A stretch of 64,000 nt of DNA from Amyelois transitella. Lineage: Eukaryota > Arthropoda > Insecta > Lepidoptera > Pyralidae. The first letter of the stretch is position 1. Every line of letters starts with the position of its first letter. A program made the position numbers and the translations under genes. The stretch lies in the NCBI RefSeq assembly GCF_032362555.1, contig NC_083531.1, positions 2,480,001-2,544,000 on the forward strand. The letters run 5' to 3'. The notes below the pieces were generated by a model that searched no databases, was not told where the DNA came from, and saw nothing but the letters and a program-made list of their open reading frames with translations. Positions 1 to 64,000 of the stretch are shown here, piece after piece.

Positions 1-54
1 GACATGGAGTGGTCCTATTCTTTTTTTTGTATTGGTGCCGGGAACCACACGGCA
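1..54 (-). repeat. SINE-like repeat family A, cut by window edge
   Basis: This is the reverse complement of the start of family A (consensus start TGCCGTGTGGTTCCCGGCAC, then the 'accactccat...atggatgtcgtaaaaggcgac' stretch). Family A occurs more than 30 times in this window and ends in a TATG microsatellite. The element continues beyond the left edge. Confidence 0.75.
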
Positions 55-582
55 CGAATGGTTTAATAGTGATAATAGAAAAAAAGGTTCCTTGTTGCAT
101 AACTACAAACAGTTCAATGCGTAAGCATATAGTGTCAATTTCATCTTGTTAATATGTAGTTTCATTCTAACTCAGTCATATTCGCATCTCAACGAAATGT
201 GTAAGTGAATTTAATTTGAGTTTAAAGAACTATATTTCCTCACAAAGTATTAACAATTCACTTACTGAGAAACTTACAATATACATAAGTATAGCAAGAC
301 GCTCGCTGTCTTGCTAAAACTTTGTCTTGTCTTTGTAAAACAAAAATTAAAATAAGGAACTAAGTATGTAGGGTAGGAGTAAAAAAATCTGCGTCGACTG
401 CTAGAATGCGCATTTATCATTATCATTAAAAAATACGGTGGAAATGTGAGCGTTAAGGAGTAAAATCAGTGTGAAATTAGTGATAGAATAACAGCGTTAT
501 AAGGGAATGTGAAAGAAGATGTAGTGACAGGAATAGAAAAGGGAATGCTTGGATGGTTTGGTCGTGATGCAGAAAAGAAAGT

Positions 583-806
583 TAAGCTTGTCTGTGACAT
601 TGGAGGTCTCGGGTTCGAATCCCGGCCAGGGCATGATGAGAAAAGAACTGTCTCTGATTGGTTTGGGTCGTGGATGTTTATCTATATAAGTATTTATTAT
701 AAAACATGATATCGTTGAGTTAGTATCTCGTTACACAAGTCTCAAAGAACTTACTTCGAGGCTAAATCAATCAGTGTAATTTGTCCCGTATATATTTATT
801 TATTTA
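583..806 (+). repeat. tRNA-derived SINE (family B), 5' truncated
   Basis: The copy contains a B-box-like GGTTCGAATCC followed by the shared body 'cagggcatgatgag' and the tail 'ttgtcccgtatatatttatt'. The head that would carry the A box is degraded here. It is a retroposon, not a functional tRNA. Confidence 0.7.
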
Positions 807-949
807 ATTAGACGAGGTAGTTGTAAAAGTGTGTGTGAGAATTTACGAAAGGGAATCTCTAGGGAACGTACCTTGATCAAATCAGGGATGTTCTGGTAAA
901 AATGTCAGGTCATGAGAATCATAAAACAGATATCATGCCGCTACCGCCA

Positions 950-1110
950 GGCTCAGGAAGAAGGGCTGGCCGAAAAGATCATGGCTGGACGTCGCAAAAG
1001 ATGACATGCGAGCCAATGGACTGAAATCCAAGGACGCCGAAAACCGGACCAAGTGGAGAGAGAAGTCGGAAGGCGGACCCCGGGCACCGGAACTTCTGTG
1101 GAGGGTGCAA
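950..1110 (+). mobile_element. Non-LTR retrotransposon ORF2 C-terminal fragment
   Basis: One frame reads as RKKGWPKRSW, then LDVAKDDMRANGL, then a Lys/Arg-rich TKWREKSE. This matches the basic 'GRPKxxWxDxVKxDM' tail seen after the reverse transcriptase in many insect LINEs. Only the tail is present, with no polymerase motif nearby, so it is a fossil. Family assignment (RTE or Jockey type) is not possible from this much. Confidence 0.55.
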
Positions 1111-1254
1111 CCGGGAACTCGAGAGATGAGAATCATAAACCAACGAGTGTGCATAAAGAGAATGATGATTATGTATGAGAAGTATGCAAGGATCGTGAGC
1201 CGTTGAAAGATGTAGTTTCTTCCCAGCTCTACTTGAAAGAGGAATGATTTTATC

Positions 1255-1456
1255 CCAATTCCAATCAATATTATTAATGCGAAAGTGAGTTTGCTTGTCA
1301 CCTCTTCTTCTTTGTTCGTTATCTGCTGGACTCTCTTGAAATATTGCGTATTTATAATTAAGATAGAGAATTACATAGGATATTTTGCATCTTGGTAAAT
1401 CAGTTCTTTTGCGATAAGCCCGTATTCTTTTGTAGGCGTCGCTAAATTCGCGTTTT
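1255..1456. repeat. Old interspersed element (Helitron-like), interrupted
   Basis: It shares 'attaatgcgaaagtgagttt...' and the '...ggcgtcgctaaattcgcg' end with the copy at 3597-3800. It is interrupted by the family D repeat at 1458-1602, and the sequence resumes at about 1603. Confidence 0.45.
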
Positions 1457-1457
1457 T

Positions 1458-1602
1458 ACATACATACATACAAAAATGACGCCTCTTTACGGAGGGGTAG
1501 GCAGAGACTACCTCTTTTCACTTGCCACGATCTCTGCATACTTCCTTCGCTTCATCCACATTAATAACTCTCTTCATGCTAGCTCGGCGGTTTCGGGTAC
1601 TT
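1458..1602 (+). repeat. SINE-like repeat family D
   Basis: A CATA-repeat start is followed by 'cgcctctttacggaggggtaggcagagactacc' and ends near 'ctcggcggtttcgggtac'. It is flanked by a near-perfect 13-bp direct repeat (aattcgcgttttt at 1445-1457 and aattcgcgctttt at 1603-1615), read as a target-site duplication. Confidence 0.7.
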
Positions 1603-1686
1603 AATTCGCGCTTTTAGGTGGCGCTAATCAGATCGGGCGAAGCTGCTTTTAAAAGCTATATAAATAACTCTGCAAAATTGTTACAG

Positions 1687-2138
1687 GGTCTTCACTTATT
1701 CTCCTATCCGTATGTTTATACGCCAACGGCCAAGTGGTTCCCGAGCATGAAAACCCCGCCATATCTCTCAACCATGACATTACTGTACATGCCAAACACT
1801 TCAGAAAAATAGTCCAAGACTTCGTGACTTCCAATCAGAACACAACGGAAGAACAATCCCAGAATATATCTAAAGTTTTAGACGAGTTTTTCAAAAGACT
1901 CGCGGTTGATTTGAACGATGTTTTAATGAGCGATAAAGAATGGGTGCAGATGGAGAAAATAGAAGATGGTTTTATGGATGAGAAGTTTGATGAGATAAAG
2001 AAGAATATACAACATCAATATCCAGAAATAACTGATAATGCCGCTAACGAAATGATGTATCGACTGAGAAGGAATTTGTTTGAAGCAAAACTACAGTTCG
2101 ATCAGATAATGGGAGGAAAAAGATTGAGAAAGAAGTAG
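1687..2138 (+). CDS. Secreted helical protein, last coding exon (partial gene)
   Basis: The exon follows an acceptor (ttgttacag) and opens in phase 1 with a hydrophobic run SSLILLSVCLYANG followed by QVVPEHENP. This looks like the end of a signal peptide cleaved after ANG. About 130 mature residues follow, predicted largely helical, highly charged and without cysteine (for example FRKIVQDFV, KVLDEFFKRL, EKFDEIKKNI). The stop is TAG, and a polyadenylation signal lies 67 nt downstream. The start codon must be in an upstream exon that I could not place; an in-frame TAA at 1665 rules out simple extension. A one-base shift near 2110 would join an acidic tail ending EEYDS. I do not recognise the family. 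It lies upstream of, and on the same strand as, another acidic secretory gene and two sericin-like genes. Confidence 0.5.
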
Positions 2139-2204
2139 ATGAGGTGCTGTCGTCAGAAGAATATGATTCGTAAACGTTGCGGTGGACTGTAAACCTTTTG
2201 GACA

Positions 2205-2210
2205 AATAAA
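2205..2210 (+). terminator. Polyadenylation signal AATAAA
   Basis: AATAAA lies 67 nt after the stop codon at 2138 and is followed by a T-rich stretch (cttttgttttattatttg). This supports the upstream exon being the 3' end of a real transcription unit. Confidence 0.55.
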
Positions 2211-2327
2211 CAAGTAGTATATGGCCTACTTTTGTTTTATTATTTGTATAAGACAGACAAATACAGAAATATCACATTTTTAATATCTCAGATTTTAAAT
2301 AATTAAATAGTTATTAATATATTCGAG

Positions 2328-2536
2328 ACAGATTACACAGATAGTGTTAGCCCCGAAGTAAGTTCGAGACTTTTGTACTATATTTTATAATAAATAAAAA
2401 TAAATAGGTACTTATATAGATAAACGTCCAATAACCAGGCCAATCAGAAAATGTTCATTTCTCATCATGTCCTGGCCGGGATTCGAAGCCGGGACCTTCC
2501 TGGGTCACAGACAACGCACTACCGCTGCGCCACATC
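2328..2536 (-). repeat. tRNA-derived SINE (family B)
   Basis: Reverse complement of family B. It carries the box pair (gcgcagcggtagtgcg ... tcgaatcccggcc) and the 'gaacttacttcg' tail in inverted orientation. Confidence 0.7.
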
Positions 2537-2942
2537 ATTTTAAAGAACACTAAAATCATTACGTATGTATTAAAATTAACTATTAGATATATTGGACACC
2601 TAATAGTAGTCAATTCTTTTGTCATTTAAGGAGGTAATAATCGTGCACAAACATAAATACATACGGGTCAAACTGAGAACCATTTTTTTTGAAGCGGTTA
2701 AAAATGTCTAATGACGCACTTAGATTGTAATAGAATTAAGCAACAGATGATGAATAGATAGGTACTTCACAAAATAAATGACAATAAGTAGGTAGGTACC
2801 TATCTAAATAAATACTTAATCTGTTAATACGCACATTACGTATACAAAAACATTTATTCTTATTTGCTCAAATGGCTATTTATTTGTAGGAATATGAACA
2901 GTGTTAGTCTCACTGTCGTTCGTAAAGCCTTTATAGGTGACG

Positions 2943-5270
2943 ATGGAGGTCCAAATTTATATTTTGTGTGCGTTTGCTGTGAGTAGATTTATTATTTACC
3001 CCGGCCCCGGCTTCGCACGGGTAGCATTTATAGACATAAACCTTCCACAGAAAACCCTCTTTTTGACATTTCAAACACGTACAAAATCCGTTAGCAACTT
3101 TCCGAGATTAGTGCTCATACATACTCGTACAGACAGAGAATATAGGAGGACTTTATAATGTGTACTGATTTGTTTATATCTCTATGAAAGGGCTAATAAA
3201 CTTGGAATTCTTCTTGTAAGCGAAGGGCTAGTCCAACCTCTGTCACTATTTGAATCATAATTCCATCTTTATAAGCCATACAGCTGAAAGTTGCCATTCA
3301 GAGTTTTCAAGACTATTGACTCTGTCTACCCCGCAAGGGATTTGGACGTGATTATATGTATGTATTGGATATCTCTCTTTATGGTTATAATTTATCAACC
3401 GCCAAAGTAAGTTCGAATCTTGTGTCACGGATTACTATCTCAACGAACTATATTTTGTAATAAATATCAACTTAAATAATTCAAGATAAAGAATGTAAAA
3501 AGAAATAAAGTTATTTTTTTTAATTATGATCTAACCGGGGATCGATTTACAGCGCCGAACAGGGCAATTAAAACTAAATTTAATTTTTCTCAAAACTATC
3601 CCAAATGATATTAAAAATGCGAAAGTATGTTTATTTGTTGTCACTACACGCGTAATCTACCTCTAAGCAATTGTCTTGAAATTTTTATATATTATTAAGA
3701 GTGTGAAAAAGGACACAGGGTACATTTCATCCCGGTAAAAAATATAGTTCCCGTGAGATTTGCGAAAACCTGAAATCTTTTGTGGCGCTAAATGAGTGCG
3801 AGCTTTAGATACTGTGGGTAAAAAGTAATTGCTTCTTAATAGGTCGTTTTTGGAAAATTACAACCCTTTTTTTATAATAACACATATTTTGGAAAATAAC
3901 TTCACTTCATTCATATTAAAATTACATTGAATTTTATTTTTTTAATTTTATTCGTGTTCAGTTTCAGATGATACAAAATGTTGCAGCCATTCCTGCCAGA
4001 GGTTATCTTTTTATTTTATTTTTTTTATTTATATTACTTTTTTGTTTTTATTTCAAGCTAAACTATCTTAAAAAACTTAATGTGAGTACTTAAATTATAC
4101 AATTTTTGTTTTGTTAGTTCGTTTGCTCACGGCCTCTGTGGCGCAGCGGTAATACGGTTGTCCGTGATATCGGAGGTCCCGGGTTCGAATCCCGGTCAGG
4201 GCATGATGAGAAACGAACTTTCTCTATTTGGTTTGGGTCTTGGATGTTTATCTATCTAAATATTTATTATAAAATATAGTATCGTTGAGTTAGTATCTCG
4301 TAACACAAGTTTCGAACTTACTTCGAGGCTAACTCAATCTGTGTAATTTGTCCCGTATATATTTATTTATTTTCTACTCGTACTTATTTATGCAAAATTT
4401 CAAGGAGATGGTCGCAAATTATTTATTTATATTACTTAAGTTAGGTACCGTACAGTCATTGTCGACTGCAGAGAGACTTGACCAATGGATATGAGTATGC
4501 AAATTCGTCTTACGACAGAAACATGGCTTAGCTAACATCAAAGATGTAATATTAACTTAATTTTCACAGATCATCCGTACAAACCTGAGCACTGCATCAA
4601 AATGGACCAGCAAAAAGAAAAAGAAATAAACAATATAGTGACCCGAATTACAGATTTTCTCAACAACATATCAACTGAATTCGATAATTACGATATAAGA
4701 TTCATCAAAATCGACATAGAAAGTCACTCTGAAGATGAAACGGAAGAGAAAGAGCTGAAACTACAATTAACTGTTAACGATTGTCTTGAAGATGATGTAG
4801 GTGGTGATTCTAAAGAAAAATATGATGATACTACAGTAATAGAAGTTACTAGCGAAGATCCTGATGTTTCTAAAACAATAATTGTAGAGAATATGTCCGA
4901 AGAGGTTGCAGAAAAATGTCCTTGTTCTTGCAATGTAGAAAAAAAACATGATGATATAAATACAAACGCAGGTAAAGATAAATTGACGAATAGAGATAAT
5001 GAATCACCTCCTGTGGAAACTATATGGTTTTTCGATATGACCAAAGATAATGACGAAAATATTTTGATTAATAATAATGTATTGGCTCATAATGAAATAA
5101 CTGATCGTAATACGAATAAAATACAAAGTAAATATCCTGAATTAATGCCGTTGGAGCTGACAGGAGTGGGTGAAGATGTTTGGGACATTTTGGAAAAACG
5201 TTTCAACAATAAACCTCTACTTGTTTATGTTCAAAGTAAAATTGATCAAGACGAATACATATTTTTGTAA
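2943..5270 (+). CDS. Secreted acidic protein, three coding exons, 256 aa
   Basis: Model: join(2943..2978, 3968..4001, 4570..5270), 771 nt. Exon 1 encodes MEVQIYILCAFA and ends at a strong donor (gtgagt) in phase 0. Exon 2 follows tttcag, encodes MIQNVAAIPAR and ends in phase 1 at gttatc. Exon 3 follows ttttcacag. Together they give a signal peptide with likely cleavage after IPA (residue 22). The mature chain is Asp/Glu/Asn-rich, with a long acidic centre, an unusual CPCSC triplet of cysteines (residues 140, 142, 144) and a C-terminal region with PLELTGVGEDVW. No known domain is recognised. The pattern of a short phase-0 exon 1 and a tiny exon 2 ending in phase 1 is the same as in the two sericin-like genes downstream, which suggests a shared origin or expression in the silk gland (inference). 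Intron 1 holds old repeats and intron 2 holds a family B SINE. Exon 3 is near certain; exons 1-2 are inferred from splice sites and frame. Confidence 0.65.
2996..3160. repeat. Interspersed repeat in intron
   Basis: It starts 'ccccggcttcgcacgggtag' and ends 'aggaggactttat', the form of a non-autonomous element common in moth genomes. It lies within intron 1 of the acidic-protein gene. Confidence 0.45.
3190..3362 (+). repeat. Family A repeat, 5' truncated
   Basis: It contains the 3' half of family A: 'gggctaataaacttgg', the 'tgtcactatttgaatc' stretch, 'ctctgtctaccccgcaaggg' and the terminal TATGTATGTAT. Confidence 0.65.
3389..3480 (-). repeat. Family B SINE tail fragment
   Basis: This is an inverted, diverged copy of the B tail ('aagtaagttcgaatcttgtgtcacg...'). 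No tRNA-like head is present. Confidence 0.5.
3597..3800. repeat. Old Helitron-like repeat
   Basis: It shares 'attaaaaatgcgaaagtatgttt' and a downstream 'cccggtaaaaaatatagttcccgtg' with other moth non-autonomous elements and with the copy at 1255-1456. Confidence 0.4.
4131..4372 (+). repeat. tRNA-derived SINE (family B), near full length
   Basis: The head 'ggcctctgtggcgcagcggt' gives an A-box-like tggcgcagcgg, and ggttcgaatcc gives a perfect B box 50 nt later. The shared body and a TATATTTATTTATTT tail follow. It lies in intron 2 of the acidic-protein gene. Confidence 0.8.
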
Positions 5271-5347
5271 AGTAATATTTAAGTTAGATGTGCAAACCTG
5301 TTACTCTTAATTCTGCTTGGTAATTTACATCCAAAACTACTTGGTAC

Positions 5348-5353
5348 AATAAA
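5348..5353 (+). terminator. Polyadenylation signal AATAAA
   Basis: AATAAA lies 78 nt after the stop of the acidic-protein gene. An A/T-rich stretch and a T-rich tract follow. Confidence 0.6.
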
Positions 5354-5529
5354 TAAATATATAAAATAAACATATTAAATTAAAAACGTTGTTTTATTTT
5401 TACCATATTGATCTTGTAGAAAAGAAAATCTCTTCTTGTTCTCTTCCCGCGCAGATTGTAAAAGTCAATCAAGGAAATAAACTTGGGATTCTTCTTTTAC
5501 GAGTACCTAGGCGATGTGCTAGAGATATT

Positions 5530-5785
5530 CATTCATATAATCACGTCTATATCCCTTGCGGGAAAGACAAAGCCAGCAGTCTTGAAAGATTGACAGACCA
5601 CCTTAAGCTGTTTGGCTTAATGATAGAATTAAGATTCACATAGTGACGGGTTGCTAGCCCAACGCGAACGCCTCAAAGAAGAATTCCAAGTTTAAAAGCT
5701 TAGTCGCTTTTTACGACATCCATCAGAACGAGATAGAGTGGTCTAATTATTTTTTTTTATTGATGCCGGGAACCACACGGCATAT
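5530..5785 (-). repeat. Family A repeat
   Basis: Nearly full-length inverted copy, from 'ataatcacgtctatatccct' to 'gccgggaaccacacggcat'. Confidence 0.75.
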
Positions 5786-5817
5786 CAGTACTACCACTTT
5801 GACATCACATCGGAAAT

Positions 5818-5965
5818 CAACGGCCTCTGTGGCACAGCGGTAGTACGTTTGTCTGTAACACCGGAGGTCCCGGGTTCGAATCCTGGCCAGGGCATGATGA
5901 AATAAGATCTTTTTTCTGAATGGCCAGGGCCTTAGATTTTTTAATGTATATAAGCATTTATTATA
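5818..5965 (+). repeat. Family B SINE, 3' truncated
   Basis: The head and B box are intact ('cctctgtggcacagcggtag', 'gggttcgaatcctgg'). The tail stops after 'tataagcatttattat'. Confidence 0.7.
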
Positions 5966-6063
5966 CAATAGGCTATTTTACACCATGTAAAAAAAAAATA
6001 TAAAAATGCACGTATCTTATAGATTTTGTAAAAAATAAAAGAAAAACATCGATCATTATTCAT

Positions 6064-6622
6064 AAAAGTGCAATATGGATTTTATAATTCAATTTAAAAA
6101 ATCCTCTTTTTTAATCTGTTCTTCAAAAGTCGAAAACGCTATCCGCCATGTTGGGTACTGACGTGACGTCATACTTTTAGTAAACAAATATCGAATCGAA
6201 AACATATTGATGATGTCAGGCTCTGTTTATTTTGAAATTTTAAAATTTCTATCACGTTTTTGGGTTTTTACTCTTTAATAATTTAATAGAATCATGGAAG
6301 ACGGTTTTGTGAAAGCAGACAATATAAATCTACCGAGGATTAATACGTTGATGGTGGCGAAATTGTTTCTCATTTTAATATCACTTGGCAGTGGAATCCA
6401 CAATTTTTCTGGTGTTTTTATACTTGTATTCTTGCATTCAGGAACAAGACACCAACAATATGTATTGTAATTCATTATTACAAAAATCTTTTTACTTTAG
6501 TCTTACGTAGAGCCGTATTGTTTACTAAAAGTATGACGTCACGAGTCAAAACAGCATGGCGGATGGCGTTTTCGCGCGAAAATACTAAATCATAAATAAT
6601 AAATCGTTTTTAGAGCACTTTT
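6064..6622. mobile_element. Inverted-repeat DNA element with THAP-like remnant
   Basis: Two 56-bp arms (6131-6186 and 6519-6574) are inverted copies of one another, differing mainly in a 10-bp middle patch. They share 'atccgccatg' and a perfect 'cgtgacgtcatacttttag'-type block. The similarity may extend outward to AAAAGTGC at both ends. The inside is about 330 bp and carries the THAP-like reading frame. This is the form of a non-autonomous DNA transposon that kept the 5' part of its transposase. No target duplication was found, so the outer ends are approximate. Confidence 0.55.
6275..6475 (-). pseudogene. THAP-like zinc-finger half, transposase remnant
   Basis: The minus-strand frame reads CWCLVPECKNTSIKTPEKLW then IPLPSDIKMRNNF. 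It has the CxxxxxC pair, the proline-containing turn and a basic patch typical of the first half of a THAP DNA-binding finger (C-x2-4-C ... C-x2-H). The second half with the Cys-His pair is missing; the frame runs into unrelated hydrophobic residues and stops. THAP fingers occur in P-element-like transposases, which fits the inverted-repeat element around it. I infer a decayed transposase exon, not a host regulator. Confidence 0.4.
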
Positions 6623-6699
6623 CGGCTTCAAAAAATTTTAATAAAAATTCTATAGGTATAACACAGTCTCAGGATTGATTTAAAACAGTTTTCAAAAAA

Positions 6700-7394
6700 G
6701 AGTGTAATTTGTCCCGTATGTATTTATTTATTTATTATTTATTGAAATATTCGACTAGAACAAACCGCTGATTCAAACCGAATGAAAGAACTAAGTAAAA
6801 ATATAACAATCATAATACAAATACATTAAAATCCGAAAACGAAATGTCTCCTGCTTACTCGCTCATAATAACGTACAGTTTAGTTCGCGGGTTTAAATGG
6901 AGCGCTCTGATTGGCTCATTCGCTCAAATATTTGCGCGCCAAACGAAAATTTTAATTCCGCGTGGATACATCGGTGTAACTTCGCGGTAATTTGCTATAC
7001 CTACCTAATTGTTCAGCTTATTCGTATAAAAGGAAGGTTTTCATGGAGAATTATAAATATTTACTTAAACTAGGTAGTAATTTTCATGGAACAATGAATA
7101 TTAAGCAAATAATGTTATTAATATGTTTATTCAGATGAAATAGCGTGTAGGCTAATACAATAGGCGTTGTTAACACAAGTTTTACGCATTTAAGAAGAAA
7201 TGTTTGATTAATATATAGTGATTTATGGTTTTAACGTAAAATTTTTACCTATAACATAGATATTAAATAATAAGAAAAACGATACTCCTTTTAGACGACG
7301 GCATGCAACCTGTCACTATCTGAATCTCAATTCATTAAGTCATTCACCTCAACGTAGCTTTTGAGATTGTTGGTTTTATTTTCCCAGTAAAGGG
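6700..7394. other. No gene recognised
   Basis: A/T-rich DNA. It begins with a short family B tail piece (ttgtcccgtatgtatttatt at 6708). I see no convincing reading frame, promoter or splice pair. Confidence 0.5.
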
Positions 7395-7553
7395 TCAGGT
7401 CAAAAGTACCCGAAACCGCCGAGCTTGTATGAAGAGAGTTATGAATGTGGATGAAGCGAAGGAAGTATGCAGAGATCGTGGCAAGTGGAAAGAGGTAGTC
7501 TCTGCCTACCCCTCCGGGAAAGAGGCGTGATTTTATGTATGTATGTATGTATC
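7395..7553 (-). repeat. Family D repeat
   Basis: Inverted copy: 'gtacccgaaaccgccgagct' through 'ggaagtatgcagagatcgtg' to 'gaggcgtgattttatgtatg'. It is about 200 bp upstream of the octamer in the promoter of sericin-like gene 1. Confidence 0.7.
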
Positions 7554-7770
7554 TTCCCAGTAAGAGATATACGTATGTTTAAAAGTAATAAGGTTCAATC
7601 TCGATCTCAAGCCGCTCATAAGGCTTTTTTTTTGTTAATGTTCTTTACAAAAGTTCGTAGACAAATATATTTTAATTTTGTTCAATTTTGTTCCCGATGT
7701 ACCTACCACGGAAATATGGCCTCATTCTTAAAAGCCGGTAACCACACGGCACTCTAAGTATAACATTGCA

Positions 7771-7778
7771 ATGCAAAT
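7771..7778 (+). promoter_or_regulatory. Octamer ATGCAAAT, candidate POU-factor site
   Basis: A perfect ATGCAAAT lies 133 bp upstream of the TATA box of sericin-like gene 1. In Bombyx, the POU factor SGF-3/POU-M1 binds an octamer-like element of the sericin-1 promoter, so this site is a reasonable candidate for silk-gland control. Octamers also occur by chance in A/T-rich DNA; others are seen at 4497 and 21783. Confidence 0.35.
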
Positions 7779-7903
7779 TTGGAATAGACAAGAAAATGTT
7801 TATAGAATTCAATAATATATTCAAATGTTGGTTAAAGCTACAGCCATAAATTTAAGCATTGTTATAGACACCTATCACACAGGGACAGTGAAAAATCGTG
7901 CGG

Positions 7904-7941
7904 TATAAAAGGGCCCGGGCTTTGTAAAATTTCCTTCAGTC
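7904..7941 (+). promoter_or_regulatory. Core promoter of sericin-like gene 1 (TATA plus Inr)
   Basis: TATAAAA at 7904-7910 in a GC-flanked setting (cggtataaaagggcccggg) is followed by an arthropod initiator TCAGTC at 7936-7941. The TATA-to-A distance is 34 bp. The start codon is 354 nt downstream, so the leader is long, or a leader intron is removed (a possible acceptor, gtttacacag, ends at 8206). A second weaker pair, TATAAAA at 8220 and TCAGTG at 8268, is spaced too widely (50 bp). Confidence 0.6.
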
Positions 7942-8291
7942 TTTACTCCAACCAACAGCCGTTTGCGTCCAAACGAAAAACAAACAGAAATACCTTTGTA
8001 TCGTTGTTACAAAGACTTGAATTTCTATTATCGTACGTAGAAATAGCTTGAACAAAATAATTTCCGTTTCTTAACAAACAAACGTTCGAAAACAGGCAAT
8101 AATTTTAAAAGAAGAATACATACACACGCCATAATTCTTTATTCAAAAAGAACCGATTGAATGTTTTGTTTATATAAAGTTAATTTATTACTGGCTGTTT
8201 ACACAGGCCAGTTTAAGAGTATAAAACTTAAAAATTAAGACGAACGGTTATAGTATAACTGACATCTTCAGTGGAGTCAGTACTAACAAAG

Positions 8292-11200
8292 ATGGCGCGT
8301 TTTATATTATTCGTGGCCCTTGGTGCACTATGCGTAAGTAAATTAAATTTCCGTATAATATTACCTATTACCTTGTCAACTTAATAAGTTTGGTAGATGC
8401 TGAAAACCTTTGGAAAAACTAAAGATATTAGATTTTACATTTCGCCTGTACCGATCCATGAGTAAATGTACTTTTTTTCTCTTATCATCAACAATTAGAT
8501 AAAAATTGTTGAACTTAGTACGGGTACTACCCTGAAATATTATGTCCTTAAGGTCCCACAATTCTAAAATCCTCTCACTTCGTGATCATATCGGAAAACA
8601 CAAGTTATTAAGTATTAAATAAGAGATAAATCAATTTTTTTTCAACTTCCACAGATCATAAACGCGAGAGCATTATGTAAGTATGAAAAGTGTATTTTTT
8701 TTTTTCTCCAAACACTTAAATTTTTTGACAGCTTTTAAATACTTCTTCTTTTTTCAGTGCACCACCACCATTTGCCCCTAGGCCATAAAGCCTTAGGCCA
8801 CAAGGCCTTAGGCCACAAATCTCTAGATCATTCCGAATCTAGTTCCGAATCTAGCTACTCTAGTAGCTCCGAGTCAAATTTTGAGTCAAGTTCCGAGTCG
8901 AGTTACAGCAACAACTATCAAAATAACAACAACAACAACAATGGTAACAACAACAACGGAAACTATTACAGTAGCTCGGAGTCTAATTATTACAGTAGTT
9001 CCGATTCCAACCAAGAATCTAGCTCAGAATCCAGCTATAATAATTACTATAGCAGTTCAGATGCGTCAAACTCGTATGAATCTAGTTCCGAATCCAGTTT
9101 TAATAATTATAATAGCAATTCAGGGTCTAGTGCCAACAGCAACTCACAATCATCCAGCTCGAGTGAACAGAACTCAGGAGGCGATGGTAAGTGAAAGTTA
9201 TTTATAAACATTTATGGAAATTCTCTCAACATCTTGCTCTTACGAAAACTTCAATTACCTACAGATATCTGTCAAAAATTACAACAACATATCAATCAAC
9301 AATAACACATCGTTCACCATAGATACACATACATATTAAAGTACCTACTTAATTTTATAATTTGTGATTGCAATAGTAATCCACATGTTATATAAATTTT
9401 TGCTTTATCTCTAATTTTTAAATGAAACAATAAATTAAAACAACGCCCAAGGATCCTATCTAAAATCAGATAATAACTACACACACAATATCAACAAATA
9501 ACTCACATTTATGTTATTTTAAAACTGCCTTTTAATAAATAAATAATAATTATTGCTTCAGGAACGGGCGCCTGGAAGAAAATATGGCAGTTGTACCAAC
9601 AGTACTTGCAAAAAGAGACCGCAAGCAACAGTCAATCTTCAAGCAGCTCTAGTAGTCAATCTAATTCCAACAGTAACAATGGACAAAGCTCAAGCAACGC
9701 TGGTTCTGCAAGTCAATCTCACGCCAACAGCGGTGCCAATAACAATGGTCAATCTTCTAGCAATGCAGGATCAAGCAGCCAATCTAATGCCAATAGTCAA
9801 TCCAATAATGGCCAGAGCTCAAGCAACGCCGGGTCTGCAAGTCAATCTAACGCCAACAGCGGTGCTAATAACAATGGTCAATCTTCTAGCAATGCAGGAT
9901 CAAGCAGCCAATCTAATGCCAATAGTCAAACCAATAATGGCCAGAGCTCAAGCAACGCTGGTTCTGCAAGTCAATCTAACGCCAACAGTGGCACCAATAA
10001 CAATGGTCAATCTTCTAGCAATGCAGGATCAAGCAGCCAATCTCATGCCAATAGTCAATCCAATAATGGTCAGAGCTCAAGCAACGCCGGCTCTGCAAGC
10101 CAATCTCACGCCAACAGCGGTGCTAATAATGGTCAATCTTCTAGCAATGCAGGATCAAGCAGCCAATCTAATGCCAATAGTCAAACCAATAATGGCCAGA
10201 GTTCAAGCAACGCAGGGTCTGCAAGTCAATCTCACACCAGCAGTGGCACCAATTACAATGGTCAATCTTCTAGCAATGCAGGATCTAGCAGCCAATCTCA
10301 TGCCAATAGTCAATCCAATAATGGTCAGAGCTCTAGCAATGCTGGTTCTGCAAGTCAATCTCACGCCAGCAGTGGCACCAATAACAATGGTCAATCTTCT
10401 AGCAATGCCGGATCAAGCAGCCAATCTAATGCCAATAGTCAAACCAATAATGGCCAGAGTTCAAGCAACGCCGGGTCTGCAAGTCAATCTCACGCCAACA
10501 GCGGTGCTAATAAGAATGGTCAATCTTCTAGCAATGCAGGATCTAGCAGCCAATCTAATGCCAATAGCCAAACTAATAATGGTCAGAGCTCAAGCAACGC
10601 CGGGTCTGCAAGCCAATCTCACGCCAACAGCGGTGCTAATAACAACGGTCAATCTTCTAGCAATGCAGGATCTAGCAGCCAATCTAATGCTAATAGTCAA
10701 TCCAATAATGGTCAGAGCTCTAGCAATGCTGATTCTGCAAGTCAATCTCACGCCAACAGCGGTGCTAATAACAATGGTCAATCTTCAGGACAGTCTTCTA
10801 GCAATGCTGGATCAAGTAGTCAATCTAATGCCAATAGTGGTACCAACAATGGGCAAAGCTCAAGTGGTGCTAGCTCTGGAAGTTCTGCTACAGCTGGTTC
10901 CGGAGCTGGAGCTGGATCAAGACCTCAGACCGGCCCAGCCCGTCCAGGTAATATTTTTAGGTTTGCTATAAATATATAAAGGAAAAATAAATGAAGGGTT
11001 AATCATTCATTTGTCAATGACATCAAAAATAACAATATGAGGAAATTAAAAATCTGAAATCTTCTTCCGAATGTTCTTATAAAAGTTAATACTATTGCCA
11101 ACTACAACTAAAACTACTTATATAAAAAAAGATGATCACAAACTAAAATTAAATTTACAAATTGTACAGTCCCTGCATAGCATCGACTTGCGGGAGTGTG

Positions 11201-12739
11201 CCCAGAAGACTGGCAGCATTGCCATTTTGAATGGCAATGCTGCATTGCCCACTAAATATTATTGTCGTTAATTTTCATTCGAACCCAAAATACAGCTTAA
11301 ATGAAAAATCTTTGATAACATCAAAATAATTTACAGGTCCACGACCACTAACAGGAGCTTCTTCAACGTCATCTAGCCAGTCGAGCTCAACCAGCACTAG
11401 CCAAGCTGGTTCCTCGCAGCCAGCGCAATCATCATCATCATCTAGCAGCCAATCAACTGCTTCTAGCACTGCCGGAAGACCAGGCACTACCACGGTATAT
11501 ACGTCAAATGGAAACTCAGGTCAACCTGGACAGACGACAACTACCACAACTTACACGTCCTCACGAGGTGTTCCACAAGGTTCCTCAGCCGCAGCGGCAA
11601 GCTCTTCTGCTGCCTCTAGCTCTGCCGGACAAAATTCCGGTAGACCAACATCAGCTGCGGCCTCATCCAACAGTGCTGCAGCCGCAACCAGCTCATCTGG
11701 GTCATCAACTGCTTCAAGCTCATCCAATTCTGTATCAGAAGCATTTGCCGCTGCAAACCCTAATTTGACTGAAGATCAGCTTTGGGAATTGTGGCTTTGG
11801 TATCAGAATAAGAACCGCCAACCTGGCACGCAAACAGGGTCAAGTGCCTCATCCAGCAGTTCTTCAAGCGCTTCGAGCTCATCCCGACCAGGCTCAACAA
11901 CTTATACTACAACTAATGAACAACCAGGAGAATCAGGGGAAACCATTACTACTGTCACTTACACGACTTCGCCTGGACAATCAGGGTCAACAGCGTCGTC
12001 CAGTAGTTCATCAGGAGCTAGCAGCTCTGCTGGTAACGGAGTTCGACCTTCCCAATCCGGAGCAAATGCGTCTTCAGCCAGCCAATCTTCAGCTACCAGC
12101 ACTGCGAATCGACCAGGTCAAACTGGATCCAGCGCCTCATCATCTAGCAGTTCAAATGCTTCAAGTTTAGCCGGACGACCTGGAACCACCAAAACTTACA
12201 CAACAAATGACCAGGGAGAACAGGAAGAGACTATAACGACCATCACTTACAACTCATCCCCAGGGCAATCAGGTTCGTCAGCATCGTCTAGTAGCACATC
12301 AAATGCCTCTAGCACTGCTCAGTCAGGTTCTGCAGCTCAATCCGGGTCTAACGCTTCATCAGCAAGCTCTTCCAATGCCTCAAGTTCAACTCAGACAGGC
12401 GCAAACGGCAACTCAGGACAAAAGACTATTATATACACGACTTCAGGCAATGACGGGTCACAAGGTTACGGACAGGGAACTTCAGCTTCTTCATCCAGCT
12501 CATCAAACGCCAGCAGCAATGCTGGAACTGCTGGAAATCGAGGCTCGACTGCTTCTTCAACGGCCTCTAGCGGATCAACAGCGACCAGCCGGGGACAGTC
12601 GGCAGCCAGTTCAAGTTCCAGCTCTTCAGCTACTGCTGGAAACTCACCCTGGACAAGGAGAGGGAAGACCAAGATCTGCGTCTGCTACGACGATTTGCAC
12701 GATATCCCTGGGAACGTGCGCGCGCAAGTCGGCGCTTAA
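8292..12739 (+). CDS. Sericin-like silk protein 1, five coding exons, 1093 aa
   Basis: Model: join(8292..8333, 8655..8676, 8758..9186, 9562..10947, 11337..12739), 3282 nt. All junctions have GT/AG sites and are phase 1 after a phase-0 first junction. Residues 1-20 (MARFILFVALGALC then IINARA) form a signal peptide with an A-R-A cleavage site. A His-rich start and GHKAL repeats follow, then an acidic Ser/Glu region (SSSESS type, Asn runs), encoded by exon 3. Exon 4 opens with GAWKKIWQLYQQYLQ and holds nine copies of a 43-residue double repeat (NGQSSSNAGSASQS / NGQSSSNAGSSSQS). Exon 5 has Ser/Ala blocks alternating with Thr/Tyr blocks (TTVTYTTSPGQSG), a tryptophan-rich patch (EDQLWELWLWYQNK) and a C-terminus containing ICVCYDD, then IPGNVR. 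Only three cysteines occur, one of them in the signal peptide. Composition, secretion signal and terminal Cys-x-Cys match sericins, the glue layer of moth silk. It is not assignable to a named sericin. The next gene downstream is a paralogue. Confidence 0.88.
8758..9186 (+). other. Exon 3: His-rich start and acidic Ser/Glu domain
   Basis: Encodes residues 22-165. A run of four histidines and three GHK(A/S)L repeats are followed by clusters of Ser-Ser-Glu-Ser alternating with Tyr/Asn spacers and an Asn9-like tract. The many S-x-E triplets match the substrate pattern of secretory-pathway Fam20C-type kinases, so the region may be phosphorylated and metal binding (inference). Confidence 0.6.
9660..10860 (+). 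repeat. 129-bp tandem dimeric coding repeat, nine copies
   Basis: Within exon 4 a 66-bp half-unit (coding NGQSSSNAGSASQSHANSGA-type) alternates with a 63-bp half-unit (NGQSSSNAGSSSQSNANSQ-type). There are nine of each, with few substitutions (H/N, S/T, A/T) and small indels such as a lost AAC in copy 4 and a GQSS insertion before copy 9. The unit length is a multiple of three, so other frames also stay open and produce long spurious ORFs. Confidence 0.9.
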
Positions 12740-12792
12740 ACGCCATCTTGTTTAGCGACAAAATGGCGGATTTTGTATTGAGTTATTTATAT

Positions 12793-12798
12793 AATAAA
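12793..12798 (+). terminator. Polyadenylation signal AATAAA
   Basis: AATAAA lies 54 nt after the stop of sericin-like gene 1. A second possible signal (aataataaaacg) lies near 12939. Confidence 0.55.
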
Positions 12799-13237
12799 TC
12801 TGAGCATTTTGTGAGCATTACATTTTTGTATTTATTGGAAAAAAAAACTCGATCCTTACTTTCTGTGGTTGGGAACACTACAATCTTAAAACTAGAAAAA
12901 AGAAATAATCTTAAATCAATTCAAAAGATTCCTTTATAATAATAAAACGTAGATAATAATAATTTTGAGAAATCCAGTTAGTCTATAGTAACATAGACGA
13001 TATATTTTGTGCCAAATTTCAATCAAAATCAATGCAGTTTGGTCATGTCATGAACCAAAATACCTTTCCTTATTAAATTCCTCTATACCTTTAAGTATGG
13101 ACATCACCATCAGGTGATGATATGATGATGACCTGAAAGTGAGCTTGGTACCTACCAAAGTAACAAAGGTTTTTAGTTCTTCTGTTCAAATTTTCTTGTA
13201 AAGAAATCCCAATAGGTATAGGGTACTCTTTTTTACT

Positions 13238-13612
13238 GTACATAATCACGTCTTTATACCTTTCGGGGTAGACACAGCCAGCAGTCTCAAAAAGACTGAA
13301 ATGCCACGCGTTCAGCTGAATGATTTAATGATGGAATTGACATTCAAATGCTAGCCCATCGACTAAAGAAGAATCCCAGGCTTGTTCTCTCTCTCATCTT
13401 CCAAGTTCCCGGTTACACCCTCCACAGAAGTATTTCGCCACTTCACTTAATACCAGACTTTAGCTTTCTTTTAATTGACTTTTACAATTAGCTAGGAAAG
13501 AGATGAAGATTTTTACCAGACAAACGTAGAAGCTGCACTAGATGAAAGTGCGCTTATCCCCTTAGTCTCATTTTTCGACATCCATGTGAAAGAGATTGAA
13601 CGATCCTATCCT
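13238..13612 (-). repeat. Family A repeat, interrupted
   Basis: Inverted copy starting at 'cataatcacgtctttatacc'. It is interrupted at about 13385-13535 by unrelated sequence, then continues to 'gacatccatgtgaaagag'. Confidence 0.6.
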
Positions 13613-13959
13613 AAAATAAAAAGGAAAATCCATAATCAAAGAGGTAGCGCACATTAAAAGCATTGAGGATGCGTTACAATAATCAATTAATTACAAACTA
13701 ATTCATGCTAAACATACATAAATAAAAAATATATATATACTATATATTAACTTACATAACTATAATTATTTGTATTGTATTGTATTGAGCCCGCGAACTG
13801 AACGCCATTTTTCAATGGCTTATCACAGAAAAAGTTCCAATTAAAATAATAACACAACTGTTTTGAGAATAGTCTTTTAGGCGATGGGCTTTATAGTAAC
13901 ACAGATAACAGACTACTCCATTATGGGAAATCTGTGGCTAACAATATTCTCTATTTTAC

Positions 13960-14110
13960 TAAAGAGCCTTAAATATGGAAGTGGGAGGTTTAAGAAATAG
14001 GGGAAGACCGAAAAGGAGATGGATGGACGGCGTTAAGGATAGAATTTACGTATGAGTAGAAAGGGAGTGACCAGTGAGATGGCAAGTGACAGAAGTAATT
14101 GGAAAATTTT
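13960..14110 (+). mobile_element. LINE ORF2 tail fragment
   Basis: One frame reads RNRGRPKRRWMDGVKDRIYV followed by a stop. This is the basic tail motif of insect non-LTR retrotransposons, also seen at 950-1110. It is decayed, with no polymerase domain. Confidence 0.55.
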
Positions 14111-14218
14111 ACATACTGTGCCACCACGTAAAATGTAGGAAAAGGTTATGACAAAGAAGAAGAACCTTCTCTATTTAAAACTCAAGTCATACAGCTGAAT
14201 GCTATCTCGCTCGTAAAA

Positions 14219-14455
14219 GTTCATTCATATAATCACGTAAATATCCCTTGCGGGGTAGACAGAGCCAGCAGTCTTGAAAGACTGACAGGCCACGTTCAGC
14301 TGTTTGGCTCAATTATAAAATTGAGATTCAAATAAGTTGTAAGCCCATCGACTAAATGAAGAATTCCAAGTCAATAAGCCTATCCTTTAGTCGCCTTTTA
14401 CGCCATCCATGGAGTGGTAATATTCTCTTTTCTATTGGTGCCGGGCACCACACGG
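14219..14455 (-). repeat. Family A repeat
   Basis: Almost complete inverted copy, 'cattcatataatcacgtaaa' to 'gccgggcaccacacggtacc'. Confidence 0.75.
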
Positions 14456-14819
14456 TACCAAATTTTTTTTTTATCCAAAAAAAACAATTTTATGAATCTT
14501 ATCTTATTATCTTATGAGTCTGTCCGGTACAATATAACTTCCAAAGTACTGAACGGAAGTTTATTATTAGGGTTCCGTTAAAATATGGCGTAGTCCTTTT
14601 TCCAAAGTGACAAGAACAATACGACATATGTATACATACATATGTACTGCACACAATATAACAATGTGTACACAAGTGTGCTATTATATTTTACAAGCGT
14701 ATAGTTAAGAATAAAAGTGCGTCGAATTTCAGAATAAATAAACTGAAAATACCTTTGTTCTGAGTAAATATGGCATAGTTAATACGCGGATAAACATTTG
14801 TAACAATAAGGCATTTACA

Positions 14820-14860
14820 ACTGGCTTATGCCCGCGACTTCGTTAGCGTGGAATCGTCAT
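14820..14860 (-). repeat. Helitron end fragment
   Basis: 'gcccgcgacttcgttagcgtgg' is a diverged copy of the hairpin end of the non-autonomous Helitrons seen elsewhere in the window. Confidence 0.45.
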
Positions 14861-15017
14861 CGTATTTAATACCTATAGGTAAGCCTTTCCACTCATTTGG
14901 TAATCGCTGCACCTATTTATTTATGTATATTGTTTATCTTTTGTAGTTTTTATGCATTTAAGTATGTTATATTTCTTTTTATTTTATATTTTGTGTAGGT
15001 ATACATATGTTTTTTTT

Positions 15018-15145
15018 TAGTTTGACCCCACATAAAGTTCTCTGTCAGACCCAATGGTTGACTGGTAGATAATGCTTCTAGCATTAAGTCCGCCAGTTGT
15101 GCTATAACATTTGTATTTTGTGCTGTGTTTAAATAAATAAATATA
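15018..15145 (-). mobile_element. LINE 3' tail
   Basis: The segment has 'gactggtagataatgcttct' and 'agcattaagtccgccagttg' and ends in an A-rich 'taaataaataaa'. A related tail is at 47738-47835. No coding domain is present, so strand is by convention only. Confidence 0.45.
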
Positions 15146-15262
15146 GGCACATAAGTAATCTCTTTTCTATATTTTTTGTCGGAACAAATATTCCAGATTG
15201 AGTTAAGCTCTGACGAAAAGTGGTTGATTTTAGTAAAACCTATTTTTATCTTAAAATGGGAC

Positions 15263-15440
15263 CACTCTATCTTTTTCCCATGGATGTCGTAAAAGTCGAC
15301 AAAGAGAACTAGAAGTCGATCAAGTAATAAACTGAGATCCTTGTTTTGGGCGATGGGCTAAAATCTGAAAGCTGAAAGCGGTCTTTCAGTCTTTTTGAGA
15401 CTATAGGCACCGTCTACCTCGTAAGGGATAAAGACGTCAT
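15263..15440 (+). repeat. Family A repeat, diverged
   Basis: 'accactctatctttttccca' through 'ctaccctcg'-type end with an adjacent 'aaagacgtca'. It lies just upstream of a second, inverted copy (15470-15705). Confidence 0.6.
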
Positions 15441-15469
15441 TAAATTTATGCATAAATGATCTCAAAGGT

Positions 15470-15705
15470 ACACTAGTCACGTCTATATCCCTTGCGGGGT
15501 AGACAGAGCCAACACTCTCGAAAATACTGTAAGGTCACGTTTAATCAGTTCATGATGGAATTGAGATTCATATAGTGACAGTTCGCTCGCCCATTGCCTA
15601 CAAGCGGAATCCCAAGTTTATAGGCTTATCCTTTAGTCGCCTTTTACGAAATCCATTGGAAACATATGGAGTGGTTTTATTCTAAAGTTCTGACACCACA
15701 CGACA
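15470..15705 (-). repeat. Family A repeat
   Basis: Inverted copy 'gtcacgtctatatcccttgc' to 'ctgacaccacacgacaagc', about 180 bp upstream of the TATA box of sericin-like gene 2. With the preceding copy it forms an inverted pair. Confidence 0.65.
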
Positions 15706-15886
15706 AGCCTAAAGGTACTTTGTCTAAAAATACCAAAGTATGTTTAGGGTATCTACAATAGAAACACGATATTTACTTTATTAATTTATGGCGCTTACAG
15801 ACAATTGAAAATACATAATGCGCATGAGTAAGTCGTTATAATGATAAATGGCTATTATTGTTTGGACAGATTTTCAAAATTTTCGG

Positions 15887-15925
15887 TATAAAAGTTGGTC
15901 AAATGTAGAAATAGTATAGTCAAGT
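15887..15925 (+). promoter_or_regulatory. Core promoter of sericin-like gene 2 (TATA plus Inr)
   Basis: TATAAAA at 15887-15893 has the same local context as in gene 1 (tcggtataaaag versus gcggtataaaag). An initiator-like TCAAGT lies at 15920. The TATA-to-A spacing is 35 bp, against 34 bp in gene 1. The predicted leader is only 45 nt before the ATG at 15967. Confidence 0.6.
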
Positions 15926-15966
15926 TTTGACTTCGGCTTGGGTTGTGGTCATAATTATCAGCCAAG

Positions 15967-18900
15967 ATGCGTTTTATTGCAACTATTTCTTGGATCTGCG
16001 CCCTCAGTGTGAGTACATAAATAATTACTTACTAGCTGTGCCCGCGACTTCGTCCGCGTGGAATAATTGTTTTGGGCATCATTGAAGCCCTCAAGGATGA
16101 ATAATTTTCCCCTTTTTTTCACATATTCCATTTTTGCAGCGTGATGTTATATAGCATAAAGCCTTCCTCGATAAATGGTCTATTGAACACAAAAAGAATT
16201 TTTCAATTCGAAACAGTAGTTCCTGAGATAAGCGCGTTCAAACAAACTCTCCAGCTTTATAATATTAGTATAGATTAATTAAGTACAGAAGGCAATGCCT
16301 TTCTTTACATTTTCCTGTCGTGGGCCTACTGGAAGCAATTTCTCTAGAAATAAATAGTGCCCTTGTGCATTAGATACCTAATTTCTCTTTAGTTTAATTT
16401 CTTTTCTTCCTTTTTTCTTGATGTACATAAATATATAAATAAACATTTTTCCACATTCTTCAGACCACTCCATCTAGGAAAGACCCATGGATGTCGTTAA
16501 AGGCGACTAAGGGAAAGGCTTATAAACTTGAGATTCTCCTTTTAGATGATGGGCTAGCATTCATTAAGCCAAACAGCTGAACGTGGCCTATCAATCTTTT
16601 CAAGACTGTTAGCTCTGTCTACCTCGCAAGGGAGATAGACTTGATTATGTATGTATGTACAAGATAAAGAAAATCTACCATAAATATGTAATACCTAATA
16701 CGTAAAATTTTTGATGATTGAGTAAATAAAATACTATGTCATTTTTCTTTCTTTTTCTTACAGGTTCTGAGCGTCAAAGCAGCGCCAAACCAAGGTTATA
16801 TTATTTCTTTATCTCTCTTATCATCTTCTGATGCCGTGTGGTTCCCGGCACCAATACAAAAAAGAATAGGACCACTCCATCTCTTTCCCATGGATGTCGT
16901 AAAAGGCGACTAAGGAATAGGCTTACAAACTTGGGATTCTTTTTTAGGCGATGGGCTAGCAACCTGTCACTATTTGAATCACAATTCTATCATTAAGCCA
17001 AATATCTGAACGTGGCAATTCAGTCTTTTCAAGACTGTTGGCTCTGTCTACCCCGCAAGGGATATAGATGTGACCATATGTATGTATGTATCATCTTCTG
17101 AGTCTGTTCACGGTCCTTGGTTGGTCTTCAGAGCCCGGGGGGTCCACATCACATAATATATAATTATCTAATAGTTAAAGAGTACCTATGTGTAGCGGGA
17201 GCGATGATTCGGCTCGACCGCCACCAAAGGGAAGATCTTCCGCCAGGCTAGGTGTTATGCCTGGGGAACCGCGCGACAGACGATGTTGTGTCGGAGGTTG
17301 TATATATAGCTCCAATCCGTGAAATCTTTACTTGCGCGTTTTAGGTTTTTCACTGTTAATGACTGATAGCGTCGCGTGATGTAATTTTTTTATTTTTTTG
17401 TGATATAGAATTCGCTACATATGCATGTAATTTTGAGAAGGAAAGATATATTTGATCAGTTTACAATAAAAAAAAAATCTGAAAATTGTAAAAGCATTTG
17501 TCTCTAAGCACAGCAAAAAGTCGCGAATTAAATTATTTCAATTCCAGTTCTATAATATTATCAGATAATTTTTTGATATACTTTATGTCAGTTTCATTGA
17601 GAGTAATTTGATCTCACACTTAGGAATAAATGCTCATTTGGATACCCACAGCTAAATATACAGGCACCTTTTTTTAAGACATTTAAGTTATATTCTTATC
17701 ATTTAAAATATTTATTTAGCCTTAAATATTTCTCATTTTTCTCTAATTTTTCTCTATTCTCTCTCTATCTCTCATTTTTCTCTAATAATCTTTCGTTTTT
17801 TCAGTGAACAACGAAAACTTCCATAACTACCAGCAATCTGGTCAGGAGCGAAGTTATAACAACTATGAGAACGAGCAGAGATCCAATCTTCTGTCATGTA
17901 AGTACATACATGTAATATATCTTTATCCTTTAAAAAAAAGGTAACTAAGGGATAGGCTTATAAACTTGGGATTCTTCTTAAAGGCGATGGGCTAGCAACC
18001 TGTCACTACTAGTATTTGAATCTCAATTCTATCATCAAGCCAAAAGCTGAAGGTGGCTTATCAGTCTTTTCAAGACTGTTGGCTCTGTTTTCAAATTTAA
18101 ATTCAAAATGTATTTATCCCTTACGGGGTAGACAGAGCCAGCAGTCTCGACAAGACTGAAAATCCAAGCAAAGATTTTTGTAAAACGAACAATCTCTTTA
18201 ACTTCTGTTCCTGCGAGAATTTTGGGAAATCCTCCCTTAGTCTTCAAATAGGGTTCAAATCTATATAGATTTGAACCTTCATACCAAATTTTAAGTTTCT
18301 AGAAACTCTGAACCACATTGGTCTAGACCAAGCGGTTTGAACTATGTTACTAAATAATACTTAGTATCATTTTCTCAATCTCATCTTTGCATATTCCCAG
18401 TTGCACCCATCACAATTTCCTATCGGACCTAAGGTCCGCTTTGAGGTTTCTCTCTGCACTTTTTCTGATCACCAGCACCCTTAGTTTAAAGAACATTAAC
18501 TCTCATATAACTTTAAGTCACCCAGGTTTGTTTTTTGGCCTGCCTCTTATATTATTATATCTAGACCCGACGAAGCAGTCATGGCATTTTTAACCGACTT
18601 CAAAAAATTAAGCTCTCCATTCAAATGTATATTTTTTTCTAAGATAACCTTTACGTTTGACCTCAATCTGCCTGGTAGTGTGAGATGAGGCCTAAGGTGA
18701 TGCACACAAGCTGAAAAAGTGTCTATTCACCCTTGCCTTAAAAATTGGTTAGGAATTTTTAAGGCTAGAGTGAATAGGCACTATTCTATGTATCGGGGAA
18801 GAGAGATGCCGGGAGGGAACTACTGTCAGCGACCGCAAGGAGTTTTAGTTTTCTTCCTCCTGACTTTAGTTCCGACTGCATCCTCACCACTCTGCAGAGG

Positions 18901-21900
18901 AGCCCGGGGTATGCCTTGGACCATGGACCCTGGATTGGGCGAGTCAGGTTTTTACACGAAGCGATTCCCATCTGACCTCCGCAATCATTGCAGAGAAATC
19001 TAACCCATACAGGATCATAGCTAAGATCAGTTGCCTGATAGTGACTTACCATAATGATTATAATTTTTCTTTCAAATTTACAGCAAACTACTATCAGAAC
19101 AGCGGAGTTAATAATCAAGTTAATAATCAAAATAATGCACTGAACTACCAAAATATAGTTGCTAATAACGAAGCTACAAATCAAAATAACGCTGCTAATT
19201 ATCAAAGCATCGTTGCTAATAACGAGGCTTACAATCAGAATAACGCAGCGAACTACCAAAACGTTGTAGCAAATAACCAAAATAACTTGGTTAATAACCA
19301 GAATATAGTAGCTGCTAACGAAGCTGTTAACCAAAATAACGCAGTTAATTATCAAAGCATAGTTTCTAATAACGCTATAAATCAAAATAACGCAGCTAAT
19401 TATCAAAGCATAGTTGCTAACAACGAGGCTTACAACAAGAATAACGCTGCTAATTATCAAACCATTGCAGCTAATAACGACGCTTATAACCACAATAATG
19501 GACTTAATTATCAAAATATAGCAGCTGCTAACGAAGCTAACTATGAAAATGTAGCTAACAGTGTCAATTACCAAAATGCAGCTGTGAACTACAGGAATAT
19601 AGCCCGACAAGTCGAATCTGACCAAAACATCTACCAGCAAAGGGCTAATGTCATCAACGGTAAGTTATTTCTTTCATTCATCATTATATTTTTATTTATT
19701 TCTTTGAGGTAACAAACAGTCGTGTACGTGTCCTTAAGTAACTAAAACATAAATCATATATTATTGACCTACAATTTCATTTCTGCGCATGTACATAGAA
19801 AAGTGGCAGTTAATACTGTGTGACCTGTAATAAACTTTCAATGATTAAAGTTATATAGATCAACTATTATGCGGCTATATACCTATTGCTCAAAGAAATA
19901 GTTATTTCTTTCACAAATATCGACAATTAAAGTTTTAATAATTCAAAGACTACCAATAAAGATTTAACTTGTTTCATTCATGTAATCAAAGAGATGAAAA
20001 TACCTAATGGGAACAATGTTATTCCAGCCAATAGCAACGAAGCATCTCAATACAGAGACGTGATCCGTCAAGCTGAACAACAGCAGGCGATAGCTGAAGA
20101 AAGAGCAGCTGAACAGAGAGTCAACGCTGTTTCAGGTATAAACAAAGAAGAATTAGTCATTCATTCACTCACATTCACATCTGAAGTGGCTAAAATAACT
20201 TTTGAACCAAACGCTATTTGATTGAATGCCGACATGTAAGAAAGATGACTGACACCGCCCTGGTTTAAAGATTTTAAATATACATACATATATACATATG
20301 GTCACGTCTATATACCTTGCGGGGTAGACAGAGCCAACAGTCTTGAAAAGACAGAATGGCCAAGTTCCGCTATTAGGCTTAATGATAGAATTGAGATTCA
20401 AACAGTGACAGGTTGCTAACCCAGCGCCTAAAAAAGAATCCCAAGTTTGTAAGCTTATCCCTTAGTCGTCTTTTACGACATCCATGGGAAAGAGATGGAG
20501 TGGTCCTATTCTATTTTGTATTAGTGCCGGGAACCACACGGCACATGTCTTTAAAACCAAACGCTATTTGATTGAATGCCCACATGTAAGAAAGACGACT
20601 GACACCGCATAACCTAAACCTGGATTAAGGATTTTTTATATAATTTATTTAAAACACAACAGGAAAAGAGGTTTAATAAATATTCCTTATTATTAACAAG
20701 TTCTATGTTTAAAAGAAGCAATTTGATTGGCCGACCGCTAAATTAGGTGCATCGATTACAGGGATTTTCGTGTTTAAATAACTTACAATTGATTTCAGTG
20801 AACAACAACGAAGCTGCGCAATGGCAGAATGTAGCGAGACAGGCGGAGATAGCAAGAAACAATTACGGACAAACTGAAAATGTTTATCCAGTCAACGAGC
20901 AGGTCAACACTGTGTCAAGTAAGAAATTGATAAATTTAACAAGTTAATTTTTTAACAGAGAGATAAATAGATAATTAGAGAAAGACACTTTATGGCACCA
21001 AGAAAAAATATATGTATATCAATAACAATAAATGGTTCCCGGCACCAATATAAAAAAAGAATAGGACCACTCCATCTCGTTCCCATGGATGTCGTAAAAG
21101 GCCACTAAGGGATGGGCTTATAAACTTGGGATTCTTCTTCTAGGCGATGGGCAAGCAACCCGTCACTATTTGAATCTCAATTCTATCATTAAGCCAAATA
21201 GCTGAACGTGGCCTATCAGTCTTTTCAAGACTGTTGGCTCTGTCTACCCCGTATGGGATAAAGACGTGGTCGTATGTATGTATGTACACTTTATTGCACC
21301 AAGAAAATATATCAATAACTTTTACCTCTCTCTACAAGTCAAAAAAAAACTGTAGAATAATTTGTTTTTCTTTTTTATTTTTAGTTTCACACGTCTATAT
21401 TCCTTGCGGGTTATATGTTTATACATCATATCGCACCCCCGGTGCGACACTGTCACTTATGCAAAAACACAATTTAAAAGAGAAGCATTTATAACTTAAC
21501 ATCCCATAACATTGTCATATTTGAAGATTTTTACAAGATGAATAGCTTATACTGCGGTAACTATGTGTACTACAAACGTAACGTTATCGCACCAAGTTAA
21601 GGGAAACATTAGGAGAGTTATTACATATGTTACTCATTTTTGCAATTTTTGCATAAGTGACAGTGTCGCATATGTATGATGACGTGATTATATGTATGTA
21701 TGTGTAAAGAAAGATGTCGTCAAAAATTTTAAACCGGTACTGCATTTAAAAATACAAACCATTTGAGCCGCTAAGCTAGTTTATGCAAATCCTGTTTGCC
21801 ACAAAGGTAGGCAGAGGATTTCCACTTGCTACGATCGCTACATACATACCTCGCTTCCTCCCCACTCATTATTGTTTTCATTCAAACTAAACGGTAAATT

Positions 21901-24900
21901 AAAAGCCGGATTATTTTGTTTTTTGGCGGCATCCATCTTTACAATTTAAGTAAGGTCGATTGAACTCTCAAATTGTTTTATTACAGGCCCGAGGATTATC
22001 GAAGTACCAATTGGAAGTAAGTTTTATATTTTTCTATTTTATATTTAAGTCTGGCTGGCTTAAAAATAATTAAAAATATTAGGTTCGCTTACATAGGTAA
22101 TTAGATATGTGAACTAAAAAAAAGTAACACAATAAAGAAAAGACAAAACAAATATGCCCCAGAAATTTCACAGCCAAAAATAAATTTCATTTTCAAGCAT
22201 AACATATTAGTGAAATCCTACCAAATGTACAATTTGGTTTTGCAGATTTGGCTGAGTTTGAGCTCAAATCTCATCTAAGTAAAGAAAACAATAGGGCTGT
22301 TATAAGTACAGAAATTGTACCATTATTTGGTGAGTAGACCGCCTTAAAGTGGTTTCGGTCTTAAATCTATACTAATATTATAAAGCTGAAGAGTTTTTTT
22401 GTTTGTTTGTTTGAACGCGCTAATCTCAGGAACTACTGGTTCAAATTGAAATTGGGTTGAAATTCTTTTTGTGTTGAATAGACCATTTATTGAGAAAGGC
22501 TTTAAGCTTTACGAGTATAACATCACGCTTCAACTATTAGGAACGAAGAAATAATGAAAAATATGAAAAAAACGGGGAAAATTATTCACCCGTGATGGCT
22601 TTAATTATGTCCAAAATAACTATTCCACGCAGACGGAGTCGCGGGCACATCTAGAGTTCAAATAAAATAAATAAATTTTAAACACAAGACGTGCCTATAA
22701 AGGTTCCTCTCTTTCCTCATTGCCTACTTCAATAAAACTATAATTTGGCAAAATATAACAATTTGATGTGAATTAACTTAATGCCGTGTGGTTCCCGGCG
22801 CCAATAAAAAGAAGAAAAGGAACACTTCATCACGATCCTATGGAACTCGTAAAAGGCGACTAAGAGTTGGGCCTTTAATCTTGGGATTCTTCTTGTAGGT
22901 GATGGGCTAGCAACCTGTCACTATTTGAATCTCAATTCTATCATTAAGCCAAATAGCTGAACGTGGAATATCAGTATTTTCAAGACTGTTGTCTCTGTCT
23001 ATACTGCAAAGGATATAGATGTGATTATATGTATTCACGTCGACTATTATAAAGAGGAGAGGACCCAACAATGTTCCCTGAGGCGACCCTGATAGAATCT
23101 ATAACCATCTAGTAGAATAACATTAAAGTACCACCGAAATATAATATCCTCAATTTCCAACAAAGTTTAACATCTTTGTGAATGTTGTACGTGCGACTGT
23201 TTATCGAAAATTGCATTAGTTAACTTGTAGTTTGTATGCATCATGTACAAATTAGGAAAGACTTGTTTGAATTAGGGCTTCCAATCCCGCAGCCTGAATT
23301 CAATCTCGGTATTTGCGGGATTACAAATTTTAAATCCCGCGGGATCTCGGTATTTGCGGGATCCCGCATATTGAAAATATTCATATATAAATAAGGCAAC
23401 TAAAACAATGAATTAATCAACTAACTCCGCATTTATTTAAATATTATTATAAGTATGAGATCAATCAAATTACTTCGTTTATTCTTCACAAATACAGCAA
23501 CAAATACTGAAAAAACATGAAATCTATCTTCTTCATAAAATACACCAAAATAATAAAATATCAACTAAAAAACTAATTTCAACTGAAAATAAAAGTTGGT
23601 TTATCTATTTAGTTTGTCAGCTAAAGCTTTTAATTGTAAATGTTTGCGAAGGAAACACAACATATCTAAACTGTCATCTGCCAAACTGCTGCGTATTTTA
23701 GAAGCAATATAGCCAGCAGCAGAAAATGCCCTTTCGGCTTCCACACTTGTCGGCGGTATTCCTTTTAAGGCTTTATATGTAAATGTAAGATATTTTCCCA
23801 TTAGATGCGTGTGGGTTTCCATTGATTTCAACCTTAAAGAATTGAAAATTTGTTATTGAATCTTATATGGTCCTTTCAATCAGGGTTTACTTTGTAATTG
23901 GTTTATATATTGTGATATTTATTACAGATAGCGGTTCTTCAGCTTCAAGTTCAGCATCTTCCCAATCCAGTGCATCATCAGGTATAAGATCTTAAACTTT
24001 CTCTTTCTTTTCTGTTATTTTTTTTATTTATTTAATTTCATTTGGGAAATATACAGTTATATATGTTATACAAAATCTTATTTAGTGTATTTAAGACCAT
24101 TTATATGTATTCGCGTAAGTGAAGCTATTTCTATGCATTCCTCCGTCATTATGATTCGTTATCATTAAACCTTTAACTAATTATTATTCCTCCGGAAGAA
24201 AGGTCGTAGATTGTCGTAAATTTGGTTTTTCATCATACACTTTGTATCCAGACAAAATGTTTTATAGATAGCTAGCTAACTTTGTTGTGTACTTAATATT
24301 AAAGGTATTATCTTATAACTATATGTAAATGCCTTGTGGTTCCCGGCACCAATACAAAAAAGAATAGGACCACTCCATCTCTTTCCTATGGATGTCGTAA
24401 AAGGCGACGTAGGGATAGGCTTAAAAACTTCTTCTTTTAGGCCTTGGGCTAGCAACCTGTCACTATTTGAATCTCAATTCTATCATTAAGCCAAATAGCT
24501 GAACGTGGCCATTCAGTCTTTTCAAGACTGTTGGCTCTGTCTACCCCGCAAGGGATATAGACGTGACCATATGTATGAATGTATGTATGCTATATGTAAA
24601 TGAATCATACAATTCACTAACATTTCACACCTAAAATATATATGTATCCATTGAGCATTCGTTCTGACCTACAAAAAGGTTAAATAATACGAACCTTTTG
24701 TCCAGGATCGAACGTCCAACAGTACCAGCTACCAGTGCAATATCAACCACAAAACGAAATCGTTCGTCAGGAAACAATTGTTGAACAACCAAACGTTAGA
24801 GAAGTTGAAACCAGACCCGGATCTCAAGTGATCGTAGTTGGGGGAGGGCAGAACGTAAAGGTCATTGAAGGATCAAGAGCTCAAGTTGTATCTGGGGCAG

Positions 24901-27900
24901 TTGCCACAGCTTCTACTGCGTCAGTCGCCCCAGCCCCTGTTTCTACTGTGTCGGTTGCCCCAGCCCCTGTTTCTACTGTGTCAGTTGCCCCAGCCCCCGT
25001 ATCTACTGTCCCCGTTGTCGCCCCAGCTCCCGTAGCGACGTCATCATCCGCAGGTAATTAATCTTATTCTTTAGCATTGTGTGTAAAGTATATTTTACTT
25101 ATTTTTTAACTATTAGCCTTAAATTTCGTAATCATTTCCTGGCGAAAGGCCAAGTCAAGATGGGGCTTGTATAAAAAGCGATGAATGTGGATGAAGCAAA
25201 AGAAGTATGCAGTGATGCAATTATAATAATAATAATAAAATACGTTTATTTTCCTCTTTACAAAGGTGAGCCTTGAGATTATTTTATAACTAGGTTTTAT
25301 ACATTTTATATAATTGAAAAGATGTTGTCCCTTCAGGTGTAAATATATGTATGCGTATGAAATTGGATTGTCACAAAGATGCAATTCATACGGTACCATC
25401 CCAGTGAAATGGAAAATAAAACAGATTTTTATAATATCAATAGCAAAATTATTAGATAATGAAAAGTGATCATTTATTTGTGTATATATTATTTCAGCAG
25501 CCGCTTCATCTTCTGCCACAAGTTCAGGAACAGCTGCTGGTGCGCCAGTTACAACAAGTGAGTCGATATCAATAAGAATTGTGTCATCATTATAGTATAT
25601 ATGTAGATCTACTGATTTTAGCTTTGTCTCTCTCTCTCTCTCTCATATTTACGTCCCAGTTCCACTCTTCCCCACTAGACCGGGGTCCACTTTTCAATAT
25701 TTCTCTTTCAACTTTTTGATTGTGCTATCTATTTAATGCAACTTATTAATTTCTTCTATATAGATATCTAACTATAGACTGTTAATTAATGCACATACCA
25801 TTACAGTGTGACATAAACTAGTCATTTATTCTTTCTTTATCATATGTTTAACAACAACCATCCAGTAGGAAGTATTTTTTTGCAATTTTCTTGTCACTTT
25901 CAGCTACCACGACTACATCAGATGACGGCACAGTGACTACTTATGAGACAACTGTTACATCGGGATCAGGAGGTAATTAAATCAATCTTTTAGGTATTAC
26001 TAAAACGCAAATTATGTATCGAAAAGTTTTTCATGTGCCTAAACTATTTATAGAAACAAGGTAAACTTAAAAACTATTTAAAAACAAATATAAATACAAA
26101 TAGTAAAAACGAACACTTTTGGAATTTCAAGCCTATTTGTTACTTCCGCATATCCTTAATTCAGTGACTTTATAATTATTTAGTTAATTTTTATTATTAA
26201 CTTCAATTTACATATATGGAAATCTCAATTTATATTATGCTTACGTACATTATCTTAATCCATTCACACAGCTGCTGCAACAGCAACTTCTGGCACAACT
26301 GGCCCAGTGACTTCAGTTTCGACGTCGCCAGCTGCATCATCATCATCATCATCAGCCGCGTCATCAGGTAAAAACACTTCTTAAAGTGTTAGTTGATATT
26401 TTAACCTTATTAACGGTACAAGTAAAACTTTTCCAACTGCTCAATTCTTTTATTAAGCCATGCAGTTAACTGTGGCCTTATAGTCTTCTAAAGACTGTTT
26501 GCTTCACTGTCTTTATGATTGATTGATGTAAAATTATCCATGGCGCGACTATATTTTTGCGTATCTACGAGGCACTTCAATAATAAGGTTTGTAGTGATA
26601 CGAATTTCGGTTAAAGGGTTAATCAAATTTGACGATTCTAATCCAATTTATTTTTATCTCTATGTAAATATCCGTAGAATTTGCTTACTATTGCATGATA
26701 CCAAACAAATCATTTCAAGTGTTTCTTGTTATATTTTGTATTACTCTATTGTCTATCTCTGCTTTGCAAATATTATTTTTCGAATGGGAAATATAATTTT
26801 TTACGTTCTCAACCAGTGTCTAACCAATATTTTGTTTTTGTCTATAGAAAATTTATACTTTTATCAATAATAATTTTTTTTTATTAATTAAAAGCATCAT
26901 CAAGTGCTGTATCTACCGGTCCATCATCACCAGGACCCATCGTCGCGTTACCAGCTGTTCCAGGACCAGGAGCTTCCCCCGCGGCTATTGCTGAAGCAGA
27001 AGGTATTGTTTCTTACCTTTTCTTAACAACATCATCAGCGTTAACATCATCATGTTCGACTTATAGTAGCTTTACTAGATTAACTATAGCTGTAGCTGTA
27101 GGTTTGTTATTTTGTTTCATAGAATACATACATACATAAAATCACGCCTCTTTTCCGGAGGGGTAGGCAGAGACTACCTCTTTCCACTTCCAACGATCTC
27201 TGCATACTTCCTCCGCTTCATCCACATTCATAACTCTCTTCATGCAAGCTCGGCGGTTTCGGGTACTTTTGACCTGACCCTTTACCAGGACGACCCTTGA
27301 CCTTTCATAGAATAGAATAGATTTATTTTCAAAATTGGATACAAGGTATCAATTATTGACGTCACATCACTAAATCTAATTATAACTACTGCTGCTTCCA
27401 AAGCGCATGTGTAGAAGAAGCGGCGGAACAAACTACACTGCCGCATTTTCATCGGACGTCAATTTACATAGCTTCTTCTTATCAGCGATAACAACATATA
27501 TACGTACATACATACATATAATCACGTCTTATCCCTTGTGTGGTAGACAGAGCCAACAGTATTGAAAATACTGATAGGTCACGTTCAGCTGTTTGACTTA
27601 CTGACAAAATTGAGATTCATAATAAGTACAAGGTTACCAACCCGTCGCCTAAGAGAAGCAGTTTATAAGCCTATCCCTTAGTTGCCTTTTACGACATCCA
27701 TGGAAAAGAGATGAAGTGAATTCTTATTTCTATTGGAGCCGGGAACCACACGGCACAATATCATGGTTAATAATCTATTCAAATAGCTTTATCAGGACGA
27801 GAGTACTATTTATAATATCTACCTCTAAACTATACTATACCTCTATATTTAAACTCTGCTCTAATCAGCTACATTTATTTCTCTGAACGTTTCCACAAGA

Positions 27901-30900
27901 GCGAAATGCCATTTTTTTTAACACACAGAAAAAACTTTGCAAACAACAAAAAACATAATAAAATTATCGCCCGGTCAGACAAAAGCTTTATTAAAAAAAA
28001 TGTTTTATGTATTCCCGAATGAAAGCGGGTTGACTAAGCAAATATACAAAGGAAGTGTGAATGGGACTGTTGGTAAATCGGAGATGTTCTAGCAAAAGTT
28101 TTGTTTAAGAGTACCCGAAACCGACGAGCTTGCACGAAGAGAGTTATGAATGTGGATGAAGCGAAAGAAGTGTGCAGAGATCGAGGCAAGTGAAAAGATG
28201 TGGTCTCTGCATACCCCTCCGGGTAAGAGGCGTGATTTATGTATATATTCCTGAAATTCCTACAAAATGCCGTGTGGTTCCCGGCACCATTACAAAAAGG
28301 AATAGGACCATTCCATCTCTTTCCCACGGATGTTGAAAAAGGCGACTAAGGGATAGGCTTATGAACTTAGAATTCCTCTTTTAGGCGATGTGCTAGCAAC
28401 CTGTCACTATTTGAATCTAAATTCTATCACTGAGCCAAACAGCTGAGCGTGGCCTATCAGTCTTTTCAAGACTGGTGGCTCTATTTACAACGCTAGGGAT
28501 ATAGACGTGATCATATATATGTATGGATTCCTACAAAAATTATTCGATTTGTGTCTCTTAGGGAATTTCGAGAAGTGAGTAAGTCAGACTCCTGTTAAAT
28601 ATTTTGATTTCACTGTTGCAGCATCAGCTATTGCGACAGCCGAACAATTGATCACCATTTTGGAGCAGATCATCAGCACGGCAGGTACGTAACATTGGAA
28701 GAGGTTTGATAATACATACGTAATACATAAAAATCACGCCTCTTTCCCGGAGGGGTAGGCAGAGACTACCTCTTTCCACTTGCCACGATCTCTGCATATT
28801 AGCTTCGCTTCATCCACATTCATAACTCTCAAATGGTTTGTATTTATAGTTACGGTTTAACATTTTTGACGACATATTTCTTTACACATACATATAATCA
28901 CGTCTATATCCCTTGCGGGGTAGACAGAGCCGACAGTCTTAAAAAGACTAATAGGCCATTTTAATTTCACAGCAAATAAAATACTTATACCATAATAAGT
29001 AACATCGGTGTTATTGGCATTACGTATAATACATTCGTGTTATTGACATAACATGCTCGTAATAATCCTAACTAAACTCAAAAATTAAATTTTAAATGGA
29101 TGTCGTAAATGGCGACTAAGGAATGCGCTTATATACTTGGGATTCTTCTATTAGGCGATGGGCTAGCAACCTGTCAATATTTGGATCTCAATTCTATCAT
29201 TAAGCCAGACAGCTGAACGTGGCCTATCAGTCTTTTCAAGCCTGTTGGCTCCATCTACCCCGCAAGGGATATAAACGCGACTAATGTATGTATATAAAAA
29301 TTAAAAAAAATAGTTTTTCCCGATCTTACCTCTGGTCCAAATTACCCTTAATACCGGCAGCATTGCAACGCTGTAAAGCTAAGAAAATTGTTTGGATCGG
29401 ATGTGAACTGGTAGGGCGAAATCCACCACTAATCTGAGTTCACCAGTGCACTGTGAGATTGAAATTACTCTTCAACAATTTACTTGTGAGATTGAAATTA
29501 CTCTTCAACAATTTACTTGTGAGATTGAAATTACTCTTCAACAATTTACTTGTGAGATTGAAATTACTCTTCAACAATTTACTTGTGAGATTGAAATTAC
29601 TCTTCAACAATTTACTTGTGAGATTGAAATTACTCCTCAACAATTTACTCGATTTATTTGACAGCGGCTGCCTCTGCTTCGTCAGCCTCATCGTCATCAG
29701 GTTCTTCTGCGTCATCTGCGTCATCTGCGTCATCTGCGTCAACTGCGTCATCAGCTACCACTGCCCCAGTTACAACTGCCCCAGCACCAGCGGCTCCAGG
29801 CTCTACTGCAACATCTGGTAATTACTTGTACAATTGAATGCCGTGTGGTTCCCGGCACCGATTTAAAAATAATAGGACCACTCCATCTCGTTGCCATGGA
29901 TGTGAATAGGCGACTAAGGGATAGGATTATAAACTTGGGATTCTTCTTGTAGGCGATGGGCTAGCAACCTGTCACTATTTGAATCTCAATTCTATCATAA
30001 AGCCAAACAGCTGAACGTTGCCTATCAGTATTTTCAAGAAAAAGAAGAGACTGACAGGCCACGTTCAGCTGTTTGGCTTTATGATAGAATTGAGATTCAA
30101 ATAGTGACAGGTTGCTAGCTCATCGCTTATAATAAGAATCCCAAGTTTAAGAGCCTATCCCTTAGTCACCTCTTACGACATCTACGGGAAATGAGACGGA
30201 GTGGTCCTATTCTATTCTATTGTCCACTATATATTTATACTAGAGGCCGCCCGCGACTTCGTCCGCATGGAAACCCTATCAATCCCGCGGGAACTCTGGG
30301 ATAAAAAGTAGCCTATGTGTTATTCTGGGTCTTCAGCTACCTACATACCAAATTTCATGGTAATCGGTTCAGTAGTTTTTGCGTGAAAGAGTAACAAACA
30401 TCCATACAAACTTTCGCCTTTATAATAGTAGTAGGATATTTAATATTTCATCAAATCAATTCAGGGTCATCGTCAACTTCCACCACAACTGTGACCAGCG
30501 GTCCAGGAGTTCCATCAGGACCATCTTCTGGAAGCTCAGCATCGAGCGGTTCTTCATCCACAGGTATTTCTGAACTATCAACAGTCCATACACACATACA
30601 ATCATGTCTATATCCCTTGCCGGGGAGACCGAGCCTTGAGAGACTTGAAAAGACTGAAAATCCACGTTCAGCTGTGTGGTTTAATGATGAGAATTGAAAT
30701 TTAAAAAGTACAACAGCTGAACGTGGCCTATCAGTATTTTCAATACTGTTGGCTCTGTCTACCCCGCAAGGGATATAGACGAGACCATATGTATGTATGC
30801 TTTAATAACGCAATTTCTAAATATCATTATATATTTTAGTCAGTTCGGTAACAAAGAGAATTGTCAGGTTTTAATTTATACGTATTTTTAACTTTATTTT

Positions 30901-33900
30901 TATAACAGGAGCATCCAACAATGGTGCAGGTGCTTCAGGCTCGTCCGGATCAGGATCATCTGCGTCAAGTGGTTCATCTTCAACAGGTATTACTTACATT
31001 CAATTATAAAATCACGCCTCTTTCGTAAAATTAACATAATATATTTACCATGTGTTATGTACCTTGCCAATAAATTTAGAAATTTCGGTGGGCACGGGGT
31101 TAAATATAAGCTGTTTGTCGTACTAAAGGTTCTGCTAGATTATCACACATGAATTATGTCAGGTTTGTATTGTATACGTGTTTTTAAGTCTATTTTTATA
31201 ACAGGAGCATCCAACAATGGTGCAGGCTCGTCCGGATCAGGATCCTCTGCGTCAAGTGGATCATCTTCAACAGGTATTACATACATATATAAAATCACGC
31301 CTCTTTCGTTAAATTAACATAATATATTTACCATGTGTTATGTATGTTGCCAATAAATTTAGACATTTCGGTAGGCTCAAGGTTAAACATTAGCTATTAG
31401 TCGAATTTAAAGTTCTGCAGGATATACAGACATGAATAATGCCAGAAATGTATTGTAAACTAATTTTAAACTTCATTTTATAACAGGAGCATCAAATAAT
31501 GGTGCAGGTGCTTCAGGCTCGTCTGCATCAGGATCATCTGCGTCAAGTGGATCATCTTCAACAGGTTTATGTTGCTTAATTGTTTTTAATTCACGTTTTT
31601 TTTTTTGTTACTCTTTATTTTTTTAAGTATACACAACTAATTTATACTAATTTTAATCATGATTTTCAATTAATCACAACTATTACAAATTCTGTAGTCT
31701 TCCTATTCTTGGTGGGTTGGTAAGGAATTTCATACCTTGTATACACATACATACATACATATGCTCACGTCTATATCCCTTGCGGGGTAGACAGAGCCAA
31801 CAGTCTTGAAAAGACTGACGTTCAGCTATTTGGCTTAATGATAGAATCACTATCTGAATCTTAATTCTATCATTAAGCCAAATAGCTGAACGTGGCCATT
31901 TAGTCTTTTCAAGACTGTTGGCTCTGTCTAACCCGCAATGGATATAGACGTGACCATATGTATGTATGTATGTAATTTAGTCGATTAAGTCGGCAAGAGA
32001 ATTGTCAGGTTTATATCGTCAACGTATTTTTAACTTTATTTTTCAAACAGGCGCATCAAACAATGGTGCAGGTGCTTCAGGATCATCTGCATCAGGATCC
32101 TCTGCGTCAAGTGGTTCATCTTCAACAGGTATTACATACATACATTTATAAAATCACGCCTCTTTCGTAAAATTAACATAATATATTTACCATGTGTTAT
32201 GTATGTTGCCAATAAATTTAGAAATTTCGTTAGTCACGGGGTTAAACATTAGCTATTTGTCGAATTTAAGGTTCTGCAGGATATACAGACATGAATTATG
32301 TCAGGTTTGTATTGTAAAATAATTTAAAACAGGAGCATCAAACAATGGTGCAGGCGCAGCAGGCTCGTCCGGCTCAAGTTCATCTTCATCAAGTGGATCA
32401 TCTTCAACAGGTATTACTTACATACGAGTACATATATAAAATCACGCCTCTTTCGAAGGAGTAAGCAAAATCTACATCTTTTGTCGCAAAATTTTCCCAA
32501 TGTATTTACCAATAAAATGTAGTCACTTTGGTCGGCAGGGGATAAAACGTTTACTGTTTGTTGGATTTAAGTTCCTACTGGATATGTAGACATGAATTAT
32601 GTCAGGTTTGTATTGTTTACGTATTTTAAAGCCTATTTTTAAAACAGGAGCATCCAATAATGGCGGAGCTGCTTCAGGCTCGTCCGACTCAGGATCATCT
32701 TCGTCAAGTGGATCATCTTCAACAGGTATTACTTCTTCCTCCTGGCTTTAATACCGGTTACATCCTCACCTCTCCGGAGAGGAGCCCGGGTATACCTTTG
32801 ACCATGGATCCTGGATTGGGTGAGTCAGGTTTTTACACGAAGGTAACTTCAACAGGTATTACATACATTCATATATTTGAAAATTGTCAAAAATATTCTC
32901 AAGGTATGTATTTTGCTAATAAAATTAAGGCACTTCGGCCGGCAGGGGATTAAACAATTACTGTTTGTTAAATTTAAGATCCTGCTGGATATACAGACAT
33001 GAATTATGTCAGGAGTGTATTGTAAACTAATTTTAAACTTCATTTTATAACAGGAGCATCCAACAATGGTGCAGGTGCTTCAGGATCATCTGCATCAGGA
33101 TCCTCTGCGTCAAGTGGTTCATCTTCAACAGGTATTACATACATACATATACAAAATCATGCCTCTTTCGAAGGGGTTAGCAGAATCTACATCTTTTGTC
33201 GAATTTTTTTACAATTTAGGTATTTACCAATAAAATTTTGTCACTTTGGTCGGCAGGGGATTATACATTAGCTGTTTGTCGTGCTAAAGGTTCTGCTAGA
33301 TTATCACACATGAATTATGTCAGGTTTGTATTGTATACGTGTTTTAAAGTCTATTTTTATAACAGGAGCATCCAATAATGGTGGAGGTGCTTCAGGCTCG
33401 TCCGGATCAGGTTCATCTGCGTCAAGTGGATCATCTTCAACAGGTATTATATACATACATAGGTATATAAAATCACGCCTCTGTCGAAGGGGTAAGCAGA
33501 ATCTACATCTATTGCCGAATTTTTTTTACAATTTAGGTATTTACCAATAAAATTTTGTCACTTTGGTCGGCAGGGGATTAAACGTTAACTGTTTGTTGGA
33601 TTTAAGCTCCTACTGGATATACAGACATGAATTATGCCAGGTTTGTATTGCAAACGTATTTTAAAGTATATTTTTATAACAGGAGCATCCAATAATGGCG
33701 GAAGTGCTTCAGGCTCATCCGGATCAGGATCATCTGCGTCAAGTGGTTCATCTTCAACAGGTACCTTATAAAACCTTTTATTGCTTCTTAATTTTAAAGA
33801 TCTAGCTGCATTTTTACTTGCTGCTTCTTTAAAACAATAATCAATTTCTCAAATTGATACAGACATTGTCCTATTAATCTGAATCATGCTCCGTAAAATA

Positions 33901-36900
33901 ATGGTTCTATGCCGTATTGTACTGCTTTTTTCTTAGTTAAATTATAATTTTCTTACCTTGTAAATATTTTATAAATTCATTATTATTTTAGCCATATCTA
34001 ACAATGGTGGAGGCGCCCCAGTCTCATCAGGATCCTCAGCGTCAAGTGGTTCATCTTCAACAGGTATATTTATTAATAGTTTTTGTTGCTTTTTTATCCC
34101 TTGGGAATAATAATCAGTTTTTTGCTGGATTAGGTAAGAAATGTCTTACCTTACTCCTCTTGGCATTAGTTCTGGTTACATCTTCACCATTCCGGAGAGG
34201 AGTCAGGGATGCGTCTTTATGACCATGATCTAGGATTAGGTGAGTCAGTTTTACACGAAGCGTCTTACATCGACCTCCGTAACCTTTGCAGGAGAACCTA
34301 ACTCATATTAGATCATGGTTACTCATTCAGGGAACTGAACTCTTAAAATTGAATGTTCATGATAATTTTTTACCTGTTTATGTTTAAAAAATTTCATTAT
34401 TATTTCAGCCACATCTACCAATAGTGGAGTAGCTCCAGCGTCATCGGGTTCAGGATCCTCTGCATCCAGTAGTTCATCATCGACAGGTAACATTATAGTA
34501 TATACAGAATTTTTATTTATTACTAAGTGGTATGTACTTCTTTAAAAATAAACTTATCTATAAGAACATTAATACTTGCTTTGCAAGCAATATACGCTTT
34601 AATTGATATATGTATATGCGTAATTAATGCACAAAGAATATTCGTATATATGTCTCGCCTCAAAAATTCATGACAATTTTCATTCTTCGGCCAAAAGAAG
34701 GGATTTTCGTTATAATTGTTGTTTATTTGTTGAAGGTACTTACTGCGTTTTCGATAATGGTTTAGAACAATTTTCTTTACGTTGGTTTATAAAAAATAAT
34801 TTATTTCAGCTGCATCCAACAATGGTGGGCGCGCTCCAGCTTCGTCAGTATCTGGATCTTCGGCGTCAAGTGGTTCATCTTCAACAGGTATTATTATAAG
34901 TTAATTGACTAATTTGTACTTCAATATTGTGTTTCTTGTTAACTACTAACTACTTTAAAATTTAATTCAACTAAGAATTTTGTCAAGAACTTTAATCTGA
35001 ACTAGTTTTTGCGCACAACTTCGCACGCGTGGAAATTTGTATTACGGTACAGAATTCTGGATTGGATATGTCGGTTATTTACACGAACTGACTCCCGGTT
35101 GACCTCCGCAAAGTTTTTTGGGGATCCTCAATATTATAATAAAAATCTAAATTATGCTTTGTCAAATTATGAGCCAAAGTTTATTGCTAATAGGAAAATT
35201 ATCTTTTATTAAAAATACAGTGAAATTTGTCGAAACTTATATTATTCGTATGTTTAAAACATAATATTAATTAACCAAAATAAAACTTTTTAAAGAATTA
35301 CTGAACTGAATTTAAAATTAATTTATAGTTTTAATATTACTTTAAATATATTTAAAACAAAATTTGTTTAGGCATAAAACTATATTAACTTGTTTTAAAC
35401 ATTAACTTTTTCAGCCACATCTAATAATAATGGTGGAAGTACTCCAGTCTCATCAGGATCCTCTGCATCAAGTGGTTCATCATCAACAGGTATGATCATG
35501 TTTGATATCTTATTCTTTATATTATTGTTGTTATTTCTTTAGAATTATTAATGATCAATATAATGTCTAACCTATGATTTTCATTTAATCACAACAGTCT
35601 TATTGTTTTTGTTGTTTTAGTGACTTCTTTACCCTTTCATTTGTTTAAAGAAATCATTATTACAGTGCGAAAATGATAGATAATAAATTGTGATAATAAT
35701 GACCAAAATACATTGCCAATAAAACCTTCATTTTGCAAATAAATTAAGACAGTTTAGTTAACAAGGGAATTATACATTTAGAATTGTTAAGATCGTTTGG
35801 TATTTTAAACTTTATTATTGTAACAGCCACGTCCAACAGTGGTGGAGTTGCTCCAGCGTCATCAGGATCAGGATCCTCTGCATCAAGTGGTTCGTCTTCA
35901 ACAGGTATTGCTTAACATCATTCAACAGGTATCTTTAACTATATCCTTCATTAGTTAATTGACGTTAAAATTGGTATTCTCTTTTTATTTGTCAAAAAAT
36001 AATCTTTACTTCTAGTTTTGTCAAATCAATTGATCATTATCGTCAAATAATTGTTACATTAACCTTATTGATAATTAATTTATCTTGACCTGAATCATGC
36101 TCCGTCAGATAACTAATATGACCATTATTCCTACAAGAGAATTTTTTTGAACTTTTATACATACATACACGTATACACACATATAAACACGTCTATATCC
36201 CAGGGCCAACAGTCTTGAAAAGACTGATAGGCCACGTTCAGATTCAATTAAATTAAATTCTTAAAGCCTAATGGCTTGAAGATAGAAATGAGATTCAAAT
36301 AGTGACAGGTTGCTAGCCCATCGCTTAAAAGAAGAATCCCAAATTTATAAGCCTATCCCTTAGTCGCCTTTTACGACATCCGTGGGAAAGGGATGGAGTT
36401 GTCCTATTCTTTTTTCTATTGGTGCCGGGAACCACACGGCTTTTATTATTGGTGTTATTACCCTTCTTTCGTATGTTTTAAAGATTATTGTTATTACAGC
36501 CACATCCAACAGCGGCGGAGGTGCTCCAACATCATCAGGATCAGGTTCCTCAGCATCAAGTGGTTCATCTTCAGCAGGTATTGCTTTACATCTATTTTCT
36601 CATCCCTTAGATGAATGACGTGGCATGAGTTTACAAACAAATTTTTTATTCAAAATTCATGATTTTCCCTTCGTGGTGGTCGAGTCTAAAACATCGCTCC
36701 CTCTTCATCTGATTGTTGCAAAATTGATTGTTTCAGCTACATCAGGTAGCGGCTCACCTGCTCCAAGTGCTTCAGGTTCATCATCAGGCTCATCTACTAC
36801 CACAGGTATTTATCAAATAACCTCATTGTTCATAACTATATGTTTTAATAGAATAGGTAGAATATTTTCAAAATTGGATACAAGTTATCACTTATTGACC

Positions 36901-39090
36901 TCACATCACTTAAATCTAATTATAACTACTACCGCTTCCGAAGCGCATGTGTAAAAGAAGCGGCGGAACAAACTACAGTGCAGCATTTTCACCGGACGTC
37001 AATATACAAATATAAATCTCTTTAATCTAAATCGTGGACAAATGCACATTGTCTACATTTAAAAAAACATGAATGAATACAAAACTAATTTTATCTCCTG
37101 GTGATTGCTCTAATTGTGTTCTAATACATACATATACATATGGTCACGTCTATATCCCTTGCGGGGTAGACAGAGCCAACAGGCTTGAAAAGACTGAATG
37201 GCCACGTTCAGCTATTTGGCTTAATGATAGAATTGAGATTCAAATAGCGATAGGTTGGCAGCCCATCGCCTAACTAAGAATCCCAAGTTTGTAAGCCTAT
37301 CCCTTAGTCGCCTTTTACGACATCCATGGGAAAGAGATGGAGTGGTCCTATTCTTTTTTGTATTGGTGCCGGGAGCCACACGGCAATGTGTTCTAATAAA
37401 TTAATATTATTTGTTCCAGTTACATCTACAAGGGGCCGACCAGGTTCTTCAGCATCAAGCTCTTCAGGAGCATCAGGTATGACAACACCCTAGGTATATT
37501 TATCTAATTTTTTTGTTTACTCTTCGCTTATAATTTTTTGTTATCACTAGGCACATTAGTTTGAATACTAACCGATGCTTTTACGGTGAGGGAAAATATC
37601 GTGAGGAAACTTGTACTGAGGCAATTGGATGTGTAACCATGATCTATCCTATACGGGTTAGGTTCACCTGCAAAGGTTGCGGAGGTCGGACGGGAGTCGC
37701 TTCGTACAAAAACCTGACTCACCCAATCCAGGATCCATGGTCAAAGTCATACCCCAGGTTCCTACCTGGGGTATGACTTTGACCTGGATTGGAGAGGATT
37801 CGAGAGTGGTGAGGATGCAACTGTGACAAAAGCCAGGAAGAAGAAGACTAAGCTAATATACTTGGGATTCCTCTTGTAGGCGATGGGCTATCAAACTGTC
37901 GCTATTCGAATCTCAATTCTATCATTAAACCAAACGTCTGAACGTGGCCTGTCAGTCTTTTCGCCACTGTTGGCTCTGCCTACCCCGTTAGGGATATAGA
38001 CGTGATTATATGAATCTATGAAAATAAATATGACTACATTCAAACTGAATGTGTATATTTCTTTCAGCAACATGTCGATGTTTTTGTTCCCTGCACCAAT
38101 ACAAGAAATAATAGGACCGCTCCATCTCTTTCCCATGGACGTCGTAAAAGGCGACGTAGGGATAAGCTTACAAACTTAGGATTCATTTTAAGCGATGGAT
38201 TAGCAACCTGTCGCTATTTGAATCTCAATTCTATCATTGAGCCAAATAGCTGAACGTGGCCATTCAGTCTTTTCAAGACTGTTGGCTCTGTCTACCCCGC
38301 AAGGGATACAGACGTGACCATATGTATGTATTTTTATAATTTAAATAATATGTTTGGTACTTTACCATACCACACGGCACTAACAGCCCTTTATTTAATT
38401 TTAACCGACTTCGAAAAGGAGGATGTCTATTGGAGACGGTTCTCTTTTTACAAAAGTCATTCATTTCAGCCGCTTCGGGTAGCAGCAACTCCGGCGCAGC
38501 CAACAACAGTGCTTCATCATCAAGCGCTAGTTCTTCAGCTGCTAGTGGTAAATCACTTAGACAAACATTTAATCACGTTTATATCCTTTGCGGGGTACAC
38601 AGAGGAAATAGTTTTAAAAAGACTGAATGGCCACGTTCAACTGTTCGGCTTAATGATAGAATTGAGATTCAAATAGTGACAGGTTGCTAGCCCATCGCTT
38701 AAAAGAAGAATCCCAAGTTTATAAGCCTGTCCCTTAGTCGCCTTTTACGACGTCCATGGGAACTAGATGGAGTGTTCTTTTTTTATTGGTGCCGGGAACC
38801 ACACGGCACTATTCTGAATACTGAATTTCTTTTTTTTTCATTCTGAATACGAATAATATATATATATAGATATATATACTTTATTAGCCTATCACTTAGT
38901 GACCTGTTACGACATCCATTTTCTTGTCATTAAAACGTGTAAGTTCGCGCCAAAATGTTTATGCAATTTTTCTTTTACAGCATCCTCCACCGCTGTGGGA
39001 GGACCACTCCCACGAGGCAGAATCTGCGTTTGCTACGACGCTGTATCTGAAATCCCTACCAATGTCCGAAGATCTATCAGATTGTATTAA
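15967..39090 (+). CDS. Sericin-like silk protein 2, 36 coding exons, 1199 aa
   Basis: Exons: 15967-16008, 16764-16794, 17805-17897, 19084-19659, 20028-20135, 20799-20918, 21987-22016, 22246-22329, 23928-23981, 24706-25053, 25498-25557, 25904-25972, 26272-26367, 26895-27002, 28622-28684, 29665-29817, 30465-30563, 30909-30986, 31205-31273, 31487-31564, 32051-32128, 32333-32410, 32648-32725, 33054-33131, 33366-33443, 33683-33760, 33992-34063, 34409-34486, 34810-34887, 35415-35489, 35827-35904, 36500-36577, 36737-36805, 37420-37476, 38470-38547, 38981-39090. The sum is 3600 nt with no stop, and every junction after the first is phase 1. The signal peptide is MRFIATISWICALS plus VLSVKA. Residues 25-323 are Asn/Gln-rich (ANNEAYNQNNAANYQ-type repeats). 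Residues 324-495 include PRIIEVPIG and VAPAPVSTVS repeats. Residues 496-711 are Ala/Thr/Ser/Pro-rich with one hydrophobic helix (AEQLITILEQII). Residues 712-1118 are sixteen Ser/Gly-rich repeat exons. The end contains ICVCYDAVSEIPTNVRR, homologous to gene 1. Role inferred: silk adhesive coat. Single small exons could be missed or skipped. Confidence 0.85.
16032..16274 (-). mobile_element. Non-autonomous Helitron in intron 1
   Basis: Read on the minus strand it starts TCTATACTAATATTATAA and ends with a hairpin-forming GACGAAGTCGCGGGCACAGC then CTAG, the terminal signature of Helitrons (5' TC, 3' hairpin plus CTRR). It has the 'gaacgcgcttatctcaggaa'-type body shared with five other copies. Confidence 0.7.
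16466..16665 (+). repeat. Family A repeat, 5' truncated
   Basis: Starts 'accactccatctaggaaag' and ends 'gattatgtatgtatgta'. It is in intron 1 of sericin-like gene 2, about 100 bp before exon 2. Confidence 0.7.
16832..17088 (+). repeat. Family A repeat, full length with target duplication
   Basis: Complete unit from TGCCGTGTGGTTCCCGGCAC to TATGTATG, about 257 bp. It is flanked by a perfect 13-bp direct repeat TATCATCTTCTGA at 16819-16831 and 17089-17101. This defines the ends of the family and shows it moves by retroposition. Confidence 0.85.
17185..17402 (-). repeat. Repeat family E, uninterrupted copy
   Basis: It runs from 'gagcgatgattcggctcgac' through 'gaagatcttccgcc' and 'ggaaccgcgcgacag' to 'gcgtcgcgtgatg'. 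It is the inverted counterpart of the sequence flanking the hAT element at 57.1/61.7 kb and of 51040-51430. A TATA-like 'gtatatatag' and moderate GC content suggest an LTR or promoter-bearing repeat, but I could not define its ends. Confidence 0.5.
17930..18165. repeat. Family A fragments, inverted pair
   Basis: A plus-oriented part ('taactaagggataggcttat' to 'aagactgttggctctg') is followed by a minus-oriented part ('ttatcccttacggggtagac'). Both lie in intron 3. Confidence 0.6.
18719..18781. repeat. Fold-back sequence
   Basis: Two arms of about 27 bp (gtgtctattcacccttgcct ... and ... aaggctagagtgaataggca) are inverted with few mismatches around a 7-bp loop. It lies in intron 3, next to a family C repeat, and may be part of a longer interspersed element. 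Confidence 0.55.
18845..19043 (+). repeat. Repeat family C
   Basis: Shared features: 'ttcttcctcctgactttag', 'tgcatcctcaccactc', 'gaccctggattgggcgag', 'tttttacacgaagcg' and 'gacctccgcaa'. It occurs six or more times in the window. It ends about 40 bp before exon 4 of sericin-like gene 2. Confidence 0.65.
19084..19659 (+). repeat. Asn/Gln-rich coding repeats, exon 4 of sericin-like gene 2
   Basis: The exon encodes about ten degenerate 18-19-residue units of the type NQNNAANYQSIVANNEA. The DNA repeats (aataacgctgctaattatca and variants) are less uniform than those of gene 1, so the array is older or less homogenised. The antisense strand has a long open frame only because Asn/Gln codons give no stops there. 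Confidence 0.85.
20281..20545 (-). repeat. Family A repeat between duplicated flanks
   Basis: Inverted copy 'gtcacgtctatataccttgc' to 'gccgggaaccacacggcac'. The sequence on each side (20209-20259 and 20556-20608, starting aaccaaacgctatttgattg) is duplicated over about 52 bp, much longer than a usual target duplication. Confidence 0.75.
21029..21285 (+). repeat. Family A repeat
   Basis: Copy from 'tggttcccggcaccaatata' to 'gtatgtatgtaca' in intron 6. Confidence 0.75.
22366..22654 (+). mobile_element. Non-autonomous Helitron in intron 8
   Basis: Starts TCTATACTAATATTATAAAG and ends GGAGTCGCGGGCACATCTAG with a 3' hairpin. It lies directly after exon 8 (donor at 22330). No Rep/helicase gene is present. 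Confidence 0.7.
22780..23038 (+). repeat. Family A repeat
   Basis: Full-length copy 'tgccgtgtggttcccggcgc' to 'gtgattatatgtat' in intron 8. Confidence 0.75.
23270..23860 (-). mobile_element. Truncated hAT element in intron 8
   Basis: The left end has repeated 'gcgggatc(t/c)c' and 'tcggtatttgcgggat' motifs. The minus-strand frame 23601-23831 encodes the hAT C-terminal dimerisation signature, including GIPPTSVEAERAFSAAG and SSLADDSLDMLCFLRKHLQ. The catalytic core is missing. Confidence 0.6.
23601..23831 (-). pseudogene. hAT transposase C-terminal (dimerisation) fragment
   Basis: About 76 residues containing the motif P-x-S-V-E-A-E-R-A-F-S-A-A-G, the conserved hATC core, and the leucine-rich end (LCFLRKHLQLKAL). 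The upstream RNase H-like core is absent. It sits in an intron of sericin-like gene 2 in the opposite orientation and has no role in that protein. Confidence 0.65.
24331..24589 (+). repeat. Family A repeat with target duplication
   Basis: Full-length copy. The 12-13-bp direct repeat CTATATGTAAATG is present at 24319-24331 and 24590-24602. This is independent proof of the element ends seen at 16832. Confidence 0.8.
25137..25218 (-). repeat. Family D fragment
   Basis: 'cctggcgaaaggccaagtca' and 'gatgaatgtggatgaagc' to 'agaagtatgcagtgatg' is a diverged inverted D copy in intron 10. Confidence 0.5.
27121..27303 (+). repeat. Family D repeat, long copy
   Basis: 'acatacatacataaaatcac' through 'cctccgcttcatccacattc' to 'gaccctttaccaggacg' in intron 14. 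Confidence 0.7.
27304..27480. repeat. Repeat family F
   Basis: 'aatagaatagatttattttc', 'tattgacgtcacatcac', 'gaagaagcggcggaac' and 'cattttcatcggacgtc'. Related copies are at 36846-37060 and 49262-49520. It may be a LINE tail, but the class is unknown. Confidence 0.55.
27505..27758 (-). repeat. Family A repeat
   Basis: Inverted copy 'acgtacatacatacatataa' to 'gccgggaaccacacggcac' in intron 14. Confidence 0.75.
28085..28240 (-). repeat. Family D repeat
   Basis: Inverted copy 'gagtacccgaaaccgacgag' to 'taagaggcgtgatttatgta' in intron 14. It is followed within 30 bp by a family A copy. Confidence 0.7.
28266..28525 (+). repeat. Family A repeat
   Basis: Full-length copy 'atgccgtgtggttcccggca' to 'gatcatatatatgtatg', ending about 95 bp before exon 15. 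Confidence 0.75.
28716..28832 (+). repeat. Family D repeat, truncated
   Basis: 'aaaaatcacgcctctttcccggagg' to 'cttcatccacattcataac' just after exon 15. Confidence 0.65.
28885..29292. repeat. Two opposed family A fragments
   Basis: A minus-oriented piece (28885-28965) and a plus-oriented piece (29095-29292) are separated by about 130 bp of A/T-rich DNA. Confidence 0.6.
29450..29650. repeat. 33-bp minisatellite, six copies
   Basis: The unit is TGTGAGATTGAAATTACTCT followed by TCAACAATTTACT, repeated six times and nearly identical (one T-to-C in the last copy). It ends about 15 bp before the acceptor of exon 16, so it replaces the usual upstream intron sequence. Because 33 is a multiple of three, open frames on both strands here are artefacts. 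Confidence 0.9.
29836..30225. repeat. Inverted pair of family A repeats
   Basis: A plus copy (29836-30038) runs head-on into a minus copy (30046-30225) with only a few bases of spacer (aagaaaaagaagag). The arms could pair over roughly 180 nt in the transcript. The pair is in intron 16. Confidence 0.8.
30240..30436 (-). mobile_element. Non-autonomous Helitron-like element, second family
   Basis: It starts CTAG plus 'gccgcccgcgacttcgtccg' and ends 'cctttataatagtagtagga'. The middle, 'gtagcctatgtgttattctg' and 'aatcggttcagtagtttttg', is the widespread moth element of this kind. It ends 28 bp before exon 17. Confidence 0.65.
30581..30800. repeat. Inverted pair of family A fragments
   Basis: Minus piece 30581-30713 (catgtctatatcccttgcc...) and plus piece 30714-30800 (cagctgaacgtggcctatca... 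to tatgtatg) in intron 17. Confidence 0.65.
31745..31977. repeat. Long hairpin of two family A copies
   Basis: Minus copy 31745-31851 (catacatacatatgctcacg...) and plus copy 31857-31977 (...gaccatatgtatgtatgta) are arranged as a near-perfect palindrome, with arms over 100 nt. It lies in intron 20 inside the tandem exon array. Confidence 0.8.
32731..32845 (+). repeat. Family C fragment inside a duplicated intron
   Basis: 'cttcttcctcctggctttaa' to 'gtcaggtttttacacgaagg'. The array sequence 'acttcaacaggtatta' resumes directly after it, giving a false exon-end copy at 32845-32860. It is a later insertion into one unit. Confidence 0.65.
34138..34335 (+). repeat. Family C repeat
   Basis: 'cttggcattagttctggtta' to 'atattagatcatggttactc' in intron 27. 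Confidence 0.6.
35044..35125 (+). repeat. Family C fragment
   Basis: 'tggattggatatgtcggtta' and 'ttacacgaactgactcccgg' then 'gacctccgcaaag', diverged, in intron 29. Confidence 0.45.
36165..36440 (-). repeat. Family A repeat, internally altered
   Basis: Inverted copy in intron 31 with a 35-bp insertion (caattaaattaaattcttaa) after the 'ggccacgttcag' block. It ends 'gccgggaaccacacggc'. Confidence 0.7.
36846..37060. repeat. Repeat family F
   Basis: 'aataggtagaatattttcaa', 'gaagaagcggcggaac' and 'cattttcaccggacgtc', close to the copy at 27304. It is in intron 33. Confidence 0.55.
37125..37385 (-). repeat. Family A repeat
   Basis: Full inverted copy 'acatacatatacatatggtc' to 'gccgggagccacacggcaa', ending about 35 bp before exon 34. 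Confidence 0.75.
37555..37850 (-). repeat. Family C repeat with internal palindrome
   Basis: Inverted C copy in intron 34. At 37739-37784 it holds a perfect 21-bp inverted repeat (GGTCAAAGTCATACCCCAGG plus T) with a 4-base loop, created by a local fold-back duplication of the element. Confidence 0.65.
37850..38010 (+). repeat. Family A fragment
   Basis: 'taagctaatatacttgggat' to 'gacgtgattatatgaat' in intron 34. Confidence 0.6.
38075..38335 (+). repeat. Family A repeat
   Basis: 'tttttgttccctgcaccaat' to 'gaccatatgtatgtat', diverged at the 5' end, in intron 34. Confidence 0.7.
38560..38808 (-). repeat. Family A repeat
   Basis: Inverted copy directly after exon 35 ('aatcacgtttatatcctttg' to 'gccgggaaccacacggcac'). 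Confidence 0.75.
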
Positions 39091-39340
39091 CAAAACGCAA
39101 CTATAATATTAGTAGGTAGAGAGTAATATAATATGTTATAAGTTCTCTTTGGTAACAAAACGCACGGATGGTAAAAAAATAATACGCTGGTCTTACTCTA
39201 AGAAACTGATTTTTTTTAACGCAGTTTGTATGTGCCGCTCCGGTATTTAATGTCCTGTGTTCAAAGAAGTGATTTAAATTGTCGAAAAAGGATAACTTTA
39301 AGTTATCTCAATAACTTTGAACCATTTCACCCTATCTCAT

Positions 39341-39346
39341 AATAAA
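39341..39346 (+). terminator. Polyadenylation signal AATAAA
   Basis: AATAAA lies 250 nt after the stop of sericin-like gene 2. It is the first clear signal in the 3' flank. Confidence 0.45.
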
Positions 39347-39349
39347 ATA

Positions 39350-39960
39350 ATTTAATCACCTTTTAAATTGAAGTTCACTAAATCAAAATTATATCCAGCG
39401 TATTTATCCAAATCAGTGCATTTTAGAGTTCTTTATTTAAAATCCTACACAATTATGTATTTTTTTAATATAAATAATATATTTATGGCATTCATTTTTT
39501 GTTTTATTTTTATTGTCTTTTTAAAAAACCATCCTACCTATTTTTTTTATAAACATTCATACCTTTGGTGTTGAAGTTGTTTCGAGCTTATTTCTAATAT
39601 ATAAAATATAAATAACTGAACATCTCAATCTTGACCTGACTTTTTTTGATTCTTTTAATTAAACTAATATAATGTATTTATAATAACCAAAAAGTAGTCT
39701 AAAGCATCTGGGTGCTTCAGCCAGGTGATTTAAGTGGAACAATTCTGCTCTAAGATGTAAACTATAGTTTGTATACTTCGATCAAATCAAATGGAATATA
39801 TCTTTATAAACTACTTACATTTAAATAGGTACCATAAAACAACTACACTTGCTGAAATTTTGTTTGTTTCAAACCTTGTAAAATTAGGATAAGGTTAAAA
39901 TATTCAGGAATTAGCATAGGTAGGTGACAAGCGCTAAGTTCACTTTTTTATATTACTGAA
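39350..39960. other. 3' flank, no gene recognised
   Basis: A/T-rich DNA after sericin-like gene 2, without a convincing reading frame or a known repeat. Confidence 0.5.
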
Positions 39961-39962
39961 CT

Positions 39963-40140
39963 GCCAGGGCATGATGAGAAATTAACCGTCTCTGATTGGC
40001 CTGGGTCTTGGATGTTTATCTTTATAAGTATTTATTATAAAATATCGTATCGTTGTGTTAGTATCTCTTAACACAACCCTCGAACTTACTTCGAGGCTAA
40101 CTCAATCTGTGTAGGTAATATGTCCCGTACATATTTATTT
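39963..40140 (+). repeat. Family B SINE, head missing
   Basis: It starts inside the body at 'ccagggcatgatgag' and runs to 'tatgtcccgtacatatttat'. Confidence 0.65.
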
Positions 40141-40261
40141 CTTTTTTATTTTACTATGTATAAGGATTCAGAAATAACGACAGGATTCAGTCACAGGTTC
40201 AAATCTTACCTCTCCCGTGTTCTAATTACTCTTTCATGAGTAATATTTAAAATTAGCTCTT

Positions 40262-40450
40262 AAAGATGCCCTTAAAGTGATGGAAAAGTTGGGGAAGAAA
40301 CCTACACATTCAGGCATTTAGATGTGACACCAATGATTCAATATGAATCAGGTTCCCTGACAAATGTTGCGAAGTTCAATTAGGTATTGGACTCGCTTCG
40401 TGTATAAAAGTTTTTTAGGGATAATAGTAAAGGATGTAACAGGGACCAGC
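40262..40450 (-). repeat. Family C repeat, diverged
   Basis: Inverted: 'cctacacattcaggcattta', 'gttgcgaagttcaattaggt', 'actcgcttcgtgtataaaag'. Confidence 0.5.
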
Positions 40451-40974
40451 CCACCCCCCCATAGGATGACACGCGCAACGCCGTCTTTATCAATAAAACA
40501 ATCTCAGTCCCGTTTTTCGTCATTATAAATGACAGCGCGGGAAGAAAAACTACACGTATACTAAAAAGTAGCATGAAAAAAGTGAACTTATGTAGCATAC
40601 CTATTTGTCATTCTGACCGCGCATAATTTTTACATTTATACCTGTTTTTGTTCTGACATTGCTACCTCCAACTTTAACGTTACCTCTGACGTAGAGTGGA
40701 TCCATTTTCATAAAAACAGGATGTGTGCTACTTCATTTGAGGAAAATCTAGTCTTACATGTATGCTGAAGAAATCCCCAATTCCGTTCCCGTGGGAATTA
40801 CGGAAGCCCCATCTTAGTGCACATAAGGAATCTACCTGCTAGATTTCAAATCTCTAGACTTTATAATTGTCAATTGGTCAGTCAATCAATTAATTTTAAT
40901 AAAAAGGAATGGGTTAGTTAGGTGAGAGAGCAATAAAAATGGTCAGAATTGTTACAGAATAGATAATATCTAAT

Positions 40975-41230
40975 ACCATGACTGCTAGAACCGAGCTCAC
41001 GGGCTCTCATTTTGAGACTTTGTGCACTAATTGGATTATTTTTATCTTTTAAACTACCTAGTGGGTATTCTGTTGATTTTTTTTATTAACCCTACAGGAA
41101 CATGACAGTTGGTCGGTATACCTACAATGATATTACCCCGGCAACATAATCCAAATTTCAAGTAAATCGGTCCAGTGGATTTTGCGTGATGCTCGTTCAG
41201 TTCAGATAGACAGACAAAAGAAAATTAAAA
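40975..41230. repeat. Interspersed element, class uncertain
   Basis: 'gaaccgagctcacgggctct' through 'aaatcggtccagtggatttt' and 'cagatagacagacaaa' resembles the decayed tails of moth retroelements. I cannot define its ends. Confidence 0.35.
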
Positions 41231-42009
41231 ACTGCAGATTAAAAACTGCTGATTCGTCATATGTATCGAAAACTAAGTATATTCCACAGATAATTAAAAA
41301 AAATATCCAGTGTTTAAAATTTTTGTTCATCAGATTTATTACGATAGTACTTATGTATTGATGTATGATAATGTGATTAAAGAAATGAAAAGCTATCTCT
41401 GTCTACCTGCCGGGAGAGAGCCGTGATTTTTATCTATGTACAACTTCCACAAAAATAAAAGTGAGATCTAATACAGATATACAATTATATTAACATGTTT
41501 CAAGGCACCAATATAAACAGCATTAAAATACCTTAGTACGTAAGTACTTATAAATACTTAAGTACTTTAAATACTAGGTGTAAGTACATTTAACATCTTG
41601 CAGCATAGCATACCTACTTAATTACTAGTTTATTTTAGGTCAACGACATATTGAGATTTCTAGTTTATCTCGACAAACTCATTAACTAATTAACTCGCAT
41701 TTGCTCGCGGCTTCGTTCACATAATTCAAAGAACATTACCCGGTATGTACCTATGTATTCTTTTTCTTATGGTACAATAAAGAGTCCATCTATCTATTCT
41801 TTTATTTGATAGCAAAAATAATACAAATTGCCGTGTAGTTCCCAGCACAAATAGAAAACAGAATAGGACCAATCTATCTTTTTCCCCATTAATATAGTAA
41901 AAGGCGACTAAGGCATAGGCTTATAAATTTGGCATTCTACTTTTAGGCGATAAACTAGCAACCTGTCAGTATTTGAACCTCATTTTTGGCATATAACAAT
42001 TTTGAAGAC

Positions 42010-42276
42010 ATACATACATATAGTCACGTCTATATAGAGTCTATGTAGAGAGAGCCAATAGTCCCGAAAAGACTGAATGGCCGCGTTCAGCTGCTCGGCT
42101 TAATAATGGAATTGAGATCCAAATAGTGACAGGTTGCTAGCCCATCGCCTAAAAAAAAGGATCGCAATTTTATAAGCCTATCCCTTAGTCGCCTTTGACT
42201 TTGACGACATCCATGGGAAAAAGATGGAGTGGTCCTATTCTTTTTTGCATTGGTGCCGGAAATCACACGGCACACC
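42010..42276 (-). repeat. Family A repeat inserted into another family A
   Basis: It is flanked by the perfect 11-bp duplication ATTTTGAAGAC at 41999-42009 and 42277-42287. Confidence 0.75.
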
Positions 42277-42300
42277 ATTTTGAAGACTGTTGGTTCTATC

Positions 42301-42784
42301 TAGGGTTGCCATCTCTTAAATTTGGAAAACCGGACAAGACGCGTGAAAACCCCGGATTTTAGAGTCCGAAAGCCGGACATGTCAACAAGATCTTTTAAAC
42401 ATAATGCAATAAAAGACATTTGAAAATGTCATAAATCACCTTTTTTAATTCTTGAAATCAGAAAACAACACCTTATTAAAATATATTATCTGTTTAACTT
42501 TTTACCAGGAGTCATTTATGTAACAAAATACACCTATTTTAGCAGAATATAAACTAAGTTCAGTCTTCTTAAATATTAAACAACAAATCAGAACATTTTT
42601 AAAGTTTAGACCTACAGCAATGTAAGTTACATTGGGCATTAAAATTTTAAAACAAAATAATCAAATTTTTTTTATTTATGAATTTTTTAAACCCCGGTCT
42701 ACAAATGAAACCTTCCCCGGACGCTCCCCGGATGCCCGCTAAACTAGGACAAATCCGGGGAAACCCGGACGGATGGCAACCCTA
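42301..42784. mobile_element. hAT-type MITE, 484 bp
   Basis: Terminal inverted repeats TAGGGTTGCCATC / GATGGCAACCCTA and a perfect 8-bp target duplication GTTCTATC (42293-42300 and 42785-42792). It has no coding region. Both termini contain 'ccggac/gtccgg'-type motifs. The ends start with the same TAG...GTTGCC form as the 57.3-kb hAT, but the interiors are unrelated. Confidence 0.85.
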
Positions 42785-43094
42785 GTTCTATCTACCCCGC
42801 AAGGGATATTGGCGTGCGTGATTATATGTAAGTATGTTTGTATACTCCTATTTAATTTTTACTAGTCTAACTAATCTATAGTCATATTTCGGGTTCCTGA
42901 GTGACGTCACTGTGACGTCAACCAACAACAAAGAAAATAATGCACTGTTTTTAACTTAATATCAAAGCTCCAATATCTCTTTCTAAGAGCGAGCGAGATG
43001 AGACGATTTCTCGTTGACATAATAGTATGTATGACGCACTTTATGTGTTGCTAGATAAAAATTGATTATACAGTGTGTGCTTATTATTTTACTG

Positions 43095-43154
43095 TAGTAA
43101 ATAAGTGCCGTGTGGTTCCCGGATTATATATATGTATTATATATAGTAAATAAG
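43095..43154 (+). repeat. Family A 5' stub between direct repeats
   Basis: Only TGCCGTGTGGTTCCCGG of family A is left, followed by a TATA-rich stretch. It is flanked by the direct repeat TAGTAAATAAG (43095-43105 and 43144-43154). Confidence 0.5.
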
Positions 43155-43949
43155 TTACCATAATCTTTATTTAAATAGAGATATTTCCGAAAAAGACACA
43201 TACAACAAAACAATGTAGCACTGAATAAAACAGGTAAAGTTTGTACTCAAAAAATTATCGATAAGACTACGGTACTGAATACACTTTACGATATATTATA
43301 ATTATACTAGGTATGGACTAGAGAGTTGTATAAAACTGATTTTATCAACTAATTTCAAGCAAGCGATTTTAACTTATCAAGAACCTAAAATCCAAAAGGC
43401 TGTTTGGAAGTAAATGAATAATGGAGAGAAGATAAATAGAGATGGAGATAATTAAGGACTTGAGTCCTTAATTAAAATTAGACTTCAAAATCATTTTAAA
43501 TACTTACTTACAAATCTCCCTAAAAATCTTTTTGGCTAAATTTGAAAATAAGGCTAAGGTTGAAAATTAAACAGAAAGGGCATATTGAGTTAACACATTA
43601 TAAATGTTAATATGAGATAAATTATTTTGTTTTAACCGTTCTGTAAAATTTTAAAAATCTTTACTAGTAACACCGAGTTTCAACTGTCAATTTGGCACTT
43701 CCTGCCATTCTACTCAAACTCAAGCGCATTGTGAATCGCAATTTGATTGACGTGCGTGTTTGTTTCGCGAAAATCCATATTTCGCAAACAACAAATTTCT
43801 AGGAAGTAGTGCATTCATTGAGAACATATTTTTGGTTGGATTGATATGTGTTATCAACAGTGACAGAGTGTGTTTAACGTGGATGCGGTGTTAGTGTCTA
43901 TCCAGCAGCGAAAAAAACATTGAGTTTTTGCTCATTCAATAATCGCACT

Positions 43950-43966
43950 ATGTTCAACAGACTGAG
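43950..43966 (+). CDS. Candidate first coding exon (MFNRLR) of an unseen gene
   Basis: ATG TTC AAC AGA CTG AG is followed by a strong donor, gtgagt. The preceding 250 bp are less A/T-rich than the surroundings and have no upstream stop-free frame, as expected for a 5' leader. The exon ends in phase 2. No matching downstream exon was found in the remaining 20 kb, so the next exon would lie beyond the window, or this is a chance combination. I cannot name a product. Confidence 0.3.
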
Positions 43967-44699
43967 GTGAGTGGCCTAAATAAACCTTCACACTTTTTAT
44001 AAGCTTTGTAAGTGCTGTAAGTAAAATCCTAATACGAACGGTTGCTGCCTCGCGCCCAACTATTGCAAAAAAAAGTTGCGTCGAAGTGGCTATGGATTGA
44101 TTCTCTTTTTAAATTTTCGTCTTTCACTATTGTAAGCAATAGGAAACATGTTCTATGTCTTGGTAAAAGAGTACAAAATGATAAAACTGACAATAATTTA
44201 TTCAACCAAGTTGGGAATTCCTGTTTGATAGGTACCAACTGCCACTGCTATTAATGAGTGATTTTTATGATAAATACTTCTGTTTATGTAGGTACTAGTG
44301 AAATAATAAATAAAACAGAATAGATATCGTTTTCTATAAGTATTATTACAAAACTTATTAAAATCTTTTTAGAAGAGAAGGTGTGTCCAGTTAATTCTTT
44401 TTTATTTACATTTCATGACAGACCCATTTCACACTCAGACTATCTTCTAGCACTTGAAAGCATGATTTGGTTTAAAAAGTATAAAAAATATTAAGTTATC
44501 ATGATTCATTGTAAACATAAATTGGGAGTTGAGCAAATCACAAATAATGAGAGACAATATTTTTATCTTATGATATAAAACATATCACTCACCAACTTAA
44601 TGCTTTGTAAAACATAGGACCGTGACAACTAAAACTGCAATTTTCTTACAAATTTGCACCCGCAGCTGTTACTCTTTGGGGCCTGGAATCTGCTCTGAC

Positions 44700-45090
44700 A
44701 TTATCCCTACTTTTCTTCTTCCTAGCTTTAGTCCCAGTTGCATCCTCACCACTATGGAGAGGAGCCTGGATAAGCCCTTGACTATAGATCCTGGATTGAA
44801 GGAGTCAGATTTTTACACGAAGCAACTGATCTGACCTCCGCAACCTTTTGCAGGGAAACCTAACCCGTATGGGATCAGATGGTTACACATTGAGTTGCCT
44901 GAATGTGCAGGATTCCTCCCGATGTTTTGCCTTGCAGTAAGAGCATCATCATCAAATCAAATGAATGTACATAACTTAGTATAAAGTCATTGGTACATGG
45001 CCGAGGTAGGATTCAAACCTGTGCCCATTTTGCACCACACACATTTCAATGGTGCACCTTACTGATTCAACCGCCAATGCTCTACTTAAC
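44700..45090 (+). repeat. Family C repeat, longest copy
   Basis: 'ttattcctacttttcttctt'-side start, then 'gtcccagttgcatcctcacc', 'gacctccgcaaccttttgca', 'gaatgtgcaggattcctccc', and a distal part with a tRNA-like 'ggattcaaacctgtgccc'. It gives the fullest picture of the family. Confidence 0.6.
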
Positions 45091-45321
45091 ATTATCTCTA
45101 CAATCTCAACAAAATTCCATTATTAAAACAGCAAGCACACCTTATGTTTTCGCAGACCAGCATTAAAGCATAGTACAAGAATAATTACAGTCAACAACCT
45201 ACTCAAATCGACTACAAATACACCTGATATGTTGTTTGTAATAGTCTCTTTAAATCTGCACTGGTTTTAAGTAGATATGAAATTAAATATGTATAAGTAT
45301 TTTTTATACTAAAGGGCCAAA

Positions 45322-45594
45322 ACACATAATCGCATTACGGCGCCGCCCCGCGAGAATCGGCGGTAGCAGCACCGCCGATTGTTGCGGCGCAGCACAGCAT
45401 CGTGGCGCTAGTTCCAGCGATATGACGTTTTAATAATTAATAGATTGTACAATCAAACTTAATATATATATTATATTCAAATATAAAAATCACGAGGAAC
45501 TGTTTATCCTATCGCACGACAATAAAATGTTCTTTTTCGCGACGCCTCAACACCACAACGCAAACCGCCGATTTTAGCGCCGCAACCGTAAAGT
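45322..45594. mobile_element. Possible GC-rich MITE
   Basis: The ends share TTACGG ... AATCGGCGGT in inverted orientation (left from 45334, right from about 45592). GC-rich termini (cggcgccgccccgcg) flank an A/T-rich middle. The ends are imperfect and no target duplication was found. Confidence 0.35.
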
Positions 45595-45852
45595 TGGCAA
45601 CATTTTTCCAAGATTGGGTTTTCTAGATTTAATGTAGACAAAAGTCGCGGTAATGGGTACCTGCTGTCTAGAGCTATGTTTGTTTGATTAGGTGCCATTC
45701 ATCTGCTTAAGTTTTGTGACTATGTTATCGATATGTAATACTTATTAGGTATTTTGTGGCGACTTCGCATTTTGATGGGGTGTTAAAATTATAAAGTTGT
45801 ATTTTCTTGTTGAGGCACATCATTACATCAAGGGCGGCCACTTTTGATGTGG

Positions 45853-45941
45853 TATCTATGCACGCAAGACTCGTGACCCATTGGAAATTGGTACAATTCA
45901 CCAATTTCCAATGGGATCTCGAGTTAAGGCGTGCATAGATA
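45853..45941. repeat. Imperfect hairpin, about 40-nt arms
   Basis: TATCTATGCACGC at one end and GCGTGCATAGATA at the other enclose a perfect 17-bp inner stem (CCCATTGGAAATTGGT) with a loop of about 7 nt. The two mismatched patches lie between the outer and inner stems. Confidence 0.7.
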
Positions 45942-46394
45942 AATAAACTTCTTCCTAATTTTTCAATTAATGTCAAACTAAACGCCATATACATTATATA
46001 TCAATATATTTATTTATTATAAATAAACAACAGAAGCAGTAAGTTCTTATATAATCAACCCAAATTAAAGTTATAAAAACAATCAAGTTTGAAAAATGAA
46101 GTTTCAGCAACGAAAAATGAATTACATATCAACCGAATGTCGGTAAAATACAGTTCATCGACTAACTAAATCTAGTGAATGTTTGATTAAATGAATCATT
46201 TAAACTGTTTTAAAAGCACAGAAAGAATGGACAGATGGCTATGATAGTATTCTTTGGCAGTTCCCGTTTCGGGCTCCAAGCTAGAAGACCAAACGTAATG
46301 TCGGAGTGCATTTATTGCATGATTATAAAAAATCGATATTTCATCGATTATTTCCATAATCGATTATTTTTTCACATTCCTATGGAACCACAGC

Positions 46395-46612
46395 GGGCGC
46401 ACGGGTTGCTGCGGTGCACTTGTTGTTGGTGTGCCCGAATTGCAGGCACTTATAGCACTGCACAAAGCGGCTGAAGTCCGCCACGTGCACCCGCTGGTGC
46501 TCCACGTTCGCGCGCTCCCCTTCGACCAGCTTTCGCCGGATCGCCGAGGCTACTTCCATAACCTCATTATAAAAGCGCTCATTGCGGTTCTTTAAGAGAA
46601 AGCAAAGACGTA
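46395..46612 (-). pseudogene. Non-LTR retrotransposon ORF1 zinc-knuckle fragment
   Basis: The minus strand reads ...FYNEVMEVASAIRRKLVEGE...VQCYKCLQFGHTNNKC. The CX2CX4HX4C spacing is exact for a retroelement zinc knuckle, and the preceding sequence matches the conserved run before the knuckles of insect LINE ORF1 proteins. Only about 70 codons remain; the neighbouring knuckles and the RT are missing. The GC-rich codon use contrasts with the surrounding A/T-rich DNA, as expected for a fairly recent insertion. Confidence 0.6.
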
Positions 46613-46639
46613 TTTCTTCGCTCGGGATTTGGTTCTAAT

Positions 46640-47395
46640 CTCTGGACTCTGGACTTCTTTGCTAATTCGCTTTAAGATGATGAGGGGACGACGGAGTTTC
46701 GACTCTTCTGCTGCAATGCCGGTAATGTTATTGACTCTATACTATATTAGGTAACATTTATTATAAACATAATTGTTTTATTTCATATCTTTTTATTATA
46801 CATATAGGCAGACAGATCTTCCACTAAAGGTATTAATAAAGCTGTGTTATAAAAAGTATGAGTAGCTAAATTATGCTCTTTTAGGACTTAGATGTAATTC
46901 GAAACAAACATACCTATTAAAGTATTATTTAAATTCTTGTGAATGTAATCTAATGGTTAACCTAAAAAATTAAAAAATGCCAGGCTAAATTAAAAAATGA
47001 CAAAGAAATATTAGAGCGCCAACAACAGGACCTTTGGGTTCCCACCAAAAGGCATTTGGAATTGTTTGTCTCATTTCAAGCAATAGGGAAAAAAAATTCC
47101 TGGTCATAAGAAAGAGGCAAAGACAATCAACATACAGCCAAGTATCTATCTCATATAATCCGTTTAAAAAAGCAGCGAGCCGGCAGAATACATTTGTATA
47201 CCGCGAGTGATGACCGATAATGAAAGGGAGATGAGATATATGATTGCGTCCGTGGGAGCAGGATAGACTTATCCCTCAATAGTATTACTGGGGCAAATTG
47301 AAGGTCACATTATTGCAAGTGTGCAATCACGCATAACAAGTATGGTGTTTTTTTATGGGCAAGTCCACACTTGATACTTTAACTTACTAATAAAT
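46640..47395. other. No gene recognised
   Basis: Mixed-composition unique DNA. No convincing coding frame or repeat is seen. Confidence 0.45.
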
Positions 47396-47397
47396 AC

Positions 47398-47640
47398 GTC
47401 CTCTGTGGCGCAGCAGTAGTACGCTTGTCTTTGACACCGGAGGTGCCGGGTTCAAATCCCGGCCAGGGCATGATGAGAAAATAACTTTTTCTGAATGGCT
47501 TGGGTCTTGGATGTTTATTTATATAAGTATTTATTATAAAATATAGTATCGTTGAGTTAGTATCTCGTAACACAAGTCTCGAACTTACTTCGAGGCTAAC
47601 TCAATCTGTGTAATTTGTCCCGTATATATTATTTATAAAT
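47398..47640 (+). repeat. tRNA-derived SINE (family B)
   Basis: 'cgtcctctgtggcgcagcag' and 'gccgggttcaaatcccggcc' form the tRNA-like head. Full body and tail. Confidence 0.75.
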
Positions 47641-47654
47641 AAAGAATAAAAGGA

Positions 47655-47835
47655 TAAATCTGTACAAGACAAATTACACAGATTGAGTTAGTGTCGAAGT
47701 AAGTTCGAGACTTGTGTCATGAGATACTAACTCCCGCGTTGGTAGACTGTTAGATAATGCTATTAGCATTAAGTCCGCATAGGTATTGTACTTTACAAAT
47801 TGTTATTGTTACAATAAGGAATAAATAAATAAAAA
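47655..47835. repeat. Family B tail (inverted) next to a LINE tail
   Basis: 47665-47730 is an inverted B tail (acagattgagttagtgtcg). 47738-47835 is a LINE-type 3' end (gttggtagactgttagataa ... attaagtccgcata ... aataaataaata). Confidence 0.5.
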
Positions 47836-48224
47836 TAAAATAATCATACTGATTACCAAAAAAAAACCTGTAGCCTTAAACAGTAACTTTTAATTTTTTT
47901 AATAAAACTTTTTTGAATTTAGTAATAGCCTGAACTCAACTTTATTCAATGCCTATTACAGATGTTACTTACATAATAATTACAGTGTATATCAACATGG
48001 ATAGACGTGTTTAACTGTTTACCTTAACGACAAGCATATCTTGTTTGAACAAGCTGAATAACGATCATATTATTTTATGGAACCATAATTTTAATAATGG
48101 AAACGAACTAAAATTTTATCATTTCTGTTTACTAAAAGCAATTTTAATAATTTATGTCATCATCCTAAGGCGACTTCCATGCTGGTCTATATGCGAAAAA
48201 AAAAACAGCGTGTTCTAGTCTCTT

Positions 48225-48765
48225 CGCCTCCCATGCAACTTCTTATAAACTCGGGATTCTTGTAGGTGATGGGCTAGAAACCTGTTACTATTTGAATTGA
48301 GTATGCAGAGACTATGGATTTCCACTAGCTACGATCCTTACAGACCCTTATCACTCTTCTCACGCATAGCAGACGATTACGGGTACTCCTAACATCTCCC
48401 TTTTTTTACGACGTTCGAAATTTTTGTCGAAGTTCGACGTGGCCGGCCCATTGCCATAAGATTCAAATAGTGACGGGTTGCTAGCCCATCGCCTAAAAAG
48501 GAATCCCAAGTTTGTAAGCCTATCCCTTAGTCGCCTTTTACGTCATCCATGGGAAAGAGATGGAGTGGTCCTATTCTTTTTTGTATTGGTGCCGGGAACC
48601 ACACGGCACACATGTGATTATATCTATGTAGGTATTTAATCTCCTAGCGTTAGTCTCAGTTACATTCTGACCCCTATGGAGAAGTTAGGGCCACATTTAC
48701 ATCGTGGCAAATGGAAAAACATATGTCATTGTCTACCCCTCCGGGAAAAAAGCGTGATTTTATGT
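48225..48765. repeat. Cluster of A, C and D fragments
   Basis: A plus fragment at 48240-48295; a diverged D-like piece at 48300-48400; an inverted A copy at 48465-48610; and C-like plus D-like stubs at 48640-48765 ('gttagtctcagttacattct', 'tacccctccgggaaaaaagc'). Confidence 0.55.
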
Positions 48766-49261
48766 TATTATCTATTGGTATCTTAATTATTGTTATTAGC
48801 TTGGTATAACGTGGTGTGATTGATAAAACACGATTATGTGACTAATTTTACGAAATTAATAACATTTATCGGCAATAATGGCTAATTTATTATAATCTGT
48901 TTCTTTACATTTCTAAAAGTACCTACAAATTTTATAAGTGCATCGCTACTCTTTAAGGTCAGACAGCATAAATAAAAAATAATTAACCGTATACATGTTT
49001 TCTTAAAATAAATCTGACAATAAATTTCACATTATCCTTATGAAAATAAAAGTAAAGTTACTTTTATACTGCGTGAATTCTTTTAATTGGTGGATTTTAA
49101 AAATGTAGATGTTGACTCTCTTGTTGACGTTAAACTCGAATACCTAGTAGGTATCAATATATATTTTTTTAATTGACACAGTTGTAACATAATTCGTGTC
49201 TGTAAAAAACTTAATAGAAAACTGTAGAGTAAGCTAAAGTAAGTAGGGTTAAGATTAATTC

Positions 49262-49520
49262 AAATTCAAAAATTCAAAATTTTTATTCATTATTATAGGA
49301 TACTACATATCGCTTAATAATTGTCGTATGGTTTAACAACATTGGTTGACGTCAAATAAATTACTTAAAAACTAAGTTTACTGCCGCTTCCAAGGCAGTG
49401 CAGAAGAAGCGGTAACAAACTGCACTGCAGCATTTTCTTCAACAACGTCAACTTCACAATATTAAATTATACTTAGAATAGAATGTGGACGAGAGAATAC
49501 ATTGTTCATTTATTTTTAGC
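49262..49520. repeat. Repeat family F
   Basis: 'ttactgccgcttccaaggca', 'gaagaagcggtaacaaactg' and 'gcagcattttcttcaac'; a longer copy than those at 27304 and 36846. Confidence 0.55.
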
Positions 49521-49810
49521 AATTCTACTTAAAAACATCAATAATACTTAAAAACTACCTACTTATTCATTGTATTCCAGCCCACTCGTGTGTAACTTGT
49601 ATCGTTGTTATGACGTGAAATGGAACAACAATAGTTTTTCGCGCCATAAAAACTTCATCGTGCGTGACACGCTATGGGTGCATTTATATTAGGTTATATT
49701 CTTTTACCATCAAAATTTAATAATCAAAATTCACAGACATCGAAATTTCTCCAAATAGTTATCGGAAAAAATTGCGTGAAAACGTAACAAACCCACATCT
49801 ATATCATTTA

Positions 49811-50072
49811 CTAGCTGTGTCCGCGACTTCGTCCGCGTGGAATAGTTATTTTGGGCATCATCTAAGCCCTCAAGGATGAAGTATTTTCCCCGATATTTTT
49901 CACATTTTCCATTTTTTTGCTCCTAATAGTTGCAGCGTGATGTTATATAGCCTAAAGCCTTCCTCGATAAATGGTCTATTCAACGCAAAAAGAATTTTTC
50001 AATTCGAACCAGTAAGTTCCTGAGATTAGCGCGTTCAAACAAACAAACTCTTCAGTTTTATAATATTAGTAT
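49811..50072 (-). mobile_element. Non-autonomous Helitron
   Basis: CTAG plus hairpin 'ccgcgacttcgtccgcgtgg' at the left and 'tttataatattagtataga' at the right; minus-oriented copy of the family. Confidence 0.7.
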
Positions 50073-50079
50073 AGACAAT

Positions 50080-51030
50080 ATTGTTAGGATGAGCACTTAT
50101 GGGTATCCAAAATAAATTATTGTTTATTTTCCGTCTGAAATGTGAAAAACAGGCGAGGAAGGTGTTGCGAATTGAATTAATAAATATGTCCTTCTAGAGT
50201 ACAACTCCGCGCGATAAAATGACACACGCGCACTCTTCATATTTATCTAACTTGATAACATATTGAACTGTAATCTCATACCAGCCCGCTAATCCTTGAT
50301 CTTCAATTATGGCGGAATTTTTTTGTCTGTAAACCTTAGACAAACGTTGTTTTTTTTTTTTGCTTCCTTGCTAGACCGGTTTCAAAGAATAATATAATGC
50401 CAGCTGTTCTTCTTCCCGCGCCAACGCGCCGTTTTGTAAGTTGTTTTTTTTTCTTCGTTGTGGCAAACAAACCTCTTCATGAGCCCATTTTTCCATCGTA
50501 TAAACAAGAAAAAAATCAATTGAACACTTGATATTATATAATCCACACAAATACATATATCATTAACAATAAGTCAAAAACACAAATTGGATGAAGAACA
50601 AACAACATGACTATTGGGTTTCCGCGAAAAAATCCTCTCTATGTAATGTTTTGTGACTAATCCTCAGTCTGTCTACTCCGTAACGGTTAGTAATGATATC
50701 GTATATCTTATATTTGTGTTGCTAGTTGCTAGCGTATTTTTAATAAATAAAATGACTCTACGATATTGTTATCTCATTCACGTCATACATGTATAGATTT
50801 TGATAGAATTTTTTAAGTCCTATTGACTCATTGTTTAGTTCTCTCCTGCTCGAGTTTTAAGTTCCTTATTTACAAGCTAAGAACATCGACCATCCAATGT
50901 ACATTTGCCTTAATCAATGTAATTATTGTTTCTATTTAGCTAAATTTTCTCTTACTTTATCATATAAGGCCGTTAAGCGTGGGAATAGTATTTGACAAGC
51001 CCCTATTGTTCCGTCTCGTCTGCTTCATGC
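50080..51030. other. No gene recognised
   Basis: A/T-rich DNA with several T-runs. I see no supported gene. Confidence 0.45.
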
Positions 51031-51039
51031 GTGGCGACA

Positions 51040-51430
51040 TCTCTACGCCACAAGACACAACAACCAATCACGCGACGCTATCAGCCAATAACAGCGAAGA
51101 GTCTAAATCACGCAACCAAAGATTTCACGGAATGGAGCATAAATACAACCCCTCCGACACAACATCGTCGGAGCCCTTATGGCAGTTGAACACTAGGTTA
51201 AACCTACTCGGGTGGCGTCAAAGCCGAGGTTTGTCCCGCTTTGGGAACCCTTTGAGCAGCCACTGCGTAGGCAGGAGGCCCTTCCGGCCCCGCCACTAAA
51301 AAGCGCCCGGTCACGTTGCAAAGCCCCTCGGGCAGCAACAAGGATAGGTCCAATAAAAAAAAAAAAACAACATCGTCGGAGCCGGCGGTTCCCTTTGACG
51401 AGCTCAAATGACAGCTCCCGCTAAATAAGT
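51040..51430 (+). repeat. Repeat family E, interrupted copy
   Basis: 'caatcacgcgacgctatcag', 'aacagcgaagagtctaaatc', 'gatttcacggaatggagcat' and 'cctccgacacaacatcgtc' align with the inverted copy at 17185-17402 and with 57105-57281. It is interrupted by a poly-A retroposon at 51176-51366. Confidence 0.55.
51176..51366 (+). mobile_element. Poly-A retroposon with 17-bp target duplication
   Basis: A 191-bp GC-rich insert ends in a run of about 14 A. It is flanked by the perfect direct repeat ACAACATCGTCGGAGCC (51159-51175 and 51367-51383). It looks like a SINE or a 5'-truncated LINE. The parent is not recognised. Confidence 0.75.
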
Positions 51431-52222
51431 TTATTAATGTTATGTATGAGGTGAAAAACTATTATTTTATTTAAATGACGCAATACCGCTTCGTATAGGT
51501 GCACAATTGGCCAAGTTAACAAGATAGATAGCTAAAGTAATGTACAAAAGGCGGTCTTATCGTTATTATGCAATCCCTTCTAGGAACACATCGTGAGAGG
51601 AGAATTTGGGAGCTTGGGGTGCGCGGTCATAAGAAAATATTTAGAAAATAGATATCTTCTAATTAAGACACGTACATATATACCTATATTTATTTCATTA
51701 AACTTAAATAAATATAAATACAATAAATACCTATGTGTGTACTTATAGGTTAGACATGCAAATAATGCAACTAATTTTTCTCTAAAATTATTGCATATTC
51801 TATGAAACCCTTATTTTTTGGCAACAATAATACCTCTTCTCTAAGCAATTATTAATTTTATTTTTTAGTAACCTTTCACCATTAATGTCAGAGCAAAGCG
51901 CGAAAATGAATCAGATCAGGTCTTAGATAAAAAATCGATTATTCTAGTTTTATTTGGTGAAGGAAAACAGGACAGATGTTATTGAAATGTTGGTACTTAA
52001 TAAACCAAGTTTGTCCTCATTAATTTAAAAAAATAGTATAAACCCTTCACGGCTAAGCCGACCGATTTTAATGTTATAGGTATTATATGATTACCTATAG
52101 TTTTTTTTACGTTAAACATAAACTACGTTCACTACTTTTTGGGAATTCCCACAGAAGTGAGGCCCCGGACCAAAGCTTGTGGAAAAATAATATACAATTG
52201 AGCCCACTTTGAAGATCCTTAA

Positions 52223-53265
52223 CCCTTAACCACCTACCCTACGTCTCACTTGATATTATTATTGTGAATATTTTTGCGCCGGAGTGTTTTATCGACTCGT
52301 ACATTCCTGTACCTTTTCCCTGCGCCCCTGAGTACCGCATAACGGCTCGTCAAGGTTAGAAGTGTGCGCGTTTGTCTCAGGTGAGTAGTTAAATACCAGA
52401 GTAGGTCTGACAGACCCCTGTTAGGAGGTTCCGTGATTTTTTTTATTATGTATATTTGTTTTTAGTTTTAGTTATAGTTTCTTAGGGACGCTGTAATTGA
52501 GTGGTGGTTGGAAAATAATTTATCAGACGATGAAAAAATACCAAATGACGAATGCAGCGATGTGGAGCCGGTCGAAATTAGTCACGTCCCAGAAGAAAGT
52601 TGTGCGTCTGATTCCGAGTGTCATATGTGCCAAAACAAAATAAGGCAGTCATCACTGTTTCAAACATGCACCATTCTCCAGGTGTCAAAAAAGTGACGAA
52701 GAAACCAGAGATCATATTATTTTATAACCAAACCAAAATTGGAGTGTATCTTCTATACCAAAGGTGCTCGAATTAGTCGTCGCTTTCGTAGGTGGCCATT
52801 GGCAATATTGTTGCTCAAATTGCTATGTTTTGGACCTGTCTGTGCAGACACTAGGACAAAAGATTGAAAGCAGGTTCAAGTTTTTGAAGAAACTTGCTGA
52901 ACAGCTAATAAGACCGCATATGGCACGTGAAATTGCAACGAGATATATACGTGTTAGCATACAATGCATACTCCAGATCAGCGTGACCCCTCCAGCAGCT
53001 GTTCCATGCATCAGCACTGCTGAAGAGTGATTATCAGGTCGTTAGAATTGTTCTACTTGTGAATGCAAAAAGAATCGCAAAACACAATACATGTGTTTCG
53101 AATGCAAAGCGTCCATTTGCCTTGAATGCTCAAATAAAAATTGTTCTAATTGTCGCGAAAAGCTCTAAATTTGGCGACTGCAAAAAAAAAATTTTTTTGT
53201 TCTGGGGTCCCTCAGACGTATGGTAGGTGGTCGTGTGACAAAAATATATGCTAGGTGGTTAAGGG
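52223..53265 (+). mobile_element. piggyBac-like element with internal deletion, 1043 bp
   Basis: TTAA target duplications at 52219-52222 and 53266-53269 and 14-bp terminal inverted repeats CCCTTAACCACCTA. Subterminal copies of 'acctaccctacgtct/agacgtatggtaggt' lie inside each end. It contains the acidic N-terminus and the C-terminal zinc ribbon of a transposase, but the DDD catalytic core is deleted. Confidence 0.8.
52508..53168 (+). pseudogene. piggyBac transposase remnant
   Basis: 52508-52693 encodes an acidic start (NNLSDDEKIPNDECSDVEPV). 52764-53027 has KFLKKLAEQLIRPHM, typical of the region just before the terminal finger. 53046-53168 encodes NCSTCECKKNRKTQYMCFEC ... ICLECSNKNCSNCREKL, a cysteine-rich cross-brace finger ending at the stop. 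The pieces are in different frames with stops between them, and the catalytic domain is absent, so no active enzyme can be made. Confidence 0.65.
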
Positions 53266-53442
53266 TTAATACGTTTTTAATGATTTAGAACTATAGTTGA
53301 AATAATATGCTATTTAGATAAGAATTGACTTGACTATTTGTACTGAGATAAAGAAAAACTTCCTTACTTACTTACCAGTCATAATTAAACATATCAGTAG
53401 ACTGTTTAATTTAATTACATTCTCTTTGCAAAATATCCAACA

Positions 53443-53708
53443 CTAGCTGTGCCCGCGACTTCGTCCGCGTGGAATCGTTATTTTGGGCATCATCAAAGCC
53501 CTCAAGGATGAATAATCTACCCCGCTTTTTTTACATTTCCCATTATTTCTTCGCTCCTAATAATTGCAGCGTGATGTTATATAGCCTAAACCCTTCCTCG
53601 ATAAATGGTCTATTTAACACAAAAATAATTTTTCAATTCGAACCAGTAGTTCCTGAGATTAGCGCGTTCAAACAAAGAAACTTTTCAGCTTTATAATATA
53701 AGTATAGA
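53443..53708 (-). mobile_element. Non-autonomous Helitron
   Basis: Left end CTAGCTGTGCCCGCGACTTC, right end 'tataatataagtataga'. Same family and orientation as the copy at 49811. Confidence 0.7.
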
Positions 53709-53719
53709 TGCGATCTAGG

Positions 53720-54110
53720 GCTAGGCACATGATTTGATTCTTATGGGCTTATTAAACCTTTTTTTTACGTTTTTGGCATAAAAGGACGCAACTTTGCCTT
53801 GAAAACTTTTTAAAGAATTTTTAACATTTCCTTCCTATGATCATACAAAAATTGAACCACCTATTAAAATATAAATAAATCTTGATTTGTTGCATAAGCG
53901 GCCCCTTATGTTTTTAAAATAGTTACCTTATTGTCTCAAAGTATGAGAATAATAATTAAGTAGACACACTCGATAAAATAGCAGTTCTTTACTCTGTACT
54001 TACATATTGTTATTATATGATTCATAATTACTCGTATCTAGTAGGCTTGACAAAACAGAACTTTAACTAGACTCGACGAATCTCCGCGATAAATCAATCA
54101 TCATTTTTAT
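53720..54110. other. No gene recognised
   Basis: A/T-rich unique DNA with no supported feature. Confidence 0.4.
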
Positions 54111-54114
54111 ATCG

Positions 54115-54245
54115 ATGGATATTTCAATTCTATCATCAAGCCAAAAACTGAGCATGGCCTATCAGTCTTTTACAGACTGCTGGCTCTGTCTACCCCGCAA
54201 GGGATATAGACGTGATTATACTATATTGATTATATGTATGTATGT
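54115..54245 (+). repeat. Family A repeat, 3' half
   Basis: 'atttcaattctatcatcaag' to 'ctaccccgcaagggatatag' and a final TATGTATGTATG. Confidence 0.65.
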
Positions 54246-54839
54246 AGGATATTTGTCCAAATGAAATGTCCAATGAAAAGCTTCAAATGCGTTGACAAAA
54301 AAATTGTTATTATTAATATAATTGAACAAAACTTGAATGTAAAAATTGGCTCGACGTAACATAACAACTTTTAAGTCTTTTAGGGCTTCATTGCGTAACA
54401 CAGGTCTCCGCTATGAGTATGACATATGGCCATGACAATGTAATCTCTCAGTTGGCGCGAACATCTACTGTTATCTATGGTTTATTTACGTCCAAATAGA
54501 CGCACATTTTCACGCAAAATATTGTTTGTCAGAGTTTCGTATGCCTATGCTAATTCTGCTAATAAAAAGCAGAACATTTAGCAAGCAAATACAAGTATTT
54601 TACATTTGAAATTATAAATTTGGTAAACTATAATTGTGCTTGTCTGTATATTATGTAATATAAAATACTGCAGACGCTGAATACTTCAGCGGACGTAATT
54701 TTTACTTAGAAATACATACAGTGGTTTCGACTTACAATAAAATTTATCTCAGAAATTTGTGTAAACAAAAACATTTTAATCCACAACCCACTTTTTTGTA
54801 AATGAAGTAAACTATGACGTTTTATTCCTAGAAAAATAT

Positions 54840-54895
54840 AAACATACATACATATAATAATATTCACGTCTATATCCCATGCGTGGTAGACAGAG
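54840..54895 (-). repeat. Family A end fragment
   Basis: 'catacatacatataataata' to 'cgtggtagacagagct'. Confidence 0.55.
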
Positions 54896-54899
54896 CTGT

Positions 54900-56200
54900 A
54901 GCGACATCTCTTCGCCATCAGTAATAATTAATCATTTTCGCATCGTAAACGCTTGTCAATGAAAATTCTTTAAAACCTTTTCTAAATTACAATAACAAAA
55001 ACCTGCTTAACTAGTGCGACATTTTGAATAATAAGTCCATGAGCAAAATTTATTTATAGTTTTATCTGCTTAAGGTACAGGAAAATATTCAATTATTTTG
55101 CTATAAGCACGAGAAAATGGCGGCCGTGATGGAAAAATACGTTGATAGGTTATTTAATACGAGTACCGCCCCTGTGTTAAGAGATGTCATCTCATCCTGG
55201 CTTTTGCCTCGTTTTTTTTCACGCGATTTATTTTCTTCTATTGTCTCTGTTTCCTCCATATTAGTCACACCTCTAGGGTAACTCAGACGGCACGTAGCAG
55301 TTCACGTCTGATCTTCAATCTATATCAGCGAAACTTAAGCATTCTCATTCAGTGCCTTTATTTTGCTATGAATCAATTCGGAGTGAAAACACTTTTTTTT
55401 TCATGAAATTTATGTAGTATCTGTCAATAGATTTTTTAAGTGCGTGAGGCATCAAAATTGGTTAAAAGTAATTTTTAAGTTTGATAAGAGTGGTTCGCCG
55501 CGAACGTAAATATGTAGAAAAAAAAGTATACGCACGTCTAAAAGGCGCGAGTGACTGTTTGGATACGTAGTAGAACTAAATAAAAAAAAACATCCGATGA
55601 AATGTTCGCATATGTTCGAATACAACATTCACTTCTTAAAATACACAGGTCAGGTAAAGTACTTTGCAAACACACCTCTAAATCGACCTACGCAATTTCG
55701 ACCTTATTTTGTTTGTGCGAAAATAATCTTTCCAATAGTGCTAAATTTAAAAACAAATCCCGATACAATTCGCGGAACAGGGTAATTTGAACTTACGTGT
55801 GAAGGCATTAGGTTGATTTTGGAATAATGCGAACGCATCGTTAATATTCGTAAATGGAATCATGGCGTCATTTAATTTGCACATGGACATTGTAATACCT
55901 ACGTTTAAAAATTATAGAAGCGGCAGTTTTTTTTATACATACTAGCGCAAGTTAAGGAACTACCGTTTCTCAATTGTTTTTATTTATTTTTCAAAACAAT
56001 AATGACTTAACGTACTACATACTAACACTTTAAATTAAAATCTTCGCATTTTTCACAAATACATTAAAAGAACCTCTTTCGGTCTGCTTATTTTTCAATT
56101 ACTTTGTTTTTAATAAGTAATTTAGATTATAGGCTATACACTCACGACCCGAATGAAAAGCAGCTTGTAAAGACGCTTTTAACGAAACATATTCGCAGTA
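54900..56200. other. No gene recognised
   Basis: Contains a short GC-richer patch (aaaatggcggccgtgatgg at 55115) and otherwise A/T-rich unique DNA. No coding exon could be supported. Confidence 0.4.
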
Positions 56201-56207
56201 TCTTCAC

Positions 56208-56455
56208 GGCCTCTGTGGCGCAGCGGTAATACGCTTGTCTGTGACATCGGAGGTCCCGGGTTCGAATCCCGGCCAGGGCATGATGAGAAAAGAACTTTTT
56301 CTGATTGGCCTGGGTCTTGGATGTTTATCTATATAAGTATTTATTATAAAATATAGTATCGTTGAGTTAGTATCTCGTAACACAAGTCTCAAAGAACTTA
56401 CTTCGAGGCTAACTCAATCAGTGTAATTTGTCCTGTATATATTTATATTTATATT
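56208..56455 (+). repeat. tRNA-derived SINE (family B), full length
   Basis: 'ggcctctgtggcgcagcggt', 'cccgggttcgaatcccggcc', full body, and tail 'ttgtcctgtatatatttata'. It is the best-preserved copy in the window. Confidence 0.8.
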
Positions 56456-57104
56456 ATATTAGTTTTGGTCCGAAAGTGATTAATTTCGTCTTCAAAGTGA
56501 AGAATACGGTAATATCAGATAACATTGTTAAAATTAAATTTTGCATTCTCTCCCAAGCAGACGGAGCCAGGTGCAGGTAGGCGGGTGACATTTGCCAAAA
56601 AAAAAAACTGTCATTGAGATCGATTGGGATATTAGAAAGGGCAAATGTGGCGCCAAGACCTATATGTGAAAGATTTTGAATTAGTTTCGAATTTATAAAG
56701 TGCCAGACAGACAGACAGACCAGCAGAAGTCGAAATGTGATTTCTTAAATTTCTGTCCGTATGTTTGTACTCGCAAAACGCGCAAACTACTGCTCCGATT
56801 TATATGTGGTTTTCTTTCGAGTAGCTTGATCAAAATTAGAAACTGGTTATTACCTTTACTTGCAAAAAACATTTCTCACCCCTGCAAGGGGCAATAATTT
56901 AGTCTAGCTTTTAACTTATAATAAAATATATATACCGTTTGCATTTGCTATCCAAAAATACAAGCAGTTGAGAAATTATCATTTGTAAACTTATTTTGGT
57001 CGATGGGTTAGCAACTTTTTATATTTGAATCTCAATTTTTCGAATCAGGATATCGAAAACGCAATATTACCTATGTGGCGTCTTCACTAATGTCGCACAC
57101 CGAC

Positions 57105-57281
57105 TGTCATTCATCGCGAAGAAATTGACGCGCTCAGCCAATAGCAGCGAAGAGTCTTAATCGCGATTACAAAGATATCACGGATTGGTACATAAATATA
57201 ACCTCCGACACAAAATCGTGTGTCGCGCGGTTCCCCAGGCATCACACCAGCCTGGCGGAAGATCTTACCTTTGGTGGCGGT
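57105..57281 (+). repeat. Repeat family E, host of the hAT element
   Basis: 'ccaatagcagcgaagagtct', 'atatcacggattggtacata', 'gcgcggttccccaggc' and 'ctggcggaagatctt' match the inverted copy at 17185-17402. The family resumes at 61702 ('cgagctgaatcattgctctc'). Confidence 0.6.
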
Positions 57282-57296
57282 TAGTGTTGCCCAAAT

Positions 57297-57365
57297 GCAA
57301 GAACAAGACGAGACTTAGCCAGTCTTGGTCTTGGTCTTGCAGTAAGAGTCTTGCAAGTCTTGCAA
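57297..57365. repeat. Left subterminal CTTGGTCTTG repeats of the hAT
   Basis: 'caagaacaagacgagacttag', then CAGTCTTGGTCTTGGTCTTG and 'agtcttgcaagtcttgc'. The same motifs are denser at the right end (61520-61675). They are likely transposase-binding sites (inference). Confidence 0.6.
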
Positions 57366-57794
57366 TTACCTATTAGTCTATTACTATTTATTAAAGTTTA
57401 CTTTAAATCTTAGAAAAACGTATTAGAATTGGAACATTGTGAGCTTGAATTAACATAGCCATAGTAAAGATCAAGCAGATTAATAAATAACTGAAGATTT
57501 GATAAGAAATTCGAAAAATCAACTGACCTACGATATATGTCGTTTTCTATGGAAGTAACTGTTTCTTAATAAACATTTATGATTTATAAGCTTACATTTG
57601 CTAAAACATGTAAAAAAACAAATTAATTACAATAACTTGACTGTATTTTAAAGAACAATACTTATCTGTCTAGAAAGAGATTGAACCCTCAACTTATAAG
57701 AAATTTAATAAAAGAGTTTTACGATTTATCATTTATTTGAATAAAAAATAAAATACAACACAAATCAACAGCTTTATCATTAGGTTATGATACT

Positions 57795-60162
57795 TTATAT
57801 AAATTTTTTTGACCAAGAATTAATACAAAGTAAGCATCTGGCTGACTCATCACTTAACCTATTTCTATGTTTTCTAATTACTAATGATGCTTTAGAAAAT
57901 AACCTCTCAGCAGGTACTGAAGTTGCAGGTATTGAGAGAAAATCACGGGCCATTTTCGATAAAATCGGATACTCTGTCTCATGCGTCCTCCACCAATCTA
58001 AATGTCTTCCGAGCTGGCAGTTCTTGGTTTTCTCAGGTACTCCTCCAACTTGTCTATCACTAAGCCTTGAAGACAAGATCCAGATGACGTCGAGGGACAT
58101 TCATAGAGTTTATCAAAGTCTATTACGTCTTCATCTTCATCACATACTTTATTTTCTTTTTCTGGTAATTCCAGAGATTTGTTCAGTGAGTGTAGACTTT
58201 TATATTCTTCATAAAGTTCATTGAACTTGCGCAGACTTTCTGTTTTAAGTTGCTTCCCCCACATTGTCAGGTCAAAAGTCTGAGCCTTATGCCTTGGGTC
58301 TAAAATTAAAGAAGTACAATAAATCCAGTTGCTCTTCTTGTAATGTTTAAGCATTTTGTCTCGAGCTGCTTGGAAAGCTAGAATGAGCCTTTCATCCACT
58401 TCAGATCGATTAGGTTTCTCATCTAACTGTTTTACCATGGATTCAATTTTATCTAGCAAGAGATTGAATGATACACTGACTAGCGGTAATGTAACATATT
58501 TGTCTCCACCAAGTAAAAGTTTAAAGTTTATTAGAAATTTATGTAATTTTTCGAGTACCTGCCATTCATTAGCTGTGATTTGAAAATCATTTAATTCGGT
58601 GACAGAACTGCACAATATGTCAATGCCCGCTCTCACTTTTAAACCAAATCCAATCATATCATGTGTGGAATTCCATCTCGTTGGACAGTCAAGAATGTCA
58701 TTTAGATTTGATGGCACGCCAGCTGCTTCACAAGCAGACTGAAACTTCTTCTTCACTATCTCACTTCTTTTTATTTTACTGGAAATACTGCGTAACTTTG
58801 TTACAGATGTACGCGAGTCAGCAATATTTGGTGCAGATTCTTCATCTTCCTCATCCTCAGTTTCGTCTGCATAGTCTTCGTACTGCTGATCTTGCGCGTT
58901 AGTGTCAGACTCACAGTGTAATGCTAAGGTCTTTAATAAATCTTGTACACCAAGGTTTAAAATGTGAGCTAAGCACCGGAAATGTTGATTGTCTGAATCA
59001 AAGTGTGGCGGCAGCTGTTTGCCCAGTTCATACATAAATTTGGTATTTGCAGTGGCGTTGTCGACCGTGATACCTTGTATTTTATCAATTATGCCATATT
59101 CCAATAAACATTCATGGAAAATCATTGCAATATCTTCCCCAGTATGTCGACCGCGTGATGGTATAAAATCAAGAACTACAGATTGATACTACCATTCGTT
59201 GTCAATATAGTGAATAGTAACCCCGTAGTAACTCCTACCAGCAATTGACGTCCACCCATCAATGGTAAAAGACATTTTAGATGATAATTGTTGAAGTCGT
59301 TCCTTGAGATTCAATTGGAGCTCTTCAAATCGCTCTTTGACTTTCCTTCTAAGTGTAGACCTTTTAGGAAACACCATATTAGCGCAAATACGTCGAAAAT
59401 ATACTTGTGTAGCTTCGTCATCGAAAAATGAGAAGGGAAGATATTTTTTCACCACCCAATCAACTGTAGCTGTCGTGATGTTGTCACTGCTGTTTTCCGA
59501 CTGAAACAAAACAATAAATCTTGTGTTATTATTTAAAACATACTAGGTTTGAGCGTATAAGAGGAGGAGGTTTGTTGTTGTTAAATCGAGAAAATTATTA
59601 AATTGATATTTGTTATATTAAGGTTGCACTGTACTGTAATTTACCAAAATAAAGTACTTAGTTGTTACTGGCCGATTAAATGAAAATATGGGTGTTTATA
59701 AAAAATATTTAAGACGATAATTACATACTTAATATGTCGCACCCCTAGATGAAAACACCACTAACTCAAAAATACTTACGTAAGTTAATGGCGTTTTTGA
59801 AAGTATCGCATGAATAGCTACGCAGAGTTAAAATTCTTTTAACTGTTAAAAAAATATTCTTACCTGTCCACTTCTTCCAGCGGTTACTAAAAAGCTTGTG
59901 ATATCTCCACTTAATTTTGGTTTAACAGGAAGAAATATTTCTGATTCCTTTTTGTGGAAAGATATTAGATGTTTCCTTAAGCCTGAAGTGTTTCTGTTTT
60001 TCATTTTTATTTCAATCTTTTTATGTTGGCACAATTTACAGAGGCAGTTTGGGATGCATGAATTATTTCGAAAAACTCCACAAATTTGCTTTTGGGTCTT
60101 TTAGATCTGTGACTCAAACTCTCGTTACTCGGACTAGAATAATTTGAATCTTCGTCACTCAT
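57795..60162 (-). pseudogene. hAT (BED-finger) transposase, inactivated
   Basis: It reads from ATG at 60162 to the stop at 57795. In order: a Ser/Lys-rich start with SKFVEFFEIIHASQT; a BED-type finger (CKLCQHKKIE ... LRKHLISFH); a 363-bp phase-0 intron (59501-59863, GT/AG intact); then a long core with SFTIDGWTS, GITVDNATAN, FRCLAHILNL and CPTRWNSTHDM; and the dimerisation region (FLSIPATSVPAERLFSKASL). There are three lesions: a frameshift between the start region and the finger cysteines near 60035, an in-frame TAG at 59189-59191, and a frameshift near 58000 before the dimerisation domain. The rest is well preserved, so inactivation is fairly recent. Its product would have cut and joined the element's own ends. 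It has no host role that I can see. Confidence 0.85.
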
Positions 60163-60494
60163 ATTAAATTGTACACGTGATACGTTTTTAGAAAACAACG
60201 AGAATTAGTAAAAACAATTATTAAGTTAGACTCGAAGCACAGCTCAATTGGAAATGACTGGAATTAAAATAATTCCTTTATTTATAGTACGTTTCCTTGC
60301 TTTCTACCGCGCCCCCTCGCCACGTGCCGGCTCTATGAAAAGGATGCCGCCGCAAATCAAACAATGCCGCGTGCGGCGTACAAACACACACTAAATATTA
60401 CCTACTTGTACAGACGCGACGCGTGAATAAAATATATGTAAAGAATTAGTGCCAATCACTATTCTTTACATATAAGTGAATGTTTTGGCGTACA

Positions 60495-60632
60495 TCTTTA
60501 CTAATATTATAAAGCTGAAGAGTTCGTTTGTATGTTTGATGACAGAAGTTTTAAAATAAATAAATAAGTCCTAAACGTCATTATACCTCCAAAGTTACTA
60601 TTCCTCGTGGACGAAGTCGCGGGCACAGCTAG
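60495..60632 (+). mobile_element. Short Helitron nested in the hAT element
   Basis: Starts TCTTTACTAATATTATAAAG and ends GACGAAGTCGCGGGCACAGC plus TAG. It is an internally deleted copy of the Helitron family. Confidence 0.65.
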
Positions 60633-61519
60633 TAAATACTTACTCTCATCATCTCTCTCAGAGATATTCGGGCTGGTAAGTAATACAAAACTCTTATCGC
60701 AGGCTTTTTATTTTATTAGTAGGTAAGTACCTACGCTTTTTATATTATTTTATTAGTTTTGTAGAATTTTTTACACGTTTCAAGTATATCTAAAAGTGGC
60801 TACAATATTTATTAAACGGGTGATATTTGAACACTTTTTTGCTATTTTTTCTTGTAAAAACTTAAGAAATATAATGACTAAATGTACAATAATAGTACCT
60901 AAGTAATTAGTTTAAAACCATATAAGTAATCAATATTATAATATATACTTACTAGAATGAATTAATATGACATCTACTACCTATCCTTACCATTTTATCC
61001 TAATCATAATACTACTTGCGTGATCAGTATAATGTATTCATTTTCATTCTAAGCACTCTGAAACTTATTTATTCTTTGGAACACCTGTAGGTACTCTTAA
61101 AATTCGAAATTATTTTGCATGAGTATACCTACGCCCTATGGCGGCAATCAAATAGTGTCAAATGTTATGATTTCGGCGTGGCGGCAACGATTGTTTTTGA
61201 TTTCAAAAGAAGCCGCCGGCGCGGGTATCATAACCATGTACTTCCGAAAAGCGGCAAATTTCTTTGAGATATAAGTACAAAACCTTGATGCCGCATTATC
61301 GAAGTGCCGATGGTTAAAACATAACTATGCATGCACTCAGTTTGATTTTAATAGATATTTTTTTATTCGCTATGTTTATGGTATTAGTCGTAATGCGCAT
61401 AGGTCCAGTTTTTCATATTCTTTGATACAGTTTTTTGCGTCTCATAGAATTCCTAAGCGTACCTACCTATACACCGAACTGTTACACCTAACTACTCAGT
61501 GAAATAGCGCTAAGTCCTA

Positions 61520-61675
61520 GCTGCAAGACGCAAGAGTCTTGCAGGCTATGTCTTGTTCTTGCTCAAGTCTTGCACAGTCAGTCTTGGTCTTGGTCTTGCT
61601 AAAAATACGCGGACTTGTTCTTGGTCTTGGTCTTGCAAAAACGCAAGAACAAGACCAAGACTGCAAGACCAAGAC
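61520..61675. repeat. Right subterminal CTTGGTCTTG repeats of the hAT
   Basis: At least eight CTTG(G/T)TCTTG or CAAGACCAAG motifs in both orientations, including a local palindrome around 'cttgcaaaaacgcaag'. They mirror the left-end cluster. Confidence 0.65.
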
Positions 61676-61734
61676 TGAATTTGGGCAACACTAGTGGCGG
61701 TCGAGCTGAATCATTGCTCTCGCTACGACCAAAA

Positions 61735-62069
61735 TCTATACTTATATTATAAAGTTGAAGAGTTTGTTTGTTTGAACGCGCTAATCTCAGGAACTACTGG
61801 TTCGAATTGAAAAATTATTTTCGTGTTGAATAGACCATTTATCGAGGAAGGCTTAAGGCTAAATAACATCACGCTTCAACTTAATAGTTGAAGCGTTGTG
61901 TAGCATTCGTATATTGTAGTTGCGTTGAAGCGTCACATTTTCCATTATTTCTTCGCTCCATTAGGAGAAATCAAATAATGGAAAAAGACGGGGAAAATTA
62001 TTCACCCTTGAGGGCTTTAATGATGCCCAAATGCCCATTCCACGCGGACGGAGTAGCGGGCACAGCTAG
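61735..62069 (+). mobile_element. Non-autonomous Helitron
   Basis: TCTATACTTATATTATAAAG at the start and 'ggacggagtagcgggcacag' plus CTAG at the end. It lies 40 bp outside the right end of the hAT and includes an internal 'cattatttcttcgctcc' inverted repeat. Confidence 0.7.
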
Positions 62070-62287
62070 TCCACAATAGCGGAACTGCGGACTAATGTTG
62101 TTACTAAGTTAATTACATATACTCGGACAGTAGCAATGTCAATTGGGGTTAATACTGCATTTGATAAGAGTTCCATGTATATCAGAAATGTTTACATTAT
62201 TAGGTACTAGTGGCGTATAAATATAGACATACCTACATTTTACCGAATAACTTCCTCATTCTTCGGGGAGTGTCCCTTTTAGACTAT

Positions 62288-62515
62288 TACACGTCCTAAT
62301 CCCTTACGGGGTAGACAGAACCAACAGTCTCCAAATGACGTTTAGCTTAATGATATAATTGAGATTGAAATATTGACAGGTTGCAAGCCCATCGCCTTAA
62401 AGAGGAATCCCAAGTATATAACCCTATCCCTAAGTCGCCTTTTACGACATCCATGGGAAAGAGATGGAGTGGTCATATTCTTTTTTCTATTGGTGCCGGG
62501 AACCACACGGCACTA
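62288..62515 (-). repeat. Family A repeat
   Basis: Inverted copy 'cacgtcctaatcccttacgg' to 'gccgggaaccacacggcac'. Confidence 0.75.
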
Positions 62516-62519
62516 GATT

Positions 62520-63890
62520 GACTATTAAGTAATAAATCAATATGATTATAATTATTAGAACTTTGGAAATATTAGGTAAGTAAAGCTGAGAAAGAAAGCA
62601 ACAAAAATAATGTAGACTAAAAAACATAAATTTTCTATTTACATCCTTAGTTTCCGAGAAAACAACAACAGATAATTTCTGCAACATAGTTTGCGATCCG
62701 CGAACCTTGGCATTAATCCAAGATGGCGGCCGCGGGTTTAAGCTACAAATCTATTAGCCCGCGTTGCCAGCAATATACGAATGTTACATTATTAAAAAAA
62801 AGTGATAGTCTACAAATAGTAAGAGCAAACCTTACTTAAAAATATGCAAATTTGAGCATAACATTACCGTGGTCCATAAATACAAACAGATAATGTGATT
62901 ATCTTTTTAACGGTGAAATAATTTTGATGATCCATTATTTTCGTAGATTGGCCCTTACAAACAAACAAACTTTACCTCCTTGTAATAGTATAGACCAATC
63001 GCACAAATTGAACTAAACTCAAGGTCACCAAAATTTGTGTTATGTTAAACTAACGCAACAAGAAACCAGCTGAGTTGTTGCAAACGCCTGCTATGTCTTT
63101 ATCTGTGGAACTATTTGGTCCCTTCTTGGAACCCCCTCTACGTAATAGATGGATCCTTACCATCGAGGATGTTGGGTCAAGTTGGGTGGAATAATTGGCA
63201 CTCAAAAGTATGCTAAAACACTCGTATAACGAGGTTTTTCTGAGATATGGTGTACTTCGGATAATGGAGTCCATTTCGTCATCAAGGTGATGCAGCAGGC
63301 GGGTCATGTCATGTTGACCAGGTGCTAACACCATTTTACCACCCGGAGGCCAACCCCATTTAACGAAAGAACAAAGACTTGAAGCCTCAGCTGGTTATTT
63401 TCGTAGGGAATGACCACGTCGAGTAGAATATTCACCTTGCAGTCAGATTCGCAATGATGATAATGATACAGATAGTCAGGTTATTCACCTGAATACGAGT
63501 ACCTTACCTTCGGAAAGGAGTTGTGGGCGCCGAGCGACGCCTTCACTATTTTGAGGGCTATAGTGGACTCCCATACCTTAAAGCTTGTCAGATAAATTGG
63601 TTGAAGCGAGAGACGCCCACGAAAAAGCACAAGCGGTCCAAAAACTGATCTGGGGCGCCGTTCAAAGCCCGCAACTTTTAATTTGAAACCATGTGAAATA
63701 AACCACTTAGGAAATTTCTTATTTAAAAAAATCGATTTAAATAATTTCTTTGAAATAAATAAATTATTAACATACACGGCTAGGCTTACGGTGACGACTT
63801 TATTATGTTTATGAGTATGATACAATGTTGTGGATACCTACCAATAAAATTTATCGCTGTCTCGCTTTCTTTCACCCCAAGTCGTGCGCG
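62520..63890. other. No gene recognised
   Basis: Two minus-strand frames of about 95 and 115 codons (63050-63334 and 63481-63825) show no motif, signal peptide or splice context that I would accept. Near 62710 there is a 'ccaagatggcggccgcgg' patch. Confidence 0.4.
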
Positions 63891-63894
63891 CTGG

Positions 63895-64000
63895 GTTTCA
63901 GACTTTCAGTCGGCCGGCGACAGCTATTCGACGCGGGCTTGTCGCCATTGTTGTTAAGACTTCGCAAATCTTTTTGAAACCCTGTATTTAGTGTTCATGT
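63895..64000 (+). promoter_or_regulatory. Possible promoter or 5' leader at window edge
   Basis: A sharp rise in GC (gtgcgcgctgggtttcagac, gtcggccggcgacagc) and an arthropod initiator-like TCAGTC at 63907 suggest the start of another gene beyond the edge. No coding exon is visible. Confidence 0.25.

Follow-up and report, generated by a model that had tools for sequence, protein, structure and literature searches.

Among the systems closest to the gene described here, the Bombyx mori sericin genes Ser1 and Ser2 encode their signal peptides on two short first exons (PMC5124675); B. mori Ser1 has 9 exons, one of them a long repeat exon, and B. mori sericin 4 has 34 exons (PMC8228281). In Yponomeuta, Ser1 has 8 exons and a CXCX motif 17 residues from the end, with its repeats placed in one large exon (a usual layout of Ser1, given there as no stated rule), and mucin 1 has 32 exons and a three-cysteine C-terminal motif (PMC9684489). 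In pyralid moths, two sericin genes that end in a CXCX motif, Ser1A and Ser1B, are described as neighbours (PMC9745057, PMC12661448). Genes built of repeated exon-intron units have been described for spider flagelliform silk (PMC3522626, PMC2576457) and for the polymorphic mucins of schistosomes (PMC2576457). For human and mouse genes, it has been proposed that GNN-coded residues close to the signal peptide cleavage site favour a phase-1 intron there, and that later growth then proceeds by 1-1 exons (PMC7259759). A narrow check of the open-access literature found no report on intron phase in sericins; the wording "same phase" was met, among the matches listed and judging by title, for chemosensory genes only.

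The gene analysed here lies in a window (the whole stretch of DNA that was analysed) of 64,000 nucleotides from the pyralid moth Amyelois transitella, assembly GCF_032362555.1, contig NC_083531.1, positions 2,480,001 to 2,544,000 of the forward strand. A gene of 36 exons is predicted on the plus strand at 15967-39090, with a coding sequence of 3600 nt including the TAA (1199 amino acids) and no internal stops. Positions 15500-39400 were read directly, splice sites were picked by eye, and each exon border was then fixed by script, whereby the coordinates, exon number, coding length and stop-free frame of a preliminary description of the region were all reproduced. A scan for splice sites at strict scores missed most of the array exons. 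The first junction falls in phase 0 and all 34 that follow (2-35) in phase 1, so that the preliminary title, according to which every internal exon is 1-1, is right for 33 of the 34 internal exons (exons 3-35, all multiples of three in length) and wrong for exon 2 (31 nt, 0-1), although its text already excepted the first two exons. The coding sum is divisible by three, as had also been claimed, but this is weak support for the model because the chosen phases force it. Intron lengths (n = 35) are distributed over the residue classes modulo three as 13/8/14, with no phase-like rule.

The features of the gene are as follows. Every exon except 1, 2, 7 and 8 is present both in the model and in the output of the phase-blind gene finder at the penalty of -5 described below; "young" and "older" refer to apparent age within the exon array.

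15887-15892, + strand: TATAAA, 80 bp upstream of the ATG
15967-16008, + strand: exon 1, 42 nt, ends in phase 0; MRFIATISWICALS, signal peptide start; missed by the finder at -5
16764-16794, + strand: exon 2, 0-1, 31 nt; signal peptide end, ...VLSVKAAPNQ; missed by the finder at -5
17805-17897, + strand: exon 3, 1-1; donor base T, giving stops in joins to exons 10, 18-20 and 22-26
19084-19659, + strand: exon 4, 1-1, 576 nt; internal Asn/Gln-rich repeats of ~54 nt
20028-20135, + strand: exon 5, 1-1
20799-20918, + strand: exon 6, 1-1
21987-22016, + strand: exon 7, 1-1, 30 nt; less certain, missed by the finder at -5
22246-22329, + strand: exon 8, 1-1, 84 nt; less certain, missed by the finder at -5
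23928-23981, + strand: exon 9, 1-1, Ser/Ala
24706-25053, + strand: exon 10, 1-1; 30-nt VAPAPVST repeats
25498-25557, + strand: exon 11, 1-1; CAGCAG acceptor
25904-25972, + strand: exon 12, 1-1, Thr-rich
26272-26367, + strand: exon 13, 1-1
26895-27002, + strand: exon 14, 1-1
28622-28684, + strand: exon 15, 1-1
29665-29817, + strand: exon 16, 1-1
30465-30563, + strand: exon 17, 1-1
30909-30986, + strand: exon 18, 1-1, young array; ASNNGAGASGSS... repeat
31205-31273, + strand: exon 19, 1-1, young array, 69 nt
31487-31564, + strand: exon 20, 1-1, young array
32051-32128, + strand: exon 21, 1-1, young array
32333-32410, + strand: exon 22, 1-1, young array
32648-32725, + strand: exon 23, 1-1, young array; donor doubled by a repeat insertion just 3'
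33054-33131, + strand: exon 24, 1-1, young array
33366-33443, + strand: exon 25, 1-1, young array
33683-33760, + strand: exon 26, 1-1, young array
33992-34063, + strand: exon 27, 1-1, older array, 72 nt
34409-34486, + strand: exon 28, 1-1, older array
34810-34887, + strand: exon 29, 1-1, older array
35415-35489, + strand: exon 30, 1-1, older array, 75 nt
35827-35904, + strand: exon 31, 1-1, older array
36500-36577, + strand: exon 32, 1-1, older array
36737-36805, + strand: exon 33, 1-1
37420-37476, + strand: exon 34, 1-1
38470-38547, + strand: exon 35, 1-1
38981-39090, + strand: exon 36, terminal, entered in phase 1; ...GRICVCYDAVSEIPTNVRRSIRLY then TAA; CVCY 17 residues from the end
39341-39346, + strand: AATAAA poly(A) signal, the sole AATAAA/ATTAAA within 39091-39500

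Exons 7 (30 nt) and 8 (84 nt), for which the evidence consists of splice sites and an open frame, are less certain than the rest. The intron before exon 16 contains six near-identical 33-bp repeats (99% matches) at 29452-29649, ending 15 bp before the exon.

Repetitive serine codons leave several frames open, and the splice sites of the model were by-eye choices; the uniform phase might thus have been an artefact of sites picked to fit. The question was addressed with a Viterbi gene finder in which any phase was allowed, using a codon model taken from the upstream neighbour gene and a textbook splice consensus. At a penalty of -5 this phase-blind finder returned 34 exons, with 32 of the 36 model exons exact and all 33 of 33 acceptors in phase 1; it added two exons absent from the model (17188-17251 and 18870-18908) and missed exons 1, 2, 7 and 8. 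Exact model exons numbered 33, 32, 32 and 31 of 36 at penalties of -4, -5, -6 and -7, and the use of phase 0 at 2 of 37 acceptors at -4 is the finder result that leans toward an artefact. A rerun with slightly trimmed training stretches gave the gene region a score of 637.8, with 33 exons and 32/32 acceptors in phase 1, against near-zero values for same-length controls (downstream plus strand, 10.0; gene region minus strand, 21.7; downstream minus strand, 5.1). A codon-position signal specific to the model frame was found independently of the finder in 12 of the 15 array exons, each 78 nt long (exons 19, 27 and 30 were omitted for their length): pN/pS is 0.29 in the model frame vs 1.65 and 2.74 in the other two, values that are effect sizes and not probabilities because pairs of copies are non-independent, and variable columns fall at codon positions 1/2/3 as 9/7/23. 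By this substitution pattern the array exons are under purifying selection, and in the model frame only. The L-fibroin gene of the same genome, with splice sites likewise read by eye, shows other phases (2, 0 and 0 at three introns and 2 at the last visible donor). An artefact of site choice is accordingly very improbable, and is rejected for the exons recovered by the finder on the strength of the phase-blind recovery, the low control scores and the frame-specific pN/pS.

The predicted protein has several features of Ser1-type sericins. A signal peptide, recognized by eye, is encoded on exons 1 and 2 (42 + 31 nt), which resemble the two short first exons of B. mori Ser1 and Ser2 (PMC5124675); serine makes up 27.3% of the 1199 residues and is concentrated in repeats; and a CVCY motif, of the CXCX kind, stands 17 residues from the C-terminus. 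Composition changes along the protein from Asn/Gln-rich (exons 3-6) through Val/Pro/Thr-rich pieces to serine-rich repeats, mainly in exons 16-35, and finally to GRICVCYDAVSEIPTNVRRSIRLY. The one-large-exon layout of Ser1 repeats was not found, as the repeats are spread over exons 18-32, which resemble one another. A Pfam search with the first 570 and last 35 residues gave no match at E up to 1.

The sharp change of composition after exon 8, where the two weakest exons (7 and 8) also lie, could mean that two genes were run together in the model, the first Asn/Gln-rich (exons 1-8) and the second serine-rich (exons 9-36). Phase 1, however, continues across the change of composition, and no second short hydrophobic first exon was found inside the region. 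The filter applied to the plus strand of the window (ATG, 33-51 nt, phase 0, donor GTAAG or GTGAG, so that first exons of a different kind would escape it) returned three such exons, one per gene and none inside the 36-exon gene. A fusion of two genes is therefore improbable, if less so than a fitted phase, and is rejected within the limits of that filter in favor of a single gene.

A second gene of the same kind is predicted upstream of this single 36-exon gene:

8292-12739, + strand: sibling sericin gene, 5 exons (8292-8333, 8655-8676, 8758-9186, 9562-10947, 11337-12739), junction phases 0,1,1,1; ends KICVCYDDLHDIPGNVRAQVGA

The first two exons of this sibling are 42 + 22 nt, serine makes up 33.3% of its 1093 residues, and its CVCY motif stands 16 residues from the end (17 in the 36-exon gene). 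The two genes have in common a 42-nt exon 1 ending in phase 0, phase-1 junctions thereafter, and the C-terminus. When the genome was searched with the C-terminal 35 residues, the best first-look candidates being scored, two places came up, the 36-exon gene and, weakly, the sibling (E 0.063, 53% identity), and a search with exons 5-8, scored in the same way, found the 36-exon locus only. Serine-rich frames were scanned for in 264 kb around the window (40-residue stretches with at least 8 Ser and at least 75% S/G/A/N/Q/T, so that other silk compositions would escape), and segments were found only in the 36-exon gene and its sibling. A glycine-codon pattern search of the genome returned eight loci, none of which enters the analysis, and the L-fibroin Pfam family gave four matches on another contig and none in 14 control genomes.

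Together, the by-eye signal peptide, 27% serine, CVCY terminus, adjoining sibling sericin and L-fibroin exons in the same genome uphold the earlier view that this is a silk gene. On the basis of the sequence it is most likely a Ser1-type sericin (silk glue) of a silk-spinning lepidopteran, grown by duplication of 1-1 exons. It is classed as one member of a Ser1-type sericin pair because the CVCY end and the adjoining sibling match the tandem Ser1A/Ser1B pair of pyralids; the assignment leans on this short C-terminal motif and on the pairing with the sibling. A mucin-1 gene was also considered and rejected, as the terminus carries the two cysteines of CVCY and not a three-cysteine CXCXCX motif. 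The product would most likely be secreted by way of the signal peptide and coat the silk as a soluble protein rich in serine. Disulphide bonds are probably made by its C-terminal CVCY unit, and expression would be expected in the middle silk gland.

Other features of the window are less readily assigned. A predicted three-exon gene at 2943-5270 has a 36-nt exon 1 ending in phase 0 followed by phase 1, a likely signal peptide and many acidic residues; its product contains a mid-protein CPCSC, its only Pfam match is to DUF7088 (E 0.12, below the cut-off), and it is possibly a distant or unrelated secreted neighbour. The stretch 1668-2135 follows an AG acceptor and is open for 156 residues, of which the first are hydrophobic; it has no Pfam match over its cut-off and is perhaps the terminal exon of a further small secreted protein. 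At 58001-59188 a match to a hAT-like transposase (E 4e-05) falls below the curated Pfam cut-off, and Pfam searches of the other neighbours gave only weak below-cut-off matches, or none.

The preliminary description had further proposed that exons can be duplicated without shifting the frame and that the layout suits rapid length change; length change by exon duplication is borne out by the likeness among exons 18-32 and by recurring stretches with up to three exons. Likeness in exons 18-26 is 0.90, against 0.77 in the 120 bp before, 0.66 in the 100 bp after and 0.55 for 60 random pairs; in exons 27-32 the corresponding values are 0.83, 0.63 before and 0.62 after. Exons 18-26 thus look like young copies and exons 27-32 like older ones. 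Self-comparison revealed repeats of about three exons at 30587-31566 / 31750-32727 (76% over 1031), 32003-32728 / 33007-33763 (81% over 764) and 30862-31566 / 33007-33762 (78% over 765), as well as matches shifted by a single unit, e.g., 32884-33451 / 33196-33770 (84% over 576). In a tree of the units, exons 18 and 21 (support 1.0), 23 and 26 (0.98), and 20 and 22 (0.74) pair; the last pairing breaks a clean history of three-exon blocks, so that copying of single units or gene conversion contributed as well. Just after exon 23, at 32717-32862, a 114-bp dispersed repeat is flanked on both sides by a 16-bp target-site duplication, and 13 further full or partial matches to it occur within 264 kb. 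The 5' splice site of exon 23 is doubled, because the duplication includes the exon end and GT donor; read-through from the exon to its second donor runs into stops.

The uniform phase is most likely a product of history. A phase-1 intron stands directly behind the signal peptide, the exons that follow are 1-1, and the gene has grown by duplication of whole 1-1 exons plus their introns, presumably through unequal crossing-over, which leaves the frame intact; a copied exon-intron unit carries its phase with it. The codons split at the phase-1 junctions are Ala in 15, Gly in 11 and Val in 3 of the 34 cases (29/34 together), and a G-first codon is split at 30/34, as is expected from the proposal on GNN codons (PMC7259759). 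Since the upstream sibling shares the phases, uniform phase 1 is a trait of the gene pair, and since that sibling has few exons, the phase is most likely older than the exon array. The sibling itself has grown by repeats inside an exon, of 129 bp with a 384-bp higher-order unit, at 9678-10786 in exon 4.

Whether such a layout serves splicing is a separate matter. It had been suggested that any internal exon could be skipped without shifting the frame. This stands for exons 3-35, which are frame-neutral; skipping of exon 2 would shift the frame, and of the forward joins among phase-1 donors (exons 2-35) and acceptors (exons 3-36), 586/595 are stop-free and 9/595 make a stop, all of them from the exon 3 donor to the acceptors given in the list above. 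Exon skipping is thus possible as far as the layout is concerned. Nine exons (exon 11, at 25495-25500, and exons 18-20 and 22-26) have NAGNAG acceptors that could drop one residue in frame; in 8 of the 9 these are CAG then GAG, a weak second site.

From the frame-neutral exons and the 586 stop-free joins it might be argued that symmetric exons were kept by selection as a bank of splicing cassettes, with which the cell would adjust how long and how sticky the glue is at a given stage or in a given part of the gland. In B. mori, alternative splicing is described for Ser1 and Ser2 (PMC5124675), and in Ephestia kuehniella additional northern bands led to its being suspected for some silk genes (PMC9745057). 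The donors of the young array would also fit, as G at +5 is present in 0/9 of exons 18-26 and 1/6 of exons 27-32, vs 6/8 of exons 1-8. However, the mean donor-consensus match (of 9) is 6.1 for exons 18-26 and 6.5 for exons 27-32, vs 6.4 for exons 1-8; array donors have about the same total match despite the missing +5 G because of CAG on the exon side. Moreover, phase 1 needs no cassette function, because the five-exon sibling has the same phases. Selection for a cassette bank is consequently considered unlikely, and the phase pattern is better read as inherited structure, spread by exon copying, than as a design for isoforms.

Compared with the described systems, the 36-exon gene is unlike B. 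mori Ser1 (9 exons, a long repeat exon included; PMC8228281), from which it differs in exon number and in having grown by exon copying, and unlike Yponomeuta Ser1 (8 exons; PMC9684489) in that one member of the pair here has 36. It is like B. mori sericin 4 (34 exons; PMC8228281), by description, as a sericin of comparable exon number. It resembles Yponomeuta mucin 1 (32 exons; PMC9684489) in its many exons and in growth by whole-exon duplication, but differs from it in its two-cysteine terminus. Like the spider flagelliform gene it is a silk gene of repeated exon-intron units (PMC3522626, PMC2576457); the flagelliform introns are, however, nearly identical and more homogenised than the exons, whereas here exons (0.90) are more alike than their flanks (0.77, 0.66). 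The signal peptide, phase-1 intron and 1-1 exons (33/34 internal exons) are those of the 1-1 modular secreted proteins (PMC7259759), whose exons usually code for folded domains; here they encode short repeats, with no Pfam match in the scanned parts.

In summary, the gene clearly illustrates a route of growth already known for secreted and silk genes and is not a new kind of gene; in combining the end of a Ser1 with growth as in mucin 1 it is, by the descriptions compared, a variant. The two neighbouring sericins, in the same phase-1 frame, took opposite routes to length, repeats within an exon vs copying of whole exons. It can be suggested only tentatively that the gene with the copied exons, whose array donors largely lack G at +5, sets the length of the glue protein by splicing within one animal. 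The pair, alike in start layout, end motif and phase, offers a natural side-by-side comparison of the two lengthening routes, and it agrees with the idea that, in a secreted gene, the frame for later exon copying is set by a phase-1 intron behind the signal peptide. Should splicing vary across the array, the length of silk glue could be tunable without mutation.
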